This document shows positions 1 to 64,000 of a stretch of DNA of 64,000 bases, in pieces; the first letter of the stretch is position 1; the number at the start of each line of letters is the position of its first letter. The notes under the pieces were generated by a model. That model was given only the letters and a program-made list of their open reading frames with translations, made no database searches and was not told the origin of the DNA. A program made the position numbers and the translations under genes. This stretch comes from Dyella sp. BiH032 (lineage in GTDB: Bacteria; Pseudomonadota; Gammaproteobacteria; Xanthomonadales; Rhodanobacteraceae): positions 3,596,001 through 3,660,000 of the forward strand of contig NZ_CP134867.1 of NCBI RefSeq assembly GCF_031954525.1, written 5' to 3'.

Positions 1-223
1 TGATGTCGACTTCCTCCACCTTGCCGTCCTTCGCCTGCGCCTTGGCGGCGCCGGCTTCGGTGACGAACAGCAGCAGGCGGCCGGATACCGGCTTGTCCTG
101 CGCGCCGCCCAGCCCGACGCGGACCAGGTGGTGAGCGCTCGGCGCATCGGTGCGGGCCAGTGCAGTGCCGCCGAGCAGGGCAAAGCCCAGCAGCGCGGCG
201 GCGACGGGACGGCGTAGAAGCAT
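1..223 (-). CDS. Secreted protein, N-terminal part only (runs off left edge)
   Basis: Only the first 74 codons are present; the rest lies beyond the left edge. The protein starts with a clear Sec signal (MLLRRPVAAALLGFALLGG, then small residues), so it is exported to the periplasm or outside. The visible mature part (HLVRVGLGG, KPVSGRLLLFV) resembles the start of secreted putative esterases of the alpha/beta-hydrolase type, but no catalytic residue is in view, so that is only a guess. The start is supported by a GGGGAGA ribosome site just upstream on the minus strand. It lies about 80 bases after the serine hydrolase stop and could share its transcript. Confidence 0.6.
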   Translation of the reverse strand, partial: MLLRRPVAAALLGFALLGGTALARTDAPSAHHLVRVGLGGAQDKPVSGRLLLFVTEAGAAKAQAKDGKVEEVDI

Positions 224-302
224 GATGGGTCTCCCCTGCGAAGAAGCCGATGGCGACGGCTGGCGGCGCGGGCTTCCCATCGCGCCGCCGCCGTGGATGG
301 GA

Positions 303-1949
303 TCAGCCTTCCTTGGCGTTCTTCACCGGCGCAAGGCGCAGGTCCTGGAAGTCGAAGCTGAAATCGGTGAGCGGCGAGATCGGCTGCATGCGCACCTCGC
401 GGATCGCGCCGTCGGCGTCGAGCGAGAAAGTGACGAACGCATCGGCGTTGAGCGAGCGGTCGTCCCAGCGCACCACGAAGGTGTCGTGCTGCCACGGCGT
501 CATGGTGCCGACCAGCTGCGGCGTCTTGCTGAAGCGCAGGCGCAGCTTGCCGCCTTCCTGCACGACCGCGACATCGCCGTACCACGGATCGCGGTAAGTA
601 CCGGCGTACTTCGTCATCGGCAGCGAAGGCTTGCTGTTCTTGTCGCGCGCGGCCTCATGCTTCTTCCAGCTGTCGTCGGCCTTGGCTTCCGACTTCTTCA
701 CCGCGGCCGCATACGCGGCGGCCCAGTCGGTCTTGTCGCGGCCGAGGTAGGCATCGAGCACGCGATACGTGACGGCGTTGAACGCCGCGCCGGATTCCTG
801 GTTGGTCAACACCACCACGCCCAGCTTCAGTTCCGGCACCAGGGTCAGGCGCGACACCATGCCTGGCCAGCCGCCGGTGTGCCACACCAGACGCTGCCCG
901 CGATAGTCGGAAAGGAACCAGCCTTCGCCGTAGCCGGCGAAGTTCGGCTTGGTCGCGGCCAGTTCCGGCACGGACGGTTCGCCGATCTTCATCGGCGTGA
1001 GCATCGACCACATCTGCTTCTGGCTGTCTTCCTTGAAGAGGCGCGCATCGCCACCCGGCAGCTTGCCGCCGGCGAGCTGCACGTTCATCCACTTGGCCAG
1101 GTCGTGCACGCTGGCGTAGATGCCGCCGGCGCCGGGGTTGTTGACCCAGGCCATCGGCGGCACGGGCTTGAGGTCCTTGAAGTCGAACTTGGCGTGGCCG
1201 ACGGCCACGTTCATGCCCGGCTTGAGGTAGGTCATGTCGACCAGCGACTCGTCCATGCCCACCGGCTTGAAGATGTGGTCGCGCAGATAGTCCGCATAGC
1301 TCTGGCCGGAAGCTTCCTCGATCACCAGCGTGGCCACGGCGAACAGGATGTTGTCGTAGGCGTAGGCGCTGCGGAAGCTGGTGGCGAGCGGCACCTCGCG
1401 CAGGCGCTGCACCACTTCCTTGGTGGTGTACTTCGTCGGCGGCCAGTACAGCAGGTCACCCGCGCCCAGGCCCAGGCCGCTGCGGTGCGCGAGCAGGTCG
1501 CGGATGCGCATCTCGCGGGTCACGTACGGATCGGACATCTGGAACCAGGGCAGATGGTCGATCACATGATCGTCCATCTTCAGCTTGCCCTGCTCGGCCA
1601 GCATCTGCAGCGCGGCGGCGGTAAAGGCCTTGGTGTTGGAAGCGATGGCGAACAGCGTATGCGCGTCGACCGCGCCGGCCTTGCCGGTTTCCTTCGTGCC
1701 GAAGCCCTGCTCCAGCACCACCTGGCCGTCCTTCACGATGGCCACGGCGATGCCTGGTACGTCGAACTGCTTGCGCGCGCTGTCCACGTAGGCGGTGAAA
1801 TCCTGCAGCTGTGCCGGCAGGGCCGGGCTGGCCGACAGCGCCGATTCCGGTGCGGTGTCCTGCAGAGGCGGCTGCGCCCAGATCGGGGCGGCAAAGATCA
1901 GCAGCGCGGCGCAGCAGGCCAGGCGCGGGGACAGGACTCGTCGGGACAT
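303..1949 (-). CDS. Secreted serine hydrolase, beta-lactamase/PBP-like fold with C-terminal DUF3471
   Basis: Penicillin-binding/beta-lactamase-family serine hydrolase of 548 residues, probably periplasmic. A signal peptide covers about residues 1-26. The family motifs are in order: SNTK (Ser104 nucleophile, Lys107), YDN (Tyr198-Asn200) and an HTG box near residue 350. The last ~110 residues form a DUF3471-like beta domain common in this family. An upstream in-frame extension exists, but ATG at 1949 directly precedes the signal peptide, so I start there. The substrate cannot be told from sequence; such proteins are often esterases or D-amino acid peptidases rather than antibiotic-hydrolysing enzymes. 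Confidence 0.85.
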   Translation of the reverse strand: MSRRVLSPRLACCAALLIFAAPIWAQPPLQDTAPESALSASPALPAQLQDFTAYVDSARKQFDVPGIAVAIVKDGQVVLEQGFGTKETGKAGAVDAHTLFAIASNTKAFTAAALQMLAEQGKLKMDDHVIDHLPWFQMSDPYVTREMRIRDLLAHRSGLGLGAGDLLYWPPTKYTTKEVVQRLREVPLATSFRSAYAYDNILFAVATLVIEEASGQSYADYLRDHIFKPVGMDESLVDMTYLKPGMNVAVGHAKFDFKDLKPVPPMAWVNNPGAGGIYASVHDLAKWMNVQLAGGKLPGGDARLFKEDSQKQMWSMLTPMKIGEPSVPELAATKPNFAGYGEGWFLSDYRGQRLVWHTGGWPGMVSRLTLVPELKLGVVVLTNQESGAAFNAVTYRVLDAYLGRDKTDWAAAYAAAVKKSEAKADDSWKKHEAARDKNSKPSLPMTKYAGTYRDPWYGDVAVVQEGGKLRLRFSKTPQLVGTMTPWQHDTFVVRWDDRSLNADAFVTFSLDADGAIREVRMQPISPLTDFSFDFQDLRLAPVKNAKEG

Positions 1950-1971
1950 CGTCGGCTCCAGGTTCTTTGGA

Positions 1972-2000
1972 TTACTTTTTCTGCGAGTCAGAAAAAGTAA
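1972..2000. repeat. GTTACTT/AAGTAAC-family hairpin, solitary copy
   Basis: Perfect 12-bp inverted repeat, TTACTTTTTCTG / CAGAAAAAGTAA, with a 5-base loop, just upstream of the serine hydrolase. It has the same outer bases (TTACTT...AAGTAA) as the hairpins at 5276, 29705 and 38362 but a different inner arm, so it is probably a solitary member of the same dispersed hairpin family. It could act as a terminator or an mRNA-end stabiliser; that is inference. Confidence 0.7.
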
Positions 2001-2139
2001 CGCGGGCAAGGCGAAGCGGCCAACTATCGCGGCAAAGCCACGCGGACGCCAGCGCGGGAAGTCATGCGCCGCCGCAAGGCTCGACGGCTGCGATCCGGCC
2101 CGGGATGATGGCCCCTTTGGCCGAGAACCCCGCCGCCGC

Positions 2140-2919
2140 ATGCCTTTCCGACCCGAATGGATCGCCGCTAATGCCCTGGCCCTCTGGGCCCTCGTCCTGC
2201 TGCTGGCGCTGCTCGCCGGCGACCTTGCCTGGCGACGCTGTGCCCGCCTGCGCGCGGACGCCGATACCGAAGGCCGCTACGCGCCATGGATGCGCCGCCG
2301 CACCGGCATCGCGCTGGTGCTGTCCCTGCTCTCGCTGTTCGGTGGCCTGGCCTATGCGGTGGGCGTAGGCGAACCGGGACAGCTCGCCGCGTTCGACGGT
2401 GCGCTAGCCGAGCAGTTGCGCACACACATGTCCAACGCAGCGCTGCGCGCGATCGCCCTCCTCACCCAGCTGGGCGGCACGCCCTGGGTGGCTTCCGCCT
2501 CGGTGCTGGTACTGCTGTTGCTGCGCCGCGCATGGCGACTCGCTGCCGTATGGGCGTTCGCGCAGGCCGGCATCCTGCCCCTGGTCAGCGCGATCAAGGC
2601 GACGATCCTGCGCCCGCGCCCCCTGCATGACCATGGCTTCGTCACCGAGGCCGGCTGGAGCTTCCCGAGCGGGCACGCGCTCGGCTCGGTGGTGTTCTAC
2701 GGCATGCTCGCGTATGTCCTGCTGCGCACGCTGCCCGCGCGCTGGCATCGCGCAGTGGTCGCCGGCGCGGTAGCTCTCGTCGTTGCCATCGGCATCAGTC
2801 GCATCCTGCTGCAAGTGCACTACTTCAGCGACGTCATGGCCGGCTATGCGGGCGGGCTGCTGTGGCTGCTGCTGTGCATCGGCATCGCCGAGCGGTGGCA
2901 CCCGCGCGCGGCGGCCTGA
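2140..2919 (+). CDS. PAP2-superfamily membrane phosphatase
   Basis: Integral membrane phosphatase of the type 2 phosphatidic acid phosphatase family, 259 residues, with about six hydrophobic segments. All three signature motifs are complete: C1 Lys153...Arg160-Pro161, C2 PSGH at 176-179, and C3 Ser220-Arg221...His227...Asp231. Likely substrates are lipid phosphates such as undecaprenyl pyrophosphate or phosphatidylglycerol phosphate, with the active site facing the periplasm. ATG 2140 precedes the first membrane segment; a longer in-frame reading upstream has no membrane or domain support. Its stop abuts the stop of the convergent gene with no spare base. Confidence 0.88.
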   Translation: MPFRPEWIAANALALWALVLLLALLAGDLAWRRCARLRADADTEGRYAPWMRRRTGIALVLSLLSLFGGLAYAVGVGEPGQLAAFDGALAEQLRTHMSNAALRAIALLTQLGGTPWVASASVLVLLLLRRAWRLAAVWAFAQAGILPLVSAIKATILRPRPLHDHGFVTEAGWSFPSGHALGSVVFYGMLAYVLLRTLPARWHRAVVAGAVALVVAIGISRILLQVHYFSDVMAGYAGGLLWLLLCIGIAERWHPRAAA

Positions 2920-3915
2920 TCAGCGCACCGCGACGGGCGCGTTCTTGCCGTGCCCATCCAGCCACGGCGCGAGCGAGACCGACCAGATGTTCTCGCTCGC
3001 GTTGTCCCAGGCCTGCATGCGCGCGAGATCGCGCTCGGCCTGCTCGCGCGAGCGCGGATAGCTCACGTGCTCGGCGCGGTGGCTGCTGAAATAGAGCGTG
3101 CGGCCGTCCGGCCCCAGATGCGATCCCCACGGATCGTCGACATTGATGCCATCGCCGAGATCGACCGGCTCGCCCCACTGCGTCCCTTCGCGGAAGGCGA
3201 CATAGAGGCGGTCCGGCTTGCCCTTGCCGGCGTAGTTGGCGTCGAACACGATGAACGACTCATCCGGCGCGATCGCCGGATCGAGCTTGTGCGCGGCCGG
3301 GTCGCCCAGCGCGACGAGTTCCGGCGGCTGATAGGCGCCGTCGCGGTACTGCGAGCGGTACAGGCGGAAATCGTCGTCATCGCCGGGCCGCTGGAAATAC
3401 ACGCTGCCGTCCGCCGCGACGCTGGGCGCATAGACCCGCGAGCTGCTGTTGACCGCATCCGGCAGCCGCACCGGCTCGCCCCAGCCGTCCTCGCCCTTGC
3501 GATCGACGCGCCACAGGTGCCCGCCTGCGCCCGGCATGACCTTGCCGTTGGCCATCACCGCATCCAGCGCCTTGCCGCCGGGCGTGTCGGGACGATTGGA
3601 GGTGAAGATGAGGAAGGAGCCATCCGGCGCCATCGCCGGATCGTGGTCGAGCCATTGGCCCGAGAACGGCGCGATCTTCGGCTCCGACCAGGCATGCCCC
3701 ATCTTGTGCGATTCCAGGATCACCGCGTTGGGCCAGCTGATGCGGTCGAAGAACACCGTATGGCCGTCCGGCGAGAAGGCCACCGAATCCTCGTTGGCCG
3801 CTCCGGAAATAACACCGGGCGCAAAGATTTCCGGAGCGGGCTCGTGCGTCTCGGCAGCGGCGGACGCCGCGAAGGAAAGCGAGAGCGACAGCAAGGCGTA
3901 AGCGATCGGCTTCAT
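2920..3915 (-). CDS. Secreted PD40/TolB-like beta-propeller protein
   Basis: Exported protein of 331 residues with a signal peptide at about 1-22. It is built from WD40-like PD40 blades: the recurring motifs are FSPDGHTVFF, APDGSFLIFTS, APDESFIVFD and DGRTLYFSSHR. Such propellers occur in TolB and in many periplasmic or peptidase-associated proteins, where they bind partners; no catalytic domain is attached here. ATG 3915 is chosen because it starts the signal peptide. The gene converges with the PAP2 gene, their stops touching as TGATCA. Confidence 0.8.
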   Translation of the reverse strand: MKPIAYALLSLSLSFAASAAAETHEPAPEIFAPGVISGAANEDSVAFSPDGHTVFFDRISWPNAVILESHKMGHAWSEPKIAPFSGQWLDHDPAMAPDGSFLIFTSNRPDTPGGKALDAVMANGKVMPGAGGHLWRVDRKGEDGWGEPVRLPDAVNSSSRVYAPSVAADGSVYFQRPGDDDDFRLYRSQYRDGAYQPPELVALGDPAAHKLDPAIAPDESFIVFDANYAGKGKPDRLYVAFREGTQWGEPVDLGDGINVDDPWGSHLGPDGRTLYFSSHRAEHVSYPRSREQAERDLARMQAWDNASENIWSVSLAPWLDGHGKNAPVAVR

Positions 3916-4011
3916 GGGCAGCTCCGGCAGCGCGATGCGCCTGGATACGCCGACGCTTCCGTCGCGGCGCGTGCCTGAAGTCACGACCCGCGTTTCACGG
4001 GGGCGCATGGC

Positions 4012-4878
4012 ATGATGGCCCGCCATCGCTCGCTCACGGCCATGCCCACCGACGACCTGTTCAGCCGTGCCAGTCCCCGCTCCGATCGCATCCGCGTCGG
4101 CATCGGCGGGTGGAACTACGCTCCCTGGCGCAAGAACTTCTATCCCGACGGCCTGCCGCAGCGCCGCGAACTGGAGTACGCCAGCCGGCATCTGCGCGCG
4201 ATCGAGATCAACGGGACCTATTACGGCGCGCAGAAGCCCGAGACCTACAAGCGCTGGGCGGCGGAAACGCCGGAGGGCTTCGTGTTCTCGCTGAAGGCAC
4301 CGCGCTACGTCACTGAAGGCAAGCGCCTGGCCGCCACCGGCAAGGGCATCCACGGTTTCGTGCACGGCGGCCTGGCGGAGATGGGCGACCGTCTCGGCCC
4401 GATCCTGTGGCAACTCCCACCGTCACGCCCGTTCGACGCCGACGACCTCGCCGCCTTCCTCGACCTGCTGCCGCGCGAACTCGACGGCACGCCGCTGCGG
4501 CACGTGCTGGAAGTGCGCCACCGCAGTTTCGTGAGTGAAGCCTACGTGGCGCTGGCCCGCGAGCACCGCATCCCCACCGTCTACACCGACTCTCCCGATT
4601 ACCCCAACCTCGCCGACCTCACCGGCGACTTCGCCTACGCCCGCCTGATGCGCAGCGCCGACGATATACCTACCGGCTACGCCGCCGACGCACTGGACAC
4701 ATGGACCGACCGCGCGCGGCAGTGGTCGAACGGCGAAGACTGCGAAGCCCTTCCCCACGCCGCCGCACCGCTTGCGAAAGGCAAGCCACGCGATGTGTTC
4801 GTCTATTTCATCAGCGCGGCGAAGCACCGTAACCCTGCGGCGGCAATGGCGTTGCAGGAGCGGGTGGATCGGGGTTGA
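4012..4878 (+). CDS. DUF72 (YecE-like) family protein
   Basis: Cytoplasmic DUF72 protein, a TIM-barrel-like family of unknown function seen across bacteria. Typical blocks are visible: GIGGWNYAPWRKNFYP near the N-terminus, EINGTYYGAQKPETYKRWA, FSLKAPRYVTE, and a late DVFVYFISAAKHRNPAAA segment. Length (288 residues) is close to the family norm. ATG 4042 (MPTDDLF) is an alternative start, since the conserved domain begins only at about residue 28. The reaction is unknown. Confidence 0.8.
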   Translation: MMARHRSLTAMPTDDLFSRASPRSDRIRVGIGGWNYAPWRKNFYPDGLPQRRELEYASRHLRAIEINGTYYGAQKPETYKRWAAETPEGFVFSLKAPRYVTEGKRLAATGKGIHGFVHGGLAEMGDRLGPILWQLPPSRPFDADDLAAFLDLLPRELDGTPLRHVLEVRHRSFVSEAYVALAREHRIPTVYTDSPDYPNLADLTGDFAYARLMRSADDIPTGYAADALDTWTDRARQWSNGEDCEALPHAAAPLAKGKPRDVFVYFISAAKHRNPAAAMALQERVDRG

Positions 4879-4972
4879 GAAAAGGTGTGAGAAGCGGCGT
4901 GTGGTTGTTGGGCGTTGCGATGGACCGCATCGCTTGTGATGGAAGGTAGATCTTCTTCGTAGATGCGTCGGG

Positions 4973-5357
4973 GCGAGCACCCGCCCCTCATCCCGCCTTC
5001 TCCCCGGAGGGGAGAAGGAGAAGTGCGGTACCGCGGCAAGCAGCCAACGACCACACAAGAGCGAGCGAAGCGACGCTCCGAATGCTCTTGATCTCCCGGG
5101 TTCCCTTCGCGGCGGTGAGGGCTGGACGATCAGGCCCGCGAAGCGGGGCGGGGACATGGATGTCCCCGCCTTTTCGATCAGGGCAGGATGCCCTGTCGAA
5201 AAGCCCGGCCAGCCCTCAACGCACCCGCAGCAGCGAAGGCTGCGGAGGGCGCCGCGCAGGGGGGCCTTCTTCTTGGTTACTTCTTCTTGGGCAAGCAAGA
5301 AGAAGTAACTCGCTCTCCGGCAGGAGAGCGAAACCCTCGCCCCGCACGGGGCGAGAC
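4973..5357. repeat. Mosaic hairpin element, full copy A
   Basis: This fills most of the 577-base gap 4879-5455. It is a chain of hairpins: CCTTCTCCCC/GGGGAGAAGG at 4996-5018; GGCGGGGAC/GTCCCCGCC around 5150; a TTTTCGA-GCCCTG stem near 5175-5210; the 14-bp stem GTTACTTCTTCTTG/CAAGAAGAAGTAAC at 5276-5309; CGCTCTCC/GGAGAGCG at 5311-5330; and CTCGCCCC/GGGGCGAG at 5336-5355. It matches copy B (29411-29787) in the same order over nearly its whole length. Reading frames through it are by-products of the repeat. The function is unknown; BIME-like mosaic repeat, structured RNA or non-autonomous mobile element are all possible. Confidence 0.85.
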
Positions 5358-5455
5358 ACGGCTGGCGACCACCTCGCACCGGGTCCCGCCCTACGCCGCA
5401 ATGACGAAACAGACAGCGCGACAGCCAACCGCAACATCAGCGCCAGCGTCCCAAG

Positions 5456-6448
5456 CTACGACGCCAACTCATCGCGCACCGCCGCCACCAACTCATACGA
5501 CCGCCGCCTCAACCCATGCTCAAACACATTCGCCGTCACCATCAACTCATCCGGCCGATGCCGCGCGATAAACGCCGCCAAGCCCTCGCGCACCGAACGT
5601 GAATCCCCCACCACCGAACACGCCAGCGCGCGTTCCACGCCGAACTTCTCCGTCGGCGTCCAATACGTTTCGATATCGTCGATCGGCGGCGGGATCAACC
5701 CTGGCATGCCGCGGCGCAGATTGATGAAGCTCTGCTGCTGCGTGGTGAACAGACGCCGCGCCTCCGCATCGGTTTCCGCCGCCACCACATTGATGCCGAG
5801 CATCGCGTGCGGCTTCGCCAACCGGTCCGAAGGCCGAAAATCGCGGCGGTACAGCGCCAGCGCCTCGTCCATCGCGTCCGGCGCGAAATGCGAGGCGAAG
5901 GCGTACGGCAGGCCCAGCGCGGCGGCAAGACGCGCGCCGAACAGGCTGGAGCCCAGGATCCACACCGGCACGTCGATGCCCGCTCCGGGCACCGCGCGCA
6001 CCGGCTGGCCGGGCTGCGCCGGCTCGAAGTACGCCAGCAGTTCCTGCACGTCTTCCGGAAAGGCGTCCGCGCTCTCGTAGTAACGACGCAGGGCACGCGC
6101 GGTCGGCTGGTCGGTGCCGGGCGCACGGCCCAGGCCGAGATCGATGCGGCCGGGATACAGCGAAGCCAGCGTGCCGAACTGCTCCGCCACCTGCAGTGGC
6201 GCGTGATTGGGCAGCATGATGCCGCCGGCGCCGACGCGGATGGTCGAGGTGCCGCCGGCGATGTGCCCGATCAGCACCGCGGTCGCGGCGCTGGCGATGC
6301 CCGGCATGTTGTGGTGCTCGGCCAGCCAGTAGCGGCGATAGCCCAGGCGTTCGGCCAGGCGGGCCAGGTCGAGACTGTTGGCGAAGGCCTGCGCCGGCGT
6401 GCTGCCCTGGGTCACCGGCGCCAGATCGAGTACGGAAAAGGGAATCAT
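5456..6448 (-). CDS. LLM-class flavin-dependent oxidoreductase (YhbW-like)
   Basis: Bacterial-luciferase-like monooxygenase of 330 residues, predicted to use FMNH2 supplied by a reductase. Family features are clear: SVLDLAPV at the start, [34 protein letters not shown], a [17 protein letters not shown] block, and a late [13 protein letters not shown] block. This order matches the YhbW group. ATG 6448 starts exactly at the conserved N-terminus. It is divergent from the HDOD gene, with about 170 bases between them. The physiological substrate is unknown. Confidence 0.85.
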
Positions 6449-6557
6449 GGAACGTCCTCGCGGCGAAGCTCCCGATCTGGGGGCGGGCACGGCCTTTCCC
6501 ACCCTGGCGCGGATGTGCCGGACGTAGCAGTACGGAACATCGGCACGGCGCCGGGCC

Positions 6558-6584
6558 TACAGTTTTTGCCCGGGTGGCCGATAT
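6558..6584 (+). promoter_or_regulatory. Sigma-28 (FliA) promoter for the HDOD gene
   Basis: TACAGTTT, an 11-base spacer, then GCCGATAT. The known enterobacterial sigma-28 consensus is TAAAGTTT-N11-GCCGATAA, so 14 of 16 bases match with the exact spacing. The -10 box ends 38 bases before the ATG at 6623. Confidence 0.75.
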
Positions 6585-6622
6585 CCCGTCAGGGGAGACC
6601 GCGTCGCGGTCGTGGGGAGAAC

Positions 6623-7660
6623 ATGACGATGTCCTGGCTGAGGCGTTTCTTCGCCCCCGCGCCCGCGCGGCCCATGCCGCGGGCTTCCTTCGAGCGCCCG
6701 GCGCCGCGGCCGTCCGCTCCGCCTGCCGCATCCGCCTCGCCCACCGAGCCATCGCTCGACGTCCTCGCCGAGCGCTTCCAGCGCTTCATGCTCGGCCTGC
6801 CGGACCATCGCGCGGAAGAGAACGCGGGCGAAACCGCCCTGCTGCGCCGGCTGCAGATCGTCGGCGAGCGCTTCGACGTGCGCAGCCTGCCCCGCCTTCC
6901 TGCCGTGCTGCCGCAACTGCTGCATGCGCTCAAGAACGACGACGTGGCCGGCGCCGAACTGGCCCGGCTGGTCGGGCGCGACCCGATGCTGGTGGGCGAA
7001 GTGATGCGGGTGAGCCGCAGCATCTACTACCGCACGCTGCATTCGATCCAGAGCCTGCAGCACGCGGTGGTCCTGCTCGGCCAGGACGGCCTGCGCCGCG
7101 TCGCCACCCAGCACATGATGAAGCCCATCCTGCAGGCCAGCGCCGGCGCGCACGGCCTGGTGGCGGGCCAGCGGCTGTGGGATCACGCGGAACGCTGCGC
7201 GCACGCAAGCGCATTCCTCGGCCGGTTCGCCGGCTGCGATCCGTTCGAGGCCTATCTCGCCGGCATCGTGTGCAATACCGGCACGGGCGCGGTGATCCAC
7301 CTGCTGAGCCTGGAGGACGTCGTCTCGCCGGAAACGCTGAGCCCGATCTTCCTCGATGGCTGCGCCGAACTCGGCGCGCGCCTTACCCTCCGCGCCGCTC
7401 GCCACTGGGAGCTGCCCGGTGCGGTGATCCAGGCGCTGCGGGAACATGCCGGCGAGGATGCGTCCGAAACACCCTCCCCGCTTGGCCGGACACTGCAGGT
7501 CGCGCACGTCCTGTCCATGGCGCAGCTGCTGAGCGACCACCGCGTGATCGATGCCTGCTCCGATCTCAGCCAGGCCTGGCCGGGGCGTTTCGCGCCCACG
7601 CAGATCGCGCGCTGCCAGCAGGACCTGCAGCATCAGTTCGGCGCGGCCACGCGCGCCTGA
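6623..7660 (+). CDS. HDOD-domain signalling protein
   Basis: Cytoplasmic 345-residue protein with an HDOD domain (non-enzymatic relative of HD phosphohydrolases) over about residues 95-300: RLPAVLPQLLHALKNDDVAGAELARLVGRDP, then LLGQDGLRRVATQHMMKP. Residues 15-50 are a Pro/Ala-rich linker. HDOD proteins act in motility, surface and c-di-GMP-linked regulation in xanthomonads. Start ATG 6623 follows GGGGAGA. A near-consensus sigma-28 promoter upstream suggests co-expression with late flagellar genes, which makes a motility role likely. Confidence 0.83.
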   Translation: MTMSWLRRFFAPAPARPMPRASFERPAPRPSAPPAASASPTEPSLDVLAERFQRFMLGLPDHRAEENAGETALLRRLQIVGERFDVRSLPRLPAVLPQLLHALKNDDVAGAELARLVGRDPMLVGEVMRVSRSIYYRTLHSIQSLQHAVVLLGQDGLRRVATQHMMKPILQASAGAHGLVAGQRLWDHAERCAHASAFLGRFAGCDPFEAYLAGIVCNTGTGAVIHLLSLEDVVSPETLSPIFLDGCAELGARLTLRAARHWELPGAVIQALREHAGEDASETPSPLGRTLQVAHVLSMAQLLSDHRVIDACSDLSQAWPGRFAPTQIARCQQDLQHQFGAATRA

Positions 7661-7669
7661 CGGCCGTGG

Positions 7670-7885
7670 TCAATCCGCGGGCGCTTCCGGATGGCGTTCG
7701 AGCCATGCGGCCAGCTCGGCCTTATAGCGGTCCAGCGCTTCCTCGTAGAGATCGTAGACGCAGGGCACGCAGCCTTCGCCGCAGCAGTCGAGGGCATCCG
7801 GCTCGACGGGCTTGAGCGGACGCGGGTCGGCGGGAGACGGTCCGGCGCCTCCCGCGGGCTGGCGGCTGTCGTCCCGATCCGTCAA
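7670..7885 (-). CDS. Small oxidoreductase-like (OXLD1-type) Cys-rich protein
   Basis: Protein of 71 residues with the signature DCCGEGCVPCVYDLYEEALDRY, in which four cysteines lie within nine residues, followed by a helix. This matches the 'oxidoreductase-like, N-terminal' family (also found in eukaryotic OXLD1), whose function is not established; the cysteines may bind metal or be redox active. It starts only four bases after the end of the methyltransferase gene, so the two are very likely co-transcribed. Confidence 0.75.
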   Translation of the reverse strand: MTDRDDSRQPAGGAGPSPADPRPLKPVEPDALDCCGEGCVPCVYDLYEEALDRYKAELAAWLERHPEAPAD

Positions 7886-7889
7886 AGGT

Positions 7890-8660
7890 TCATCCCGGTT
7901 TGCGGAAACGGTACACGAACTGGTCCGAGTGGCCGCGGATGGCCTTGTCGAACACTTTGATGTTGTGCGGATCGGCCGGGTTGCGCAGCAGGTCGCTCTC
8001 GCCGTCGAAGACGAAGCCAGCCGCTTCCACCTGCTTTTTCACGATGGCCGGATCAATGCGATGCAGCGTCTCGGTGTCGCGCATGCCGGAGCCCGCCTCC
8101 GCCACGTGGTCGACGATCACGTACAGGCCGCCCGGCTTGAGCGCGGCGAACACCTGCTTGTTGAGCACCGCCGGATCGATGCTGCCCATGAACTTGTCGG
8201 GATAGTCATGGTAGTTCTGCGAAGTGAACACCACGTCCACTGGCTGCGGCACGCTGAACTGGTTGCTCGGCTGCAGCAGCACGCTGACGTTCTTGTAGTG
8301 CGGCTGCGCTTCCAGCGCCTTGGACGCCTTGAGGTCGGTATCGGCTTCCTGCGCGTACTCGCTGGGCCATACGGCAAAGACATGCCCCTTGGCACCGACG
8401 GCTGCGCTGAATAGGCGGGTGAAATAACCGCCGCCGGGGATCAGGTCGACCACGCGCTGCCCGGTTCCAATCTTCGCGAAGGCCAATAGCTCGCCGCCCT
8501 TGCGGCGCGCGTCGATGGCGGCGTCGGCCTTGCGCGCCGGATCGGCAACCGCGGCGGCGATGTTCGCGGGCATCGCGCCGCCCGGTTTCTGGGGTGGGGC
8601 GGCACCGGCCGCCAGCGGCCATGCGAGAGCGATCAACGCAGCGAGAACGGTCTTAGGCAT
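7890..8660 (-). CDS. Secreted SAM-dependent methyltransferase-like protein
   Basis: Class I methyltransferase fold of 256 residues preceded by a signal peptide (MPKTVLAALIALAWPLAAGA). The SAM-binding loop appears as VVDLIPGGGYFTRLFSAAVG, with acidic and post-loops in FTSQNYHDYP and ALKPGGLYVIVDHVAEAGSG. Export of a SAM-binding fold is odd because SAM is cytoplasmic, yet this exported subfamily is widespread in proteobacteria. The substrate is unknown. The OXLD1-like gene follows at four bases. Confidence 0.8.
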   Translation of the reverse strand: MPKTVLAALIALAWPLAAGAAPPQKPGGAMPANIAAAVADPARKADAAIDARRKGGELLAFAKIGTGQRVVDLIPGGGYFTRLFSAAVGAKGHVFAVWPSEYAQEADTDLKASKALEAQPHYKNVSVLLQPSNQFSVPQPVDVVFTSQNYHDYPDKFMGSIDPAVLNKQVFAALKPGGLYVIVDHVAEAGSGMRDTETLHRIDPAIVKKQVEAAGFVFDGESDLLRNPADPHNIKVFDKAIRGHSDQFVYRFRKPG

Positions 8661-8775
8661 GACGGCACTCCGCGGCAGGTCGGGAGCGGCATTGTGCGCC
8701 CAAACGCGGCTCCGGGAGCCATGACCTTCGGCATTGCGCGATGGAGATAAACGCGATCAGAACAAATACGGCGGC

Positions 8776-9375
8776 TCAACCCGGGAGCCGCCAACTTTGC
8801 AGTGTCGTGTAATCGGCCTGGCCGACGATGCTGTGGATCAGCGCCAGTTGCTCCACGCGCCACGTCACCGGCCCGACCGGCCGCGGCGGCAGCATGTCGC
8901 TGCGGCTGTAGCCGAGCGTGACGTGCGGCGTGAACGTGCGCGACACCTGCCCGCCCTGCCCGGCGCGGATCAGGTGCTCGCGCAACGCCTGCCATAGCTC
9001 GCTCAGCGGCCTCGGCACCTCGTCCGAGCGCAGGACGCATGGCGGCTCGCGGCCGCGGAAGGTGGACAGGTTGTCGAGCGTCCAGTCGAAGGCGTGGGCG
9101 CGCAGCGCATCGCCGGCCTGCCGCGCGGCGCGCGCGATGTCCTCGCGCAGCATCGGATGGTCGCCCAGGAAATGCAGGGTGGCGTGGTAGCGCGACGGTG
9201 CCACCCAGCGCGCGCGGAATCCCGGCGATTCGCGCCTGAGCGCATCGGCGATGCGCGAGAAGGCGTCCCGGGTCGCCTCGTCCGGCATCAGTGCGAAGAA
9301 CAGGCGATGGACCCGCGTCGGCCCGGCGGGGCCGCCGAGGAGATCCAGCTGAGGCGGGTCGAAGACGTTCGGCAT
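8776..9375 (-). CDS. thpR: RNA 2',3'-cyclic phosphodiesterase
   Basis: 2H phosphoesterase of 199 residues (LigT/ThpR family), which opens 2',3'-cyclic phosphates on RNA ends. Both catalytic HxTL motifs are present: HATL at 64-67 and HVTL at 151-154, with the expected spacing of about 85 residues. RLFFALMPDEATR near residue 24 is the usual first strand. It appears to be transcribed alone. Confidence 0.88.
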   Translation of the reverse strand: MPNVFDPPQLDLLGGPAGPTRVHRLFFALMPDEATRDAFSRIADALRRESPGFRARWVAPSRYHATLHFLGDHPMLREDIARAARQAGDALRAHAFDWTLDNLSTFRGREPPCVLRSDEVPRPLSELWQALREHLIRAGQGGQVSRTFTPHVTLGYSRSDMLPPRPVGPVTWRVEQLALIHSIVGQADYTTLQSWRLPG

Positions 9376-9572
9376 CGTGACGGCAGGTTATAGACAAACG
9401 CGAACCTTAGCGCATCGTCGCCGGCAGGGCCCCACATGGCCGTAACAGGAACGCTACGCCACGGTTACCTTGGCCGGCGAACAATGCGATATGCACAGCT
9501 CCGAGTGCGCGGTGGCCAGGGCGACTGCCGCGCGCCGCCCGAGCGTACGCCGGATAACGGCGGGAGGTCGCC

Positions 9573-10070
9573 ATGAAAACCCGTTGCGTCTTCAGCACGC
9601 CGGACCTGCAAGCCGCGCGTGCCGCCATGCGTGCCGCGCTGGATGCAGGCATCGACGACGAGGACATCTGTTTCGTCGCCCGCGACGACATCGAACTGGC
9701 GAAGATTCCCGATCACCGCATGACGGGGCGCACCGACTTCGTCCCTTCCGCCATCCGCGGCGTGGCCTGTGGTGGCGGTGCCGGCCTGCTGCTGGGCCTG
9801 CTTGCCGCGGCGGTGCCGCCGCTGGGTGTGACCCTGGCCGGCGCGGGTGCCGCGGCGGTGGCGGGCGCGGCGGTGGGCGGCTGGACGGGCGCGCTGATCG
9901 GCAGCGAAGTGCCGGACGTGATCCATCGCAAGTTCGGCGGCGAAATCGCCTCCGGCCACATTCTCGTCGTGCTGGACGGCAGCAAGGAACGGCTCGAACT
10001 CGCCGAGCCCGCGGTGGCACGTACCGGTGCCACGCTATTGCCGTTCCACGCCCACACCGCGCTGACGTAA
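9573..10070 (+). CDS. Glycine-zipper membrane-associated stress-like protein, unassigned
   Basis: 165 residues. The N-terminal 45 residues (CVFSTPDLQAARAAMRAALDAGI) look like the soluble domain of general-stress proteins that precede a glycine zipper. Residues 65-110 are Gly/Ala-rich and hydrophobic and could form one hairpin in the membrane. The C-terminal part (HILVVLDGSKERLELAEPAV) is a short alpha/beta segment. A strong GGGAGG ribosome site supports ATG 9573. No specific function can be given. It converges with the bcr-like gene. Confidence 0.65.
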   Translation: MKTRCVFSTPDLQAARAAMRAALDAGIDDEDICFVARDDIELAKIPDHRMTGRTDFVPSAIRGVACGGGAGLLLGLLAAAVPPLGVTLAGAGAAAVAGAAVGGWTGALIGSEVPDVIHRKFGGEIASGHILVVLDGSKERLELAEPAVARTGATLLPFHAHTALT

Positions 10071-10089
10071 CGGCGGGACCGTGCCCCGC

Positions 10090-11298
10090 TCAGTCGGCCG
10101 CCGGCTCCGCGACGCGGTAGCGCCGATGGCGCAGCGTGACCTGCGCGAGCACCAGGGCGATCACCGAGCAGGCGGCGATGCCCGCCAGCATCGGCCGGGC
10201 CGTACCGTCGAGGAAACGCCCGACCACGCCGATCACGCACGCCCCCGTGGCGAACTGGATCGTGCCCAGCAGAGCGGAGGCCGTGCCGGCGATCTTGCCG
10301 TGGTCTTCCAGCGCCAGCACCGCCGAACTGGGCATCACCAGGCCGAGGAAGCCGTAGCCGACGAACAGCAGCGCCATCATCACGCCCAGGTTGTCCACGC
10401 CCGCCACGTTCAGCAGCAGCAGCATCACCATCACCACGCTGTAGCCGACCACGGCGGTGCGCACCAGCCGCGCCAGGCCGTAGCGCGCGCCCAACTTGCC
10501 GGTGAACTGCGCGGCGCCGATGAACGACACGGCATTCACCGAGAACGCCAACCCGTACAGCGTGGGCGACAGGCCATAGTGGTCGATCAGCACGAACGAC
10601 GAATTGGCGAGATAGGCGAAGAAGCTCGCCACGCCGAACGAGCAGATGAAGACCAGCCCCAAGTAATGGCGATCGCGCAGCAGCGTACCGTAGGCGCCCA
10701 GCGCGGTGCGCAGGTTGCTGTCCACGCGCGCCTCGCGCGGCCGCGTCTCCTTCAGCGCGGTCGCCGCCAGCACCAGGCCCAGCACGGCGGCGCCGGCCAC
10801 CGTCCAGAAGATGCCGCGCCAGCTCGCCAGGCGGATCACCAGGCTGCCGGTCAGCGGCGCGAGGATCGGCGACACGCTGAAGACCAGCATCAGCAGCGAC
10901 ATCAGCCGCGCGGCATCGTGGCCCGTATGCATGTCGCGCACGATCGCGCGCGGGATGACCATGCCCGCGCAGGCGCCAAGGCCCTGCACGAAGCGGAAAG
11001 CGATCAACGTGTGGATGTCCGATGCCAGCGCGCAGCCGATGCTGCCCAGCGCGAACACCACCAGTCCGAAGTAGATCGGCGCCTTGCGGCCCAGCATGTC
11101 CGACACCGGGCCGTATACCAGTTGCCCCACGCCCACCGCGGCGAAGAACGCCATCAGGCTCATCTGCGCGGTGTCCACGTCGGTGCCCAGCGCCTCGCGG
11201 ATGGTGGGCAGCGCCGGCAGGTACATGTCGATGGCAAAGGGGCCGATGGCCGACAGCAGGCCCAGAATGAGCGCCGCCCCGAAGAACCGGGAATTCAT
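10090..11298 (-). CDS. bcr: Bcr/CflA-family multidrug MFS exporter
   Basis: Twelve-helix drug:H+ antiporter of 402 residues. The first helix and loop (IDMYLPALPTI), motif A (GPVSDMLGRKAPIYFGL) and motif C region (RFVQGLGACAGMVIPRAIVRDM) are typical of the Bcr/CflA group, which exports bicyclomycin, chloramphenicol and related compounds. ATG 11298 is at the first membrane helix; the longer reading upstream adds 16 residues without support. No regulator is adjacent. Confidence 0.85.
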   Translation of the reverse strand: MNSRFFGAALILGLLSAIGPFAIDMYLPALPTIREALGTDVDTAQMSLMAFFAAVGVGQLVYGPVSDMLGRKAPIYFGLVVFALGSIGCALASDIHTLIAFRFVQGLGACAGMVIPRAIVRDMHTGHDAARLMSLLMLVFSVSPILAPLTGSLVIRLASWRGIFWTVAGAAVLGLVLAATALKETRPREARVDSNLRTALGAYGTLLRDRHYLGLVFICSFGVASFFAYLANSSFVLIDHYGLSPTLYGLAFSVNAVSFIGAAQFTGKLGARYGLARLVRTAVVGYSVVMVMLLLLNVAGVDNLGVMMALLFVGYGFLGLVMPSSAVLALEDHGKIAGTASALLGTIQFATGACVIGVVGRFLDGTARPMLAGIAACSVIALVLAQVTLRHRRYRVAEPAAD

Positions 11299-11502
11299 GC
11301 GTCTGTTTCCTTGAAATCGAAAAGCGAGGAAGCCGGCGCGCAGCATCGGCGCCAGGCCCGTCCGTTCATCGCAGCGCGATGGCGAGGATGCCGGAGAAAG
11401 GACGAATTATTGAACCAACCAGTCTTGAAATACAAGCGCGGCGTTTGACGCGAGGTCGCGCCGCATTGCACGGCGCGACCGGTGCACTTTAGCGGAAGGC
11501 GC

Positions 11503-12330
11503 TCAGCGCCGCGCGGGTCCCTGCCCCGCCAGCGCGGCGCGGATCTCGCGCAGCTTCGCCTTCACCTTCGCCGCGTTCTCCGGGCCCAGGCGCAGCATCA
11601 GCTTCTGTCCGGCGGAAAGCTGCTGCAGGGACGGATCGACGAAGCGGTAGTACGTATCGGTGCGCACCAGGGCGACCGGCGGCGTGGCCTGCGGCGCGGC
11701 GAGCATGTCGTCGATGGCCACGATCAGGCGGTCGTTGAAGTAGCCATGCGGGTAGCCCAGATCCCGATAGGCCTGCTGGAACAGCGGGTAATAGCGGACG
11801 TACCACGCCACCGCCTTCTGCGCGTCCACCGCCTCGACCACGCGAAGGTACGGCGCGTAGCGCTCGGCATTGCGCGGCGACATCTCGATGCCGCCTTCCT
11901 GCTCGTCCACGGCGAACGGGCCGCGCGGCGTGCGCAGGGGCAGCAATCGCACGGCCACGCCCTGGCGCGGCAGCGCGTCGATGGTGGCGACGACGTGCGG
12001 GATGATCTGTTCGCGCAGCAGCAGCCCGGCTAGATCGCTTCCGCCCAGTTGCGCCAGTTCGTCGGCTACCGTGCCGTCGCTGCCGTCCAGCGCAGGCAGC
12101 GGCGCGGTCGAGGCGGATGCGGGTGCCGCGTCCGCGATGGGGTGGCGAATGACCGAAGACGCCACCGCGGGTGCCGCGCCCGTCGCTGAAGAAGCCGGCG
12201 CGGACGGCGCGGGTGCGGGTCCCTGCAGCCCCTTGCGCCAGAGATAGACGCCTGCCGCGATCGCCGCCGCTACCACGGCCACCGCCACGATCCAGGCACC
12301 GAATGAAGTCTGCCGATCTTTTCTCACCAT
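11503..12330 (-). CDS. DUF3014 membrane-anchored protein
   Basis: 275 residues: a short cytoplasmic N-terminus, one membrane helix (about 12-31), a Pro/Ala/Ser-rich linker of about 70 residues, then a globular periplasmic DUF3014 domain (LAGLLLREQIIPHVVATIDALPRQGVAVRLLP, RYAPYLRVVEAVDAQKAVAWYVRYYPLFQQAYRDLGYP). The family is of unknown function and is common in gammaproteobacteria. It is divergent from exbD, with 190 bases between their starts. Confidence 0.8.
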   Translation of the reverse strand: MVRKDRQTSFGAWIVAVAVVAAAIAAGVYLWRKGLQGPAPAPSAPASSATGAAPAVASSVIRHPIADAAPASASTAPLPALDGSDGTVADELAQLGGSDLAGLLLREQIIPHVVATIDALPRQGVAVRLLPLRTPRGPFAVDEQEGGIEMSPRNAERYAPYLRVVEAVDAQKAVAWYVRYYPLFQQAYRDLGYPHGYFNDRLIVAIDDMLAAPQATPPVALVRTDTYYRFVDPSLQQLSAGQKLMLRLGPENAAKVKAKLREIRAALAGQGPARR

Positions 12331-12520
12331 GCTTTCCTCTTGCACTGCCAACCAGGTTGAGACTGGACGATGGCCGGATGGTTCATCCCGATGCGTGCGC
12401 GCTGGCCGCAGTTCCCCCCGTGGCGGCGCCGATGGCGGCCGCAGTAACCTGCAGCCGTCGCGGCAATCCCCCATCGGCCGCGGCGTCCCCCACATCGTTG
12501 CTTCGCCCAGGAGGAAGAAC

Positions 12521-12916
12521 ATGGCTTTCTCTGTCCGTGCCGAAAGCAGTGCCATCTCCAACATCAACGTCACGCCGCTGGTCGACGTGCTGCTGGTGCT
12601 CCTGATCATCTTCATGATCACCGCGCCGGTGGTGACGCACCGCACCCACATCGACCTGCCCTCGCTCGGCGGCAAGCGCAGCGCTCCCCTCGCCGAACCG
12701 ATCCGCCTGTCGATCCAGGCCGACGGCTCGCTGTACTGGAATGACACGCCCGTCGACGAAGCGCAGCTGGCGACCCAGCTCGCCGTGGCCGGCCAGCGCG
12801 CCGAGCCGCCGCGCCTGATCGTGCGGGCCGCGGACGGCGCGGCCTACCAGGCCGTGGCCAGGGTGCTGGCCCAGGCCAAGGCGCAAGGGGTGACCGGCAT
12901 CGATTTCGAGCAGTAG
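12521..12916 (+). CDS. exbD: ExbD/TolR-family energy-transducing protein
   Basis: 131-residue ExbD/TolR protein with one membrane helix (about 20-40) carrying the functional Asp in the motif NVTPLVDVLLVLLIIFMI, then a periplasmic domain. ExbD works with ExbB and TonB to energise outer-membrane receptors; TolR does so for TolA. No exbB, tonB, tolQ or tolA is adjacent, so this is an orphan copy. AGGAGG eight bases before ATG 12521 fixes the start. It might serve the TonB receptor at 40.2-43.2 kb, but nothing in the sequence links them. Confidence 0.85.
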   Translation: MAFSVRAESSAISNINVTPLVDVLLVLLIIFMITAPVVTHRTHIDLPSLGGKRSAPLAEPIRLSIQADGSLYWNDTPVDEAQLATQLAVAGQRAEPPRLIVRAADGAAYQAVARVLAQAKAQGVTGIDFEQ

Positions 12917-12925
12917 CCCGGCCCT

Positions 12926-12969
12926 GGGCCCGGAGGCGAGCGCTGCTCCGGGCCCCGCGCGAAATTTTT
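12926..12969 (+). terminator. Terminator-like hairpin after exbD
   Basis: GGGCCCGGAG (12926-12935) pairs perfectly with CTCCGGGCCC (12946-12955); after nine more bases comes TTTTT (12965-12969). Strong stem but a late T run, so termination is likely rather than certain. Confidence 0.55.
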
Positions 12970-13077
12970 CGGCGCGCTTTGTCGATTCCCCGTTTTCCCG
13001 CTCGTCGTCTGCATGGAATGCCTCCCGGACGCCGGGATAGGCGTCCTTTCGACTATCCACGACTGAGGACTCAAGCG

Positions 13078-13569
13078 ATGACCACCCGATTCCAGCGCAT
13101 CACCCCCTTCCTGTGGTTCGACCAGCAGGCCGAGGAAGCGGCCAAGTTCTACGTGTCGCTGTTCGAGAACTCTCGCATCACGCACGTGGCGCGCTACACC
13201 AAGGAAGTGGCCCAGGCGGCCGGACGCCAGGAAGGCGACGTGATGACGGTGGCCTTCGAGCTGGACGGGCAAGCCTTCACCGCGATCAACGGCGGGCCGG
13301 TTTTCCAGTTCAACGAGTCGATCTCGCTGGTGGTGCATTGCCACTCGCAGCAGGAAATCGACCACTTCTGGAAAGGCCTTTCCGCGGGCGGCGCCGAGAG
13401 CCAGTGCGGCTGGCTGAAGGATCGCTACGGCCTGTCCTGGCAGATCGTGCCCGAGGAACTCATCCAGCTGATGACGGGGCCGGAACAGGACAAGGCGGCG
13501 CGCGCCATGGGCGCCGTGATGCACATGCAGAAGATCGACCTGGAGCAGATCCGCAAGGCCGCCGCCTGA
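13078..13569 (+). CDS. VOC-family PhnB/3-demethylubiquinone methyltransferase-like protein
   Basis: 163-residue member of the PhnB-like branch of the vicinal-oxygen-chelate fold. Visible blocks are ITPFLWFDQQAEEAAKFYVSLF, GQAFTAINGGPVFQFNESISL, CGWLKDRYGLSWQIVP and KAARAMGAVMHMQKIDL, which match the 'glyoxalase superfamily / 3-demethylubiquinone-9 methyltransferase domain' proteins. These are dimeric cytoplasmic proteins with no proven reaction; the methyltransferase name is historical. Confidence 0.82.
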   Translation: MTTRFQRITPFLWFDQQAEEAAKFYVSLFENSRITHVARYTKEVAQAAGRQEGDVMTVAFELDGQAFTAINGGPVFQFNESISLVVHCHSQQEIDHFWKGLSAGGAESQCGWLKDRYGLSWQIVPEELIQLMTGPEQDKAARAMGAVMHMQKIDLEQIRKAAA

Positions 13570-13622
13570 AGGCGCTCGCGCGGGCGCGGGCGCGCGCGCG
13601 CGAAGGCTCTGCGCACCCCGCC

Positions 13623-13997
13623 TTACTGCGCGTGCACCCAGTGCACGTAGATGCCGTGTTCCTCGTCTTCGGCGCGGGTGCCCTTGCGCCCGTCGGCCAC
13701 CACGCCCCAGATGCTGCGCAGGCCGGTCGGCGTCATGCGGTCGATGCGTACCTTCTCTTCCTTGGCGATCGGAAACTGGGTCTCCACCACCAGTGCCTGC
13801 CCGCGCTCCCATACCAGCAGCGCTGGCCGGCCGCCGCCGGCGCCCCAGCCGATGTGGATCTCCACCTGCTGCGCGCTGAAGCTGCCGCGGTTGTCCAGCG
13901 TCCAGCTCTCGGAACGGTCGAGCAGCGCCTTGAGGTCCGGGTCGCTCCAGTCGACCTTGTTGGCGTTCCACTTGGATGGCGGCTTATGGAAGGACAT
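13623..13997 (-). CDS. Small hypothetical protein, paralogue of the gene at 16374
   Basis: 124 residues, no signal peptide or membrane helix, aromatic-rich with several Trp. It is clearly related to the 122-residue protein at 16374-16742: both share WTLDNRG(S/T)F, HIGWGA/HVGWGA, GRPALLVWER/GRPAMLVWER, RIDR, WGVVADGR and a C-terminal VHW(V/L)H. I do not recognise the family. The shared Gly/Trp strands suggest a compact beta fold. Unlike its paralogue it shows no sigma-28 promoter upstream. Confidence 0.7.
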   Translation of the reverse strand: MSFHKPPSKWNANKVDWSDPDLKALLDRSESWTLDNRGSFSAQQVEIHIGWGAGGGRPALLVWERGQALVVETQFPIAKEEKVRIDRMTPTGLRSIWGVVADGRKGTRAEDEEHGIYVHWVHAQ

Positions 13998-14100
13998 GGC
14001 GTGTCACCCCGAAGTCAGTGACGGCGCGCAGCGCGCGCCGGCGTTGGGGCGATTGTGCCGGCTTCGAGGCGTTTTTGGGTGAACGGCGCCGCCGCTTCCG

Positions 14101-14997
14101 TCACAGCAGCACGAAGCGGTGGGCCGTCAGCGGCGGGGGCAGTTCCATTTCGCCCAGAGCTGCGCGCAGATCGCGCTCGATGAGGCGCGTCATGGCATCC
14201 AGCGGCAGGTCGTTGGGTTCGCGCCCGAACGGGTCCTGCAATTCGTCGCTCAATGCGTCCAGGCCGAAGAAGGTGTAGCTGACCAGCAGCACCGGCAGCA
14301 GCGTCCACCAACCCAGCGATCCAGCGAACGCGAACGGCAACGCCAGGCAGAACAGATGTGCCGTGCGGTGCAGCAGCAGCGAGTAGGCGAACGGCAGCGG
14401 CGTCGCCGCGATGCGTTCGCAGCCGCCCTGCACGTGGCCGATCTCCGTCAGCTGGGCTTCGAGCACCGAGTAATGGATCTCGCCAATGCGCCCTTCGTCC
14501 GCCAGCCGGCGGCATTGCAGCCCGATATCCGCCAGCACCGCATCGGTGGGATTGGGCAGGGTCTCCCAAGCGCGCGCCGCGGACCACGCCGCCACGCGCG
14601 GTGCGTCGGGCTCGCCGCGCAGGCGCGCGTTCAGCCCATGGGCGAAGCCGCACAGCGAGTAAAGCAGCTGGCGGCGGGTCTCCGCATCGAGCGACGCGGT
14701 CTGCCTGGCGAACGAACGGCTGGCGATGATCAGCTGTCCCCAGAGCTTGCGCCCTTCCCACCAGCGCTCATAGCAGGCGCTGTTGCGGAAGCTCATGAAG
14801 ATGGACAGGGCAATGCCGATCAGAGTGAACGGCGTCGCGCTCAAGGGCGCGAACACCGCAGGACGCCAGCGCGCCAGCCACACCGCACCGACGCTCAGCG
14901 CCGCGATCACCACCAGCCGACCGGCAATGCGCGGCAGGATCGAGCCGCGCATCGCGAACAGGATGTCGTAGAGACTCGGGCGCTCGCGCACGATCAT
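14101..14997 (-). CDS. Bestrophin-family anion channel (UPF0187/YneE-like)
   Basis: 298-residue bestrophin homologue. The membrane part includes helices around residues 25-75, with the conserved FRNSACYERWWEGRKLWGQLI block after the second helix, and around 220-255 (LGWWTLLPVLLVSYTFFGLDALSDELQDPFG). The DPFG(R)EPNDLPLD signature is at the right place. Bacterial bestrophins form pentameric channels in the inner membrane, some cation- and some anion-selective. Its ATG overlaps the dmeF-like stop as ATGA, so the two are translationally coupled. Confidence 0.83.
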   Translation of the reverse strand: MIVRERPSLYDILFAMRGSILPRIAGRLVVIAALSVGAVWLARWRPAVFAPLSATPFTLIGIALSIFMSFRNSACYERWWEGRKLWGQLIIASRSFARQTASLDAETRRQLLYSLCGFAHGLNARLRGEPDAPRVAAWSAARAWETLPNPTDAVLADIGLQCRRLADEGRIGEIHYSVLEAQLTEIGHVQGGCERIAATPLPFAYSLLLHRTAHLFCLALPFAFAGSLGWWTLLPVLLVSYTFFGLDALSDELQDPFGREPNDLPLDAMTRLIERDLRAALGEMELPPPLTAHRFVLL

Positions 14998-16040
14998 GGC
15001 GCGCAACGCTCCGCGCGGACATCCGCGCCCACCGGTACGAAGGCGAATGGCAGGCTTCCCGCTTCCGCGATCTCCACCGTCACGTGCGCCAGCTCCTCAT
15101 GCACCGCCAGGCGTCCGCGCACCGCCGCCGCATTCAGCGGCCGCGCGCTCACCAGGGCCAGGATGCAAGCGTAGCGCCCTTTGCCCACCCGCCACACATG
15201 CAGGTCGCTGATAGCGGTATAGGGAAAGTGTTCCGCCACCACCTCGCGCACTTCCTGGACCACCGGCGCGTCCATGTCCGCATCCAGCAGCACCTTCCCG
15301 GATTGCCGCAACAGGCCGACCGCCCAGTTCGCCACCAGCGCCGCACCCACGATGCCCATGGCCGGATCGAGCCAGCGCGCGCCGAAGTACTTGCCGCCGA
15401 GCAGCGCCAGGATCGCAAGCACCGACGTGGCCGCGTCCGCGATGACGTGCAGGTAGGCCGAACGCAGGTTGATGTCGTGGTGATGGTGGCCGTGCTCGTG
15501 GTGGTGCTCGTGATGACGATGCGCACCATGATGACCATGGCCATGATGATCGCGGCCGTGATGATCGTGGGCATGACCGTGGTGGCCATCACGCAACAGC
15601 CAGGCGCACAGCAGGTTGACGAACAAGCCGAGGACCGCGATGGCGATCGCCTCGTCGTAGTGGATCGCGCTCGGCGCGAACAACCGCTCTACGGACTGGA
15701 ACAGCATCAGCGCCGCGACCACCGCCAGCAGCAGCGCGCTGCTGTAGCCGCCCAGCACCTCGATCTTCCAGGTGCCGAAGGCGAAGCGCCGGTCCCCCGC
15801 CAGCCGTCGCGCCAGCGCATAGGCGCCCAGCGACAGGCCCAGGGCGAGCGCATGCGAACTCATGTGCCAGCCATCGGCCAGCAGCGCCATCGAATTGAGC
15901 AGGTAGCCGCCGGTGATCTCGACCACCATCATCACCGCCGTGATGACGGTGGCGCGCAAGGTGTTCTTTTCCGCGAGGGGATTGCCGTCGTTGAAACGGT
16001 GGTCGTGCACGTAGGGGGAGGCGTCGGGGGCGGCGTTCAT
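14994..16040 (-). CDS. dmeF: Cation diffusion facilitator, DmeF-like (Co/Ni exporter)
   Basis: 348-residue CDF transporter with six membrane helices and a cytoplasmic C-terminal domain. A very His-rich loop lies between helices 4 and 5 (about residues 152-193), typical of DmeF-type Co2+/Ni2+ or Zn2+ exporters. The helix 2 motif appears as SMALLADGWHMSSHALAL and that of helix 5 as AYLHVIADAATSVLAI; both give the H/D metal site. The divergent RcnR-type gene supports Co/Ni as substrate. ATG 16040 is the start nearest the domain. The bestrophin gene is coupled downstream. Confidence 0.85.
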   Translation of the reverse strand: MNAAPDASPYVHDHRFNDGNPLAEKNTLRATVITAVMMVVEITGGYLLNSMALLADGWHMSSHALALGLSLGAYALARRLAGDRRFAFGTWKIEVLGGYSSALLLAVVAALMLFQSVERLFAPSAIHYDEAIAIAVLGLFVNLLCAWLLRDGHHGHAHDHHGRDHHGHGHHGAHRHHEHHHEHGHHHHDINLRSAYLHVIADAATSVLAILALLGGKYFGARWLDPAMGIVGAALVANWAVGLLRQSGKVLLDADMDAPVVQEVREVVAEHFPYTAISDLHVWRVGKGRYACILALVSARPLNAAAVRGRLAVHEELAHVTVEIAEAGSLPFAFVPVGADVRAERCAP

Positions 16041-16056
16041 GGCGACGGGTGGTTTA

Positions 16057-16077
16057 GGATACCCCCCCATACTATCC
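16057..16077. promoter_or_regulatory. Candidate RcnR/DmeR operator between dmeF and the repressor gene
   Basis: GGATA and TATCC form an inverted repeat around a run of seven C and an ATAC: GGATACCCCCCCATACTATC. A G/C tract flanked by short A/T-rich half-sites is the known operator design of the RcnR/CsoR family. It lies between the two divergent starts (16040 and 16097), so it can control both. Confidence 0.7.
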
Positions 16078-16096
16078 AGGCCTGATGGAGGACGCC

Positions 16097-16360
16097 ATGG
16101 CACACGTCGCCGGCAACAAGAAGCAACTGGTGGCGCGCGTGCGCCGCATCGGCGGGCAGCTCGCCTCACTGGAGCGCGCCATCGAAGCCGACGAGGACTG
16201 CGGCGCGATCCTCCAGCTGGCCGCATCCATCCGCGGCGCCATGCAGGGACTGACCCTCCAGCTGATGGAGGGCCATCTGAAGGAACACGTCGCCGGCACG
16301 CGCCAGCGCGACCAGGAGCTGGAACCGGTGCTGGCCGTGCTGCGCGCCTATCTGCGCTGA
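16097..16360 (+). CDS. rcnR: RcnR/FrmR-family metal-sensing repressor
   Basis: 87-residue all-helical repressor. Counting from MAHV, the RcnR Ni/Co ligand set falls exactly in register: His3, Cys35, His60 and His64. This register, and GGAGG five bases upstream, argue for ATG 16097 over the ATG four codons earlier. Known RcnR represses an exporter gene until Ni2+ or Co2+ binds; here the divergent dmeF-like gene is the obvious target. It could be called DmeR by analogy with rhizobia. Confidence 0.85.
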   Translation: MAHVAGNKKQLVARVRRIGGQLASLERAIEADEDCGAILQLAASIRGAMQGLTLQLMEGHLKEHVAGTRQRDQELEPVLAVLRAYLR

Positions 16361-16383
16361 GCCGTCGGGCGGCTCAGCGCAGA
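16351..16383. terminator. Bidirectional hairpin holding both stop codons
   Basis: TCTGCGCTGAGCC (16351-16363) pairs perfectly with GGCTCAGCGCAGA (16371-16383) over 13 bp, with a 7-base loop. The stop of the RcnR-like gene (16358-16360) and of the convergent gene (16374-16376) both lie in the stem. There is no T run. The inner ten bases recur at 26057-26079. Confidence 0.6.
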
Positions 16384-16742
16384 TGCAGCCAATGCACCCA
16401 GGCGCCGGCTTCGCGGTCCTCGGCGCGAAACCCTTCGCGTCCGTCCGCCACCACGCCCCAGGCGCTGCGTACTTCCTCGCCGGCATAGCGGTCGATGCGC
16501 ACGTGTTCGCCGACGGGGATCGGAAAGCCGGTCACGACCACCACGGCCTGCTCCCGCTCCCACACCAGCATGGCGGGGCGTCCGGACGAGGCGCCCCAGC
16601 CCACGTGCAGCTGCACGTCGCGCGGTTCGAACGTGCCGCGGTTGTCCAGCGTCCAGTCTTCGGTCTTCTTGAGGAGAGCCGCCAGGCGGTCGTCGTCCCA
16701 GTCGACGCGGTTGCCGGTCCAGCGGGCGTGCGGCTTGTGCAT
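16374..16742 (-). CDS. Small hypothetical protein, paralogue of the gene at 13623
   Basis: 122-residue cytoplasmic protein of unrecognised family, roughly half identical to the product of 13623-13997 across its length (shared WTLDNRG, GWGA, GRPA-LVWER, RIDR, WGVVADGR, VHW). The start ATG 16742 matches the start of the paralogue. A sigma-28 promoter precedes it, so it is probably expressed with flagellar or chemotaxis genes. The two copies are separated by the metal-export locus. Function unknown. Confidence 0.72.
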   Translation of the reverse strand: MHKPHARWTGNRVDWDDDRLAALLKKTEDWTLDNRGTFEPRDVQLHVGWGASSGRPAMLVWEREQAVVVVTGFPIPVGEHVRIDRYAGEEVRSAWGVVADGREGFRAEDREAGAWVHWLHLR

Positions 16743-16773
16743 GGGAAGGTCGGGCTCCGGGCGGTTTCCCGCC

Positions 16774-16800
16774 CTATCGGCCGCTGCGCCGCTTTCTTTA
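16774..16800 (-). promoter_or_regulatory. Sigma-28 (FliA) promoter for the hypothetical gene at 16742
   Basis: On the minus strand: TAAAGAAA, an 11-base spacer, then GCCGATAG. The known consensus is TAAAGTTT-N11-GCCGATAA, so 13 of 16 bases match with exact spacing and a perfect TAAAG and GCCGATA. The -10 box ends 31 bases before the ATG. Confidence 0.75.
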
Positions 16801-16839
16801 GCGGCGGATCCGTGACGCGAACCGCAGCGCGGCCCGTAT

Positions 16840-17181
16840 TCAGGCCTTGCGCAGGAAGCAGACCTTGAGCACAAGGCCCTTGATCTTGTCCGAATGACCT
16901 TCGATGTGCTCCGGATCGCCCTCGACCAGGCGGATGTTGCGGATCACCGTGCCCTGCTTGAGGGGGATGGAAGATCCCTTCACTTTCAGGTCCTTGATCA
17001 CCACTACTGAATCGCCGGCCTGCAGCACGTTGCCGTTGACGTCGCGCACCACGGGGGCGTCCTCCTCCGCGGCCACGGCGACCATCGGCCATTCGTGGCC
17101 GCAGTCCGGGCAGATGTACTGGCCGCCGTCGGGATAGGTGTTCTCCATGCCGCAGAGCGGGCAGGCGGGGATGTCGGACAT
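16840..17181 (-). CDS. yjdM: PhnA/YjdM zinc-ribbon protein
   Basis: 113-residue member of the PhnA family. The N-terminal zinc ribbon has CPLC at 8-11 and CPDC at about 24-27; the C-terminal KOW-like beta domain reads VRDVNGNVLQAGDSVVVIKDLKVKGSS and GTVIRNIRLVEGD. Despite the old name 'alkylphosphonate utilization protein', YjdM is not proven to act on phosphonates. Length and order match the family. Confidence 0.87.
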   Translation of the reverse strand: MSDIPACPLCGMENTYPDGGQYICPDCGHEWPMVAVAAEEDAPVVRDVNGNVLQAGDSVVVIKDLKVKGSSIPLKQGTVIRNIRLVEGDPEHIEGHSDKIKGLVLKVCFLRKA

Positions 17182-17299
17182 GGCGGGATTCCTGCGGTGG
17201 ACGATCGCCGATTATAGCGGCCGCGCCGCCCCGCCCTTGGCGCGCATATCGTCGCGGCCTTGGCTACCATCGCGCCCAGCCCCGCCGCTGCCATCGCCC

Positions 17300-17626
17300 G
17301 TGCCGAACGCCGAACGCCCCTGGTTCCTTTACCTGATCGAGTGCCGCGGCGGCTCGTACTACGCGGGCATCACCAACGACGTCGATGCCCGCTACCGCGC
17401 CCATGCCGAGGGCAAGGGCGCGCGCTACACGCGCTCGCATCCGCCGCTGCGGCTGCTGGGCGCGCGCGCCTATCCGGACCGCGCCGCCGCCTCGCGCGCG
17501 GAGTGGGCGATCAAGCAGCTGCCCAAGGGCAAGAAGCTGGCCTTCCTGGACGGCGACGGCGAGGACGCCACCGGAAGCAAGAGGGCCGCCCTGCTTCCGG
17601 TCGAAAAGCTCCCCATCGGCGACTGA
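17300..17626 (+). CDS. GIY-YIG nuclease superfamily protein (UPF0213/YhbQ-like)
   Basis: About 108 residues. The GIY-YIG core is WFLYLIECRGGSYYAGITNDVDARYRAH, followed by GKGARYTRSHPPLRLL and AASRAEWAIKQLPKGKKLAFL, the usual YhbQ-type layout with the catalytic Tyr pair, Arg and Glu. No ATG is suitably placed; GTG 17300 sits just before the domain and is my choice, while ATG 17171 would add about 43 residues without similarity. Related proteins are single-domain nucleases of uncertain role in DNA repair. Confidence 0.8.
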   Translation: MPNAERPWFLYLIECRGGSYYAGITNDVDARYRAHAEGKGARYTRSHPPLRLLGARAYPDRAAASRAEWAIKQLPKGKKLAFLDGDGEDATGSKRAALLPVEKLPIGD

Positions 17627-18189
17627 GGCAAGCCCGGTGAAACGCCCGGCCAGGACGTAGAGCGCGACGCGCCGGCGCTGTGCCCGACCTTCACCAGGAC
17701 ATTGCGACCGGTCTCATCGAGCGCCAGGCGCGCATATCGCTCCGGCTTCACCGGCAACTTGCCGGAGGCGTTCGTCCCGCCCACCGTGGGCAATGTGTTC
17801 GCCTGGCCCGAGAAGTCGCGGCGGTCTTCGGTGCCGTCGCGGTGGCGGCGTCCGGCTCGTCGCTAGAGCCACCGATCGACAAGGCGTACGGCAACCCTTG
17901 CAGCCGCGACGTCGACGCATTCCGCGCGGGAAATCTCTATCGATTGGAGAAGTCTTATCGCCGTCGCCCGTGCACCCGTACGCGCCTTGACCACCGATAG
18001 TTGACATATCCGATAGGAACCACTCCTGTTTTCTTCGGCTGCAGTTTGTACTCCTACGAATTGCATCGACCTGCGCGGATTTCGCCTTGTCGCTGGCCGT
18101 GGCGCGTGGAATAACGCCGAGCCACTTCGTCAACGCCGTGCAGTCGCCTTCGCCCTCCCCACGCGCGGCCCAGCCAGGAACGATTACCG
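17627..18189. other. Gene-poor stretch, possible decayed gene on the minus strand
   Basis: No confident gene. On the minus strand, about 17655-17865, a stop-free stretch reads like protein (DFSGQANTLPTVGGTNASGK, then LPVKPERYARLALDETGRNV) but lacks a good start, is bounded upstream by a TAG, and then runs antisense into the GIY-YIG gene. It may be a remnant. The 190 bases before the porin gene are more A/T-rich and probably hold its promoter; TTGACA occurs at 18001 but no matching -10 box follows. Confidence 0.4.
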
Positions 18190-19374
18190 ATGGCTCGAGC
18201 CACACGCTCTCACCTCGCCCTGTTTCCGCGTGCCCTGCTTCCGCTGGCAGCGATATTCGCCACGCATGCCGCTTCCGCCGTGCAGATCAACGACCAACTC
18301 CAGCTCGGCGGCGCTTTGCGCGGGCGCCTGGATCACGATGCAAAGCGCGATATCGACGAGGCGGGCTTCGATACGTTGATGCTCAGCGGCGCCTACGACG
18401 ATGGGCAATGGAGCGCCGCCGCACGCTACCGCTTCTATGGCGAGGCTTTTCCCTATCACTACGTCCGCTTCGGCAAATTGCGTTTCACTGAGTACGCATG
18501 GGTCGTCTGGCGCCCCGACGACAACCGGCAGTGGCAGTTCGGCCTGCATCGCGTGCCGTTCGGATTGCAGCCCTTGTACAGCAGCAGCTTCCTGGGAACG
18601 CTGGGCAACGTCATCGGCCTGGAAGACGTCTCGATGCTCGGCGTGTCCTACACGCAAGAGTACGAAGCATGGAACCTCCAAGCCGGCTACTACGCGCGCC
18701 CCGCGTGGCCGGGACACGGCACCAGCCATGGCACGACCTATTCGGTGGTGATCACGCCGGCGGATCCCCCCGTAGAAGGCGGCAGCCGCGACGAAGAGCG
18801 CCACACCGCGGTCGTGCGCATCGCACGCCGCTTCGCCGCACACGGCTGGGAGGGCGAGACCGGCCTGTCGCTCTATCGCGGCCAGCTGCGCCACGTCGAC
18901 ACGGGTCGCAATGGCCTGCGGCATGCCTACGGCGTACACGCCGAAGCCAGGCGCGACCGGTGGGCGATCAAGGCGCAGTTCGCGCGGCAGCAGATGAAGC
19001 CGCGGCATGCGGACGGCAGCCAGACCGTCACCGTAGGCGCCTTCGACGGCACCTTCAACCTCGCCGCCCGCGGCAGCCTCTCGGCGATCGACGTCTCTTA
19101 CGAATGGCCGGAAAACATCACCCGCGGACTCGCCACCCTGAAACCCTTCGTCAGCTACAGCCGCTTCGACAAATCGTCGCCGGGCTTCAAGCCGAGCCAG
19201 CGCCTGCTCGCTGGCATGAGCGCGAGCATGGGCCCGGTGTACGTAGCACTGGAATGGCAGATGGGCCGCAATGACCCTTACCTGGGCGGCAGCAGCTACA
19301 CGCAGAGTCTCGCGCGCGGCGGCTCCGATCGCTGGAGCCGGCAGTTCTACGTCAACGTGGGCTATTACTTCTGA
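18190..19374 (+). CDS. Outer-membrane porin, OprO/P-like beta-barrel
   Basis: 394-residue exported protein with a signal peptide to about residue 30 (ATHAASA) and alternating beta strands throughout, ending in YVNVGYYF with the C-terminal Phe needed for barrel insertion. The layout resembles phosphate-selective porin O/P relatives, whose members in catabolic loci pass organic anions or sugars. It opens the cluster with LysR, dehydrogenase, MFS, enolase-family and GMC genes and is the likely outer-membrane entry port for their substrate. Confidence 0.78.
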   Translation: MARATRSHLALFPRALLPLAAIFATHAASAVQINDQLQLGGALRGRLDHDAKRDIDEAGFDTLMLSGAYDDGQWSAAARYRFYGEAFPYHYVRFGKLRFTEYAWVVWRPDDNRQWQFGLHRVPFGLQPLYSSSFLGTLGNVIGLEDVSMLGVSYTQEYEAWNLQAGYYARPAWPGHGTSHGTTYSVVITPADPPVEGGSRDEERHTAVVRIARRFAAHGWEGETGLSLYRGQLRHVDTGRNGLRHAYGVHAEARRDRWAIKAQFARQQMKPRHADGSQTVTVGAFDGTFNLAARGSLSAIDVSYEWPENITRGLATLKPFVSYSRFDKSSPGFKPSQRLLAGMSASMGPVYVALEWQMGRNDPYLGGSSYTQSLARGGSDRWSRQFYVNVGYYF

Positions 19375-19414
19375 TGCGCGCGGCATCCGCCACGCACGGG
19401 CCGGAGACCCGCGC

Positions 19415-20308
19415 ATGAAGCGCCGACTGCCTCCGCTCAATGCCTTGAAGGCATTCGAGGCCGCAGCCGGACTGGGCAGCTTCACCCGCGCGGCGGAGCT
19501 GCTCAACGTCACGCAGGGCGCGGTGAGCCGGCAGGTGCGCCTGCTGGAAAGCCAGGTCGGCGAACCGCTGCTGATCCGCCATCACCACCATATGGAACTC
19601 ACCGACGCCGGACGCGTCCTGCTGCGCGCGGTGCAGCAGTCCTTCGACCGCATCGAGTCCGCTGCGCTCGGCATCGCGCGCAAGCAGCATCTGGGCCGGC
19701 TGCGCCTCAACGCGCCGCCGACGTTCGCGCGGCGCTGGCTGCTGCCGCGGCTGGGACACTGGCACGAGCGCTGCCCCGACACCGATGTGACCTTGACCAG
19801 CCGCGTGGACGACGATCTCGCCACGTCGGCGGTGCTCGACGGAGCCATCCGCTTCGGCAACGGCGAGTGGCCCGAGCTGCGCTGCACGCGCCTCATGCAC
19901 GAGCAGCATATTGCCGTATGCGCACCCTCGCTCGCGGCACGCCATCTCGGCCAGGTCGATCTGCGCCGCGTCCGCCTGCTGCACGTCCTTTCGGACGAAT
20001 GGCAGCGCTACATGACCTGGGCGCACTGGCTCGACGCCGCCGGCATCGACGGCGTGGACCTGCGTGGCGGCGACGAGTTCGACCTGCTGGACCTGGCGAT
20101 CCGCGCCGCCATCGACGGCCTCGGCGCGACGATCGCGGACCGGCGAATGATCGGGCCCGAGCTCGCTACCGGCCGGCTCGTGCAGATCGGCGACGTCGTC
20201 GTCCAGGGACACCAGTCCTATTGGCTGGTGACGCGTCCCGACCGCGGCGAGTCGGGTCCGATGGAGGCATTCAAACATTGGCTGGCGAACGAAGCCGCCA
20301 CCGAGTGA
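19415..20308 (+). CDS. LysR-family regulator, GcvA-like
   Basis: 297-residue LysR regulator. The winged-helix domain (LPPLNALKAFEAAAGLGSFT, RAAELLNVTQGAVSRQVRLLE) is at 5-65, followed by the effector domain. LPPLNAL-AFEAAA is the hallmark of the GcvA subgroup. It lies 40 bases after the porin gene and 158 bases before the dehydrogenase operon, so it probably senses the pathway substrate and controls both. A 14-bp palindrome just downstream of it could be its target. Confidence 0.85.
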   Translation: MKRRLPPLNALKAFEAAAGLGSFTRAAELLNVTQGAVSRQVRLLESQVGEPLLIRHHHHMELTDAGRVLLRAVQQSFDRIESAALGIARKQHLGRLRLNAPPTFARRWLLPRLGHWHERCPDTDVTLTSRVDDDLATSAVLDGAIRFGNGEWPELRCTRLMHEQHIAVCAPSLAARHLGQVDLRRVRLLHVLSDEWQRYMTWAHWLDAAGIDGVDLRGGDEFDLLDLAIRAAIDGLGATIADRRMIGPELATGRLVQIGDVVVQGHQSYWLVTRPDRGESGPMEAFKHWLANEAATE

Positions 20309-20327
20309 GCGACAGGCGGCGGGCGCA

Positions 20328-20341
20328 TGGGACATGTCCCA
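20328..20341. promoter_or_regulatory. Perfect 14-bp palindrome before the catabolic operon
   Basis: TGGGACATGTCCCA is a perfect palindrome in the gap between the LysR gene and the aldehyde dehydrogenase gene, about 125 bases before the latter's ATG. It may be an operator; it is not the plain T-N11-A LysR box, so the binding protein is uncertain. Confidence 0.5.
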
Positions 20342-20466
20342 GCCATGCCTTTTTCTCATGACAAGGCTGCCAATTAATCGTTTGCGAACGCAGCGCAGCA
20401 ACGCCAAAGCTTCGCTCCCGATCGCGGCGACGCCGCGCCATTGACCTCTCCGCCACTGCTCAGCCC

Positions 20467-21891
20467 ATGCGTACAGAACCTTTGTTCATCGATGGCGAGT
20501 TCGTCGCCGCAGCCACCCACGATCCGATCGAAGTCCGCGATCCGGCGACCGGCAGAGTCGTGGCGCACGTAGCGTCGGCCACGCACGAACAGGCCCGGCG
20601 CGCGGTCGTCGCCGCCACGCGGGCGCAGGTCGCCTGGAGCCGGCTACCCTCGATCGAACGCGCCAGGCATTTGCACCGCCTGGTGGATGCACTGGCCACG
20701 CGGGCACCCCGCATCGGCGCCACCTTGGCGGTGGAATCCGGCAAGAGCCTGACGGAAGCGACCAACGAAGTGCTCTACGCGGCAGAGGTCACCCGCTACC
20801 ACGCCGAATGGGCGCGCCGCATCGAAGGCGAAGTGATTCCCAGCGACAGCCGCGACGAGACCATCCTGCTGCAGCGCGAACCCATCGGTGTGGTCGCCTG
20901 CCTGATCCCCTTCAACTATCCGGTCTATACCTTGCTGCGCAAAGTCGCCCCGGCCCTGATCACGGGCAATACCGTGGTGGTGCGGCCAAGCGACCACACG
21001 CCCCTGTCGGCGCTGGAAATCGCCCGTGCGGCCGTCGACGCCGGCCTGCCGCCCGGCGTACTCAACATCCTGAGCATGCGCCACGACGTGGCCGGAACGC
21101 TCTGCACGCATCCGGCGGTGGGCATGATCACGTTGACCGGCAGCGTCGCCGCCGGACGCGCGGTACTGGAGTACTGCAAGGAAAACATTGCCAAACCCTC
21201 GCTCGAACTCGGCGGCAAGACGCCGGTGATCGTCGAGCCGGATGCCGACCTGGTGCAAGCCGTCGACGCCATCGTCGCATCCAAGACGACGCACTGCGGC
21301 CAGTTGTGCACCGCCGTGGAGCGGGTCTACGCGCACGCGAAAGTCCACGACCGTCTCCTGGCGCTCCTGCGCGAACGTTTCGCGGCCGTGCAGATCGGCG
21401 ACCGTTCGATGGATCCTTCGCGCATGGGACCGATGGTCAGCGCCGCCGCGCGCGAGGCCATCCATACGCGCGTCATGTATGCCGTCGGCGAAGGCGCCGT
21501 GCTGGAAACGGGCGGCGAGCTTCCGGCGGGCCCTGGCTATTTCTATCCGCCCACCCTGCTCAGCGGCTGCCGGCAGGACATGGACATCGTGCGCGAGGAA
21601 CTCTTCGGCCCGGTGCTGCCCGTGCTGCGCTACGACTCGCTCGACGAGGCGATCGCGCTCGCCAACGACCACCAGTTCGGCCTGTCCTCCGTGCTCTACA
21701 GCGAGAGCTACCGCACCGCGCTGCGCGTGGCCAACCGCATCGAAGCCGGCGAGCTCTACGTCAACCGCACGCCGGCCGACCCTTACCAGGGTTTCCATGC
21801 CGGCTGGAAGCGCTCGGGCCTCGGCGGCGACGACGGCAAGCACGGCATGCTCGAGTTCACCCAGACGCGGCTCGTGGTCATGAAGCACTGA
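20467..21891 (+). CDS. NAD(P)-dependent aldehyde dehydrogenase, AldA-like
   Basis: 474-residue aldehyde dehydrogenase close to E. coli lactaldehyde dehydrogenase AldA (shared ERA, AEWARR-EGE, TGNT, MTGSV/LTGSV, ELGGK-P, QGFHAGW-KSG-GG-DGKHG). Catalytic residues are in place: Asn150, Glu247 and Cys281 in GQLC. The cofactor-site Lys of KPSE is Arg173 here (RPSD), which may shift cofactor preference. Substrate is probably a hydroxy- or sugar aldehyde made by the GMC enzyme of the same operon. First gene of a tightly packed four-gene unit. Confidence 0.87.
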   Translation: MRTEPLFIDGEFVAAATHDPIEVRDPATGRVVAHVASATHEQARRAVVAATRAQVAWSRLPSIERARHLHRLVDALATRAPRIGATLAVESGKSLTEATNEVLYAAEVTRYHAEWARRIEGEVIPSDSRDETILLQREPIGVVACLIPFNYPVYTLLRKVAPALITGNTVVVRPSDHTPLSALEIARAAVDAGLPPGVLNILSMRHDVAGTLCTHPAVGMITLTGSVAAGRAVLEYCKENIAKPSLELGGKTPVIVEPDADLVQAVDAIVASKTTHCGQLCTAVERVYAHAKVHDRLLALLRERFAAVQIGDRSMDPSRMGPMVSAAAREAIHTRVMYAVGEGAVLETGGELPAGPGYFYPPTLLSGCRQDMDIVREELFGPVLPVLRYDSLDEAIALANDHQFGLSSVLYSESYRTALRVANRIEAGELYVNRTPADPYQGFHAGWKRSGLGGDDGKHGMLEFTQTRLVVMKH

Positions 21892-21911
21892 CCGCGCATC
21901 GAGGAGCCTTC

Positions 21912-23210
21912 ATGAGATCACCGCAAACGATATCCGTCGCACCGGCGGCTCCTTCCGCCACCCGCCTCCTGCGCTACGCGCAACTCGCGCTGCTCGTCAT
22001 CGCCGCAGGCGCGATCTACCCCATGCTGTACCTGCGCCAGGTCTACCAGAGCAGCATGCTCGAGGCCCTGCACCTGGACAATGCGCAGCTCGGCGTCCTC
22101 TATTCGATCCTCGGCAGCGCGTTCCTGGTCAGCTACCTGCCGAGCGGCTGGCTGGCCGACCGGATCGCGCCGCGCTGGCTCATCAGTTTCTCGCTCGCCG
22201 GTACCGGCTCGCTCGGCCTGTGGTACGCCACTTTGCCGGACTACGCGTCCCTGCTGGTCGTGTTCTGCGGTTTCGGTATCACCACCGGCCTCACGTTCTG
22301 GGCCTCGCTGCTCAAGCGGGTCAAGCTGCTCGCGACGGAGCACGAACAGGGTCGCTTCTTCGGCGTCCTCGATGGCGGCCGCGGCCTGATCGAAGCGTTG
22401 CTAGCCACCGTGGCCATCGCGCTCTTCGCCTACGTCACCGAGCGTCAGGGCGGTAGCCAGGCGGAAGGCTTGCGCGATGTGATCCACCTCTATGCGTACA
22501 CCTGCCTCGCGCTCGGCGCGGCGCTCGCCCTGGTACCGGATCCGCGCCGGGGCGAACACGACACCGCGAACGACGCGCGGCCCGCCCGTACCAGCCTGCT
22601 CGCCGATTTCCGTTTCCTCGCCGGCAAGAAGGAACTGTGGCTGGTCACCGCCATCGTGTTCTGCGGCTTCCACTTCTTCTGGGCCACCTACAGCTTCTCG
22701 GCCTATCTCGAACAGGACGGCCTGGGCCTGAGCGCGACTGCCGCGGGAACGATCACCACGATCAAGCTGTGGATGCGCCCGATCGGCGGCATCGGCGGCG
22801 GCTGGCTGGGCGACCGCTACGCCAAGCTGGACGTGCTGGCGCTGGCGATGCTCTTCGCCGCGCTCGGCCTGCTCGGCCTCATCGCCCTGCCCGGCCCGGG
22901 GCGGATCGGCGTACTGATCGCGCTGGTGGTCTTCATCGGCCTGATGACCTACGCGATCCGCGGACTCTACTGGGCCGTGCTCGACGACTGCGCCATCCCC
23001 GCGCGGGTCACCGGGCTGGCCATCGGCATCGTCTCGCTTGCGGGCTACTCGCCGGATGTATTCCTGCCCCTGCTCAACGGCTGGATCACCGAACGCTTCC
23101 CGGGCCTGCCCGGCTACCAGATCTATTTCGGCTACGTGGTGGCCGTCGGCCTCCTCGGCGTCGTCGCCGCGCTACTGCTCAAGCGCATGCTCAACCGGAG
23201 GCCGTCATGA
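21912..23210 (+). CDS. MFS permease of the catabolic operon
   Basis: 432-residue twelve-helix major-facilitator transporter. Motif A-like SGWLADRIAPRWLIS lies between helices 2 and 3, and a long central loop (about 218-240) splits the two halves. GAGGAG before ATG 21912 fits a strong ribosome site. Set 20 bases after the dehydrogenase and overlapping the next gene by ATGA, it is the likely inner-membrane importer of the substrate that enters through the porin. Confidence 0.83.
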   Translation: MRSPQTISVAPAAPSATRLLRYAQLALLVIAAGAIYPMLYLRQVYQSSMLEALHLDNAQLGVLYSILGSAFLVSYLPSGWLADRIAPRWLISFSLAGTGSLGLWYATLPDYASLLVVFCGFGITTGLTFWASLLKRVKLLATEHEQGRFFGVLDGGRGLIEALLATVAIALFAYVTERQGGSQAEGLRDVIHLYAYTCLALGAALALVPDPRRGEHDTANDARPARTSLLADFRFLAGKKELWLVTAIVFCGFHFFWATYSFSAYLEQDGLGLSATAAGTITTIKLWMRPIGGIGGGWLGDRYAKLDVLALAMLFAALGLLGLIALPGPGRIGVLIALVVFIGLMTYAIRGLYWAVLDDCAIPARVTGLAIGIVSLAGYSPDVFLPLLNGWITERFPGLPGYQIYFGYVVAVGLLGVVAALLLKRMLNRRPS

Positions 23211-24424
23211 GGATCGTCTCGCTGGAAACCCATGTGGTCGCCGTACCGCCGCCGCATCTCGGCGGCATGTACTGGCTCTTCGTCACCCTCAAGACCGATG
23301 ACGGCATCGAGGGTGTGGGCGAGATCTATACCGCCACGTTCCATCCCCGCGCGATGGTGCCGGTCATCGAGGATGTCTTCGAGCGCTATCTGCTCGGACA
23401 CGATCCGCATCACATCGAGCGCTTCTTCCGCCAGGTCTATTCCAGCGGCTTCACGCAACGTCCGGACCTGACCATGATGGGCGTCGCCAGCGGCCTGGAA
23501 ATGGCCTGCTGGGACATCGTCGGCAAGGCAGCGGGCAAGCCGGTCTACGAACTGCTGGGCGGACGCGTGCACGAACGGCTGCGTTCCTACACCTATCTCT
23601 ATCCGGTCAACACGGCGGGCGAGTACGACTACGGCGACCCCGACCTCGCCGCCGAATGCGCCGCGCGCGAAGCGGCGCGCGGCTTCACCGCCGTGAAGTT
23701 CGATCCCGCCGGCCCGTATACGGCCTACTCCGGCCACCAGCTGTCGCTGGAAGTGCTGGATCGTTGCGAGACTTTCTGCCGCCGCATCCGCGAGGCCGTG
23801 GGATCGCGTGCGGACGTGCTGTTCGGCACGCACGGCCAGATGGTGCCGTCGTCTGCCATCCGGCTTGCGCAGCGCCTGGAGAAATACGATCCGCTGTGGT
23901 TCGAAGAACCGGTGCCGCCAGGCCAGGAAGAGGCGATGGCCCGCGTCGCGGACCACACCAGCATTCCCATCGCCGCGGGCGAACGCCTCACCACCAAGTA
24001 CGAGTTCTTCAGGCTGCTGCAATCCGGCGCGGCATCCATCCTGCAGATGAACGTGGGCCGCTGCGGCGGCCTGCTGGAAGCCAAGAAGATCGCCGGCATG
24101 GCCGAGGCGTACTACGCACAGATCGCGCCGCACCTCTACAACGGCCCGATCGGCGCGGCGGCCAGCATCCAGCTGGCGGCATGCAGCCCGAACTTCCTGA
24201 TCCAGGAAAGCATCGGCAGCTGGAACGGCTTCCACGCCCGCATCCTCAAGCGTCCGCTGCAATGGGAGGACGGCTATATCATCCCGTCGCGCGAACCCGG
24301 CCTCGGCGTCGAGCTGGACATGGACGTCGTGCGCGCCCATTCCCCCTACACCGGCGACCGCCTGCACCTGCAGATGGCCGCCGTGCCCGCCGACGTGAGC
24401 GATCGCTCGCCCGCGAAAGGCTGA
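23207..24424 (+). CDS. Enolase-superfamily dehydratase/cycloisomerase (MR/MLE family)
   Basis: 405-residue enolase-superfamily enzyme, nearest in layout to galactonate dehydratase DgoD. Using the known DgoD residues with a constant offset of 24, His209, Glu233, Glu259 and His309 fall in register (GTHGQ, WFEEP, AGERL, APHLY), and Lys164 sits in VKFDP. The position of the first metal ligand (Asp183 in DgoD) is Gly207, so metal binding may differ. Expected chemistry is abstraction of a proton alpha to a carboxylate, giving dehydration or ring opening of a sugar acid or lactone. Coupled to the MFS gene by ATGA. Confidence 0.8.
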   Translation: MRIVSLETHVVAVPPPHLGGMYWLFVTLKTDDGIEGVGEIYTATFHPRAMVPVIEDVFERYLLGHDPHHIERFFRQVYSSGFTQRPDLTMMGVASGLEMACWDIVGKAAGKPVYELLGGRVHERLRSYTYLYPVNTAGEYDYGDPDLAAECAAREAARGFTAVKFDPAGPYTAYSGHQLSLEVLDRCETFCRRIREAVGSRADVLFGTHGQMVPSSAIRLAQRLEKYDPLWFEEPVPPGQEEAMARVADHTSIPIAAGERLTTKYEFFRLLQSGAASILQMNVGRCGGLLEAKKIAGMAEAYYAQIAPHLYNGPIGAAASIQLAACSPNFLIQESIGSWNGFHARILKRPLQWEDGYIIPSREPGLGVELDMDVVRAHSPYTGDRLHLQMAAVPADVSDRSPAKG

Positions 24425-24437
24425 AGGCAAGACGCGC

Positions 24438-26063
24438 ATGAACGAACTCCCTCTCACCCACGACTACGTCGTCGTCGGCGCCGGCTCCGCCGGCTGCATC
24501 CTCGCCGCGCGCCTGAGCGAGTCGGGGCGCCATTCGGTACTGCTGCTCGAAGCCGGCGGCGCGGACGACGGTTTCTGGTTCAAGCTGCCCGCCGGTTTCG
24601 TGAAGCTCTACTACAACCCCGCCTGCAACTGGATGTACCGCAGCCAGCCGCAGCAACGCCTGGACGGGCGCAGCCTGTACGCGCCGCGCGGCAAGGTGCG
24701 CGGCGGTTCCGGCGCGATCAACGCCATGATCTTCGTGCGCGGCCACGCGCAGGACTTCGACGACTGGGCCGCCGCCGGCAATCCGGGCTGGTCGTTCCAG
24801 GAGGTACTGCCCTACTTCCGCAAACTGGAAACCCATCCCGCAGGGCATACGGACATCCACGGCGGAGACGGCCCCATCCACGTCACGCCCATGCGCGGGC
24901 GCACCCATCCGCTTTGCGACCGCTTCCTGGCCGGCTGCGACGAGCTGGGATATCCGCTCAACGAGGATTTCAACGGCGCGCAACTCGAAGGCGCCGGCAT
25001 CTACGACATCAATACCCGCGATGGCCAGCGTTGTTCGAGCAGCGCGGCCTACCTCAAGCCGGCGGCGAACCGGCGCAACCTCAGGGTGGAACTGCATGCG
25101 CGCGCCGAGCGCATCGTGTTCGACGCGAACAAGCGGGCCATCGGCGTCAGTGTCGAGCAGCGCGGCAGGCGACGGACGTTTCTCGCCGCGCGCGAAGTCA
25201 TTCTCGCCGCCGGCGCCGTAGACACACCCAAGCTGCTGCAACTGTCCGGCGTGGCCGATCATGACCTGCTGAAGCGCCACGGCATCCAGACCGTGCATCA
25301 CCTGCCCGCGGTCGGGCGCCGCCTGCAGGATCACCTCTGCGCGAGCTACTACTACCGGGCCCAGGTGCCCACCTTGAACGACGAGCTCGGCACCTGGGCG
25401 GGCAAGGCGCGAGCGGGCTTGCGTTATCTGCTCTCGCGCACGGGGCCGCTGTCGGTGAGCGTCAACCAGGCGGGGGGCTTCTTCCGCGGCGACGAGCGGC
25501 AGGAACGTCCCAACCTGCAGCTCTACTTCAATCCGCTGTCGTACCAGATCCCCAAGCACGGCACGACCATCCGGCCCGAACCCTATTCCGGCTTCCTGCT
25601 GTGCTTCAACCCCTGCCGCCCGACCAGCCGCGGCACGGTGGAAATCGCGTCGGCCCGGCCCGGCGACGCGCCGCGGATCGACCCCAATTACCTCACCACC
25701 GAGCACGACGTACGCGAGGCGATCCAGGGCGGGCATCTCGTCCGCCGGATCATGAGCGCGCCGGCCCTGCGCGCCGTGACGGCGGATGAAATCCTGCCCG
25801 GCGGCGCGGTGCACGGCGACGAGGCCATGCTGTCGTACTTCCGCCAGAACAGCGGCTCGATCTACCACCTGTGCGGCTCGTGCGCGATGGGCCCGGACCC
25901 GGAACGCGCCGTGGTCGACGCCAGCCTGCGCGTGCACGGGCTGGAAGGCCTGCGCATCGCCGATGCGTCGGTGTTTCCCAATGTCACGTCCGGCAATACC
26001 AACGCCGCCACCATGATGGTGGCGGAGAAGGCAGCGGAACTGATCCTGCGGGATGCGCGCTGA
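24438..26063 (+). CDS. GMC-family FAD alcohol dehydrogenase (BetA-like)
   Basis: 541-residue glucose-methanol-choline oxidoreductase. The Rossmann motif (VVVGAGSAGCILAARLSE) and adenine-binding Glu (LLLEAGG) open the protein; GMC signature 1 is GKVRGGSGAINAMIFVRG. The active-site pair is His477 (SIYHLCGSC) and Asn522 (SGNTNAATM). It has no signal peptide, so it works in the cytoplasm. It likely oxidises an alcohol group of the imported compound to the aldehyde used by the AldA-like enzyme. It starts 13 bases after the enolase-family gene. Confidence 0.86.
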   Translation: MNELPLTHDYVVVGAGSAGCILAARLSESGRHSVLLLEAGGADDGFWFKLPAGFVKLYYNPACNWMYRSQPQQRLDGRSLYAPRGKVRGGSGAINAMIFVRGHAQDFDDWAAAGNPGWSFQEVLPYFRKLETHPAGHTDIHGGDGPIHVTPMRGRTHPLCDRFLAGCDELGYPLNEDFNGAQLEGAGIYDINTRDGQRCSSSAAYLKPAANRRNLRVELHARAERIVFDANKRAIGVSVEQRGRRRTFLAAREVILAAGAVDTPKLLQLSGVADHDLLKRHGIQTVHHLPAVGRRLQDHLCASYYYRAQVPTLNDELGTWAGKARAGLRYLLSRTGPLSVSVNQAGGFFRGDERQERPNLQLYFNPLSYQIPKHGTTIRPEPYSGFLLCFNPCRPTSRGTVEIASARPGDAPRIDPNYLTTEHDVREAIQGGHLVRRIMSAPALRAVTADEILPGGAVHGDEAMLSYFRQNSGSIYHLCGSCAMGPDPERAVVDASLRVHGLEGLRIADASVFPNVTSGNTNAATMMVAEKAAELILRDAR

Positions 26064-26079
26064 GCCGAAGGCTCAGCGC
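26057..26079. terminator. Bidirectional hairpin holding both stop codons
   Basis: GCGCTGAGCC (26057-26066) pairs perfectly with GGCTCAGCGC (26070-26079) around a 3-base loop. The GMC stop (26061-26063) and the convergent propeller stop (26073-26075) lie in the stem. The stem sequence is the same as at 16354-16380. No T run follows. Confidence 0.6.
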
Positions 26080-27269
26080 ATGATGCCGGTATGGCCCAGC
26101 GAGTAGCGGCCCGGCTGCGGCCACACGGCCAGGCCGTGCGGCTCGGCGCCGACCTTGATCTTGCGCACCGCACCGGTACTGGTGTCGAACGCATAGACCA
26201 GATCGTCATAGCGGCCCGAAAGCCACAGCGTCTTGCCGTCGGCGCTCACGTTGCCCATGTCCGGGCTGCCGCCGCCGGGGATCGGCCAGTTGGCGACCAC
26301 TTCGCGCGTGGCGAAATCGATTACCGACACACTGCCCTTGTTGATGCCCTTCTTGTTGCCGCGGCGCTCGCCGTGCACGTGGTTGGAACCGCGGTTGGCG
26401 ACGTACAGCTTGGTGCCGTCGCGACTCGGATACAGACCGTGCGTACCGATGCCCGTCTTGACGAAGCCGATCTTGGTGAAGCTGTCGCCGTCCACCAGGA
26501 AGACACCGTCGGCCATCATGTCGGCCACGTAGAACACCTTGCCGTCGGGCGAGACGCGGATGTCCTGCGGCATGCCCTTCTTGTCCAGGTCGAGATAGCC
26601 CAGCACCTTGCGGTTGACCATGTCGATCTTGACCAGCTTGCCGCCGAACTCGCAGGTGAAGATGGCGTAGCGGCCGTCGATGGAGAAGTCGGCGTGGTTG
26701 ATGCCCTTGCACTCCGGCGCATCCAGCTTGCTGCGCAGCTGCATGGTGTGCGCGTCGCGGAAGTCGAGCCGCGCATGCGCCTCGGCCACCACGATGGCCT
26801 CCTTGCCGTCCGGGGTGAAGTACATGTTGTACGGGTCGTCCACTTCGACCGCCTTGCCGGTCTTGCCGGTCTTCGGATCGATCGGCGTCAGGCTGCCGTC
26901 GCTGCGGCCCTCGGCGTTGTTGGTCACCCACAGCGTCTGCAGGTCCCACGCCGGCACCACGTGCTGCGGGCTGCGGCCTACCGGCAAGGTGTCGATCACC
27001 TTATAGGTCGCCGGATCGATCACCGACACCGTGTCCGAACGCAGGTTCGGCACGTAGATGCGCTCCAGCGCGCCCTTCACCGCCGGGCTGAAGTTGCCCG
27101 CGCGCGCTTCGGTATACATGTTCGTCGGATTGACCACCGCGGGCATGCCCGCGACGGTCTTCACCGCCGCCTGGGGCGCCGCCAGTGCGGCGGCGGAAAG
27201 GCCGAGACCGGCCAGCGCGGCGCTCGCGAGGGTGGCGAGCCGCGGGACGCAACGGGATCGAGACATCAT
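26073..27269 (-). CDS. Secreted YVTN-family beta-propeller protein
   Basis: 398-residue periplasmic protein with a signal peptide (to about residue 31, ALAAPQA). It contains YVTN-like propeller blades: RIYVPNLRSDTVSVIDPAT, YNMYFTPDGKEAIVV, DIRVSPDGKVFYVADMMADG, KLYVANRGSN and GNVSADGKTLWLSG. Such proteins are usually binding or scaffold proteins. The creatininase-like gene lies 49 bases upstream in the same direction, so they probably form an operon. Either of two adjacent ATG codons could start it. Confidence 0.8.
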   Translation of the reverse strand: MMSRSRCVPRLATLASAALAGLGLSAAALAAPQAAVKTVAGMPAVVNPTNMYTEARAGNFSPAVKGALERIYVPNLRSDTVSVIDPATYKVIDTLPVGRSPQHVVPAWDLQTLWVTNNAEGRSDGSLTPIDPKTGKTGKAVEVDDPYNMYFTPDGKEAIVVAEAHARLDFRDAHTMQLRSKLDAPECKGINHADFSIDGRYAIFTCEFGGKLVKIDMVNRKVLGYLDLDKKGMPQDIRVSPDGKVFYVADMMADGVFLVDGDSFTKIGFVKTGIGTHGLYPSRDGTKLYVANRGSNHVHGERRGNKKGINKGSVSVIDFATREVVANWPIPGGGSPDMGNVSADGKTLWLSGRYDDLVYAFDTSTGAVRKIKVGAEPHGLAVWPQPGRYSLGHTGIMR

Positions 27270-27318
27270 GGGTAGTTCCGTTTTCTTCTTCGAGGGATGA
27301 GGGAAAAACCGGTCGCGG

Positions 27319-28134
27319 TCAGCGGCCGGCCGTGGCCTGGCGGATCGCTTCCACGGTCCGCGCAACGATAGCATCGACGCCGGCCTGGCCGAGCGCGGCA
27401 CTGGAGCGCCGCGGGTCGCCGCCGAACACGCCGTCGACGGCGCCGAGCTTCGGTCCGTGCTGCAAGGTTTCCAGCCGCACCATTCGCGGCGCCACCGCCA
27501 GTTGCAGCGAGGTGTCGGCCAGTCCCGCGTGGGTGCCGATCTCGTCGTCGCGGAAGCCCTGCTTGCGCAGCATCGCGGCGAAGCCATCCGAGCTGGCCTG
27601 GTAGTAGGCGGCTGGCAAGACGGCGCGCAGCGGCTTGCCAGCCCAGGCTTTGTCCAGCTGCGCTACCACCCGCTTGAGGTCGCTCTGGTACCCACCGTGA
27701 TCGCCGAGGAACACCACGTTGCGGAAGCCATGCGCGGCGAAGCTCTGTGCTGCCGAAACCAGCGTCGCCTCGAACGCGGCATCGGGAATGGTGATGGTGC
27801 CCGGGAATTTCATATGCCCCTGCGGCGGCGACACCGCGCCCTCCGGCACATAGGCCACGACCGGTGCCACCAGCGCATCGCCGAGGCGTTCCGCGATTTT
27901 TTGCGCCAGCCAGGCCGCGCGTGCGTTGTGCTTGCCCAAAGCGATGCCCGGACCGCTCTGCTCGGTACCGCCGATCGGGATGATGATGGTGGTCTTGCCG
28001 GCCTGCTGCGCGTCGCGCACCTCGGTCCAGGTCAGCTCTTCCAGCATCACGCTGCGCGGCACCTGGGCGAAACCTGCCTGCGCGGCGGACCACAGGAGGA
28101 CAGCGGCGAGCGCGCGGCGAAACGGATGCTTCAT
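27319..28134 (-). CDS. Secreted creatininase-family amidohydrolase
   Basis: 271-residue creatininase-family protein with a signal peptide (AAQAGFA). The metal-site blocks are visible: IIIPIGGTEQSGPGIALGKHN (Glu and His), the APVVAYVPEG segment, FLGDHGGYQSDL (Asp-His) and GTHAGLADTS. Family members hydrolyse creatinine, formamides or peptide-derived amides. Export to the periplasm separates it from classic creatininase. Co-directional with the YVTN protein. Confidence 0.82.
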   Translation of the reverse strand: MKHPFRRALAAVLLWSAAQAGFAQVPRSVMLEELTWTEVRDAQQAGKTTIIIPIGGTEQSGPGIALGKHNARAAWLAQKIAERLGDALVAPVVAYVPEGAVSPPQGHMKFPGTITIPDAAFEATLVSAAQSFAAHGFRNVVFLGDHGGYQSDLKRVVAQLDKAWAGKPLRAVLPAAYYQASSDGFAAMLRKQGFRDDEIGTHAGLADTSLQLAVAPRMVRLETLQHGPKLGAVDGVFGGDPRRSSAALGQAGVDAIVARTVEAIRQATAGR

Positions 28135-28230
28135 CGGGAAAAATCGTAGCGGGGGCGGAGGCGCGACACGTTATCACCGCGGCCGCGCTGGAACATGACT
28201 GGGATCAGGCGAAACGCGGCAAGTCGACGC

Positions 28231-28246
28231 GCAACCTTTTAGTTGC
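28231..28246. promoter_or_regulatory. Operator half 1 (GCAAC-N6-GTTGC) for the AHSA1-ArsR operon
   Basis: GCAACCTTTTAGTTGC, followed by ATTT. The same 16-base inverted repeat recurs exactly 42 bases downstream (four helical turns), so two repressor dimers could sit on one DNA face. Confidence 0.7.
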
Positions 28247-28272
28247 ATTTAGCCCAACAGGCGGCCTAACAT

Positions 28273-28288
28273 GCAACCTTAAAGTTGC
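28273..28288. promoter_or_regulatory. Operator half 2 (GCAAC-N6-GTTGC) for the AHSA1-ArsR operon
   Basis: GCAACCTTAAAGTTGC, followed by ACTT; 7 of 8 bases in each arm are paired. It lies 36 bases before the ATG of the AHSA1 gene. The downstream ArsR protein is the likely ligand, giving autorepression. Confidence 0.72.
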
Positions 28289-28323
28289 ACTTTGTCTTCC
28301 CCACCACGGCCACCGGAGGCCCC

Positions 28324-28788
28324 ATGAACGCATCATCGACCGATCGCATCGAACGGCAGGTCCAGCTCAAGGCCTCACGCTCGCGGGTGTGGCAGGCGCT
28401 TGCCAACGCCGAGTCCTTCGGCACCTGGTTCGGCGTGAACTTCAAGGGCCAGCGCTTCGTCGCCGGCCAGTACACACGCGGCAACGTCACTTACCCCGGC
28501 TACGAGCACGTCGTGCTGGAGGCGCTGGTCGAACGCGTGGAGCCGGAGAGGTATTTCTCCTTCCGCTGGCATCCCTATGCCATCGATCCGAAGGCGGACT
28601 ACGCGCAGGAGCCGACCACGCTGGTCGAGTTCCTGCTGGAAGAACACGATGGCGGCACCCTGCTGCGCGTGGTGGAATCCGGCTTCGATCGCATTCCCGC
28701 CGAGCGCCGCCAAGAGGCCTACCGCATGAACAGCGGCGGCTGGGAAAGCCAGATGGAGAACATCCGCAAGTATGTCGACCCGAGCTAA
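28324..28788 (+). CDS. SRPBCC (AHSA1-type) protein
   Basis: 154-residue START/Bet-v-1-like protein of the Aha1-C-terminal-domain group, with the usual opening (RIERQVQLKASRSRVWQALAN, then FGTWFGVNFKG) and closing (GGWESQMENIRKYVD). The fold is a hydrophobic-pocket barrel that binds small ligands. It overlaps the ArsR gene by 17 bases; AHSA1-ArsR pairs of this sort are common, but the ligand is not known. Confidence 0.85.
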   Translation: MNASSTDRIERQVQLKASRSRVWQALANAESFGTWFGVNFKGQRFVAGQYTRGNVTYPGYEHVVLEALVERVEPERYFSFRWHPYAIDPKADYAQEPTTLVEFLLEEHDGGTLLRVVESGFDRIPAERRQEAYRMNSGGWESQMENIRKYVDPS

Positions 28789-29125
28789 ATCCCGCGAAGC
28801 CGCCGCCACCGCGCTGCAACGCACCGCCCCCGTCTTCGCCGCCCTCGGCGACGCCACCCGCCTGCGCCTGGTCGCCCTGCTGTGCGCAGGCGGCGCCATG
28901 TCCATCGCCCAACTCACCATCGGCACCGACATCAGCCGCCAAGCCATCACCAAGCACCTGCAGGTACTGGCCGACGCCGGCCTGGTGCGCGATGCGAAGA
29001 GCGGACGGGAACGACTGTGGGAGCTGGAACCATCGCGCATCGATGAGGCACGCCGGTCGCTCGATGCGATCGCAGCGCAGTGGGATGCAGCGTTGATGCG
29101 GTTGAAGGGGTTCGTGGAGGGGTAG
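28772..29125 (+). CDS. ArsR-family transcriptional regulator
   Basis: 117-residue winged-helix regulator: FAALGDATRLRLVALLC, then TDISRQAITKHLQVLADAGLV and the wing SGRERLWELEP. It lacks cysteines suited to a metal site, so it probably senses something other than arsenic or zinc. Start ATG 28772 lies inside the preceding gene. Two inverted repeats upstream of the operon are its likely binding sites. Confidence 0.85.
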   Translation: MSTRAKSREAAATALQRTAPVFAALGDATRLRLVALLCAGGAMSIAQLTIGTDISRQAITKHLQVLADAGLVRDAKSGRERLWELEPSRIDEARRSLDAIAAQWDAALMRLKGFVEG

Positions 29126-29158
29126 CGCCAGGTGCGCACGGAGTAACGTTTCCGCAAG

Positions 29159-29360
29159 CCCCCCTCATCCCACCTTCTCTCCCACGGAGACTACCTTCGG
29201 GCCGCCCGGAGGGGAGAAGGAGAAGTGCGGTAACGCGGCAAGCAACCAACGACCAAACCAGAGCGAGCGAAGCGACGCTCCGCCATGCTCTTGATCTTCC
29301 GGATTCCCTTCGCGGCGGTGAGGGCTGGACGATCAGGCCGCGAAAGGTGGGCAGGGACAG
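29159..29360. repeat. Mosaic hairpin element, 5' half (copy B')
   Basis: Contains the first modules only: the CTTCTC/GGGGAGAAGG hairpin region (here interrupted by about 30 extra bases), AGAGCGAGCGAAGCGACGCT, then CCCTTCGCGGCGGTGAGGGC and the start of the GGACGATCAGG module. It breaks off at about 29360, before the GTTACTT hairpin. It lies directly upstream of full copy B, giving a partial tandem. Confidence 0.8.
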
Positions 29361-29410
29361 GCGCTCGCCATTGCTGTGATGCATCGGCGCGGCTTCGTTG
29401 CAACGCTTTC

Positions 29411-29787
29411 GCGAGCACCCGCCCCTCATCCCGCCTTCTCCCCGGAGGGGAGAAGGAGAAGTGAATACCGAGGCAAGCAAAAACAAGAGCGAGCGAAGCG
29501 ACGCTCCGTCGTGCTCTTGATCTCCCGGGTTCCCTTCGCGGCGGTGAGGGCTGGACGATCAGGCCGCCAAAGGCGGGCGGGGACAGGACGTCCCCGCCTT
29601 TTCGATTCGGGCATGGATGCCCGATCGAAAAGCCCGGCCAGCCCTCAACGCACCCGGAGCAGCGCAGGCTGCGGAGGGCGCCGCGCAGGGGGCCCTTCTT
29701 CTTGGTTACTTCTTCTTGGGCAAGCAAGAAGAAGTAACTCGCTCTCCGGCAGGAGAGCGAAATCCCTCGCCCCGCGAGGGGCGAGAC
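29411..29787. repeat. Mosaic hairpin element, full copy B
   Basis: Same order of modules as copy A at 4973-5357, including the 14-bp GTTACTTCTTCTTG stem at 29705-29738, CGCTCTCC/GGAGAGCG at 29740-29759 and CTCGCCCC/GGGGCGAG at 29766-29785. Together with copy B' it occupies most of the 973-base gap 29126-30098. The rest of that gap (29788-30098) has a GGGTCCCGGCCCACGCCGGA module also seen near 5386, a CCCTCTCCC/GGGAGAGGG hairpin near 30060, and nothing else I can name. Confidence 0.85.
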
Positions 29788-30098
29788 CAGACTAGCGACC
29801 ACGCTGCGACAATCGAGCGATATTCCTATTGGGTCCCGGCCCACGCCGGAATGACGAGGATGGGAGGACGAGGCGACCCTTCGCGCCCGTTGAGGTTTGC
29901 GGGCTACCCCAACCTACGCCACTGCGCGCTACGCACTCCGTCCGGCCCACGCCAGATAACCGCAATGAAAGAGTGCGAAGAAAAAACGCCCGCCAGCGAT
30001 AACGAACCTGCCTCGCAGCACAACCGCTCCCCACCAAACCCAACCACCCAAACAAACACCCCTCTCCCCACAGGGAGAGGGATGCCCACACACCCTCC

Positions 30099-31436
30099 TC
30101 AGTGCACCTCATCCAAGCCCGGATCACGCGTCACCTTGAACACCTTCACCGGCTGCGGCACCGCATTCAGCTGCAACCGCTGCGTACTCGACTTCGTGCA
30201 GGCATTGCCGCCGTTGACGAACACGCCGCCCTGCTCGCACTTCCAGTCGTAGAAATTCTGCAGACCGGCTGCCAGCTGCAGGCTGTAGTCCGTGCTGAGC
30301 GCCTTGCCCGGATCGAACGGATGGCCCGCCTCCTCGTTCTGGAACCAGCGCATCCACTCCGGCGAACCCACCGGTGGCGGATTTTGCTGGAAGGTGGGAT
30401 TCATCGGCGACACCGCGGGACTCTCCGCCGTCATGTGGCAGCTCATGCACGCGCTGACCGGATTGTCCACCGGGCCATTGAGCCGGCCGTTCCAGCCCAG
30501 ATGCGTCGGCGGCAGCTCCTTGGTGTTCGCGTTGATCGCCGTCTCGCGCAGGTTGGGGTTGATCTTGGTCACCGACGGCTGCGGATTGGTGTACGTGTTG
30601 CCGTTGTCCTGCGGGTCGTTGCCCCACATCACGCCCACCGGCACCAGGTTCTCCCAGCTCGGCTTGCCGCTCACCGCACCGTTGTACTGGAACGTGCCGA
30701 AGATCCAGCCCGTGCCCGGCACGCGCGTGTCGCGCACGGCGAAATCCATCTGGATCAGTGCCACCTTGCGGATCACGCGATTGTTCGACTTGAACGTATC
30801 GGTGATGTACGCGTCCCACTGCACCGGGTTCTGCAGGAACGGCACCTGCGACTGCACGACGTCGGCGAACAGCGCCTTGCACACTACCGTGCCGTTCGGA
30901 AAGCTGTTCGGCCTGGAGGTGTAGTGCGGATCGGGGTTCTGCGGGTCCTTCCAGACCTGGCCGAAGGTGTAGCCGCCGAGGTCGTTGTAGATGCCCACCG
31001 CGTAGGTCTGGCCGGTGGTCGTCTGCGTCGGCGCCAGTTGCTTGACCTGGATCTGCGCCTCCTTGGTGAGGCCGTGGATGCCTTCGCGGCCGTCCGGCCC
31101 GTAGTGCTGCCACGGCGCGTGGTACCAGCGGCGCACCGGGTTCTTCTGCACCACCCAATCGGTCTCCACGTTGCCTTCCAGGCAGTATTTCTTCACTGCA
31201 TCCACGTACGGACGCCACTTCTCGAAATCGTTCGTCAGCGGCTTCGGCAACTGGCCGAAGAAGGCCGGCGGCGTCGAGTTCGGCATCTGCTTGGGATAGT
31301 CCTGGCTCAGCTGGAACAGCTGGCCGGTGTAGTTGGGTGGCTTGTAGCCGAAGTCCGGGAAGGTGCCCGCATTCGCGGCGCCAGCCGCCATCACGAGCGC
31401 GGCCAGCGCGCCCCATGTCCTGCCATCGATACGCAT
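30099..31436 (-). CDS. Secreted one-heme c-type cytochrome-like protein
   Basis: 445-residue exported protein with a signal peptide (to about residue 23, AANAGTF). A single CMSCH heme-attachment motif lies near residue 337, within PVSACMSCHMTAES. The rest is aromatic- and Pro/Asn-rich with no family I can name; two further cysteines near the C-terminus (WKCEQGG, NACTK) might form a disulfide. A role in periplasmic electron transfer or peroxide/redox chemistry is possible, but no redox partner is adjacent. Confidence 0.75.
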   Translation of the reverse strand: MRIDGRTWGALAALVMAAGAANAGTFPDFGYKPPNYTGQLFQLSQDYPKQMPNSTPPAFFGQLPKPLTNDFEKWRPYVDAVKKYCLEGNVETDWVVQKNPVRRWYHAPWQHYGPDGREGIHGLTKEAQIQVKQLAPTQTTTGQTYAVGIYNDLGGYTFGQVWKDPQNPDPHYTSRPNSFPNGTVVCKALFADVVQSQVPFLQNPVQWDAYITDTFKSNNRVIRKVALIQMDFAVRDTRVPGTGWIFGTFQYNGAVSGKPSWENLVPVGVMWGNDPQDNGNTYTNPQPSVTKINPNLRETAINANTKELPPTHLGWNGRLNGPVDNPVSACMSCHMTAESPAVSPMNPTFQQNPPPVGSPEWMRWFQNEEAGHPFDPGKALSTDYSLQLAAGLQNFYDWKCEQGGVFVNGGNACTKSSTQRLQLNAVPQPVKVFKVTRDPGLDEVH

Positions 31437-31757
31437 GATCTGCTCCCTGTCATGTGAACCCCCTGGGCACGGGCCTTGCGCCCGAGCCTCCGTTTGTCCG
31501 GATGCAGCGGCCCCGGACCGGCCTCGTGCCGATCGCTCGCCGGCGACCTGCGTCGCCAGGAAACCTGGGCTGGGAGATGGTGTGGACGTGCCCCCTGTGG
31601 CGCCCCCCTGGCGCGGCGGCGGTAAGGTCGCGCCGGGCACGTGGAGGCGGCGTGATGCCGCCGCGCGGGCGAATCGCAGCATCTGCGAACGGACAGCGCT
31701 AGCCTGAAGGGGCTCGTGAAGGGCGCGTACCACCCAATCACCGAAGGGGGAAACGTC
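31437..31757. other. Intergenic region between divergent genes
   Basis: 321 bases separating the heme protein (minus) and a small secreted protein (plus). It must contain both promoters, but I find no convincing -35/-10 pair, repeat or small gene. Open frames here are GC-rich by-products. Confidence 0.4.
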
Positions 31758-32207
31758 ATGAATCGATCCAACCCGCCTCGCCGGCGGCGCATCCTGTCCG
31801 GCCTCCTGCTTGCGCTCGCGCTGCCCGCGGCCAGTCATGCCGCACAGCAGGCCTCCGGCCTGGGCCAGGCCTGGCCGAACGCGCCGGACCTCGGCGCCAG
31901 CCCGCGCTGGCACGTCTACGCGTTCGAGCGCGACGGCGTGCGCTTCGTGCAGATCAACGATGCAGCGGGCCGCGTGCTCGGCGCGTTCGCCACGGCCGGC
32001 GGGCAATTTCTCGTGCTGCCCATGGGCACTGGCGCCACGCTCACGGTCGACGCAGGCGCCGCGCCGGCCACCGGCGAGACGGTCTACCGCGACGGCAACG
32101 TACAGGTAACGGCCACCCCGTCGGCGGACGGCACTCCGCGATTCCGCGCGGCCAGTGCGCCATGCACCGACCCGGTGGAATGCAGCACGCATGTGACGTC
32201 GCCCTGA
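31758..32207 (+). CDS. Small secreted hypothetical protein
   Basis: 149 residues with a signal peptide (RRRRILSGLLLALALPAASHA). The mature part is beta-rich (WHVYAFERDGVRFVQINDAAGRVLGAF) and ends with two cysteines (APCTDPVECSTHV) that could pair. No family recognised. GAAGGGGGAAA before ATG 31758 is a plausible ribosome site. Confidence 0.65.
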   Translation: MNRSNPPRRRRILSGLLLALALPAASHAAQQASGLGQAWPNAPDLGASPRWHVYAFERDGVRFVQINDAAGRVLGAFATAGGQFLVLPMGTGATLTVDAGAAPATGETVYRDGNVQVTATPSADGTPRFRAASAPCTDPVECSTHVTSP

Positions 32208-32359
32208 CGCCGGACCGCTGACTCCGAACCACTCATTCATGCCCGGCGGCGCCATCGCCGTCGGCATTCACGGCCGCCTCACGCCTTCATCGGCATATGT
32301 CCCGCGCCCGGCGCGGGGAGCGCCGGTGCGTGCGGCTGGCTCTTCCGGGGAGGACGTCG

Positions 32360-33961
32360 ATGCGCAAGCTGGTGGCCCTGCTGTGCTTCTGCCTGCTGGC
32401 ATGCGTGCTGGCCGCGCCGGCGACCGCGCAGAATCCGCCCGGCGCGCTGCGCGCGATTCCCACCGCGGACGGCTACCGGCTCAACGCCTACGTGGCCATC
32501 CCCGCCGGCAACGGCCCCTTCCCGCTCGTGGTCATGCCCTCCAGTTGGGGTCTCGGGCTGGCCGAATACGTCGGCATCGCCAACCGGCTCGCCGGTCGCG
32601 GCTATGTCGTGGTGAGCTATGCCTCGCGCGGCTTCGGTGCCGGCTGCGCGTTGTCGGCGTCCTGCGGCGCCATCGACATCGCCGGGCCGGCGACGATTGC
32701 CGATGTCAGTACGGTGATCGACTGGGCGCTGGCCAACACGCCGTCGGACGCAGGCGCGATCGGCATCTCCGGCATCTCCTACGGCGCGGGCAGCAGCTTG
32801 CTGGCGGCGGAACGCGATCCGCGCATCAAGGCCGTCGCCGCGCTCAGCGGATGGGCCAGCCTCGTCGATTCGCTCTACGCCAACCGCACGCCGAGCGCGC
32901 AGGGCGTGGCCCTGCTGTCCTTCGCGAGCTATCTCGGCAAGCCGGGCCCGCTGATGCAGCAGGTCAACCAGCGCGTGGCCGCGCTCGATTTCCTCGGCGC
33001 GGTGCAGGCGGTACTGCCGGATGCCGACGTACGCAGCCCCGCCGCCGGCGTGGACGCGCTCAACCGCCACGGCGCCGCCGTGCTGCTGGCCAATGCTTAT
33101 GAGGACAGCCTGTTCGTGCCCGGCCAGCTGGTCGACTTCTACAACCGCCTTACCGTGCCGAAGCGTTTAGTGTTCGCGCACGGCGACCACGCCACCAACG
33201 AAATGTTCGGTGCGCTGGGGCTTCCCAACGAGGTCTACGATGCGGTGGACGACTGGTTCGACCGTTACCTCAAAGGCGTGGACAACGGCGTCGATCGCCA
33301 ACCGCCCGTGCAGCTGAAGACACAGGGCGGCCGCTGGCTCGCGTTCGCCGACTGGAGCGCTGCGCAGGCGAATGCGACGACCTATGCACTGGGCGATCCG
33401 CGCTTCGATCTCTTCGCCAACCCGACCACGACTGGCCGTCTTTCCACGGGTAGCGCCAGCACATGGAACTACGCCATCACCGGCGGCTATCCCACCGCCG
33501 CCTATTCGGGCCTGATCTTCGTCAGCGGCATCCTCACCGCCTGGCAGGCGCCGCCGGTCGCTTCCCTGCCGCTGGTATCGCGCGCCAACGCAGCGGTGTG
33601 GAGCAGCGCGCCGCTGGCCCGTGACGCGACCGTCGCAGGCATGCCTTCCCTGCACATCACCGTGACGCCCGATACGGCGCAGCTCTCGCTCTACGCCTAC
33701 CTCTACAGCGTCGACGCTTTCGGCGTGGGCCAGCTGATGAGCTGGAAGCCCTACACCTTCGCCGATGCCGTGCCCGGCGTGCCGCGCACTATCGACCTGC
33801 GTCTGGAAGCGACCGGCTGGGACGTTCCCGCGGGCCACCGGCTGGCGCTGGTCGTGGGCACGGTCGACCTCCGCTATGCGGGCGTCACGCCACCAGGCAG
33901 CCGCGCAGTGTTCAGCTCGCCGGTCTACTCGCCGTCCACCTTGAGCGTGCCGCTGCACTGA
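32360..33961 (+). CDS. Secreted CocE/NonD-type S15 alpha/beta hydrolase
   Basis: 533-residue exported hydrolase. A signal peptide (to about 24) is followed by an alpha/beta-hydrolase domain with the nucleophile elbow GISYGAG (Ser within GxSxG near residue 138), and a C-terminal jelly-roll domain (LHITVTPDTAQLSLYAYLYSVD, DLRLEATGWDVPAGHRLALVVG) as in X-Pro dipeptidyl-peptidase/cocaine-esterase relatives. Substrate unknown; likely an ester or peptide in the periplasm. A strong terminator follows. Confidence 0.83.
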   Translation: MRKLVALLCFCLLACVLAAPATAQNPPGALRAIPTADGYRLNAYVAIPAGNGPFPLVVMPSSWGLGLAEYVGIANRLAGRGYVVVSYASRGFGAGCALSASCGAIDIAGPATIADVSTVIDWALANTPSDAGAIGISGISYGAGSSLLAAERDPRIKAVAALSGWASLVDSLYANRTPSAQGVALLSFASYLGKPGPLMQQVNQRVAALDFLGAVQAVLPDADVRSPAAGVDALNRHGAAVLLANAYEDSLFVPGQLVDFYNRLTVPKRLVFAHGDHATNEMFGALGLPNEVYDAVDDWFDRYLKGVDNGVDRQPPVQLKTQGGRWLAFADWSAAQANATTYALGDPRFDLFANPTTTGRLSTGSASTWNYAITGGYPTAAYSGLIFVSGILTAWQAPPVASLPLVSRANAAVWSSAPLARDATVAGMPSLHITVTPDTAQLSLYAYLYSVDAFGVGQLMSWKPYTFADAVPGVPRTIDLRLEATGWDVPAGHRLALVVGTVDLRYAGVTPPGSRAVFSSPVYSPSTLSVPLH

Positions 33962-34001
33962 TCCTCGTACCTCGCGCCTCCACCCCTGTAGGCGCTCTTT
34001 C

Positions 34002-34039
34002 CCGCGTCCGCCGCCACACCGACGGACGCGGTTTTTTTT
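34002..34039 (+). terminator. Rho-independent terminator
   Basis: CCGCGTCCG (34002-34010) and CGGACGCGG (34023-34031) form a perfect 9-bp stem with a 12-base loop, followed directly by eight T (34032-34039). Textbook terminator for the hydrolase gene. Confidence 0.9.
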
Positions 34040-34046
34040 GCCCGCG

Positions 34047-35333
34047 CTAGGTCCGCTCCGGCGAAGGTCCGGACATCTCCGGCGCGAGCGAAATGCTGAA
34101 GCGCAGGCGGCCGTCTTCCACAAACATGCGCAATTGGCGGTAGCGCACCAGATAGCGGATGCCTACCGCGGCCGCCGCGATGCCGGACAGCGCGCCCAGC
34201 CCCAGCGACCACCGCGGCCCCAGCGTGTCGGCCACCCAGCCCACCAGCGGCGCGCCGATCGGCGTGCCGCCGAGCGCGATGGCGAACTGGATGGCGATCA
34301 CGCGTCCGCGCATCGCCGGGTCCGTGGAAAGCTGCACCAGGCTATTGGTGGACGTGGTGTACATCTGCGCCGCCATACCCACCGCCACCAGCATCACGCC
34401 GAACCAGACGTAGGTGGCCATCGATGCAGCGAACACGCAGCCGACGCCGAACCCCAGCGCCGCGCCGATGAGATAGCCCAGCCGCGGCCTCGCCTGCTGT
34501 GCGGCAAACAGCGCGCCGGCCACGGAGCCGGCGGCCATCAGCGAGGTGAGCAGGCCGTACTGGTCGGCCTCGCCGTGAAAGGCCTTCACCACCATCGCCG
34601 AGATGAAGATCGGGAAGTTCAGGCCGAAGGTGCCGATCAGGAACAACATCAGCAGCACGGCGCGCAGGTCGCGCCGCTGCCAGACGTAGCGGAAGCCCTC
34701 CATCAGCGCGCCGGGCCGCCGCTCCGGGCGCAGGCGCGGATGCAGCTCGCGCGGGCGCAGCATGCACAGCGAGACCAGCACCGCCACGTAAGACAAGGCA
34801 TTCAACAGGAACACCCAGCCGGAACTCATCGTGGCCAGCATCGCGCCGGCCACCGCCGGGCCGATCATGCGCGCGGCGTTGAACGAGGTGGAATTGAGCG
34901 CCACCGCGTTGGAGAGGTCTTCCTCGCCCGCCAGTTCCGACACGAAGGTCTGCCGCGCCGGCGCGTCGAATGCCGCCACCGCGCCGAGCAGGCCGGCGAA
35001 CACGTATACGTGCCACAGCTTCACCCAGCCGGCGAGCGTGAGCAGGCCCAGGCCCAGCGCCAGCGCGCCAATCAACCCTTGCGTGGCGAACAGCAGCTTG
35101 CGGCGGTCGAAGTGGTCCGCCGCATAGCCTGTCAACGGCAGCAGCACCAGCTGCGGGCCGAACTGCAGCGCCATGACAATGCCCACCGCGGTGGCGTTCT
35201 TTTCGGTGAGCTCGGTGAGCACCAGCCAGTCCTGCGCGGTGCGCTGCATCCAGGTGCCGACGTTGGAGACAAGCCCGCCCGCCGCCCACACGCGGTAGTT
35301 GTAATTGCGCAGCGAGCGGAACGCGCCTAGCAC
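34047..35333 (-). CDS. MFS exporter, EntS/MFS_3-like
   Basis: 428-residue major-facilitator transporter of the MFS_3 group (as in EntS). Typical segments are SNVGTWMQRTAQDWLVLTEL in helix 1, GYAADHFDRRKLLFATQ (motif A) and AFDAPARQTFVSELAGEEDL. The start is GTG 35333, because no in-frame ATG is near. It follows the isochorismatase-fold gene by 31 bases and belongs to the MarR-led minus-strand operon, so it probably exports a toxic or aromatic compound. Confidence 0.8.
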   Translation of the reverse strand: MLGAFRSLRNYNYRVWAAGGLVSNVGTWMQRTAQDWLVLTELTEKNATAVGIVMALQFGPQLVLLPLTGYAADHFDRRKLLFATQGLIGALALGLGLLTLAGWVKLWHVYVFAGLLGAVAAFDAPARQTFVSELAGEEDLSNAVALNSTSFNAARMIGPAVAGAMLATMSSGWVFLLNALSYVAVLVSLCMLRPRELHPRLRPERRPGALMEGFRYVWQRRDLRAVLLMLFLIGTFGLNFPIFISAMVVKAFHGEADQYGLLTSLMAAGSVAGALFAAQQARPRLGYLIGAALGFGVGCVFAASMATYVWFGVMLVAVGMAAQMYTTSTNSLVQLSTDPAMRGRVIAIQFAIALGGTPIGAPLVGWVADTLGPRWSLGLGALSGIAAAAVGIRYLVRYRQLRMFVEDGRLRFSISLAPEMSGPSPERT

Positions 35334-35364
35334 CGGCGCGCGCCCGCGGAGACAGCGGCATGGC

Positions 35365-35922
35365 TCATGCGCGCGCGTCGAGCCGTTCGACGATCTCGCG
35401 CACCGTGCCGATCTCGCCCAGGCGCGGGAAGATGCGCGTCACGCTGTTGTCGTGCGCATCGGCATTCGAGTCGGTCATCGCATCGACGGCCAGCGTCACA
35501 TTGAAACCGCCCTCGTAAGCTTGTCTCGCCGTGGATTCCACGCCGATGCTGGTCGACACGCCGCCGATCACCACCTGGGTGACGCCCTGCGCGCGCAGGT
35601 ATTCGGCGAGGTCCGTATTCACGAAGGCGCCCCAGCTGCGCTTGCTCACGCGATGATCGCCCGGCTGTGCGTCGAGTTGCGGCATCAGCTCGGCCCAGTC
35701 CGCCGGCCGCTCGCCGGCGGGGCGCTGCTGCACGCGGCCCGGCGCGCCGCCGAGTACGTTCACCAGCACCACCGGCAGCCGATGGCGGCGGAACGCGCCG
35801 GCCAGTTCGCCGGCGTGCTTCAGCACGTCGTCCACCGAGTGTGCAGTCTTCTGGCTGACGATGCCTTTCTGCATGTCGATGAGGATGAGAGCGGTCTTCT
35901 CGTCGATCGCGGTGATGCTCAT
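35365..35922 (-). CDS. Isochorismatase-fold hydrolase lacking the catalytic Cys
   Basis: 185-residue isochorismatase-superfamily protein. Asp16 (LIDMQ) and Lys94 (VSKRSWGAF) of the usual triad are present, and so is the cis-peptide segment (VIGGVSTS), but the nucleophilic Cys of GVxTxxCV is Gly127 (GVSTSIGV). True isochorismatases such as EntB and PhzD also have Gly here, whereas nicotinamidase-type amidases need Cys. It is therefore unlikely to be an amidase. Second gene of the marR operon. Confidence 0.82.
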   Translation of the reverse strand: MSITAIDEKTALILIDMQKGIVSQKTAHSVDDVLKHAGELAGAFRRHRLPVVLVNVLGGAPGRVQQRPAGERPADWAELMPQLDAQPGDHRVSKRSWGAFVNTDLAEYLRAQGVTQVVIGGVSTSIGVESTARQAYEGGFNVTLAVDAMTDSNADAHDNSVTRIFPRLGEIGTVREIVERLDARA

Positions 35923-35987
35923 GGCTGACTCCGTTGCGGGGGACGTAACGGCGCGCCGCGCGGGCGCGCGGGGGGAGAAGGAAGCGG

Positions 35988-36455
35988 TCAGGGTACGCCG
36001 GGTTCCGTCGACGCATCGAGCAGGCGGCGTAGCAATGGCATCGCGGCGGCCAGCTGCGCCTGCTCGCGCTCGTCGAGCTGTTCGCGCAGCACGCGGTCCA
36101 GCCAGTCCTCACGCGCCGCGCGGCTGGCGCGCACCAGTTCCATGCAGGCGGGGGTGAGCGTCCATAGCGTCTGCCTGCGGTCGGCCGGGTCCGGAGCGCC
36201 GGCCAACAGGCCCAGCGTTTCGAGCGAGGCGACCGTCGCGCCCATCGATTGCGGACGCACGCCTTCGGCATGCGCGAGCGCAGTGACGGTGGACGCGCCT
36301 TGCCGCTCGAGCTGGATCAGCACGGACGTCTGCGCCGAGGAGAGCTGGTCGGTGCGGCCCTGCTTGCGCAGGCGTCGCGCGAGTTTGCCGAGCACCACGC
36401 GCATTTCCACGGCGAGGGCATGGGTGGCGTCGGTCCGGGAGGGCGAGGCGGGCAT
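35988..36455 (-). CDS. MarR-family repressor
   Basis: 155-residue MarR regulator: LSSAQTSVLIQLERQG, the recognition region ALAHAEGVRPQSMGATVASLETLGL and the wing DPADRRQTLWTLTP are clear. ATG 36455 begins just before the first helix; the longer reading upstream crosses the promoter region. It leads an operon with an isochorismatase-fold protein and an MFS exporter, and is divergent from GST and DUF899 genes, an arrangement typical for resistance to electrophiles or phenolic compounds. Confidence 0.85.
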   Translation of the reverse strand: MPASPSRTDATHALAVEMRVVLGKLARRLRKQGRTDQLSSAQTSVLIQLERQGASTVTALAHAEGVRPQSMGATVASLETLGLLAGAPDPADRRQTLWTLTPACMELVRASRAAREDWLDRVLREQLDEREQAQLAAAMPLLRRLLDASTEPGVP

Positions 36456-36487
36456 GGGGCGGCATCGTAGAGAAAAGGAAGGAAAAC

Positions 36488-36506
36488 TGCAAAGGAAAAC
36501 TTTGCA
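36488..36506. promoter_or_regulatory. Candidate MarR operator, TGCAAAG-N5-CTTTGCA
   Basis: Perfect 7-bp inverted repeat with a 5-base spacer between the divergent marR and gst genes. Its right arm contains TTTGCA, a possible -35 box with TAAAAC 17 bases on, so binding would block the gst promoter. Confidence 0.7.
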
Positions 36507-36646
36507 TCTCGATAGAGTGTCGGTAAAACAGGGCCTTAGCCACGCAGACAGCGGCGCTTTGTTTACTGACGAGATCCACTGGACGGTTTGTCGATCCGCC
36601 ATCCCGCCATTCGTCGCCTTGGTGAACCCACCCACCCGGAATCCCC

Positions 36647-37306
36647 ATGGCCTTGCAGCTGTACGCCCATCCCTTCTCGTCCTACAGCCAGAAAGTGCTG
36701 GTCGCGCTTTACGAAAACGGCACGCCGTTCGAATGGCGCGTGCTTTCGCCGGACCAGCCCGACGCTATCCGGGCCTGGCTGGGCATGTGGCCGGTCAAGC
36801 GCTTTCCCGTACTGGTCGACGACGGACGCATGGTCGCGGAGGCCAGCACCATCATCGAGTACCTGGGCCTTCACCATCCCGGCCCGGTGCGCCTGTTGCC
36901 CGACGACCCGCGCGAAGCGCTGGAAGTGCGCGCGATGGACCGCTTCTTCGACAACTACATTTCCACGCCGCAGCAGAAAGTGGTGTTCGATGCGATCCGC
37001 CCGGAAGGCACGCGCGATGCGTATGGCGTCAAGGAGGCGCGCGAGATGCTCGAGGCTGCGTATGGCTGGCTCGACCAGACCATGGCCGACCGCGAATGGG
37101 CGGCCGGCGCACGCTTCTCCCTCGCCGACTGCGGCGCCGCGCCGTTCCTGTTCTACGCGGATTGGACGCATCCGATCGATCCGGCATTCGCCAATGTCAT
37201 CGCTTACCGCAAACGCCTGCTGGCCCGCCCGTCCTTCGCACGCGCGGTGAACGAGGCGCGCCCCTACCGCCCCTTGTTCCCGCTCGGCGCTCCCGACCGC
37301 GACTGA
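36647..37306 (+). CDS. Glutathione S-transferase
   Basis: 219-residue cytosolic GST. The thioredoxin-like N-terminal domain (LYAHPFSSYSQKVLVALYENG with Ser residues near the usual catalytic site; FPVLVDDG with the cis-Pro; VAEASTIIEYL binding the gamma-glutamyl part) is followed by an all-helical domain ending in FSLADCGAAPFLFYADW (N-capping box Ser-x-x-Asp). It probably conjugates electrophiles. Divergent from marR; DUF899 follows after 29 bases. Confidence 0.87.
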   Translation: MALQLYAHPFSSYSQKVLVALYENGTPFEWRVLSPDQPDAIRAWLGMWPVKRFPVLVDDGRMVAEASTIIEYLGLHHPGPVRLLPDDPREALEVRAMDRFFDNYISTPQQKVVFDAIRPEGTRDAYGVKEAREMLEAAYGWLDQTMADREWAAGARFSLADCGAAPFLFYADWTHPIDPAFANVIAYRKRLLARPSFARAVNEARPYRPLFPLGAPDRD

Positions 37307-37335
37307 TTCTTCCCACCTGTGCAGGAGAAATCACG

Positions 37336-38040
37336 ATGAGTTCCACGCCCCTGATTCCCGCGGCCGAACTGGCCGCACGCGCCGGCGTCGCCAACGCCGG
37401 CGAAAGCGCCGAATACCGCAAGGCGCGCACTGCGCTGCTGGCCGAGGAGATCGAGCTGCGCCGGCACATCGAACGCGTGGCCGAACTTCGCCGCGCCCTG
37501 CCGCCGGGCCATGCGATCACCGGCGATTACCGCTTCGAAGGCGAACACGGCCCGATCGACTTCGCCGCCCTGTTCGGCGACAAGCAGACCCTGGTCGTCT
37601 ATGGCTACATGTTCGGCGCCAAGCGCGAACGCCCCTGCCCCATGTGCACCTCGCTGCTCGGCGCCTGGAACGGCGAGGCGCGCGACATCCAGCAACGCGT
37701 GGCGCTGGCCGTGGTCGCCGGCGCGCCGCAGGAACGCCTGCAAGCCTTCAAGCGCGAACGCGGCTGGCGCGACCTGCCGCTCTACACCGACCTCAACGGC
37801 AACTACACGCGCGACTTCCGCGGCATCACCCCCGACGGCAGCGACATGCCCTCGCTCAACGTGTTCACCCGCCGCGACGGAACGATCCGCCACTTCTGGG
37901 GCGAGGAAATGACCATGGCCACCGCCGACCCCGGCCAAGACCCGCGCGGCGCTCCCGACCCCATGCCGATCTGGACACTGCTCGATATGACGCCCGAGGG
38001 ACGTGGGACGGATTGGTATCCGAAGTTGCAGTACGACTGA
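37336..38040 (+). CDS. DUF899 thioredoxin-like protein
   Basis: 234-residue DUF899 protein with a thioredoxin-like core: YRFEGEHGPIDFAALFGDKQTLVVYGYMFG, then CPMCTSLLGAWNG with a Cys pair like a redox CxxC, and DLNGNYTRDFRGITPDGSDMPSLNVFTRRDG. The N-terminal ~60 residues form a charged helix (EIELRRHIERVAELRRALPPG). Function is unproven, but a redox role in the GST operon is plausible. AGGAG lies nine bases before the ATG. Confidence 0.82.
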   Translation: MSSTPLIPAAELAARAGVANAGESAEYRKARTALLAEEIELRRHIERVAELRRALPPGHAITGDYRFEGEHGPIDFAALFGDKQTLVVYGYMFGAKRERPCPMCTSLLGAWNGEARDIQQRVALAVVAGAPQERLQAFKRERGWRDLPLYTDLNGNYTRDFRGITPDGSDMPSLNVFTRRDGTIRHFWGEEMTMATADPGQDPRGAPDPMPIWTLLDMTPEGRGTDWYPKLQYD

Positions 38041-38127
38041 GGTGTGGGAGCGCGCGAGCGCGTTGCTTTGTGATTGGAGGCAGCGGCGTCAGGCCACTGC
38101 AGCAAGCGAGAGACGACAAGGTTTCGC

Positions 38128-38397
38128 TCCGTAGGTCCCCTCACCCCGCCCTCTCCCCGGCGGGGAGAGGGAGAAGTGCGGTGCTATCGCCAGAACACCA
38201 AGAGCCGACGCTACGCTCCCCGTCCTCTCCGCCTTGGCGCCTCGACGTCCCCTCCACGCACCTCAGTTCCTCTTCGAGTCGCGCGACTGAGCAAAGTGAG
38301 AAACCATTGCGTGCTCTGCCATCCCCGCCGCGAGCCTTTGACTTCAGGCCATTTCTCTTTGGTTACTTTCTCTTTGGGCCAGCAAAGAGAAAGTAAC
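38128..38397. repeat. Mosaic hairpin element, variant copy C
   Basis: Diverged relative of copies A and B in the 546-base gap 38041-38586. It starts with a CCTCTCCCC/GGGGAGAGG hairpin near 38148-38171 and ends with the 15-bp stem GTTACTTTCTCTTTG (38362-38376) / CAAAGAGAAAGTAAC (38383-38397). The middle differs. The stem keeps the outer GTTACTT/AAGTAAC but has a different, fully compensated inner arm. Confidence 0.75.
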
Positions 38398-38406
38398 TCG
38401 GGCGCC

Positions 38407-38446
38407 GGCAGGCGTCCGACATGCCCGCTGCATAAGCGGCCAGATC
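38407..38446. repeat. 40-bp direct repeat, unit 1
   Basis: A 40-base unit starting GGCAGGCGTCCGACATGCCC and ending GGCCAGATC, repeated at 38495-38534 with two mismatches. It contains a small CCGCT/AGCGG hairpin. It lies just past the variant C hairpin. Confidence 0.75.
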
Positions 38447-38494
38447 GCGGAACCGTAACTTAGTGCGAACCACCAAGAACCAACCTCACAAACA

Positions 38495-38534
38495 GGCAGG
38501 CACCCGACATGCCCGCTGCATAAGCGGCCAGATC
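38495..38534. repeat. 40-bp direct repeat, unit 2
   Basis: Second unit, 38 of 40 bases identical to 38407-38446, spaced 88 bases start to start. The stretch from here to 38586 is AC-rich without other structure. Confidence 0.75.
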
Positions 38535-38586
38535 ACGAAAATCCCCCTGCCAACCCTCTATCTCCAAAACCAAACCCAACAACCAC

Positions 38587-39873
38587 TCACCCCTTCCTCC
38601 CCCGATAAGCCCCCGCCGCAGGCACCACCCCCTCCCACCCAAACACACTCCTCCCCCCATACTCCCGCGACCGCCCCCTCTCCTCCGCAATAAACGCCTC
38701 CACCGAAGGCCCGGACGCATGCAACTCCAACCGCCGCGCCTGCGCATCCAACCGCCGCAACGCAGCCAACTCTTCGTCCTTGCCCAGCTTCGCCTGCGTC
38801 ACGGCCGACTTCAGCACCTGGATCGTGTGGTCGTACACGCGCGTCGGCACGGGGAACGGATGGCGGTCCTTGCCGCCGTGGGCCATCGAGAAGCGCGCCG
38901 GATCGCTGAAGCGGCACGGCGCGCCGTGCAGCACCTCCGCCACCATGGCGAGTGCGCGCACGGTGCGTGCGCCGATGCCGGGAAGCTGCAGGAGTTCGGT
39001 GAAATCCTTGGGGCCGTTTTCCGCCGCTGCTGCAAGGCTGCCATGTAGCCGGCGCAGCACCACGTCGCTGCCGCGCACGTCGTGGTGGTCGGGAAGGATC
39101 AGGTGCGGCAGCAGGCCGAGCTGCAGCGGAGCCTGCATGTCTTCAGCCACGGGCGCGGGTGCGGCGCGCTCCAGTTGCCGCCACTCGCGCACGATGCCGT
39201 CGGGGCCGACCGTGCGCAGCAGATCCAGCTGCGCCTCGCGTGAAGCCTTTGCGCGCCGGTCGGCGAGATTCACGATCCTTCCCTGCCCCGGCCCGTCCAC
39301 CGCCGCGTGCGGATCGTCGACGAAGCTGCGCAGGTCCTCGGAAAGCCAGTGATAGCGGCGCGCCTGCCGGCGTTCGCCATTCATGCCCTGCTGCACCACG
39401 ACCCAGTGACCGTCGTCGGTGACGATGAACCCATGGAGGTAAAGGTCGAAGCCGTCCTGCACGGCGGCGCTGTCCACCTTCGCCACCAATCGGCTCGCCT
39501 GCGCCAACGCTGCACCGTCGAAGCCGACGCGTTCGCCGATCGCCACCAGTTCGGCCGGCGTGGCGCGCGAATGCTTGCCGCGACCGCCGCAGACGTGGAC
39601 GCCCAGCTCACGCTCCAACGGCGCCAGGCCGCGCTTGAGCGCGCCGATGACGCTGGTGGTGATGCCCGACGAATGCCAGTCCATGCCCATCACCGCGCCG
39701 AAAGACTGGAACCAGAACGGATGCGCCAGCCGGCGCAGCAGTTCGTCGCGACCATATTCGTGCACGATCGCCTGCGCCATCAGCGCGCCCAGCCGCGTCA
39801 TGCGGTCGGCCAGCCAGCGCGGCACGCGCCCGCCGTGCAGCGGCAGGTCGGCGCTTCCGGATCGTCGGGTCAT
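38587..39873 (-). CDS. DUF763 protein with helix-hairpin-helix motif
   Basis: 428-residue DUF763 protein, a family known mainly from archaea and scattered bacteria. Conserved blocks are SADLPLHGGRVPRWL at the N-terminus, HPFWFQSFGAVMGMDWHSSGITTSV, and ELGVHVCGGRGKHS. A helix-hairpin-helix motif (LLQLPGIGARTVRALAMVAEVLHG, about residues 297-320) suggests DNA binding, and late FSMAHGGKDRHPFPVPTRVYDHTI is characteristic. Its biochemical role is not established. Minus strand, apparently monocistronic. Confidence 0.82.
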   Translation of the reverse strand: MTRRSGSADLPLHGGRVPRWLADRMTRLGALMAQAIVHEYGRDELLRRLAHPFWFQSFGAVMGMDWHSSGITTSVIGALKRGLAPLERELGVHVCGGRGKHSRATPAELVAIGERVGFDGAALAQASRLVAKVDSAAVQDGFDLYLHGFIVTDDGHWVVVQQGMNGERRQARRYHWLSEDLRSFVDDPHAAVDGPGQGRIVNLADRRAKASREAQLDLLRTVGPDGIVREWRQLERAAPAPVAEDMQAPLQLGLLPHLILPDHHDVRGSDVVLRRLHGSLAAAAENGPKDFTELLQLPGIGARTVRALAMVAEVLHGAPCRFSDPARFSMAHGGKDRHPFPVPTRVYDHTIQVLKSAVTQAKLGKDEELAALRRLDAQARRLELHASGPSVEAFIAEERGRSREYGGRSVFGWEGVVPAAGAYRGRKG

Positions 39874-40184
39874 GGATGGGTACTCCGGGGCCATGCAGAT
39901 GCGATCCCGCCGCTTCGCGAAGCGTATGCGTCCATGCGGCTGAAGCGGCGGACGCCCCGGGGACAGGGCCGGGGCGCGGGATCGCGAGAGACTTTATAGG
40001 ACAGGCTTATCTCACCCCCTGAGACGGGCCGGCCGACGGCAGTGGTACACGCATCGATCGGACGAACTAGCGGAGCCGTCCATACCGAGCTTCATCTCAC
40101 CGGCGAAAGCTGCCCATCAAGTATCAGAGGTTGGTCGCGGCCCGCCCCTCAGCGCGGCGTCGCGCTTACCCGTTGTGCTGGCCC
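39874..40184. other. Intergenic region upstream of DUF763
   Basis: About 310 bases between the DUF763 start and the TonB receptor terminator. It should hold the DUF763 promoter. I see only a GC-rich imperfect inverted repeat near 39925-39975 and no convincing promoter or gene. Confidence 0.35.
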
Positions 40185-40218
40185 AAAAAAACAACGCCCG
40201 GCCAAAAGCCGGGCGTTG
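40185..40218 (-). terminator. Rho-independent terminator of the TonB receptor gene
   Basis: CAACGCCCGGC (40192-40202) and GCCGGGCGTTG (40208-40218) form a perfect 11-bp stem with loop CAAAA; on the minus strand it is followed by a run of seven T (40185-40191). Confidence 0.92.
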
Positions 40219-40237
40219 CTGTGTTGGACATGCCCGC

Positions 40238-43171
40238 TCAGAGCTTGTAGTTCAAGCCGAACATGATCGTGCGACCCCAGGTGGTGTAGTCCAGCGGGCG
40301 TCCCACTTCCACGCCGTTCGGCAAGCCGGAAATCTGCTGGGTCTTCTGCGGCGAATTGGTGAGGTTGTTGACCTGCAGCAGGATCGACAGGCCGCTCAGT
40401 GCCGTGTGCTCGTCGAAGGCGTAGCCGACCTGCAGGTCGGTCTGCTTATCCGCCAGCACCTTCACGTAGCCGAGCTGGTCGAACAGCGGCACGGTCTCGC
40501 CGGTGAACGAGGAACGGTAGCGCTCGGCGACACGCACCGACCAGCCGTACTTCTCGTAGTACAACGCCAGGTTGGCGACCTTGCGCGACAGGCCCGGCAA
40601 CGTCTTCGGTCCGCCGGGGATCGACGATACCGAGCTTTCCGGGATCGAGCTGTTGGTCAGCGAGAAATTCGCCTGCACGCCGAAGCCATCCAGCGCGTTC
40701 GCGACCAGCCCGCCTTCCAGCGCGCCGGACAGTTCGAGACCTTCCATGCGACCGCCGGTGCCGTTCTCGGGCCGCGTGAACGAACCGATCGGGCTGGTCG
40801 GCTGCAGCGTGGGGTTGTCGTTGACGAAGCCGGCCTGCTCGAAGTTAAAGTCGAGCACGGTCTTGTTGTAGATGTAGTTCAACAGGTTCTTGTTGAACAC
40901 GGCCGCCGCCACGTAGCTGGACTTGCCGAAATACTTCTCCCACGACAGGTCGGCGCCTACCGCGATGTACGGCCGCAACTGGGGATTGCCGCCGCTGCCG
41001 GACCACAGCACCTGTCCGGCCGCCGGACCTTCGTTGACGCGCGACACCGACGCGGAGCTTGCCACCTTCTCGTCGTCGATGCGCCCGCGCGCCATGGTCT
41101 TGGCCAGGCCGAAGCGCAGGTACTGCCCTTCGGCAATCTGCGCCACCAAGTTCAGGCTGGGCAGGAACTTGTTGTACTTGGCTCCGCCCTTGAGCGTGCC
41201 CACCAGCGCGTCGCCGTTGGTCTGCAGCGCGGTCGACGATTGATCCGTGCGGACGAATTGCACGCCCACGTTGCCGCGCAGCGGCACGTCGCCCAGGTGT
41301 GTGTCGATGTTGAACTTGACGTAGGCGACAGGGACTTTTTCGGTGATCGAATAATTGCGACTCCAATCCGACTGCCCGTTGCGCTGGGTCAGGTAGAACT
41401 GGTTGGCCAGCGCGTCCAGCACGTTGTAATTGACGATGCCGGGGATGCCGCCATAGCTCAGCGAGGTCGGCCCGCGCAGATAGGCCGAGCCGATCGGCGC
41501 GCCCATCGTGTGGTCATAGGGGCCGTTGCCTGCACCGTCGCCATTGCCGTTGAGCCAGGCGAAGAATACGTCGGCCTGCTTGGTCTTCTTGCGCTCGGAG
41601 TACGCCGCGCCCACGTCGACCGTGCTGAAGATCCAGCCCACCGGATGCGAGACCTGGAAGCGCGCGGCCTTGATCGTGTCCTTCTGCTTGTCGAATTCCT
41701 CGCGCCCGTTGTAGCCGTAGTTGTCCGGATCCGTGAACACGATATTCGCGGGATTGGCCAAGTCCACGCCCGGCCGGAAGTACGGATAGTCGTCGCCGGT
41801 GGGCGTATGGAAGAACACGTCGGTGACCGGATCGCCGGCCAGCCCGCTAAACAGGTAGGCGTCACGCAAGCGCTTCTTCGCCGAGGAGTACGACAGGTCG
41901 CCGGTGATGATCCAGCCGTTGCCGAAGTCGTACTGGTGATTCCAGCCGGCCGAGAACAGCTTGTCCTTTTCCTTGCTGTACTCGTTCTGCAGGATCGGCG
42001 CGATGTTGCTCATCGTGCCGGAGGTGACGATCGGATACGGCGAGGCCGGCGTGATCCCGACGTCGCTGTACACGGGTATGCCGTTGGAGTTGTACGGGCT
42101 GCTCGACCACTGCGCACCGTTCTTGTACTTGCGCTCATTGAACGTCGAGTAATAGAGATCGAGCGTGGTGTGGTAATGCTCACCCGGCGCCCATTCCAGC
42201 ACGGTCATCAGGCCGTTGCGCAACTGGTTCTCCGACTGCGCGCGCAGCTGCATGCCCTCCTGCGACAGCACGTTGTCCGGCAGCCCCGGCGTATGCGGGC
42301 CGCCCCAGTTCTGCTCGATGCCCGCCGAGCCGTTGTTCACGCTCCACCACCACGCCTGGTACTGCTTCTCCTGGATCGGCGAATCCAGCTGCGCGAAGCC
42401 GACCGCCACGCCCAGCGTGTGGTCGAAGAACTGGTCGATGTAGGAGAAGCTCGCGCGATGCCCCATGTCGCCCACGCCGGAGCCGGGGTTGAGCTTGTCG
42501 CTGGTGGTGTGCTCGCCGCGCAGGTTGATCGCGATGGCGCGCTTGGGCAGGTCCAGCGGCTTGATGCTGTGCAGGTCGACCGTGCCGGAAAGCCCCTGCC
42601 CGACGAGGCTGGCATCCGGCGTCTTGTACACGGCTGCGCCGCTGATCAGCTCGGACGGATACTGATCGTACTCCACGCCGCGGTTCTCGCCGATCGTGGC
42701 CTGCTCGCGGCCATTGAGCGTGGTGCCGGCGAAGTCCGGCGACAGGCCGCGGATCGAGATCACGTTGGCCCGCCCGTCCGCGCGCTGCGTCGCCAGGCCC
42801 GGCAGGCGCGCCAGGCTCTCGGCGATGCTCGCGTCCGGCAGCTTGCCGATGTCCTCCGCCGAGATCGCCTCGATGATGTTGTCGGAGTTCTGCTTGGCCC
42901 TGATCGAACTCTCGATGCTGCCGCGGATGCCCGTGACGACCACTTCCTGCAGGTTGCTCACCTGGCCCGGTGCGGGCTTTTTGCCGGCATCGGTGGTCTG
43001 TCCGCTCTGCGCGGACGGCGGCGGCGCATCCGCCGCCTTCGGCGTGGCCGGCTGCGTCTCCTGCGCGGCGGCGGTGCCGGACATCAGCAGCGCAGCCATG
43101 CATGCCGCGGCGAGCGGCCGGCGAGCGATGGCGAACCCATACCGCTTCCGCGGTTCGAGGCCTTGATTCAT
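40238..43171 (-). CDS. TonB-dependent outer-membrane receptor (Caulobacter/Xanthomonas type)
   Basis: 977-residue receptor with a signal peptide (to about 36), a Pro/Ala-rich spacer, a TonB box (LQEVVVTG, about 74-81), the plug (IIEAISAEDIGKLPDASIAE; VISIRGLSPDFAGTTLNGRE) and a 22-strand barrel ending YKL. The plug motifs are those of the large TIGR01782-like group often used for carbohydrate or complex-substrate uptake in this order. No transport or catabolic partner is adjacent, so the ligand is open. Strong terminator 20 bases after the stop. Confidence 0.9.
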   Translation of the reverse strand: MNQGLEPRKRYGFAIARRPLAAACMAALLMSGTAAAQETQPATPKAADAPPPSAQSGQTTDAGKKPAPGQVSNLQEVVVTGIRGSIESSIRAKQNSDNIIEAISAEDIGKLPDASIAESLARLPGLATQRADGRANVISIRGLSPDFAGTTLNGREQATIGENRGVEYDQYPSELISGAAVYKTPDASLVGQGLSGTVDLHSIKPLDLPKRAIAINLRGEHTTSDKLNPGSGVGDMGHRASFSYIDQFFDHTLGVAVGFAQLDSPIQEKQYQAWWWSVNNGSAGIEQNWGGPHTPGLPDNVLSQEGMQLRAQSENQLRNGLMTVLEWAPGEHYHTTLDLYYSTFNERKYKNGAQWSSSPYNSNGIPVYSDVGITPASPYPIVTSGTMSNIAPILQNEYSKEKDKLFSAGWNHQYDFGNGWIITGDLSYSSAKKRLRDAYLFSGLAGDPVTDVFFHTPTGDDYPYFRPGVDLANPANIVFTDPDNYGYNGREEFDKQKDTIKAARFQVSHPVGWIFSTVDVGAAYSERKKTKQADVFFAWLNGNGDGAGNGPYDHTMGAPIGSAYLRGPTSLSYGGIPGIVNYNVLDALANQFYLTQRNGQSDWSRNYSITEKVPVAYVKFNIDTHLGDVPLRGNVGVQFVRTDQSSTALQTNGDALVGTLKGGAKYNKFLPSLNLVAQIAEGQYLRFGLAKTMARGRIDDEKVASSASVSRVNEGPAAGQVLWSGSGGNPQLRPYIAVGADLSWEKYFGKSSYVAAAVFNKNLLNYIYNKTVLDFNFEQAGFVNDNPTLQPTSPIGSFTRPENGTGGRMEGLELSGALEGGLVANALDGFGVQANFSLTNSSIPESSVSSIPGGPKTLPGLSRKVANLALYYEKYGWSVRVAERYRSSFTGETVPLFDQLGYVKVLADKQTDLQVGYAFDEHTALSGLSILLQVNNLTNSPQKTQQISGLPNGVEVGRPLDYTTWGRTIMFGLNYKL

Positions 43172-43395
43172 GACTCCCTTCCTCCCTCTTTTGAGTGGCG
43201 CTCCCCTGGGCGCCGGCAGGCAAACACGCAGCCCTGGCAGGTCATCGCGAGATGCCCGCTTCTTTACTGGCGCGTGCCCGTGATTCGCGCGGAGGATGAG
43301 TGCACAGCCCTTGCCACGTCATTCCGCGGCGCAACAAGTTGCTGTCGAAAGGTTCAGGAGAGTGAAAACGGCGGGTAGAGCGTGTGGAAAAAGAA

Positions 43396-43935
43396 TCAGC
43401 CCGCAAAGCGCACATCGTTCGCGTCGACCACCGCCATCCGCGTGCCGAAGGTCTGCAGCCGTTCCAGCACCCAGTTGTGGTGCGCCGTGATCTGCGCGGC
43501 CGCCAGGACATCGTTGTCCACCGTGGAGTGCGCATCGCCCGCCAGCGTCACGTGATAGCCCAGCGCCAGCGCCCGGCGCACCGTGGTGTCGATGCAGAAA
43601 TCGCTCTGCAAGCCACAGATGACCAGGTGGTCGGTGCCGTGCTGCTGGAGCAGCTGGCTCAGCTCCGTCTCGTAGAACGAATCCGGCGTCGTCTTGCGGA
43701 CCCGGGGGTCGTCCGGCTGCTGGTGGAGCCCTTCCGCCAGCTGCCAGCCCGGCGTTCCGAAGACCAGATCGCCCTCGGCCTCCTCGTGCTGGATCAGCAC
43801 CACCGGCACCCACGCCGCGCGGGCGCGATCGATCAGCCCATTCACGCGCTGCAGCACGCGGCCGATGTCGTGCGCGGCCCATTCGCCGGCGCACAGGGCC
43901 TGCTGCATGTCGATGACCAGTAGAGCAGATGTCAT
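43396..43935 (-). CDS. Cysteine hydrolase, isochorismatase/nicotinamidase fold
   Basis: 179-residue amidohydrolase with a full Cys triad: Asp9 (VIDMQ), Lys81 (VRKTTPDSF) and Cys114 (CGLQSDFCIDTT). This contrasts with the Gly-bearing homologue at 35365. Members hydrolyse amides such as nicotinamide, N-carbamoyl compounds or biuret; no residue here points to one. ATG 43935 directly precedes the first strand. It lies between the TonB receptor and the divergent DUF4331 operon. Confidence 0.85.
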   Translation of the reverse strand: MTSALLVIDMQQALCAGEWAAHDIGRVLQRVNGLIDRARAAWVPVVLIQHEEAEGDLVFGTPGWQLAEGLHQQPDDPRVRKTTPDSFYETELSQLLQQHGTDHLVICGLQSDFCIDTTVRRALALGYHVTLAGDAHSTVDNDVLAAAQITAHHNWVLERLQTFGTRMAVVDANDVRFAG

Positions 43936-44011
43936 GGGAGCGTACCGGCGGGACTGAGCCTGGATCATAGCTCCCGCGACGCGGGCCGCGGTGCGCCTGC
44001 GGAACCGCGTA

Positions 44012-44036
44012 TCGCTAAAGAATTTGATAGCCCGCC
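44012..44036 (+). promoter_or_regulatory. 25-nt shared upstream motif, copy 1
   Basis: TCGCTAAAGAATTTGATAGC followed by CCGCC, ending 51 bases before the DUF4331 ATG. It is 22/25 identical to the motif at 48362-48386; all three differences are transitions. Probably a promoter or operator shared by the two units. Confidence 0.65.
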
Positions 44037-44087
44037 TTCGGCCCCGTCGGGCCTACTGCGTCCGCCCATTCACGCAGAGAGCGGAAC

Positions 44088-45314
44088 ATGAAACGGACAA
44101 CGGCCATACGCGCAGCACTCGCCTTCGCCTGCCTCGGATGCGCCGGGCCATGGGCGACCGCCAGCGCCTCGGACCACCTCGACACCCCATCGGTGATCGG
44201 CGACCCTCGCGCCGACATCGGCGATCTCTACGCCTGGACCTCGCCCGACGGCAAACGGCTGAACCTGGTGATGGATGTCGTCGGCCACACCTTCTCGGAC
44301 AAGCTCGATTACGTCTTCCACGTCGACAGCGGCAAGCATTTCGGCCACACCACGGCCAGCACCACCATCCTGTGCCGCTTCCACTCAGGCACCGACGTCA
44401 CCTGCACTGCCGGCGCGGAAACGGCCAAGGGCGATCCCAGCGATCCCAAAGGCCTGGTCAGCGAGCATGCGCGCTTCCGCGTCTTCGCCGGCCCGCGCGA
44501 CGATCCGTTCTTCAACAACGTCAAAGGCACGCGCGCCGCCTATGACAAGGCCCTGGCCGCACTCAACGCCGGCACGCGGACGGATGCCGCCGGCTGCCCG
44601 GCCTTCGACGCCGCCACGGTGCGGACCATCGCGGACGAATGGCGCCATACGCAGGGCGGTGCGCCAAAAAACCTGCTCGCCGGCTGGACCACCTCGGCCA
44701 TCGTGGTCTCGGTGGACCTCGACCTGGTGAGCCACGGCGGACCGCTGCTCGGCGTGTGGTCGGCCACGCAGGGCCCCAAGCGGCAAATCGACCGCGCCGG
44801 ACGGCCGCTCACCGGCAACGCGCTGCTCGGCACGCTCGCGCCGGAGGAGATCAGCGACGCCTTCAAGGAGACCTACAACATGGCCACGCCGGCCGATGGC
44901 GCGAAGTTCGTCGACGAGATCGCGACGAACCTCGGCCTGTACGACGGTTTCGACGGCCGTTGCGGCAACCAGTGGCTGGCCGATGCCAAGGCGCCCGCCA
45001 ATCGCCGTTATCACGCGCTCGCCGCGCTGCTGGCCGACGATCGCCTGTGGGTGAACAGCGCTTCGGCCACCTGCACGCAGTTCTTCGCGGTGGAGCGCGC
45101 GGCCCTCGGCGGCAAGCGTGAATTGGCACAGGATTGCGGCGGACGCACGCCCAGCTACAGCGCCGCGAACGTCTACCGCTCGATGCTGGTCGACGGCACG
45201 ACCGACAGCGTCAGCGATGGCCTCGTGCGTGACGAACGCGAGCCTTCGGACAGCGTCTTCCCCTTCCTCGCCGCCCCCGAGACCTCCCCGGCGGCCGCGG
45301 GAGCCTACCAGTGA
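44088..45314 (+). CDS. Secreted DUF4331 protein
   Basis: 408-residue exported DUF4331 protein. The signal peptide is followed at once by ASDHLDTPSVIGDPRADIGDLY, the family hallmark (SDH-D-P...D--D-YAW). Eight or more cysteines in the mature part suggest disulfides. The family's role is not known. It heads an operon in which each of the next three genes overlaps its predecessor by four bases, so expression is tightly coupled to HupE-like and DUF4198 proteins. Confidence 0.83.
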   Translation: MKRTTAIRAALAFACLGCAGPWATASASDHLDTPSVIGDPRADIGDLYAWTSPDGKRLNLVMDVVGHTFSDKLDYVFHVDSGKHFGHTTASTTILCRFHSGTDVTCTAGAETAKGDPSDPKGLVSEHARFRVFAGPRDDPFFNNVKGTRAAYDKALAALNAGTRTDAAGCPAFDAATVRTIADEWRHTQGGAPKNLLAGWTTSAIVVSVDLDLVSHGGPLLGVWSATQGPKRQIDRAGRPLTGNALLGTLAPEEISDAFKETYNMATPADGAKFVDEIATNLGLYDGFDGRCGNQWLADAKAPANRRYHALAALLADDRLWVNSASATCTQFFAVERAALGGKRELAQDCGGRTPSYSAANVYRSMLVDGTTDSVSDGLVRDEREPSDSVFPFLAAPETSPAAAGAYQ

Positions 45315-45925
45315 GCATGGAGCATGCACGCAGCGTGCGAGGCCCGGCGACCATCGTCGCCGCCCTCGCCCTGCTCGCCGGTTCGTTTCCGGCACAAGCG
45401 CACACGGGCACGGGCCTTGCCGGCGGCTTCTTCGCCGGCTTCGTCCATCCGCTGTCCGGCCCGGACCACTTGCTGGCGATGGTCTCGGTGGGCCTGTGGG
45501 GTGCGTTTCTCGGGCGCCCGCTGGTGCATGTCCTGCCCGTGGTGTTTCCCGCGATGATGGTCGGCGGCGCGATGTTGGGTATGTACGGCGCGGTCCTGCC
45601 GTCGATCGAGGACGGCATTGCGCTGTCGGTGCTGGTCCTGGGCCTGTGCATCGCCTTCGCCTGGAAGGCGCCGGTATGGATGGCCATCGCGGTGGTCGCC
45701 TTCTTCGCGCTGTTCCATGGTTATGCGCACGGCCGCGAACTGCCCGCCGCAGCGGACCCGGTGGGCTATAGCACCGGCTTCGTCCTGGCGACGGGCCTGC
45801 TGCATGTCGCGGGCATCGCCCTGGGGTTGCTGCAGACGCGTCCGCTCGGTGTGCTGGCGACACGCTGCCTCGGCGGCCTGATCGGTGCGGCGGGGCTGTA
45901 TTTCCTGGTCGGAGCGGCCGCATGA
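45311..45925 (+). CDS. HupE/UreJ-family membrane protein
   Basis: 204-residue HupE/UreJ protein with a signal-like first segment ending AHTG, and about six to seven membrane helices. The family motif is HPLSGPDHLLAM near residue 46, with a second His block FALFHGYAHG near 137 and LLHVAGIALG near 163; these histidines are thought to bind Ni2+ or Co2+. HupE is a known nickel/cobalt permease. GTG 45311 overlaps the previous stop; ATG 45317 is an alternative. Confidence 0.85.
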   Translation: MSMEHARSVRGPATIVAALALLAGSFPAQAHTGTGLAGGFFAGFVHPLSGPDHLLAMVSVGLWGAFLGRPLVHVLPVVFPAMMVGGAMLGMYGAVLPSIEDGIALSVLVLGLCIAFAWKAPVWMAIAVVAFFALFHGYAHGRELPAAADPVGYSTGFVLATGLLHVAGIALGLLQTRPLGVLATRCLGGLIGAAGLYFLVGAAA

Positions 45926-46407
45926 GAGGCGGCGTGCTCGCGGCAGCCCTGTTGTGCGCGGCGCTCGGCATAGCGCTGGCGTTCGCGCCGGCACGTTCGC
46001 GACCGGCATGCCTCGTGCTGCTGATGGTGTCTTCTGCAACCGCCTTCGCGCTGGGCGCGCCAGCCAGCCTCAGCGGTGCCGTGTTCCTCGTTGGATGGCT
46101 CAGCGTGATGGCCTGCGCAGCCTCGGTGCATCTACCGAAAGGCCTTCCCGCCGCCCTGGCGATCCTGCTTTCCATCGATGCGGGCCTGTGCGCAGGGTCG
46201 CTGATCGCGCTCGAAGGCCGCGGACTCGACCTGCCGCTGGCGTGGTGCGGCGCAGGCACGCTGGCGCTATCCGCGCTGGCCGTGCGCTGGCGGCTGGCGA
46301 TCGCCGCAAAGGTCGCATCGAGCTGGCTGATCGCCATCGCGGTGCTCGCGGCTGCACTTCCCTACCTGCCCGTCACGCCGGGCTACCTGCCGGATCATCT
46401 CGAATGA
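45922..46407 (+). CDS. Small polytopic membrane protein of the HupE operon
   Basis: 161 residues, almost entirely hydrophobic, with about five to six membrane helices (LLCAALGIALAFA; LVLLMVSSATAFALGA; GAVFLVGWLSVMACAAS; IAVLAAALPYLPVT). No family motif that I recognise. It overlaps HupE (ATGA) and the next gene (ATGA), so it is likely a subunit of the same transport system. Confidence 0.7.
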   Translation: MRGGVLAAALLCAALGIALAFAPARSRPACLVLLMVSSATAFALGAPASLSGAVFLVGWLSVMACAASVHLPKGLPAALAILLSIDAGLCAGSLIALEGRGLDLPLAWCGAGTLALSALAVRWRLAIAAKVASSWLIAIAVLAAALPYLPVTPGYLPDHLE

Positions 46408-47231
46408 ACATGTCCGCGTGCCTAGCCGGCGCATTCCTCGCACTCGCCGCCCTGCCCGCGACGGCGCACGACTTCTGGCTGCAGCCGGCACCGTATTGGA
46501 CTGCGCCATCCATGCCCGTGGCACTCACCCTGCAGGTCGGGCACGGCCCTTACCGTCAGCGCTCGCCCATTCCCGCGCGCCGTATCGCGCGTTTCCAGGC
46601 CATGGCGCCGGACGGCAGTGTCACGGATCTGCGCGCGCGCCTGCACTTGGGCGCAAGCAGCGACGCGGACACGGCGCTGGCCATGCCCGGCACGCACGTG
46701 CTGGCGCTGGAAACCGACAACCGCGCGTTGACATCCCTTCCGGCGCTGCGTTTCAACGATTACCTGCGCGCGGAAGGGCTCACGCCGGCCCTGGACGAAC
46801 GCGAACGCACGCATCGCACCGACCGCGACGGCGCTGAGCGCTACAGCCGGCATGCGAAGGCGCTGGTGCAGGTCGGCCCCTCCGCGAGCACGGCTGCCTC
46901 AACGGTGACCCGGCCGCTGGGCATGGCGCTGGAGATCGTGCCCGAGCGCAATCCCTATGCCCTGCCGCATGCGGATGCCCTGCCCGTGCGCGTGCTGTAC
47001 CGGGGACAGGCCCTGCCGGGTGCCCTGGTCAAGCTCACCCGGCTGGAGCACGACGAGGTACCGGTGGAAACGCACCGGACCGACGCTGCGGGGCGCGCGA
47101 CCTTCACCGTGCCGGCACAGGGCAGCTGGCTGCTCAACGTGATCTGGACCCGCCCCTTGCCGGCGGACGACGACGTGGACTTCGAGACCGACTTCGCCAG
47201 CCTGGCCTTCGGCTATCCCGCGCCGCCTTGA
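46404..47231 (+). CDS. Periplasmic DUF4198-like protein
   Basis: 275-residue exported protein: signal peptide then AHDFWLQPAPYW, the typical opening of DUF4198 (HDFWL-P). The C-terminal part (LPVRVLYRGQALPGALVKLTR, AGRATFTVPAQGSWLLNVIW) is an immunoglobulin-like carboxypeptidase-regulatory type domain. Relatives occur beside Ni/Co transporters and TonB receptors and may bind metal through the mature N-terminal His. Last gene of the overlapping set; an AraC gene follows after 37 bases. Confidence 0.78.
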   Translation: MNMSACLAGAFLALAALPATAHDFWLQPAPYWTAPSMPVALTLQVGHGPYRQRSPIPARRIARFQAMAPDGSVTDLRARLHLGASSDADTALAMPGTHVLALETDNRALTSLPALRFNDYLRAEGLTPALDERERTHRTDRDGAERYSRHAKALVQVGPSASTAASTVTRPLGMALEIVPERNPYALPHADALPVRVLYRGQALPGALVKLTRLEHDEVPVETHRTDAAGRATFTVPAQGSWLLNVIWTRPLPADDDVDFETDFASLAFGYPAPP

Positions 47232-47268
47232 CCGGGCAGCGTGTCTCCGATCCGGCTATCCTCCGCTC

Positions 47269-48093
47269 ATGTCCGCCTTCCACGTCGACAGCTGGCTGAG
47301 CACCGACACCGTGGCCTTGCGCAACGTGCGCTGCAACGGTGCCTGCCGGCATCGCAGCGCCGAAGAGTGCGCCTCGTCGACCAGCCTGGTGTTTCCCTAC
47401 CGCGGCGTGTACGTGCGCCATGTCGGCAGCGACCAGTCGGTGGCCGATGCCAACCACATGTTGTTCTTCAATGCGGGCGAGGGCTATCAGGTCAGCCACC
47501 CGGTGAACGGCGGCGACGCCTGCCTTTCCGTTGCGCTGCCCGACGCGATGCTGGAGGAACTGGCGCCGCGCGCGATGCTGCGCCAGGGCGGCGACAAGGT
47601 CGGTTTCAACCGACAGTCGCAGCCGATCGATCCGCGCGCGCAGGCATTGGTGGCGCTGCTGCGCCACAACCTGGAACGCGACAGCATCGAGGCCTTGGAA
47701 GCCGAAGCGCTTCTGCTCACCCTGGTCGGTCGCGGCCTGGGCCCGCGCAGCTCGCGCGAGTTGGCCGCCACGCACGCGCGCCGGCGCCTCGCCGATCGCG
47801 TGAAAGTGCTGCTCGCCAGCGACCTGTCGCGGCGCTGGACGCTCGCCGACATCGGCGCGGAGATGGGTTGTTCGCCGGTGTATCTGACGCAGGTCTTCCG
47901 CCAGGTGGAAGGCGTGCCGCTGTATCGCTATCACCTGCACCTGCGCCTGGCCCGTGCGCTGGACCTGGTTCCGCGCTGCGAAGATCTCTCCGCGCTCGCC
48001 GCGGACCTCGGCTTCTCCAGCCACAGTCACTTCGCCAACGCGTTCCGCCAGGCCTACGGCCGCACGCCGACCGCGTTCAAGCAGGCAACCTGA
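47269..48093 (+). CDS. AraC-family regulator with Cys-rich N-terminus
   Basis: 274-residue AraC regulator. Two helix-turn-helix units fill the last 100 residues (WTLADIGAEMGCSPVYLTQVFRQVEG; LSALAADLGFSSHSHFANAFRQAYGRTPTAFK). The sensing part begins VRCNGACRHRSAEECAS, three cysteines and a His within 14 residues, which could be a metal or redox sensor, followed by a cupin-like region. Placed at the end of the DUF4331-HupE-DUF4198 unit, it may regulate it. Confidence 0.8.
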   Translation: MSAFHVDSWLSTDTVALRNVRCNGACRHRSAEECASSTSLVFPYRGVYVRHVGSDQSVADANHMLFFNAGEGYQVSHPVNGGDACLSVALPDAMLEELAPRAMLRQGGDKVGFNRQSQPIDPRAQALVALLRHNLERDSIEALEAEALLLTLVGRGLGPRSSRELAATHARRRLADRVKVLLASDLSRRWTLADIGAEMGCSPVYLTQVFRQVEGVPLYRYHLHLRLARALDLVPRCEDLSALAADLGFSSHSHFANAFRQAYGRTPTAFKQAT

Positions 48094-48151
48094 TCCGCCT
48101 TCATGCAAACGGGCCGCCCGCAGACGGCCCGGCGCCGCATGAGAGCGGACT

Positions 48152-48301
48152 TCAATGCCCCGGCACGGTGGAGGCCTGCGCCTCCCGCAGCTTCACCGCG
48201 CATTCCTCGCAGCACACTTCGACGGTCTTGCCGCCGATCGTCACCTGGATCGCGTTGCCGTCGAGTTCGTAGTCGCAGGCGGCGCAGGTTGAGTTGGACA
48301 T
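48152..48301 (-). CDS. 49-residue CxxC...CCxxC metal-binding miniprotein
   Basis: Tiny protein with Cys6 and Cys9 (CAAC) and a CCEEC block 21 residues later, the spacing of YHS/TRASH-type treble-clef metal sites; between them is a two-strand GKTVEVC segment. It probably binds Zn2+ or a heavy metal and may deliver or sense it. ATG 48301 follows GAGGATC. A 25-nt motif shared with the DUF4331-HupE operon lies upstream, linking it to that system. Confidence 0.72.
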   Translation of the reverse strand: MSNSTCAACDYELDGNAIQVTIGGKTVEVCCEECAVKLREAQASTVPGH

Positions 48302-48361
48302 GATCTGATCCTCTGATTGAACCCGGTATCCGGGCAAGTCCAGTAAGCCAGCCGCGCCGCG

Positions 48362-48386
48362 GGTGGGCTGTCAGATTCTTTAGCGA
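48362..48386 (-). promoter_or_regulatory. 25-nt shared upstream motif, copy 2
   Basis: Read on the minus strand: TCGCTAAAGAATCTGACAGC followed by CCACC, ending 61 bases before the miniprotein ATG. 22/25 identical to 44012-44036. Distances to the two start codons differ by only ten bases. Confidence 0.65.
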
Positions 48387-48393
48387 CCCGGCG

Positions 48394-48786
48394 CTAGTCG
48401 GCGCACCAGCCTTGCATCGCGCGGCCGCCGTCGACTTCTTGCCAGCATCCATCCAAGGGTTCCTCGCGCTGGCAGGTTCCGTTGACGGCCGTGCCGGGCG
48501 GCAGCAGCGATCTGGCGTTGAGGCAACGCCCTTCGCAATCGGTCTTGTCTGTGCAGACCTTGCCGCCATCGGGCAACGGCCGCACGCATGCCGGCGAGCC
48601 GAACATGCCGATGCTGCCCACGTGACCGCCTTTCGCGCGGCAGGCATGCTCGTCGATGCCGGCCCGGGCCTCCCTGCGCGCGGCCTGAGCGCTGCTCTCC
48701 ATGCGCGCCGGATCGTCGGCGCGGCAACCACAAAGGCACAGCGCCATGGCTATCGCAATGCATCCAGCGCGCATTGGCGCCTTCAT
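48394..48786 (-). CDS. Cys-rich lipoprotein, hypothetical
   Basis: 130 residues. The N-terminus (MKAPMRAGCIAIAMALCLCGC) ends in a lipobox-like LCGC, so it is probably an anchored lipoprotein. About twelve cysteines in the mature part suggest disulfides. ATG 48786 overlaps the upstream stop as ATGA, which fixes the start. Such small Cys-rich lipoproteins are common in xanthomonads; no function is known. Confidence 0.68.
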   Translation of the reverse strand: MKAPMRAGCIAIAMALCLCGCRADDPARMESSAQAARREARAGIDEHACRAKGGHVGSIGMFGSPACVRPLPDGGKVCTDKTDCEGRCLNARSLLPPGTAVNGTCQREEPLDGCWQEVDGGRAMQGWCAD

Positions 48787-49172
48787 CCGCCGGCTCCGGA
48801 GCGCCATTCGCGGATGGCATTCAACTGATCTTCCGCCGGCACGATGTCGCCCGCGCGCTCCATCGGAAGCTTGCGGCGCACGATGTCGTACCAGACCTCG
48901 TCCTCTTCGCATTCCACGCCCAGGTGAAGCAGGTCGAGCACACCGACGAACTCGAAGTGCACCATCGCGCCGTCATTGTTGGCATAGCTATGCTGGCCGG
49001 CATCGCCGCGGCGGCGAGCCTCTGCCAATGCACCCCAGGCATCGGCGGCGCGCAGGACGAGGATGCGCTCCTCGCACGTGCGCATCGTGTTGGAGCCGGA
49101 GGCGTCCTCGACGCGAAACTGGAAAAGCAATTTCGCGGCGAAGCGGAAAATGGACGTTCCGTTGGATTCCAT
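48783..49172 (-). CDS. DUF4288-like hypothetical protein
   Basis: 129-residue cytoplasmic protein. FAAKLLFQFRVEDA, ERILVLRAADAWGALAEARRRG and HFEFVGVLDLLHLG resemble DUF4288, a beta-rich family seen among immunity-type proteins. The match is by eye. It is the middle gene of a three-gene minus-strand operon (106-residue protein, this one, lipoprotein) with 25 bases before it and an ATGA overlap after it. No toxin gene is in view. Confidence 0.62.
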   Translation of the reverse strand: MESNGTSIFRFAAKLLFQFRVEDASGSNTMRTCEERILVLRAADAWGALAEARRRGDAGQHSYANNDGAMVHFEFVGVLDLLHLGVECEEDEVWYDIVRRKLPMERAGDIVPAEDQLNAIREWRSGAGG

Positions 49173-49197
49173 CTGTGTCACTCCCTGACCTGTGCCG

Positions 49198-49518
49198 TCA
49201 TGCTTCGTCTTGCCACAGCACCACCCGGGTGGCCTGCAGCGGTGCCTTCGGCGAAGCCCCATCGAATGTCGCCACGCCAGGAAACCGCGATTCCAGCGCG
49301 TTGATGACGGAAAGGAAACCCTCATCCGTTTCGCAAATGGACAGGAGGCGGCCGCTGCGATCCGCCAACACGACGTGCAACCTGTCGCTAGTGAGCGCAT
49401 CGACGTTGCGCGCCTCGATCCTGCAAACCTCGCGCAGATCGATGCTCTTGCGCCAGAACCATCCTGCCTTGCGTATCAGCCGGTCCGCTTCCAGGACCAC
49501 CCTGGTCCGGTCATGCAT
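49198..49518 (-). CDS. Hypothetical protein, possible immunity-type fold
   Basis: 106 residues. It reads as a small alpha/beta protein: KSIDLREVCRIEARNVDALT, then RLHVVLADRSGRLLSICETDEGF and a late RFPGVATFDG...VVLWQ. This strand pattern resembles small immunity-type proteins, but I cannot name the family with confidence. First gene of the three-gene operon. Two ATG codons lie four bases apart in different frames; 49518 is in frame. Confidence 0.6.
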   Translation of the reverse strand: MHDRTRVVLEADRLIRKAGWFWRKSIDLREVCRIEARNVDALTSDRLHVVLADRSGRLLSICETDEGFLSVINALESRFPGVATFDGASPKAPLQATRVVLWQDEA

Positions 49519-49541
49519 CGCCCATCCCCCGCGATCGGCGT

Positions 49542-49919
49542 TCAACCGTTCCTGGTCCGGCCGCCCTTTCGCCGGGCGGCTTTCACCCTCTCTTCCATCT
49601 GCACCTTGTACGCACCCATCAATGCCGGTAGCAGTCCGGGGAAGCGTTCGTTGATTTCCGCGCAACGCGTGGTGTTGCGCATTTCCACGCCATGGCGCTC
49701 GCTGCGGATCAGCCCGGCCTCGCGCAGCGCGCGGAAATGCTGGGACAGCGTAGACTTTGGAATCTCGCGGTTTTCCAGCTGCAGGAACGCCGAACAATTG
49801 TTGCCGCGCTCGCTACTGGCCAGCCCGGCATAGATGGCTGCCCGCACCGGGTCGGCCAGCGCGTGGAGGATGCCCTCCACGGTGACGTCGTCGATCGATG
49901 GGTGAACGAGGGGTCTCAT
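49542..49919 (-). CDS. ArsR-family repressor
   Basis: 125-residue winged-helix regulator: ILHALADPVRAAIYAGLASS, IPKSTLSQHFRALREAGLIRSERHGVEMRNT, with a basic C-terminal tail (RVKAARRKGGRTRNG). It lacks an obvious metal site apart from single cysteines. Divergent from the SDR gene; an 11-bp-arm inverted repeat over the SDR -10 region is its likely operator. Confidence 0.84.
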   Translation of the reverse strand: MRPLVHPSIDDVTVEGILHALADPVRAAIYAGLASSERGNNCSAFLQLENREIPKSTLSQHFRALREAGLIRSERHGVEMRNTTRCAEINERFPGLLPALMGAYKVQMEERVKAARRKGGRTRNG

Positions 49920-49940
49920 GGGCGGCCATCTTACCAGCCC

Positions 49941-49969
49941 TTGACTTGGAGTTCGTTAGTTCATATGTT
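49941..49969 (+). promoter_or_regulatory. Sigma-70-like promoter of the SDR gene
   Basis: TTGACT, 17 bases, TATGTT: a good -35, ideal spacing and a fair -10 (49964-49969). The SDR ATG is 62 bases on. The downstream half overlaps the ArsR-type operator. Confidence 0.6.
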
Positions 49970-49982
49970 GCGAACTATCGAA
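49952..49982. promoter_or_regulatory. Inverted repeat operator between arsR and SDR genes
   Basis: TTCGTTAGTTC (49952-49962) and GAACTATCGAA (49972-49982) are inverted repeats with 10 of 11 bases paired and a 9-base spacer. It covers the -10 box of the SDR promoter, fitting repression. Confidence 0.72.
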
Positions 49983-50030
49983 TTTCTGAACCGGGCAGTT
50001 CGCCCTTCCCCCACTGACAGGAAATCCGTC

Positions 50031-50777
50031 ATGAGCAAGCTCAAAGGCAAAGTCGCGCTGGTCACCGGCGCCTCCAAGGGCATCGGCGCCGGCATCGCCA
50101 AGGCGCTCGCCGCCGAAGGCGCCGCCGTCGTCGTCAACTACGCGTCCAGCAAGGCCGGCGCGGACGCCGTGGTCGAGGAGATCACCAAGGCCGGCGGCAA
50201 GGCCGTCGCCGTCAAGGGCGACGTCGCCAAGGCCGCCGACGCGCAGGCCATCGCCGACGCCGCCGTCAAGGAATTCGGCCGGCTGGACATTCTGGTGAAC
50301 AACTCCGGCGTGTACGAGTTCTCCCCGCTGGAGCAGATCACCGAGGAGCATTTCCGCAAGCAGTTCGACGTGAACGTGCTGGGCCTGCTGCTGACCACCC
50401 AGGCCGCGGCCAAGCACATGGGCCAGGGCGGCAGCGTCATCAACATCGGTTCGCTGGTGACCCGCATCGTGCCGCCAGCCAGCGCGGTCTACTCCGGCAC
50501 CAAAGGCGCGGTGGACGCCATTACCGGCGTGCTGTCCCGCGAGCTGGGCCCGCGCCAGATCCGCGTCAATGCGCTCAATCCCGGCATGGTGGAAACCGAA
50601 GGCACCCACACCGCCGGCTTCATCGGCTCGGACTTCCATAAGGAAGCGGTCGCCCACACTCCGCTGGGCCGCATCGGCCAGCCGCAGGACATCGCTTCGA
50701 TCGCGGTCTTCCTCGCTTCCGACGACTCGTACTGGCTGACCGGCGAGAAGCTCTACGCCGGCGGCGGCGTCCGCTGA
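50031..50777 (+). CDS. Short-chain dehydrogenase/reductase
   Basis: 248-residue classical SDR. The NAD(P) loop TGASKGIG is at 12-19, the NNSG motif follows (LDILVNNSG), and the catalytic Ser and YxxxK are in INIGSLVTR and VYSGTKGA. The C-terminus (PQDIASIAVFLASDDSYWLTGEKLYAGGG) is typical of 3-oxoacyl-ACP reductase/glucose-1-dehydrogenase-like members. Substrate not predictable. Controlled by the divergent ArsR protein, as the promoter layout suggests. Confidence 0.87.
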   Translation: MSKLKGKVALVTGASKGIGAGIAKALAAEGAAVVVNYASSKAGADAVVEEITKAGGKAVAVKGDVAKAADAQAIADAAVKEFGRLDILVNNSGVYEFSPLEQITEEHFRKQFDVNVLGLLLTTQAAAKHMGQGGSVINIGSLVTRIVPPASAVYSGTKGAVDAITGVLSRELGPRQIRVNALNPGMVETEGTHTAGFIGSDFHKEAVAHTPLGRIGQPQDIASIAVFLASDDSYWLTGEKLYAGGGVR

Positions 50778-50790
50778 GCGAGTACTCGCA

Positions 50791-50824
50791 CATTGCCCCT
50801 CTTCCTCGCGGGAGAGGGGCAATG
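50791..50824 (+). terminator. Hairpin after the SDR gene
   Basis: CATTGCCCCTC (50791-50801) pairs perfectly with GAGGGGCAATG (50814-50824), 11 bp, 12-base loop, 14 bases after the stop. No T run; likely a terminator or mRNA-end hairpin between the convergent SDR and MBL genes. Confidence 0.55.
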
Positions 50825-50853
50825 CTCGAAGATCGACGCCGCGGCCCGGTTGC

Positions 50854-51756
50854 TCAACCGTGAGATACCCAAGGCATCCACGCGTACCCTTTGCCCTCTC
50901 GCCGCACCCGGCCGACACCGGGGAACGGCGCATGCGCCGCCGCCAACCAGTCGCCGCGTTCCGCCGCTTCGGCAAGCAGACGCTCCCGCGCATCGCTGGC
51001 ACGCGACGGCTCGCTGTCGTAGCGGATGGCTAGCCGCGGCTCGGCCAACTGCAGCGGTGCTACGTGCAGTACATCGCCACAGACGATCAGGCGCCCCTCT
51101 CCGCTCTCCATGGAGAATCCGGCGTGGCCCGCCGTATGGCCTTCCAGCGCCACCGCGTGGATCCCGGGTACCGGTTCGTCGCCGGGTGCGAATGTGCGGA
51201 AGTGATCGGCGGCGACATAAGGCTCGATGGATGCGTTGGCTCCATCGAACGTAGCGCGCACGCTTTCATCGACGAGCGCCTTGCGGGCACCGTCACGCCA
51301 GAATGCCGCCTCGCGCGCGTCGGCCCAGACGGTCGCAGCGGGAAAAACCATGTGCCCCGCACGCGCGATGCCGCCGACGTGGTCTGGGTGGAGATGCGTG
51401 AGCAGTACCGTGTCGACCTTTTCGGGCCCATATCCCGCGGTGCGCAGGGCGATCTCCAATCGCCCCAGACCGGGGCCCTGCAAGTCGCCCGCACCGGCGT
51501 CCACCAGCACTAAGGCTTCGCCCATCTCGATCAGGAAGGCGTTGACCGCGCTACGCACCACCGCCGGAAGGCCGGCTCGTGCCAGCGAATGGCTGACATG
51601 GCCCGGACGCTCCCCGATCAACAGCCGCTCCGCCGGCAAGTCGAAATCGCCGTCCGAAAGCGCAACCAGCTTGATGTTGCCCAGCTCGATCGGGACAAAG
51701 CAGTGGCGCGCCGACGCACCAGCGACGGCATGGCGAAGGGTGGCAGGCGGGCACAT
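50854..51756 (-). CDS. MBL-fold metallohydrolase
   Basis: 300-residue metallo-beta-lactamase-fold hydrolase. The dinuclear metal motif is HLHPDH at 121-126, with the third His in GHTAGHAGF and the Asp in VCGDVLH. The N-terminus (VPIELGNIKLVALSDGDFDLPAERL) is of the kind found in quorum-quenching-lactonase-like and methyl-parathion-hydrolase-like members, without a signal peptide. The reaction could be lactone or ester hydrolysis. About 110 bases separate it from the LysR gene on the same strand. Confidence 0.84.
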   Translation of the reverse strand: MCPPATLRHAVAGASARHCFVPIELGNIKLVALSDGDFDLPAERLLIGERPGHVSHSLARAGLPAVVRSAVNAFLIEMGEALVLVDAGAGDLQGPGLGRLEIALRTAGYGPEKVDTVLLTHLHPDHVGGIARAGHMVFPAATVWADAREAAFWRDGARKALVDESVRATFDGANASIEPYVAADHFRTFAPGDEPVPGIHAVALEGHTAGHAGFSMESGEGRLIVCGDVLHVAPLQLAEPRLAIRYDSEPSRASDARERLLAEAAERGDWLAAAHAPFPGVGRVRREGKGYAWMPWVSHG

Positions 51757-51864
51757 GGCGGTTCCTCGTCACAGGGAGGAGCCCAGCATGGAGGGCACGC
51801 CACGCTGCGAACACTTAGGAAAACGTACCGGGGCCGTTCATGCCTGTAAGGGTGCCGAGCCTGG

Positions 51865-52713
51865 TCAGCCAGCGAGACATTGCACGGCGAGGTTCGCCAT
51901 CGCGCGCAGGCGATCCATCCGCCTCAGGTCCTGGTGATATCCCATCCAGACGTCACGTCCGGGCGGCGCTTCGCCCAGATCCAATTCGCGCAGGCCTGGC
52001 ATGTTCTCGCCGATCGGACGCGGCAACACGGCGATCCCCATCCCACGTGCGCACAACCGTGCCTGCACTTCGCGGCTGTTGGTGGTGAGCACCGTCCGTG
52101 CCCGCGGCAGGCGCTGGCACAGCCACGGCACGTCCGGGTAACTCAGACGGGACGTATCCATGACCAGCAGTGCCGCGCCTTCGCCATTGGCCGCGGGCTC
52201 CAAGGCGTCGCTGGCCACGTATGCCGCGTAAGGCACCCGCATAAGTCTGCGCTGCACGATGTCGGCTTCATCGAATGGCACCACGCGGAACACGATATCC
52301 GCCTCGCGCCGCGACAGGTCGAACAGCCGCGTGCCGGCGATCATCTCGGGCACGATATGTGGATGTTGGCGGCCTAATGCCTGCAGCACGGGCGGCAGAA
52401 CGTAGGCCGCAAACCATGCGGGCGAGGAGATGCGCAGCACGCCTTCGGGCCGCTCGTCCTCGCCGGCCAGGCGTCGTTGCATCGCCAGCGCGCTCGCCTC
52501 CATGTCCTCCGCCAGGCGCAGCACCGCTTCGCCGGCTTCGGTCAGCACGGCACCCTCGTTATGGCGCTGGAATAGCACCTGCCCTGTCGCCGCCTCCAAG
52601 GCACGCAGCCTTCGTCCTACGGTGGGATGGCTGATGCCCAGGGCGCGCGCGGCCGCGCCGAGCGATCGCTGGCGCGCCACTGCGAGAAAGATCCGTACGT
52701 CGCTCCATTCCAT
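51865..52713 (-). CDS. LysR-family regulator
   Basis: 282-residue LysR regulator: WSDVRIFLAVARQRSLGAAA, RALGISHPTVGRRLRALEAATG for the winged helix, then the effector domain (GVLRISSPAWFAAYVLPPVL). The opening MEWSDVR supports ATG 52713. It is upstream of and co-directional with the MBL gene. VGRRLRALE is typical of the group that regulates single neighbouring targets. Confidence 0.84.
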   Translation of the reverse strand: MEWSDVRIFLAVARQRSLGAAARALGISHPTVGRRLRALEAATGQVLFQRHNEGAVLTEAGEAVLRLAEDMEASALAMQRRLAGEDERPEGVLRISSPAWFAAYVLPPVLQALGRQHPHIVPEMIAGTRLFDLSRREADIVFRVVPFDEADIVQRRLMRVPYAAYVASDALEPAANGEGAALLVMDTSRLSYPDVPWLCQRLPRARTVLTTNSREVQARLCARGMGIAVLPRPIGENMPGLRELDLGEAPPGRDVWMGYHQDLRRMDRLRAMANLAVQCLAG

Positions 52714-52792
52714 AGACGCATACCCGTCATTCGAGGCGGCAATGTGCGGCATGGCCGATGGCGAAGCAATGCCGGCCGCGCGCGCCCGCCGT

Positions 52793-53296
52793 TCAGGACT
52801 GCGCTTTCGGCCACCACCAGAACCACAGCAGATGCCGGTCCGGTCGCCGCTTCCGGGCCGTGCCGATGGCGAAGTCGCCGTCGCCGCGAAGCATCGCTTC
52901 GACTGATGCGCGCACCTCCCTCATCCGCGCCTCGCCCAGGACGCACTCCAGCACATCGCCATCCGCCACCAGACTCCAATCCTCGTGATCCTGCGCGTAG
53001 CGCAGCCGCCACCTCGCCGGAGCGATGACTGGCGTGTCGCGATGGTTCGGCACGCGCAGGATGGCCGGCGTCGGATGCATGACCTTCAGGGTCCGATAGA
53101 GCGAAACGTCGTTCACTTCGGTCAGTAGGTCGATCAGCGCCAGCAGCGAACGCCCGCCGTCCGCATCCGCGGTGACGTGCCAGCCATCGAAGCCACGGGC
53201 GTTGCCGGTATATCGCCACACCGACACGGTGCCGTGCTGCTTCCAGTGAACGAGCGCCGCTGTCTTCGCCTGGCGCGTTGGCATGCCCTGCTCCAT
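52793..53296 (-). CDS. Hypothetical protein
   Basis: 167 residues, cytoplasmic by composition, with Trp-rich strands (VSVWRYTGNARGFDGWHVTADADG, RWRLRYAQDHEDWSLVADGD) and a C-terminal RHLLWFWWWPKAQS. No recognised family. The regular strand pattern and balanced length suggest a real gene, but expression is not shown by any clear promoter. Confidence 0.6.
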   Translation of the reverse strand: MEQGMPTRQAKTAALVHWKQHGTVSVWRYTGNARGFDGWHVTADADGGRSLLALIDLLTEVNDVSLYRTLKVMHPTPAILRVPNHRDTPVIAPARWRLRYAQDHEDWSLVADGDVLECVLGEARMREVRASVEAMLRGDGDFAIGTARKRRPDRHLLWFWWWPKAQS

Positions 53297-53521
53297 CGAT
53301 TCCCCCTTGCCGGATCGCCCAGGCGTGCACGCACGCCATGCATCCAGTCATCCCCCACCACGATACCCGACGAAGGATGGACCGGCCCGGGGCCTCGGCG
53401 CGTCGCCGGCATGACATGCCAACCTGAAGTGGTCATATCGAAAGATCAAAAAGTGGCTATTTCGGCGAACCACTTCGGCGCGTAGTTTGCGCTCACACAC
53501 CCCGAACTCAAAGGATCCGCC

Positions 53522-54655
53522 ATGCAAGCGCCGGTGAGGATACTGCTCAGCTCCGCCATCGCCATCACCATCGCCCTCGGGCTCGCGCTCGCACCCGCAT
53601 GGGCCGGCGAGACCTCGGTTCCCGCGCCGGCGTTCGCCGATGGCAGCCATGATTTCGATTTCAATCTCGGTACGTGGCACACGCACATCCGGCGCCTGAA
53701 GCAGCCGCTATCCGGACACGCCGACTGGGACGAGATGCGCGGCACCGTCACGGTGAATCCGATCTGGGGCGGCAAGGCGCAAGTCGAGGAAATCGAAGCG
53801 GATGGCGAAGCAGGACGCTTCGAAGGCATGACGGTGTTCCTCTACGATCCGGACGCCCGTCAATGGCGCCAGTACTTTGCCGACAGCAACGACGGCACGC
53901 TGGAAACACCATCGGTCGGCCGCTTCGCGCACGATCGCGGCGAGTTCTACAGCCAGGAGCTGTATCGGGGCCGCGCCGTGCTGGTGCGCGGCGTATGGAC
54001 GGTAACCTCGCCGAATACGCACCGCTATGAGCAGGCGTACTCCGAGGACGGCGGCAAGACCTGGGAGGCGAACTTCATCGCCGATCTCGCGCGCGTCAAG
54101 CCGGGCGAAGCTGTTACCGCAATGAAGCCCGTCGCCGACACGCCGGGGCAGCACGACTTCGACTGGCAGCTTGGCCAGTGGGACATCCACATGTCGCGCC
54201 TCGAACACCCACTTGCGAACCGCAACGACTGGACCACGCTCGAAGGCAGCGTGCGTGTGCGCAAGCTGTGGAACGGCCGCGCCAACCTCGCCGAGATCGA
54301 CAGCCGGGGCCCGTCCGGCCGCCTGGAGTTTCTCTCGCTGCGCCTGTTCGACCCCAAGGCGCACCAGTGGAGCCTGAACTTCGTCAGCAGCAACCGAGGT
54401 GTGTTCAGCGCGCCGATGATCGGCGCCTTCGCCAATGGGCGCGGCGATTTCTACGACCAGGAGCCCTACGAGGGCAAAGCGATCCTGGCGCGCTTTTCGT
54501 TCCTCGAACTTGCGCACGGCTCGAACCGCGACGAGCAGGCGTTCTCCGCGGACGGCGGCAAGACCTGGGAAGTGGATTGGGTCAATACATCGAAACGAAC
54601 GTCTGCCGCGGCGGAGAAAAACGCGTTCGCCGCACGCGCGCCGCATTGGCCGTAA
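53522..54655 (+). CDS. Secreted protein with two tandem DUF1579-like domains
   Basis: 377-residue exported protein: signal peptide to about residue 28, then two homologous ~150-residue units at about 42-195 and 209-355. Matching blocks are HDFDFNLGTWHTHIRRL / HDFDWQLGQWDIHMSRL, ADW / NDW, W-GKA / WNGRA, and RYEQAYSEDGGKTWEANF / RDEQAFSADGGKTWEVDW. The fold is probably the calycin-like barrel of DUF1579. The repeat shows an internal duplication. Function unknown; no adjacent partner. Confidence 0.78.
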   Translation: MQAPVRILLSSAIAITIALGLALAPAWAGETSVPAPAFADGSHDFDFNLGTWHTHIRRLKQPLSGHADWDEMRGTVTVNPIWGGKAQVEEIEADGEAGRFEGMTVFLYDPDARQWRQYFADSNDGTLETPSVGRFAHDRGEFYSQELYRGRAVLVRGVWTVTSPNTHRYEQAYSEDGGKTWEANFIADLARVKPGEAVTAMKPVADTPGQHDFDWQLGQWDIHMSRLEHPLANRNDWTTLEGSVRVRKLWNGRANLAEIDSRGPSGRLEFLSLRLFDPKAHQWSLNFVSSNRGVFSAPMIGAFANGRGDFYDQEPYEGKAILARFSFLELAHGSNRDEQAFSADGGKTWEVDWVNTSKRTSAAAEKNAFAARAPHWP

Positions 54656-54868
54656 GTCGCACCGACACCACGCCATCCCTCGCATGGAAGAAGGACGCGA
54701 CGCGCGGAGCATCATTGCCCGCGCAACGAGCCTGGCCACCGCTCGAACTCCTACAACTCGACCGCGCGTAGGCGTTCGCTGCAAGCCCGCGCTGGCTCGG
54801 CGCAAACATCATGTCTGCGTGACGGCGATGGGCTACATTGCGCCCACCCACCCACGCCAGAGGTCGTC

Positions 54869-55057
54869 ATGTCCGCATCCCCGCCCGAAGGACTGCCCCG
54901 CTATCGCCTGCTCACCGGCAAGGACGACGCCAGCTTCTGTCGCCGCGTCTCCGAGGCGCTCGACATGGGCTACGTGCTGTACGGCTCGCCGGCGGCCACC
55001 TTCAACGGCGACCACGTCGTCGTCGCGCAGGCCATTGTCTGGCCCGAGCGCGATTGA
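54869..55057 (+). CDS. DUF1737 small protein
   Basis: 62 residues: YRLLTGKDDASFCRRVSEALDMGYVLYGSPAATFNGDHVVVAQAIVW is the DUF1737 pattern, in which a sulfhydryl and a Gly-Ser loop are conserved. Found widely in proteobacteria; function unknown. The gene is bounded by short gaps of about 200 bases that carry nothing I can identify. Confidence 0.78.
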   Translation: MSASPPEGLPRYRLLTGKDDASFCRRVSEALDMGYVLYGSPAATFNGDHVVVAQAIVWPERD

Positions 55058-55260
55058 ATGGCTCGGCGGCTCCGCCTTCCTCGTCTTGATGCTCTGGATC
55101 AGCTGAGCGTGCACCCACAGCCTCGTGAAGGCGCGCATGCCGTCCTCGCCAATCTCCATTCGCGGAATCCGTCGTCGTAGTTCCGCATTCCCGCGAATGC
55201 ACTTTCACCGGGGCGTTATGCAGGCGCCGTCGCCACGCGGCGGCTCAGGCGAAACCAACC

Positions 55261-55512
55261 TTACAGCAGGCCTAACGCGCTCGCGGCGGACTCGGCCGCG
55301 CGCATCGCCGACGCGCGGCTGCGCGCGACATCGCCGCGAATATATGCGTCCGCACCGGAAGCCAGCACCTCCCATTCCCAGGCGGACTGGTCGCGCGCCG
55401 GCCATACCGCCAGCGACAATGCCTCGCCCGGACGCGTCGCCGCATTCAGTTCGCGCAACCACACCTCATACCCGGCCATGCTGGCCGCGCGCCAATCGAT
55501 GTTGCCGCTCAT
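55261..55512 (-). CDS. Small hypothetical protein
   Basis: 83 residues: an N-terminal part with Trp-rich strands (GYEVWLRELN, LSLAVWPARDQSAWEWEVL) then a helix rich in Ala/Ser (DVARSRASAMRAAESAASALG). It looks like a compact one-domain protein of a type often annotated only as hypothetical. GGAGGTGAGCG precedes ATG 55512, a good ribosome site. Confidence 0.62.
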   Translation of the reverse strand: MSGNIDWRAASMAGYEVWLRELNAATRPGEALSLAVWPARDQSAWEWEVLASGADAYIRGDVARSRASAMRAAESAASALGLL

Positions 55513-55875
55513 CGCTCACCTCCACGGAATGGCCGAGGCGATTCACCGGCTTCGGCCGACCGCCAAGTTAACCATGGCTCTCCATCACGACTAGCCGGCC
55601 ATGCGTACATGGACTTGTTAGCGTGGCTCATCAATCCGCGCGGATGGCGGCCGGCCGGTTCACTGCCACGGCATCCCTCCGGTCACATCGTCGAGGGCCG
55701 CCGATCATGCCATTCGTGACGGGTGGCGGTCATGCGGCCTTTCCGTCGCGCGGCATTTTTTTGCGATATCCGCCGCGCCGCTTTACGTTTTGCGGTGCTT
55801 GCGCCTGTGCCCTGCTCTTCAACGATGACGGCACCGATACGATCCTTCGATACCAACACCGGGAGAGGGTTCGCG
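55513..55875. other. Intergenic region before the GH39 gene
   Basis: 363 bases between divergent genes. No reading frame here looks coding, and I find no clear hairpin or direct repeat. CGGGAGAGGG lies a few bases before the GH39 start and may serve as its ribosome site. Confidence 0.4.
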
Positions 55876-57453
55876 ATGACATGGAGCAAACCATGGGCCA
55901 CTGCGGCGGCGCTCACGCTCGCACTGGCGCTGCCGGGCCAGCCTCGCGCAGCCGATGCGGCTATCCGCGCGATTGCCATCGACGTCACCAAGCCCACCAC
56001 GCTGCGCAGCGGTTTCGAGACCTTCTCCATCGGTTCGGACTACCCCGGCACCTTGCTGCGCGATGACAGCCTGGCACAGCTCAAGACGGTGCAGGAGGAA
56101 CTGGGTTTCCGCTACATCCGCTTCCACGCAATCTTCCATGACGTGCTGGGCACGTACCGGGAGGAACACGGCAGGCCCGTCTACGACTGGGCGAAGATCG
56201 ACGCGCTCTACGACCGCCTGCTCGCCATGGGCATCCGTCCCTTCGTCGAACTCGGCTTCACGCCGGAAGCGATGAAGACGTCGGATCAGCACATCTTCTA
56301 CTGGAAGGGCAACACTTCGCATCCGGATCCGACGAAGTGGGCCGCTCTGGTCGAAGCCTTCGCGCGCCATCTCGAACAGCGCTACGGCCGCGACGAGGTA
56401 CGCCGCTGGTATTTCGAAGTCTGGAACGAACCGAACCTGGCCGGTTTCTGGGAAGGCGCCGATCGGGCCGCCTATTTCGCGCTCTACGACACCACGGCAC
56501 GCGCACTCAAGCAGGTCGATCCGCAACTGCGGGTGGGCGGCCCCGCCACCGCAGGCGCCGCCTGGGTGCCGGAGTTCATCGCTCACGTGACGAAGGCTGA
56601 GGTGCCGATCGATTTCGTCACCACACATACCTATGGCGTCGACGGCGGTTTCCTGGACGAGAACGGCAAGGAGGACACCAAGCTCTCGACCTCGCCCGAC
56701 GCCATCGTCGGCGACGTTCGGCGCGTGCGGGAACAGATCCAGTCGTCCGCACGCCCCGGACTGCCGCTGTATTTCACTGAGTGGAGTACCAGCTACACGC
56801 CGCGCGATGCGGTGCACGACTCGTATGTGAGCGCGGCCTACATCCTCAGCAAGCTCAAGGCGACCGACGGCCTCGCGCAAGGCATGAGCTACTGGACGTT
56901 CAGCGACCTGTTCGAGGAACCCGGCCCGCCCACGGCACCGTTCCAGGGCGGCTTCGGCCTGGTCAATCCGCAGGGCATCCGCAAGCCGGCGTACTTCGCC
57001 TACAAATATCTCCACGAACTAGGGAAGCGCGCGCTGCCGTCGAGCGACGACGAAAGTGTCGTGACCTGGGACGGGAAAACGCTCAAGGCGCTGGTGTGGC
57101 ACTTCCGGCAACCCGAACAGGCGCAGAGCAACCGTTCGTTCTACACGCGCGTGCAACCCGCCGCGCCCGCGCCGGACGTCCGCCTGGAATTGGGCGGGCT
57201 GCCACCCGGCCATTATCGGGTGTCGATCCGGCGCACCGGCTTCGATGCCAACGACGCCTATACCGCCTACCTGCGCATGGGTTCGCCGTCGGCATTGAGC
57301 GCGGCGCAGCTGCGTCAGCTAAGTGACTTGACCACCGACAAACCGTCGACGAGCGAACTGCGCGTCGGCAAGTCCGGTACCGCCAAAGTCGCGCTGCCGA
57401 TGCGCGACAACGACGTCGTGCTATTGGAATTGGCACCCGTGGCCCGGCCGTGA
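55876..57453 (+). CDS. Secreted glycoside hydrolase, GH39-type (beta-xylosidase-like)
   Basis: 525-residue exported enzyme: signal peptide to about residue 26, then a TIM barrel. WNEPN carries the acid/base Glu185 and FTEWS the nucleophile Glu302, the arrangement of clan GH-A family 39. A beta-sandwich follows (about 410-520). GH39 members release xylose or iduronate-type sugars from oligosaccharides. No other polysaccharide gene is adjacent, so substrate stays open. ATG 55876 opens the signal peptide. Confidence 0.84.
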   Translation: MTWSKPWATAAALTLALALPGQPRAADAAIRAIAIDVTKPTTLRSGFETFSIGSDYPGTLLRDDSLAQLKTVQEELGFRYIRFHAIFHDVLGTYREEHGRPVYDWAKIDALYDRLLAMGIRPFVELGFTPEAMKTSDQHIFYWKGNTSHPDPTKWAALVEAFARHLEQRYGRDEVRRWYFEVWNEPNLAGFWEGADRAAYFALYDTTARALKQVDPQLRVGGPATAGAAWVPEFIAHVTKAEVPIDFVTTHTYGVDGGFLDENGKEDTKLSTSPDAIVGDVRRVREQIQSSARPGLPLYFTEWSTSYTPRDAVHDSYVSAAYILSKLKATDGLAQGMSYWTFSDLFEEPGPPTAPFQGGFGLVNPQGIRKPAYFAYKYLHELGKRALPSSDDESVVTWDGKTLKALVWHFRQPEQAQSNRSFYTRVQPAAPAPDVRLELGGLPPGHYRVSIRRTGFDANDAYTAYLRMGSPSALSAAQLRQLSDLTTDKPSTSELRVGKSGTAKVALPMRDNDVVLLELAPVARP

Positions 57454-57532
57454 ATTGCTGCCGACTGATCCACGCATGGCCGACCCGGCCGGCAAGCAGC
57501 CAAAGTCCGTATCCGATGGTGTGCGACGCCCC

Positions 57533-57592
57533 CCACTTCTCCTTCTCCCCTCCGGGGAGAAGGCCGGGATGAGGGGCGGGTGCTCGCGGGAA
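57533..57592 (-). repeat. Fragment of the mosaic hairpin element, inverted
   Basis: On the minus strand this matches the first module of copies A and B (GCGAGCACCCGCCCCTCATC, then the CCTTCTCCCC/GGGGAGAAGG hairpin at 57541-57563). No further modules follow. Confidence 0.75.
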
Positions 57593-57707
57593 CGCGGCTA
57601 AATCCATAGCGCCCGCAGTTGGGCCGAAGCCGCAGGTCGCCCAAACAGATACCTGGCGCGTAGCCGGCACCGTCGGAGTTCGCTGACGCTTACCCAACCT
57701 CGATCGC

Positions 57708-58043
57708 TCAAGACGCAAAGTCCGAATAGATCGATAGCGCGAAGAGCACCATGGAAAGCTGAAGAAGCAGCTTCTCGGCAAACCCCATGCCGGTGCCACG
57801 CCGATGGAAATCCGTGGCGATCTGCCCCGGTGTCCATCTGAGGAATTTCCAGCGGCGGCCGATCGACATGCCGCCAATCCAGCATGCCACTCCCGCCAAG
57901 GCGAACAAGCGGCCACGCACGGCACCCGTTCGCGCCCAGGCCAGGGACACGAAAACGACTGCACACCCGATGGCCACGATGAACAGGCCGACGCTACGCC
58001 GGTCGTAAAGGCCAAGCCATTCCCGCATTGTCATGCTCCGCAT
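57708..58043 (-). CDS. Small membrane protein
   Basis: 111 residues with three likely helices: SVGLFIVAIGCAVVFVSLAWA, GRLFALAGVACWIGGMSIG and EKLLLQLSMVLFALSIYSDF. No family recognised. ATG 58034 (three codons in) is an alternative start. It is co-directional with the HxlR regulator upstream (gap 49 bases), and may share its transcript. Confidence 0.62.
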   Translation of the reverse strand: MRSMTMREWLGLYDRRSVGLFIVAIGCAVVFVSLAWARTGAVRGRLFALAGVACWIGGMSIGRRWKFLRWTPGQIATDFHRRGTGMGFAEKLLLQLSMVLFALSIYSDFAS

Positions 58044-58092
58044 TCGGCGACTGGCGGATCATAGGCCATACGCATCCACGGTCACCCTCGCT

Positions 58093-58548
58093 TCACCGGC
58101 TCCTTGCAGGCATCCGAATCTCGGCGTCCTCCGGCTTCAATGCACGGCCGTCCTGCGCCGTGGGCACCATGCGCTGCAGGGCTCGGCCGGTCTGCCGGTC
58201 CACCAGCCGCACATGCGGCTCGCCGCGCGCGAAGAAAAACGCCTCGCCCCACTGCCGCAGCGCCACCAGCACGGGAAACAGACCGCGCCCTTTCTCGGTC
58301 AGCACGTATTCCTGATACGGACTCCCGTCGACGGCCGGCAATGCTTCCATGATGCCGTGCGCGATCAGATGCCGCAGGCGCGCCGCGAGGATGTTCTTGG
58401 ACAGGCCCAGGCTCTTCTGGAATTCGCCGAAGCGGCGCAGGCCATCGAAAGCGTCGCGCACGATCAGCAGCGACCAGCCGTCGCCGATGGCGTCCATGGG
58501 GCGGGCGACGCCGCACAGCGAGTCTTCCTGGGTGACGCGTTTGACCAT
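58093..58548 (-). CDS. HxlR-family transcriptional regulator
   Basis: 151-residue winged-helix regulator: CGVARPMDAIGDGWSLLIVRDAFDGLRRFGEFQKSLGLSKNILAARLRHLIAHGI is the HxlR core, with a Cys at position 12 that in some members is a redox or electrophile sensor. The wing is YQEYVLTEKGRGLFPVLVALRQWGE. ATG 58548 is in line with the family start. Divergent from the alpha/beta hydrolase; a palindrome lies between them. Confidence 0.86.
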   Translation of the reverse strand: MVKRVTQEDSLCGVARPMDAIGDGWSLLIVRDAFDGLRRFGEFQKSLGLSKNILAARLRHLIAHGIMEALPAVDGSPYQEYVLTEKGRGLFPVLVALRQWGEAFFFARGEPHVRLVDRQTGRALQRMVPTAQDGRALKPEDAEIRMPARSR

Positions 58549-58610
58549 GTTCGTGTTCGCCGGCTCGAATGTGGTTGCAAGATAGAACCACGCCTGATAC
58601 AAAGGCAACA

Positions 58611-58627
58611 GGTTTCAACATGAAACC
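58611..58627. promoter_or_regulatory. Palindrome GGTTTCA-N3-TGAAACC, likely HxlR operator
   Basis: Perfect 7-bp arms with a 3-base spacer, 117 bases before the hydrolase ATG. TTGCAA-N17-TACAAA (58575-58603) could be the hydrolase promoter, placing the palindrome over the transcription start. Confidence 0.62.
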
Positions 58628-58743
58628 GATGTGACCGCCTGCAATCTCCGGCGGTCGCATACCGACCTTCGCAACCGTGAGCGCCTGCGCTGGGCGAGGG
58701 CAAGTCGCACCCGCATGCCGGCCCCTCTCTTCGAGAACAGACC

Positions 58744-59664
58744 ATGGTCCAACCAGACGAAACCTTCGACGGCAGCTTTCCCTTCGCCCCGCATTTCACC
58801 CAGGCGCCGGGCTTCGCCATGCATTACGTGGACGAAGGCTCGCATGACGGTGAGGTGCTGCTGTGCCTTCATGGCGAACCCACCTGGGGTTATCTGTTCC
58901 GCCATCTGATCGCAGCGCTGAAAGCCACGCACCGCGTCGTCGTACCCGACCACATGGGCTTCGGCAAGAGCACCACGCCGCCGGGTCGCACGTACTGGCT
59001 GAAGGACCACATCGATAATCTCGAACACTTCGTGCTGGCACTCGATCTGCGCGGCATCACGCTAGTGCTGCATGACTTCGGCGGACCGGTCGGCATGGGG
59101 CTGGCGGCGCGCCATCCGGACCGCATCCGGCGCGTCGTCGCAGTCAACGGCCCGACACCGTTCGGGCAGGCTAGCGCCGCCGACCGATTGGTGGAGAACG
59201 CCAGAGAAGCGCCGTGGTTCCAATGGATTCTGCGCGCCGAAGCGGAAGGCCGCCTCGATGGCGTGCTCGGCGAGCTGGGCTACAACATCCTCAGCACGCT
59301 CAAGCTCAACGGCTTCGAGAACAACGCACTCATCGACGACGCCTGGCTGCGCGCCTATGGCTCACCCTTCCCCACGCCGGCCGATTGTGCCGGCGCGATC
59401 GGCTGGGCCAAGGGTTTCGCTCTCGGCCTGCATCAGGTCGAAGTGCCGGACGAACGCGCGCTCGGCCTCATCCGCGCCCTGCCCGCCATGGCGATCTGGG
59501 GCATGGCCGACCGCACGCTGCATGCAAGGCATTTCCTGCCGTTATTCGAAGAGCTTTTCCCCGATGCGCCGGTGCATCGATTAGACGGCGTGGGACATTA
59601 CAGCTTCGAGGACGCGCCTGCAGCGATTTCACGATTGATCGCGACTTTCCTGCAGGAAAGCTGA
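58744..59664 (+). CDS. Haloalkane-dehalogenase-like alpha/beta hydrolase
   Basis: 306-residue alpha/beta hydrolase without a signal peptide. HGEPTWGYLFRHL (43-55) is the oxyanion and halide-site region of the haloalkane dehalogenase group; the nucleophile is Asp111 in LHDFGGPVG rather than Ser, and the base is His in GVGHYSFED. An Asp nucleophile fits dehalogenases and epoxide hydrolases. The divergent HxlR protein probably controls it. True dehalogenase activity is not proved by sequence. Confidence 0.82.
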   Translation: MVQPDETFDGSFPFAPHFTQAPGFAMHYVDEGSHDGEVLLCLHGEPTWGYLFRHLIAALKATHRVVVPDHMGFGKSTTPPGRTYWLKDHIDNLEHFVLALDLRGITLVLHDFGGPVGMGLAARHPDRIRRVVAVNGPTPFGQASAADRLVENAREAPWFQWILRAEAEGRLDGVLGELGYNILSTLKLNGFENNALIDDAWLRAYGSPFPTPADCAGAIGWAKGFALGLHQVEVPDERALGLIRALPAMAIWGMADRTLHARHFLPLFEELFPDAPVHRLDGVGHYSFEDAPAAISRLIATFLQES

Positions 59665-59886
59665 GACTCGACCAGCACAGCCCACCACACCGTGCCGGGT
59701 GTCCAATGCGACGATGGCCGTTCCGGCGACCGGCACATGCGTCCATCCCAGGGTTACGGAACAATCCCCGCAGTCGGCAGCACGACGCCCAGGCTGCCGT
59801 GCTGCGCCATGCGACCTGCGCCCGGACATCCTGCTCGTCTGAGCCGATGAGCATCGGGTCATCCATGAAGCATTGAGGTGGTGGTC

Positions 59887-60279
59887 ATGAAGACGTTCCT
59901 GCAAAGCGTGCATCCGGTGCTGATGGCGCGCGACGTCACGGATTCCATCCGGTTCTACGGGGGCCTGGGTTTCACGCTGCTGTTCCAGGACACGCCAGAG
60001 CATCCCAAATACGCGGGCATCCAGCGTGACAACGTGGAGTTGCATATCCAATGGGGCGATCCAAGCCAATGGGCTTATCCAACGGATAGGCCTGTCTATC
60101 GCTTCGTCGTCGAGGATGTGGACCAGCTTTATGAAGAGTTTGCGATCAGCAGCCACACCGACAGCGAAGCGAGCGGGCGCAGTCCATGGGCCGCGCCGGC
60201 CGAAACGCCCTGGGGTACGCGCGAATTCCACGTACGCGATCCGGGAGGCAATATCCTCCAGTTTTATCGGGTGCTGTGA
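59887..60279 (+). CDS. VOC-family (glyoxalase/bleomycin-resistance-like) protein
   Basis: 130-residue protein of the bleomycin-resistance/glyoxalase fold: VHPVLMARDVTDSIRFYGGLGFTLLF, YRFVVEDVDQLYEEFA and TREFHVRDPGGNILQFYRVL with the usual metal or ligand positions. ATG 59887 follows GAGGTGGTG. Its TGA abuts the TCA of the next gene as TGATCA. Ligand unknown. Confidence 0.82.
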   Translation: MKTFLQSVHPVLMARDVTDSIRFYGGLGFTLLFQDTPEHPKYAGIQRDNVELHIQWGDPSQWAYPTDRPVYRFVVEDVDQLYEEFAISSHTDSEASGRSPWAAPAETPWGTREFHVRDPGGNILQFYRVL

Positions 60280-61635
60280 TCAATCCACCATCCGTGGCGC
60301 CGGATGGTCCCCATGCTGGTGCAGTACCAGCCCGCGCACCTTGCCGTCCGCGCCACGCTGGAAGCTGATGCCGACGCCGATGCTCCAGAGGTGGAACTCG
60401 TCCCTTGCGCTGGCTGACAGCTCGGCGGCGTCCTGGCCGGTGACCTGTACGAACAGGCGATCGCCGCGGCGTGAGATGGTCGCGATGACGTCCTTCGCGA
60501 GTTCATAGCGGCCGACGTATTCCTCCAGCGTTCCCACCGGCAACGTCACGCGCAGGTGCGGCGGCGCCAGTTCGGTCGAGGGCGCCAGGACAGCCATGCC
60601 GATGTCGTCCATCGGTTCCGAGCGATTGCCGAGCACCACCACGCCACGCTTCCGGTCCTGCGTGAAGCCGATGAAGCTGGCGAAGCCGCCGGTCATGCCG
60701 TTGTGCCAGACGACGTCGCCGTCCCGCGTGTGCTGTGTCATCCACGCCAGGCCGATGCGCTGGCCTGCCGACGCCATATCGGCACGCGCCTGCTGGGCCA
60801 GCTGCATGGCGGGGTACAGCGGCGTTTTCAGCGAGCCCATGTTCGCCTGTAGATAGCGCTGCATGTCACGCGCACTGCTGAGCACGCCACCGGTCGGGGC
60901 CAGCACCTGGAAATGCCAGTGCGGCACTGGCCTGCCTTGGTTGTCATGCCCGTCGGCCAGCTTGCCGCCGTGCACTTTCTCAGGAGCGAGCACGGTATCG
61001 CGCATCCCCAGCGGATCGAGCACGCGAGCCTTGACCGCCGCGGCGTAGCCATGCCCCACCTTTTCGCCCAGCGCATAGCCGAGCAGGCCGAAACCCGTGT
61101 TCGAATACTCGTAATGCGCGCCAGGATCGTCCTGCAGCGCGTAGCCGGCGAGGAACTGCTTCAGCTGCGCCACGCCGTACTTGGCATAAGGATCGGTCAA
61201 CTCGGGCGACAGCTTCAGATTCGCCGGCAACCTGGGCAGGCCGGAGCGCTGAGTGGCGAGGTCCTCCAGCGTGATCGCCTTGCCGGCGTGCGATGGGATG
61301 CGGAAGCCCGGCAGCAGCGAGGCCACCGGCGCATCGAGCTTCAGCTTTCCCCGCCGTACCTCGTCGGCCAGCAGCGTGGCCGTCATGGTCTTGGTGATGG
61401 AGCCGATCTCGAACACCGTATCCGCGGCCGGCACCTCGCCGTTGCCCAGCTTGCCGAAAGGATAAATGGCCGCCTGGCCGTCCTCGACCACCACGATGGC
61501 AAGGGCTGAGTACTGCCCAACCTCCAGACGAGCCTCGATGGCGCGTTCCACCTTGGCGGGCAGTACGGGCGCCTGCGCGGCGTAAGCCTGTATTGCAAGA
61601 CAGCCCAGAGCGATGGCGATCCCCGTCCTGCGCAT
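60280..61635 (-). CDS. Secreted serine hydrolase, class C beta-lactamase-like
   Basis: 451-residue periplasmic serine hydrolase. Signal peptide to about residue 20 (AYAAQA), SITK with Ser79 and Lys82, YSN at 177-179, and an HNG box in VVWHNGMTGG. The order and spacing match AmpC-type and esterase/peptidase relatives. A C-terminal extension of about 100 residues (VGTLEEYVGRYELAKDV onwards) is a lipocalin-like domain seen in non-lactamase members, so antibiotic resistance is less likely. ATG 61635 begins the signal peptide. Confidence 0.84.
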   Translation of the reverse strand: MRRTGIAIALGCLAIQAYAAQAPVLPAKVERAIEARLEVGQYSALAIVVVEDGQAAIYPFGKLGNGEVPAADTVFEIGSITKTMTATLLADEVRRGKLKLDAPVASLLPGFRIPSHAGKAITLEDLATQRSGLPRLPANLKLSPELTDPYAKYGVAQLKQFLAGYALQDDPGAHYEYSNTGFGLLGYALGEKVGHGYAAAVKARVLDPLGMRDTVLAPEKVHGGKLADGHDNQGRPVPHWHFQVLAPTGGVLSSARDMQRYLQANMGSLKTPLYPAMQLAQQARADMASAGQRIGLAWMTQHTRDGDVVWHNGMTGGFASFIGFTQDRKRGVVVLGNRSEPMDDIGMAVLAPSTELAPPHLRVTLPVGTLEEYVGRYELAKDVIATISRRGDRLFVQVTGQDAAELSASARDEFHLWSIGVGISFQRGADGKVRGLVLHQHGDHPAPRMVD

Positions 61636-61748
61636 GGCGTGATCCGTTCCGCGGTGGTGGCAGCGTAGCGTAGCGGTCCGCCCACGATCAGGCATGCGCG
61701 GGCGATCACAGTCATCGGCCGGCGCTATGACTTCCGGCCACTTGCATC

Positions 61749-61768
61749 ATTTCCATAATTCTGGAAAT
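61749..61768. promoter_or_regulatory. ArsR operator, ATTTCCA-N6-TGGAAAT
   Basis: Perfect 7-bp inverted repeat with a 6-base spacer, ending ten bases before the arsR ATG. CATAAT inside it is a possible -10 box. Likely bound by the arsenic repressor that follows. Confidence 0.72.
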
Positions 61769-61777
61769 ATCGAATCC

Positions 61778-62119
61778 ATGGATACCGACACCGCGCTCGC
61801 CGCACTGGCCGCCCTCGGCCACGAAACCCGCCTCACGGCTTTCCGCGAACTCGTCCAGGCCGGCACCGATGGCCTGGCCGTCGGCGAGTTGCGCGATCGG
61901 CTGGGCGCGCCCGGGGCCACGCTGACGGCGCACCTCAACACCTTGCGTGCGGCATCACTGGTAACGGACGAGCGCGAAGGCCGCGTCATCCGCGTTCGCG
62001 CCAACTATGCGCAGATGAACGCGCTGATCGGCTACCTCACCGAAAACTGCTGCGCGGGCGACGGAAGCTGCACGCCCGCCGGCTCCTGCAAACCCTCCAA
62101 GGGAGGCAAGAAGGCATGA
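61778..62119 (+). CDS. arsR: Arsenic repressor ArsR (C-terminal As(III) site)
   Basis: 113-residue ArsR repressor. The winged helix is LAALGHETRLTAFRELVQAG and LGAPGATLTAHLNTLRAASL. The As(III) site is not the classic helix-4 CxC but a C-terminal trio, Cys91-Cys92...Cys98, with the same CC-x5-C spacing as in the known Acidithiobacillus ferrooxidans ArsR (Cys95, 96, 102); Cys104 follows. First gene of arsR-arsI-arsC-aqpS; the next gene overlaps by four bases. Confidence 0.88.
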   Translation: MDTDTALAALAALGHETRLTAFRELVQAGTDGLAVGELRDRLGAPGATLTAHLNTLRAASLVTDEREGRVIRVRANYAQMNALIGYLTENCCAGDGSCTPAGSCKPSKGGKKA

Positions 62120-62607
62120 ACCGTTTCCACGTGCACCTCAATGTCGCGGACCTCGCGTCGAGCATCCGCTTCTACACCACGCTGTTCGCCGCCGAACCCA
62201 CCGTGCGCAAGGACGACTACGCCAAGTGGATGCTGGACGACCCCCGCGTGAACTTCGCCATCTCCCAGACCGGGCGCACCCCGGGCATCGACCACCTGGG
62301 TATCCAGGCGGAGAACGGCGACGAACTCGCCGCGCTGGGCCATCGGCTGGATGCCGCCGGCGGCACGGTAACCCCGGAAGCCGGCGCGGTCTGCTGCTAC
62401 GCCCAATCGGACAAGCTGTGGACCGCAGACCCCCAGGGCACGCGCTGGGAAACCTTCCACACCGTCGGCGAGGCCACCTCGTACTACGCCACGCAGGCCA
62501 TGTGCGGAGGGGAGAACGCGAACTGCGCTCCCGCGGCCAAGGCGGAAGAACCTGGCAAGACCGGCAGCCTGCGGTCGTGCTGTGCGCCGGGTTCGGGCTG
62601 CTGCTGA
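62116..62607 (+). CDS. arsI: ArsI/CadI-family vicinal oxygen chelate protein, C-As lyase-like
   Basis: 163-residue VOC protein of the ArsI/CadI group. The expected Fe ligands His5, His60 and Glu112 and the vicinal Cys pair Cys93-Cys94 (AVCCYAQSDKLW) for trivalent organoarsenical binding are all visible. Known ArsI cleaves the C-As bond of methylarsonous acid with O2. The Cys-rich tail (LRSCCAPGSGCC) may bind arsenic. It overlaps arsR by ATGA. Confidence 0.84.
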   Translation: MNRFHVHLNVADLASSIRFYTTLFAAEPTVRKDDYAKWMLDDPRVNFAISQTGRTPGIDHLGIQAENGDELAALGHRLDAAGGTVTPEAGAVCCYAQSDKLWTADPQGTRWETFHTVGEATSYYATQAMCGGENANCAPAAKAEEPGKTGSLRSCCAPGSGCC

Positions 62608-62633
62608 TCGTCCACCTCCGCATCGGGCCTTCC

Positions 62634-63017
62634 ATGAAACGCGTACTTTTCGTCTGTGTCGAAAACGCCAACCGCAGCCAAATGGCCGAAGCCTTCGCCC
62701 ACCTATACGGCGGCGATGGCATCGAAGCGCAAAGCGCAGGTTCCCGCCCTTCCGGCCAGATCAACCCCAAGGCCGTGCGCTTCATGGCGGAACTGGGTTA
62801 CGACCTGAACCGGCATGCGTCGAAGTCGCTCGACCAAGTCGAAGGTGCGTTCGACGCGGTGATCACGATGGGCTGCGGCGACAGTTGCCCTTGGGTGCCC
62901 GCCACGCGGCGGGAGGACTGGAACCTGCCCGACCCCAAGCACATGGACGACGAGGGCTACCGCGCCGTACGCGACGACATCGGCGCGCGCGTCAAGCAGC
63001 TCCTGGAAAGCCTGTGA
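62634..63017 (+). CDS. arsC: Arsenate reductase ArsC, low-MW phosphatase type
   Basis: 127-residue thioredoxin-type arsenate reductase. The P-loop is CVENANRS (Cys8-x5-Arg14); redox cysteines sit in GCGDSCPW (Cys82, Cys86), and the general-acid Asp is in LPDPKHMDD. It reduces arsenate to arsenite in the cytoplasm. It starts 26 bases after arsI; its stop overlaps the GTG start of aqpS. Confidence 0.9.
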   Translation: MKRVLFVCVENANRSQMAEAFAHLYGGDGIEAQSAGSRPSGQINPKAVRFMAELGYDLNRHASKSLDQVEGAFDAVITMGCGDSCPWVPATRREDWNLPDPKHMDDEGYRAVRDDIGARVKQLLESL

Positions 63018-63712
63018 CGACACTAGCCCGCCGCCTTGCGGCCGAAGGTCTCGGTACCGCGCTGCTGCTCGCCACCGTGACCGGCTCCGGCGTCATGGGC
63101 ACCACGCTCGCGCCGGGCAATCCCGGCCTGGCCTTGCTCGCCAACGCTCTGGCCACGGCAGGGATGCTCTATGTGTCGATCGTGACGCTGGGGCCGCTCT
63201 CCGGCGCGCACTTCAATCCGGTCGTCACGCTGGTTGCCCGCCTGCGCGGCGCCTTGCGTACGCACGAAGCCTTGGCGTACATCGCCGTGCAGATCCTCTC
63301 CGCCTGCGCCGGCGTGTGGCTCGCCCATGCCATGTTCGGCCTGCCGGCGATCCAGCCCGGCACCCATGCGCGCACCGGTGCGGCGCAATGGCTGAGCGAA
63401 AGCGTGGCGACCTTCGGCTTGCTGTTCACCATCCTGCTCGGCGGACGCCACCGTCCCGCCGCGCTGCCCGCGCTGGTGGCGGGCTACATCTTCGCGGCCT
63501 ACTGGTTCACGGCGAGCACGTCGTTCGCTAATCCGGCCGCGACGATTGCCCGCTCGCTGACGCAGACGTTCGCGGGGATCCGGCCAGCCGACGTGGGGGG
63601 ATTCGTGGTGGCACAGGTGGTCGGCGCCGTGGCCGCGGCCATGGCCGCAGGATGGCTGTCATCGAACGCCCCCGCGACCGATTCGCCCGCCGACGAGGCA
63701 GCGACGGCGTAG
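63014..63712 (+). CDS. aqpS: MIP-family aquaglyceroporin, AqpS-like arsenite channel
   Basis: 232-residue major intrinsic protein with six membrane helices and two half-helix NPA boxes: HFNPV at 67-70 (Val instead of Ala) and FANPAATIAR at 172-180 with the selectivity-filter Arg180. In Sinorhizobium, AqpS in an ars operon lets arsenite out of the cell in place of ArsB or Acr3; the same is likely here, since no efflux pump is present. GTG start overlaps the arsC stop (GTGA). Confidence 0.85.
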   Translation: MTTLARRLAAEGLGTALLLATVTGSGVMGTTLAPGNPGLALLANALATAGMLYVSIVTLGPLSGAHFNPVVTLVARLRGALRTHEALAYIAVQILSACAGVWLAHAMFGLPAIQPGTHARTGAAQWLSESVATFGLLFTILLGGRHRPAALPALVAGYIFAAYWFTASTSFANPAATIARSLTQTFAGIRPADVGGFVVAQVVGAVAAAMAAGWLSSNAPATDSPADEAATA

Positions 63713-63756
63713 CATCGGCCCGCCCGCAAGCGGCAACATCGCCGGGCCAGCCAGCC

Positions 63757-64000
63757 TCAGGTACGGAGGCCAGACACCAACTCCACCGGCAGCCCCGCGT
63801 CTTTCAACGCCTCCAGCAGCACATGCCAGGCCGTGGGGCGCATGTGCATGCCAATCAGATGCAAGCCGTCAGTGACAATGGGTGTCGCGGCCACGGAGCG
63901 GCGCAGTTCGAGCAGCGATTCCGGCTGCACGAGCGCACCGTTGGGACCCAACGGCATGACCATCTCGCCCGTATGCAGCAGATGCGCGTCGGCGATCCAA
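63757..64000 (-). CDS. C-terminal part of an unidentified protein (runs off right edge)
   Basis: The last 80 codons of a minus-strand gene whose start is beyond the window. Visible text includes WIADAHLLHTGEMVMPLGPN and ATPIVTDGLHLIGMHMRPTA, ending in VELVSGLRT. The frame stays open to the edge. I do not recognise the family. Confidence 0.55.
   Translation of the reverse strand, partial: WIADAHLLHTGEMVMPLGPNGALVQPESLLELRRSVAATPIVTDGLHLIGMHMRPTAWHVLLEALKDAGLPVELVSGLRT

What the first reader, a model, noticed from the sequence alone, without database searches (positions are those of the whole stretch)
4973..38534. Dispersed mosaic element made of consecutive hairpins, with compensated stem changes
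Complete copies at 4973-5357 and 29411-29787 share the same order of at least six hairpins over ~385 bases. A 5' half precedes copy B (29159-29360), a variant lies at 38128-38397, an inverted fragment at 57533-57592 and a lone hairpin at 1972-2000. The main hairpin always keeps outer GTTACTT/AAGTAAC, but the inner arm differs (TTTTTCTG, TTCTTCTTG, TTCTCTTTG) and in every case the opposite arm changes to match. Paired changes mean the structure, not just the sequence, is kept. The module shuffling resembles BIME/REP mosaics, but the length and hairpin number are unusual; a structured RNA or a mobile non-autonomous unit is possible.
Basis: partly seen in the sequence, partly recalled or inferred. 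Interest (0 to 1): 0.75.

Follow-up and report, generated by a model that had tools for sequence, protein, structure and literature searches.

The report
Scattered RNA element with triple helix
The window holds copies of a repeat scattered about a hundred times over this bacterium's chromosome and found in many other bacteria; its sequence changes follow the rules of a folded RNA that ends in a knotted triple helix, and in species that have the RNA-binding protein CsrA it usually carries that protein's kind of docking hairpin.

Summary
I count 105 long copies of the ~385-base element in the stretches held of this genome, 3 overlapping called genes. It is not a RAYT-type REP: no Y1 transposase here, and none of 30 Y1 loci in other bearers adjoins a copy. 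Matches occur in 52 of 99 genomes (own included), the 3' module in 73 of 398 of the phylum (own included). The core is related to Rfam's TwoAYGGAY, already proposed in print to bind CsrA. My test: upstream GGA hairpins in 20 of 29 genomes with CsrA, 0 of 21 without (kinship confounds). Copies are absent at 3 of 3 orthologous gaps and often form head-to-head pairs; here their strand follows GC skew. Best reading: a non-autonomous mobile element encoding a structured, CsrA-binding RNA with a 3' triplex pseudoknot. Transcription, CsrA binding and the mobilising enzyme are not shown.

The parts
4960..5406 (+). copy A, approximate full extent including shared 5' edge and variable 3' tail
29401..29857 (+). 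copy B, approximate full extent (core 29411-29787)
29159..29360 (+). 5' half copy in front of copy B
   Evidence: 29205-29359 is 92% identical to copy A positions 31-184
38128..38440 (+). variant subfamily: same 5' hairpin and 3' pseudoknot hairpin (loop GGCCAG), different middle
   Evidence: loop GGCCAG in 15 of 227 hairpins
57531..57587 (-). 5' hairpin module alone, inverted
   Evidence: 96% identical over 57 bases
1951..2005 (+). degenerate lone 3' hairpin
   Evidence: R1 score 27 bits, E 9e-6
5098..5267 (+). P0 closing helix (5098-5114 with 5250-5267) around the core, from the single-sequence fold; inner pairs kept in relatives, several middle pairs not
5116..5218 (+). long-range helix P1 GTGAGGGCTGG / CCAGCCCTCA(A)C
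   Evidence: 83.1% of cells paired, 6 of 11 pairs with changes on both sides
5147..5170 (+). hairpin with loop ATGGAT closed by C-G (CsrA/RsmA-type loop)
   Evidence: 97.8% of cells paired, 7 of 8 pairs doubly changed; detector
5171..5202 (+). second hairpin, loop AGGAT, on a CTTTTCG/CGAAAAG stem
   Evidence: 92.3% of cells paired
5224..5249 (+). third hairpin; in some relatives its loop also carries GGA
   Evidence: three outer pairs kept in 28 of 28
5262..5265 (+). place of the pseudoknot 5' strand (partner of loop 5290-5293); only 2 of 4 pairs in copy A, 3 of 4 in copy B (29691-29694), 4 of 4 in the variant (38347-38350)
   Evidence: register; sequence
5267..5274 (+). third strand TTCTTCTT, parallel to purine strand 5297-5304 AAGAAGAA: 8 of 8 by the triplex code
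5276..5309 (+). S2 hairpin GTTACTTCTTCTTG / CAAGAAGAAGTAAC, loop GGCAAG
5310..5355 (+). two further hairpins, 5310-5331 (well kept) and 5336-5355 (poorly kept)

Best explanation
It is a non-autonomous mobile element whose sense strand encodes a structured RNA of about 275-400 nt. The RNA has (1) a closed multi-helix core that in CsrA-bearing hosts usually presents one to three hairpins with GGA loops, and (2) a 3' H-type pseudoknot whose loop-1 strand lies in the major groove of the GTTACTT hairpin as a triple helix of 7-10 U.A-U / C+.G-C layers. SHOWN by sequence: copy number, spread over families of the phylum, helix covariation, pseudoknot covariation, triplex-code covariation, absence at orthologous gaps, head-to-head pairs, no GGA hairpin found where CsrA is absent. 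INFERRED: that it is transcribed; that CsrA/RsmA dimers bind the GGA hairpins, so the RNA either titrates CsrA or is stabilised or controlled by it; that the triplex pseudoknot shields the RNA 3' end or is the handle for the enzyme that copies the element. The mobilising enzyme is not identified. The bias of the sense strand toward the C-rich (lagging) side in this genome suggests insertion coupled to replication.
For: Triplex: 40 unique third-strand/purine-strand pairs match the parallel code in 299 of 322 cells; permutation mean 228.8, sd 6.8, max 256 in 2000. Over all distinct contexts the fit is 0.967 in register and at most 0.519 when shifted; antiparallel Watson-Crick reaches 0.688 (that script stopped with an error during its last control, after these lines). 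Where triplex and Watson-Crick/direct-repeat predictions differ: 93 vs 1, 7 neither. Pseudoknot: 90 of 117 exact at the predicted place, null mean 34.2, max 49; loop-1 length equals stem length minus 4 in 88 of 91. In 28 clean stems from 29 other genomes: 14 with 4 of 4 standard pairs vs null mean 3.4, max 9, with new pairs TCGC/GCGA, TGTG/CACA, TTGC/GCAA, TCGG/CTGA (see in Tried and rejected). Core: 90.5% of cells paired, covariation score 0.467 vs 0.153 shuffled. Sense-strand wobble: 117 G.T vs 65 A.C over 80 pairs. CsrA: 20 of 29 vs 0 of 21 genomes, 2% in mononucleotide shuffles (with 55 and 62). TwoAYGGAY hits beside the hairpin. Mobility: 3 of 3 orthologous gaps with both flanks aligned are empty; the 40 scored copies here are 88-97% identical to copy A, listed matches in the same genus 76-86%; close neighbours stand in the order (-,+) in 27 of 28 and 18 of 18 cases, sets that overlap; strand versus GC skew Fisher 1.1e-5.
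Against: No transcription data were available, and no sigma-70-like promoter was found in or beside copies A and B. The CsrA correlation is confounded by kinship (8 of the 11 unnamed CsrA-less genomes are of one family), MAG gaps can hide csrA, and 9 of 29 CsrA-bearing genomes show no GGA hairpin: six carry a different core, two were read over only 11 and 105 bases, one (L115) was read in full. In copy A itself only 2 of 4 pseudoknot pairs form. Strand bias was significant only in this genome: G304 p 0.11, G483 p 0.10, G025 p 0.23 with another pattern, G043 p 1.0. No target-site duplication or mobilising gene was found.
Confidence: 0.6

Rival explanations
1. DNA-level element: the fold acts as single-stranded DNA (like REPIN, IS200/IS605 ends or attC) and is recognised by a transposase or recombinase during replication; RNA is irrelevant.
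For: Replication-strand bias in this genome, inverted pairs, no preference for gene strand (22 same, 27 opposite in tandem sites, counted), no promoter-like site; triplexes and pseudoknots can form in ssDNA.
Against: GGA hairpins were found only in hosts with the RNA-binding protein CsrA; relation to an Rfam RNA family; no Y1 transposase match in 14 of 36 bearers and no 3' module beside 30 Y1 loci.
Confidence: 0.23
2. Fixed multi-copy regulatory RNA family (a CsrA sponge network) kept by selection on the host, not a mobile element.
For: Strong covariation; CsrA correlation; published proposal that TwoAYGGAY binds CsrA.
Against: About 100 copies in G000 and in G304, empty orthologous gaps, copies more alike within the genome than within the genus, no shared neighbour family beyond 4 of 110 proteins, a class without GGA loops but with the same 3' module.
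Confidence: 0.09
3. Gene-end element: bidirectional terminators or mRNA 3' stabilisers at the ends of genes, spread like REPs.
For: 44 convergent, 49 tandem, 10 divergent sites; 3 of 105 overlap called genes. Terminator-like consensus sites are in excess: 4 in copy A's region vs 0.5 in shuffles, 5 around copy B vs 1.0; most have interrupted T tails.
Against: No preference for gene strand in tandem sites; avoidance of promoters alone can explain the siting; it does not explain the pseudoknot, the triplex or the GGA loops.
Confidence: 0.08

Closest known systems
TwoAYGGAY RNA motif (Rfam RF01731, clan CL00106)
   Same: Core with two hairpins with AYGGAY/AGGAY loops on a multiloop; the Rfam model hits relatives' copies right beside the GTTACTT hairpin.
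   Different: The window's own copies do not reach the gathering score. The Rfam hits end before the 3' pseudoknot/triplex. The 2010 survey's table rates it probably an RNA and probably not cis-regulatory (one passage of PMC2864571). Copies of the second class have the 3' module without such loops.
CsrA/RsmA-binding sRNAs (CsrB/C, RsmX/Y/Z; RsmU in Xanthomonas)
   Same: Several hairpins with GGA loops in one RNA; a CsrA role for TwoAYGGAY was proposed in PMC4333381 (passages). RsmU was seen only in a listing.
   Different: Those are one or a few loci per genome (recalled); this is dispersed at up to ~100 copies and has a pseudoknotted 3' end.
REP / BIME / REPIN (RAYT-mobilised)
   Same: Intergenic, high copy number, inverted doublets as a unit (PMC3116915, passages).
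   Different: Hundreds of bases rather than tens, no Y1 transposase in this genome, selection on a single-strand fold with a triplex.
Pseudoknots with major-groove triplexes (telomerase RNA, SAM-II and preQ1-II riboswitches; ENE elements of MALAT1/PAN)
   Same: Loop-1 pyrimidines in the major groove of stem 2 (recalled; only a preQ1 review was seen, in a listing).
   Different: Here 7-10 layers with mixed C+.G-C and U.A-U that covary across families, in a dispersed repeat.
MITEs
   Same: Non-autonomous, intergenic, inverted-repeat-like head-to-head pairs in relatives.
   Different: No target-site duplication or parent transposase found.

Membership tests
TwoAYGGAY (RF01731) | reaches the curated gathering score | tested here: not met
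   no hit in the window; relatives' copies L133 (two), L074 and L083 (one of two) do reach it, L267 and L292 fall short
TwoAYGGAY (RF01731) | two hairpins with AYGGAY-like loops within a closing helix | tested here: met
   the second loop is AGGAT, one base shorter
CsrA/RsmA-binding RNA | hairpin loops A(N)GGA(N) closed by C-G | tested here: met
   copy A: ATGGAT on 11 pairs, AGGAT on 6 pairs
CsrA/RsmA-binding RNA | measured binding of CsrA | not testable with these tools
   needs gel shift or CLIP
CsrA/RsmA-binding RNA | feature missing where the host lacks CsrA | tested here: met
   0 of 21 CsrA-less vs 20 of 29 with CsrA; not corrected for kinship
REP/REPIN | a RAYT (Y1_Tnp) in the genome or beside the repeats | tested here: not met
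REP/REPIN | doublets as inverted repeats | tested here: met
   27 of 28 and 18 of 18 neighbours <2.5 kb in the order (-,+) in other genomes
MITE | absent at orthologous sites | tested here: met
   3 of 3 comparisons with both flanks aligned, at two sites
MITE | target-site duplication and parent transposase | tested here: inconclusive
   relatives too diverged for exact junctions; no transposase among the 25 commonest of 132 neighbour families, the rest not shown
protein-coding gene | a reading frame kept open in relatives | tested here: not met
   3 of 29 sequences have no open frame in any of six

The most novel reading that the evidence does not exclude
A class of bacterial mobile element defined by an RNA: its conserved handle is a 3' pseudoknot with a long triple helix, found from Proteobacteria to (in MAGs) Bacteroidota and Spirochaetes. 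It spreads by a replication-coupled, possibly RNA-templated route with an unknown enzyme, and wears host-specific domains, CsrA-binding hairpins in most hosts with CsrA and a different core where CsrA is missing.
Probability: 0.3. Interest if true: 0.93.

Novelty: new variant of a known kind. Interest (0 to 1): 0.82.

Why it matters
An orphan RNA motif first listed in 2010 (TwoAYGGAY) gains a 3' half, a genomic behaviour and a natural experiment for the CsrA proposal. The triplex covaries so cleanly that it offers a ready test system for RNA triple helices in bacteria. If the RNA is made, a genome with some 100 CsrA-binding copies has a hidden buffer on a global regulator. If the fold serves mobility, it points to an unknown route of spread.

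Tried and rejected
RAYT/REP origin: rejected. Protein-coding origin: 3 of 29 sequences have no open frame at all. Linked transposase or other gene: 110 neighbour proteins of named loci gave ordinary chromosomal families among the 25 commonest of 132, the commonest (EAL) in 4. Gene-oriented cis element: 22 same-strand vs 27 opposite in tandem sites. Loop-1 as an alternative Watson-Crick arm or direct repeat: 0.688 at best vs 0.967, 1 vs 93 cells. RNAalifold on the core alignment found only the two GGA hairpins and three outer pairs; the long-range helix was set by hand and counted. Strand bias elsewhere: trend in two genomes of family f17 (G304, with 68 of 101 matches listed; G483, 12 of 16 typed in), not in G025 or G043; it assumes that records start at the origin. 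Plasmids: only part of the 5' hairpin (42 bases) matches one Azospirillum record. Literature in the held library: REP/hairpin terms, sequence strings, REPIN/lagging strand, triplex/pseudoknot repeats and CsrA/repeat terms listed no paper that I recognised as describing this element (listings only); TwoAYGGAY itself is named in 7 papers, 5 listed.

A first test of the pseudoknot in the further genomes let stems run into flanking wobble pairs, lost the register and scored 1 of 27 exact and 125 of 240 triplex cells; with closing pairs required to be Watson-Crick and the model's register it gave 14 of 28 exact and 191 of 223 (triplex null mean 165, max 181). By eye several of the remaining misses there are still shifted by a base.
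Full report
WHAT IS THERE. The two complete copies, the half copy, the variant and the inverted fragment are as described. The window lies in a 5.25 Mb genome. Two genomes of its family have contigs of the same lengths as Dyella silvae and D. amyloliquefaciens records, so it is probably one of the Rhodanobacteraceae (inference; taxonomy). In that genome 40 scored places (of 216 candidates) match copy A nearly full length at 88-97%. There are 79 hairpins GTTACTT-N6-30-AAGTAAC and 113 matches to a core 19-mer, both with zero reversed-control matches. In the stretches I held, 147 hits include 105 that cover more than 200 positions and 24 that cover only the 5' hairpin; these are lower bounds, since about 100 of the 113 places were listed.

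WHERE IT SITS. By my own codon-score gene calls, of 103 copies with both neighbours 44 lie between convergent genes, 49 in tandem and 10 between divergent genes; 3 of 105 overlap a called gene. Orientation does not follow the genes (22 same strand, 27 opposite in tandem sites). It follows GC skew: 31 minus / 11 plus at 1.0-2.9 Mb, where skew is positive, and 11 minus / 32 plus at 2.9-4.6 Mb, where it is mostly negative, Fisher 1.1e-5. It is 10/10 elsewhere, where skew is near zero (skew computed without the elements, from the fetched stretches only). So here the sense strand lies mostly on the C-rich, lagging side. Four other single-contig genomes gave p 0.11, 0.10, 0.23 and 1.0, so this is not yet general. 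No sigma-70-like promoter was found at copies A and B; terminator-like sites are in excess, 4 against 0.5 and 5 against 1.0.

MOBILITY. At copy B's gap two relatives of the genus have about 180 and 70 bases between the same genes and no element; at the variant's gap one relative has about 65 bases and none. Two more relatives aligned on one side only and showed no element. Copies are more alike within the genome than to listed matches in the same genus, 76-86%. In other genomes, copies within 2.5 kb of each other stand head to head, order (-,+), in 27 of 28 cases (at least one place, L043/L106, is probably held twice) and 18 of 18 (partly the same places). No Y1 transposase is present here, 14 of 36 bearers have no match, and 0 of 30 Y1 loci hold the 3' module within 1.5 kb.

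THE FOLD. Single-strand RNA folding of 5083-5357 gives -171 kcal/mol, z -9.1. On 28 relatives' sequences, three helices of the core pair in 90.5% of 896 cells with 150 doubly changed cells (shuffled 46.9; slid versions at most 57), including a long-range helix GTGAGG..GG / CC..CCTCAC. That helix is the weakest, 83.1%. Non-standard pairs favour G.T over A.C 117 to 65, so the sense strand is the folded one.

THE 3' MODULE. The hairpin is part of an H-type pseudoknot: bases TGNC upstream pair with the loop GNCA. The variable pair is C-G 25, U-A 14, G-C 8, neither 2 among 49 sequences. 90 of 117 unique copies have the exact partner at the predicted place, against at most 49 in 2000 permutations. 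The strand between pseudoknot and hairpin is stem length minus 4 in 88 of 91. That strand covaries with the hairpin's purine strand, read in parallel: C over G in 56 of 58, T over A in 240 of 258 cells; G over T in 3 of 6 agrees with the G.T-A triplet (recalled). Permutations average 228.8 with maximum 256, against 299 observed. Cells that discriminate triplex from ordinary pairing or direct repeat: 93 to 1, with 7 neither. The geometry fits a major-groove triplex: loop 1 runs from the top to the base of stem 2, parallel to its 3' strand (inference). In 28 clean stems from 29 other genomes (two of the same family) the pseudoknot is complete in 14 (null mean 3.4, max 9), with new complementary pairs (see the failed first version).

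SPREAD. Copy A matches 52 of 99 genomes, own included, in 29 of 51 genera. The model of the 3' module hits 73 of 398 genomes of the phylum, own included.

LINK TO KNOWN RNA AND TO CsrA. Rfam has nothing at threshold in the window, but TwoAYGGAY hits relatives' copies just 5' of the hairpin. A published motif analysis proposed that TwoAYGGAY sequesters CsrA (PMC4333381, passages read); the original survey lists it as a probable RNA (PMC2864571, one passage). My test: one copy from each of 50 genomes with a CsrA search (all 20 and 30 of the 48, those with a locus). A hairpin with loop A(N)GGA(N), closed by C-G on at least 4 pairs, lies within ~305 bases upstream in 20 of 29 with CsrA and 0 of 21 without; mononucleotide shuffles give 2%. 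Four copies had truncated upstream sequence (11, 105, 111 and 67 bases). The second class carries hairpins of the type TTTGAGC..GCGAGTT instead (seen by eye) and also occurs in some CsrA-bearing genomes. Kinship confounds the test: 8 of the 11 unnamed CsrA-less genomes are one family. Salinisphaera, a gammaproteobacterium without a CsrA match and without GGA hairpins, is a point outside it.

VERDICT. A mobile, non-autonomous repeat whose conserved substance is a folded RNA with a 3' triplex pseudoknot, usually with a CsrA-type core in hosts that have CsrA. Fold: shown by covariation. Mobility: well supported. CsrA binding: likely, not shown. Enzyme, transcription and benefit: unknown.

Noticed in passing
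57531-57587 and 4973-5040: The 5' hairpin module (CCCCTCAT...CTCCCCGGAGGGGAGAAGG) also occurs alone, 24 of 147 hits in the held stretches, and one Azospirillum plasmid holds a 42-base, 95% match: a separate repeat that joins mosaics.
   Followed up: partly
5358-5406 and 29788-29857: The 3' tail ends in a hairpin of the type CCGGCCTACGCCGGAATGACGA that also follows copies in other genera; probably another repeat fused to the element.
   Followed up: partly
38407-38452 and 38495-38540: A 46-base stretch with a GCCCGCTGCATAAGCGGCC palindrome is repeated twice (91%) behind the variant copy.
   Followed up: no
L277, L282, L287, L288, L295 (genomes without a CsrA match): A second core class without GGA loops but with the same 3' pseudoknot; several carry TTTGAGC...GCGAGTT-like hairpins. 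What it binds is unknown.
   Followed up: partly
G000:C2:173478-173645: A second, divergent CsrA-like match (25.8 bits, below cut-off) on another contig of this genome.
   Followed up: no
62505-62537: A 33-base, 85% partial match to the element's 5' region.
   Followed up: no
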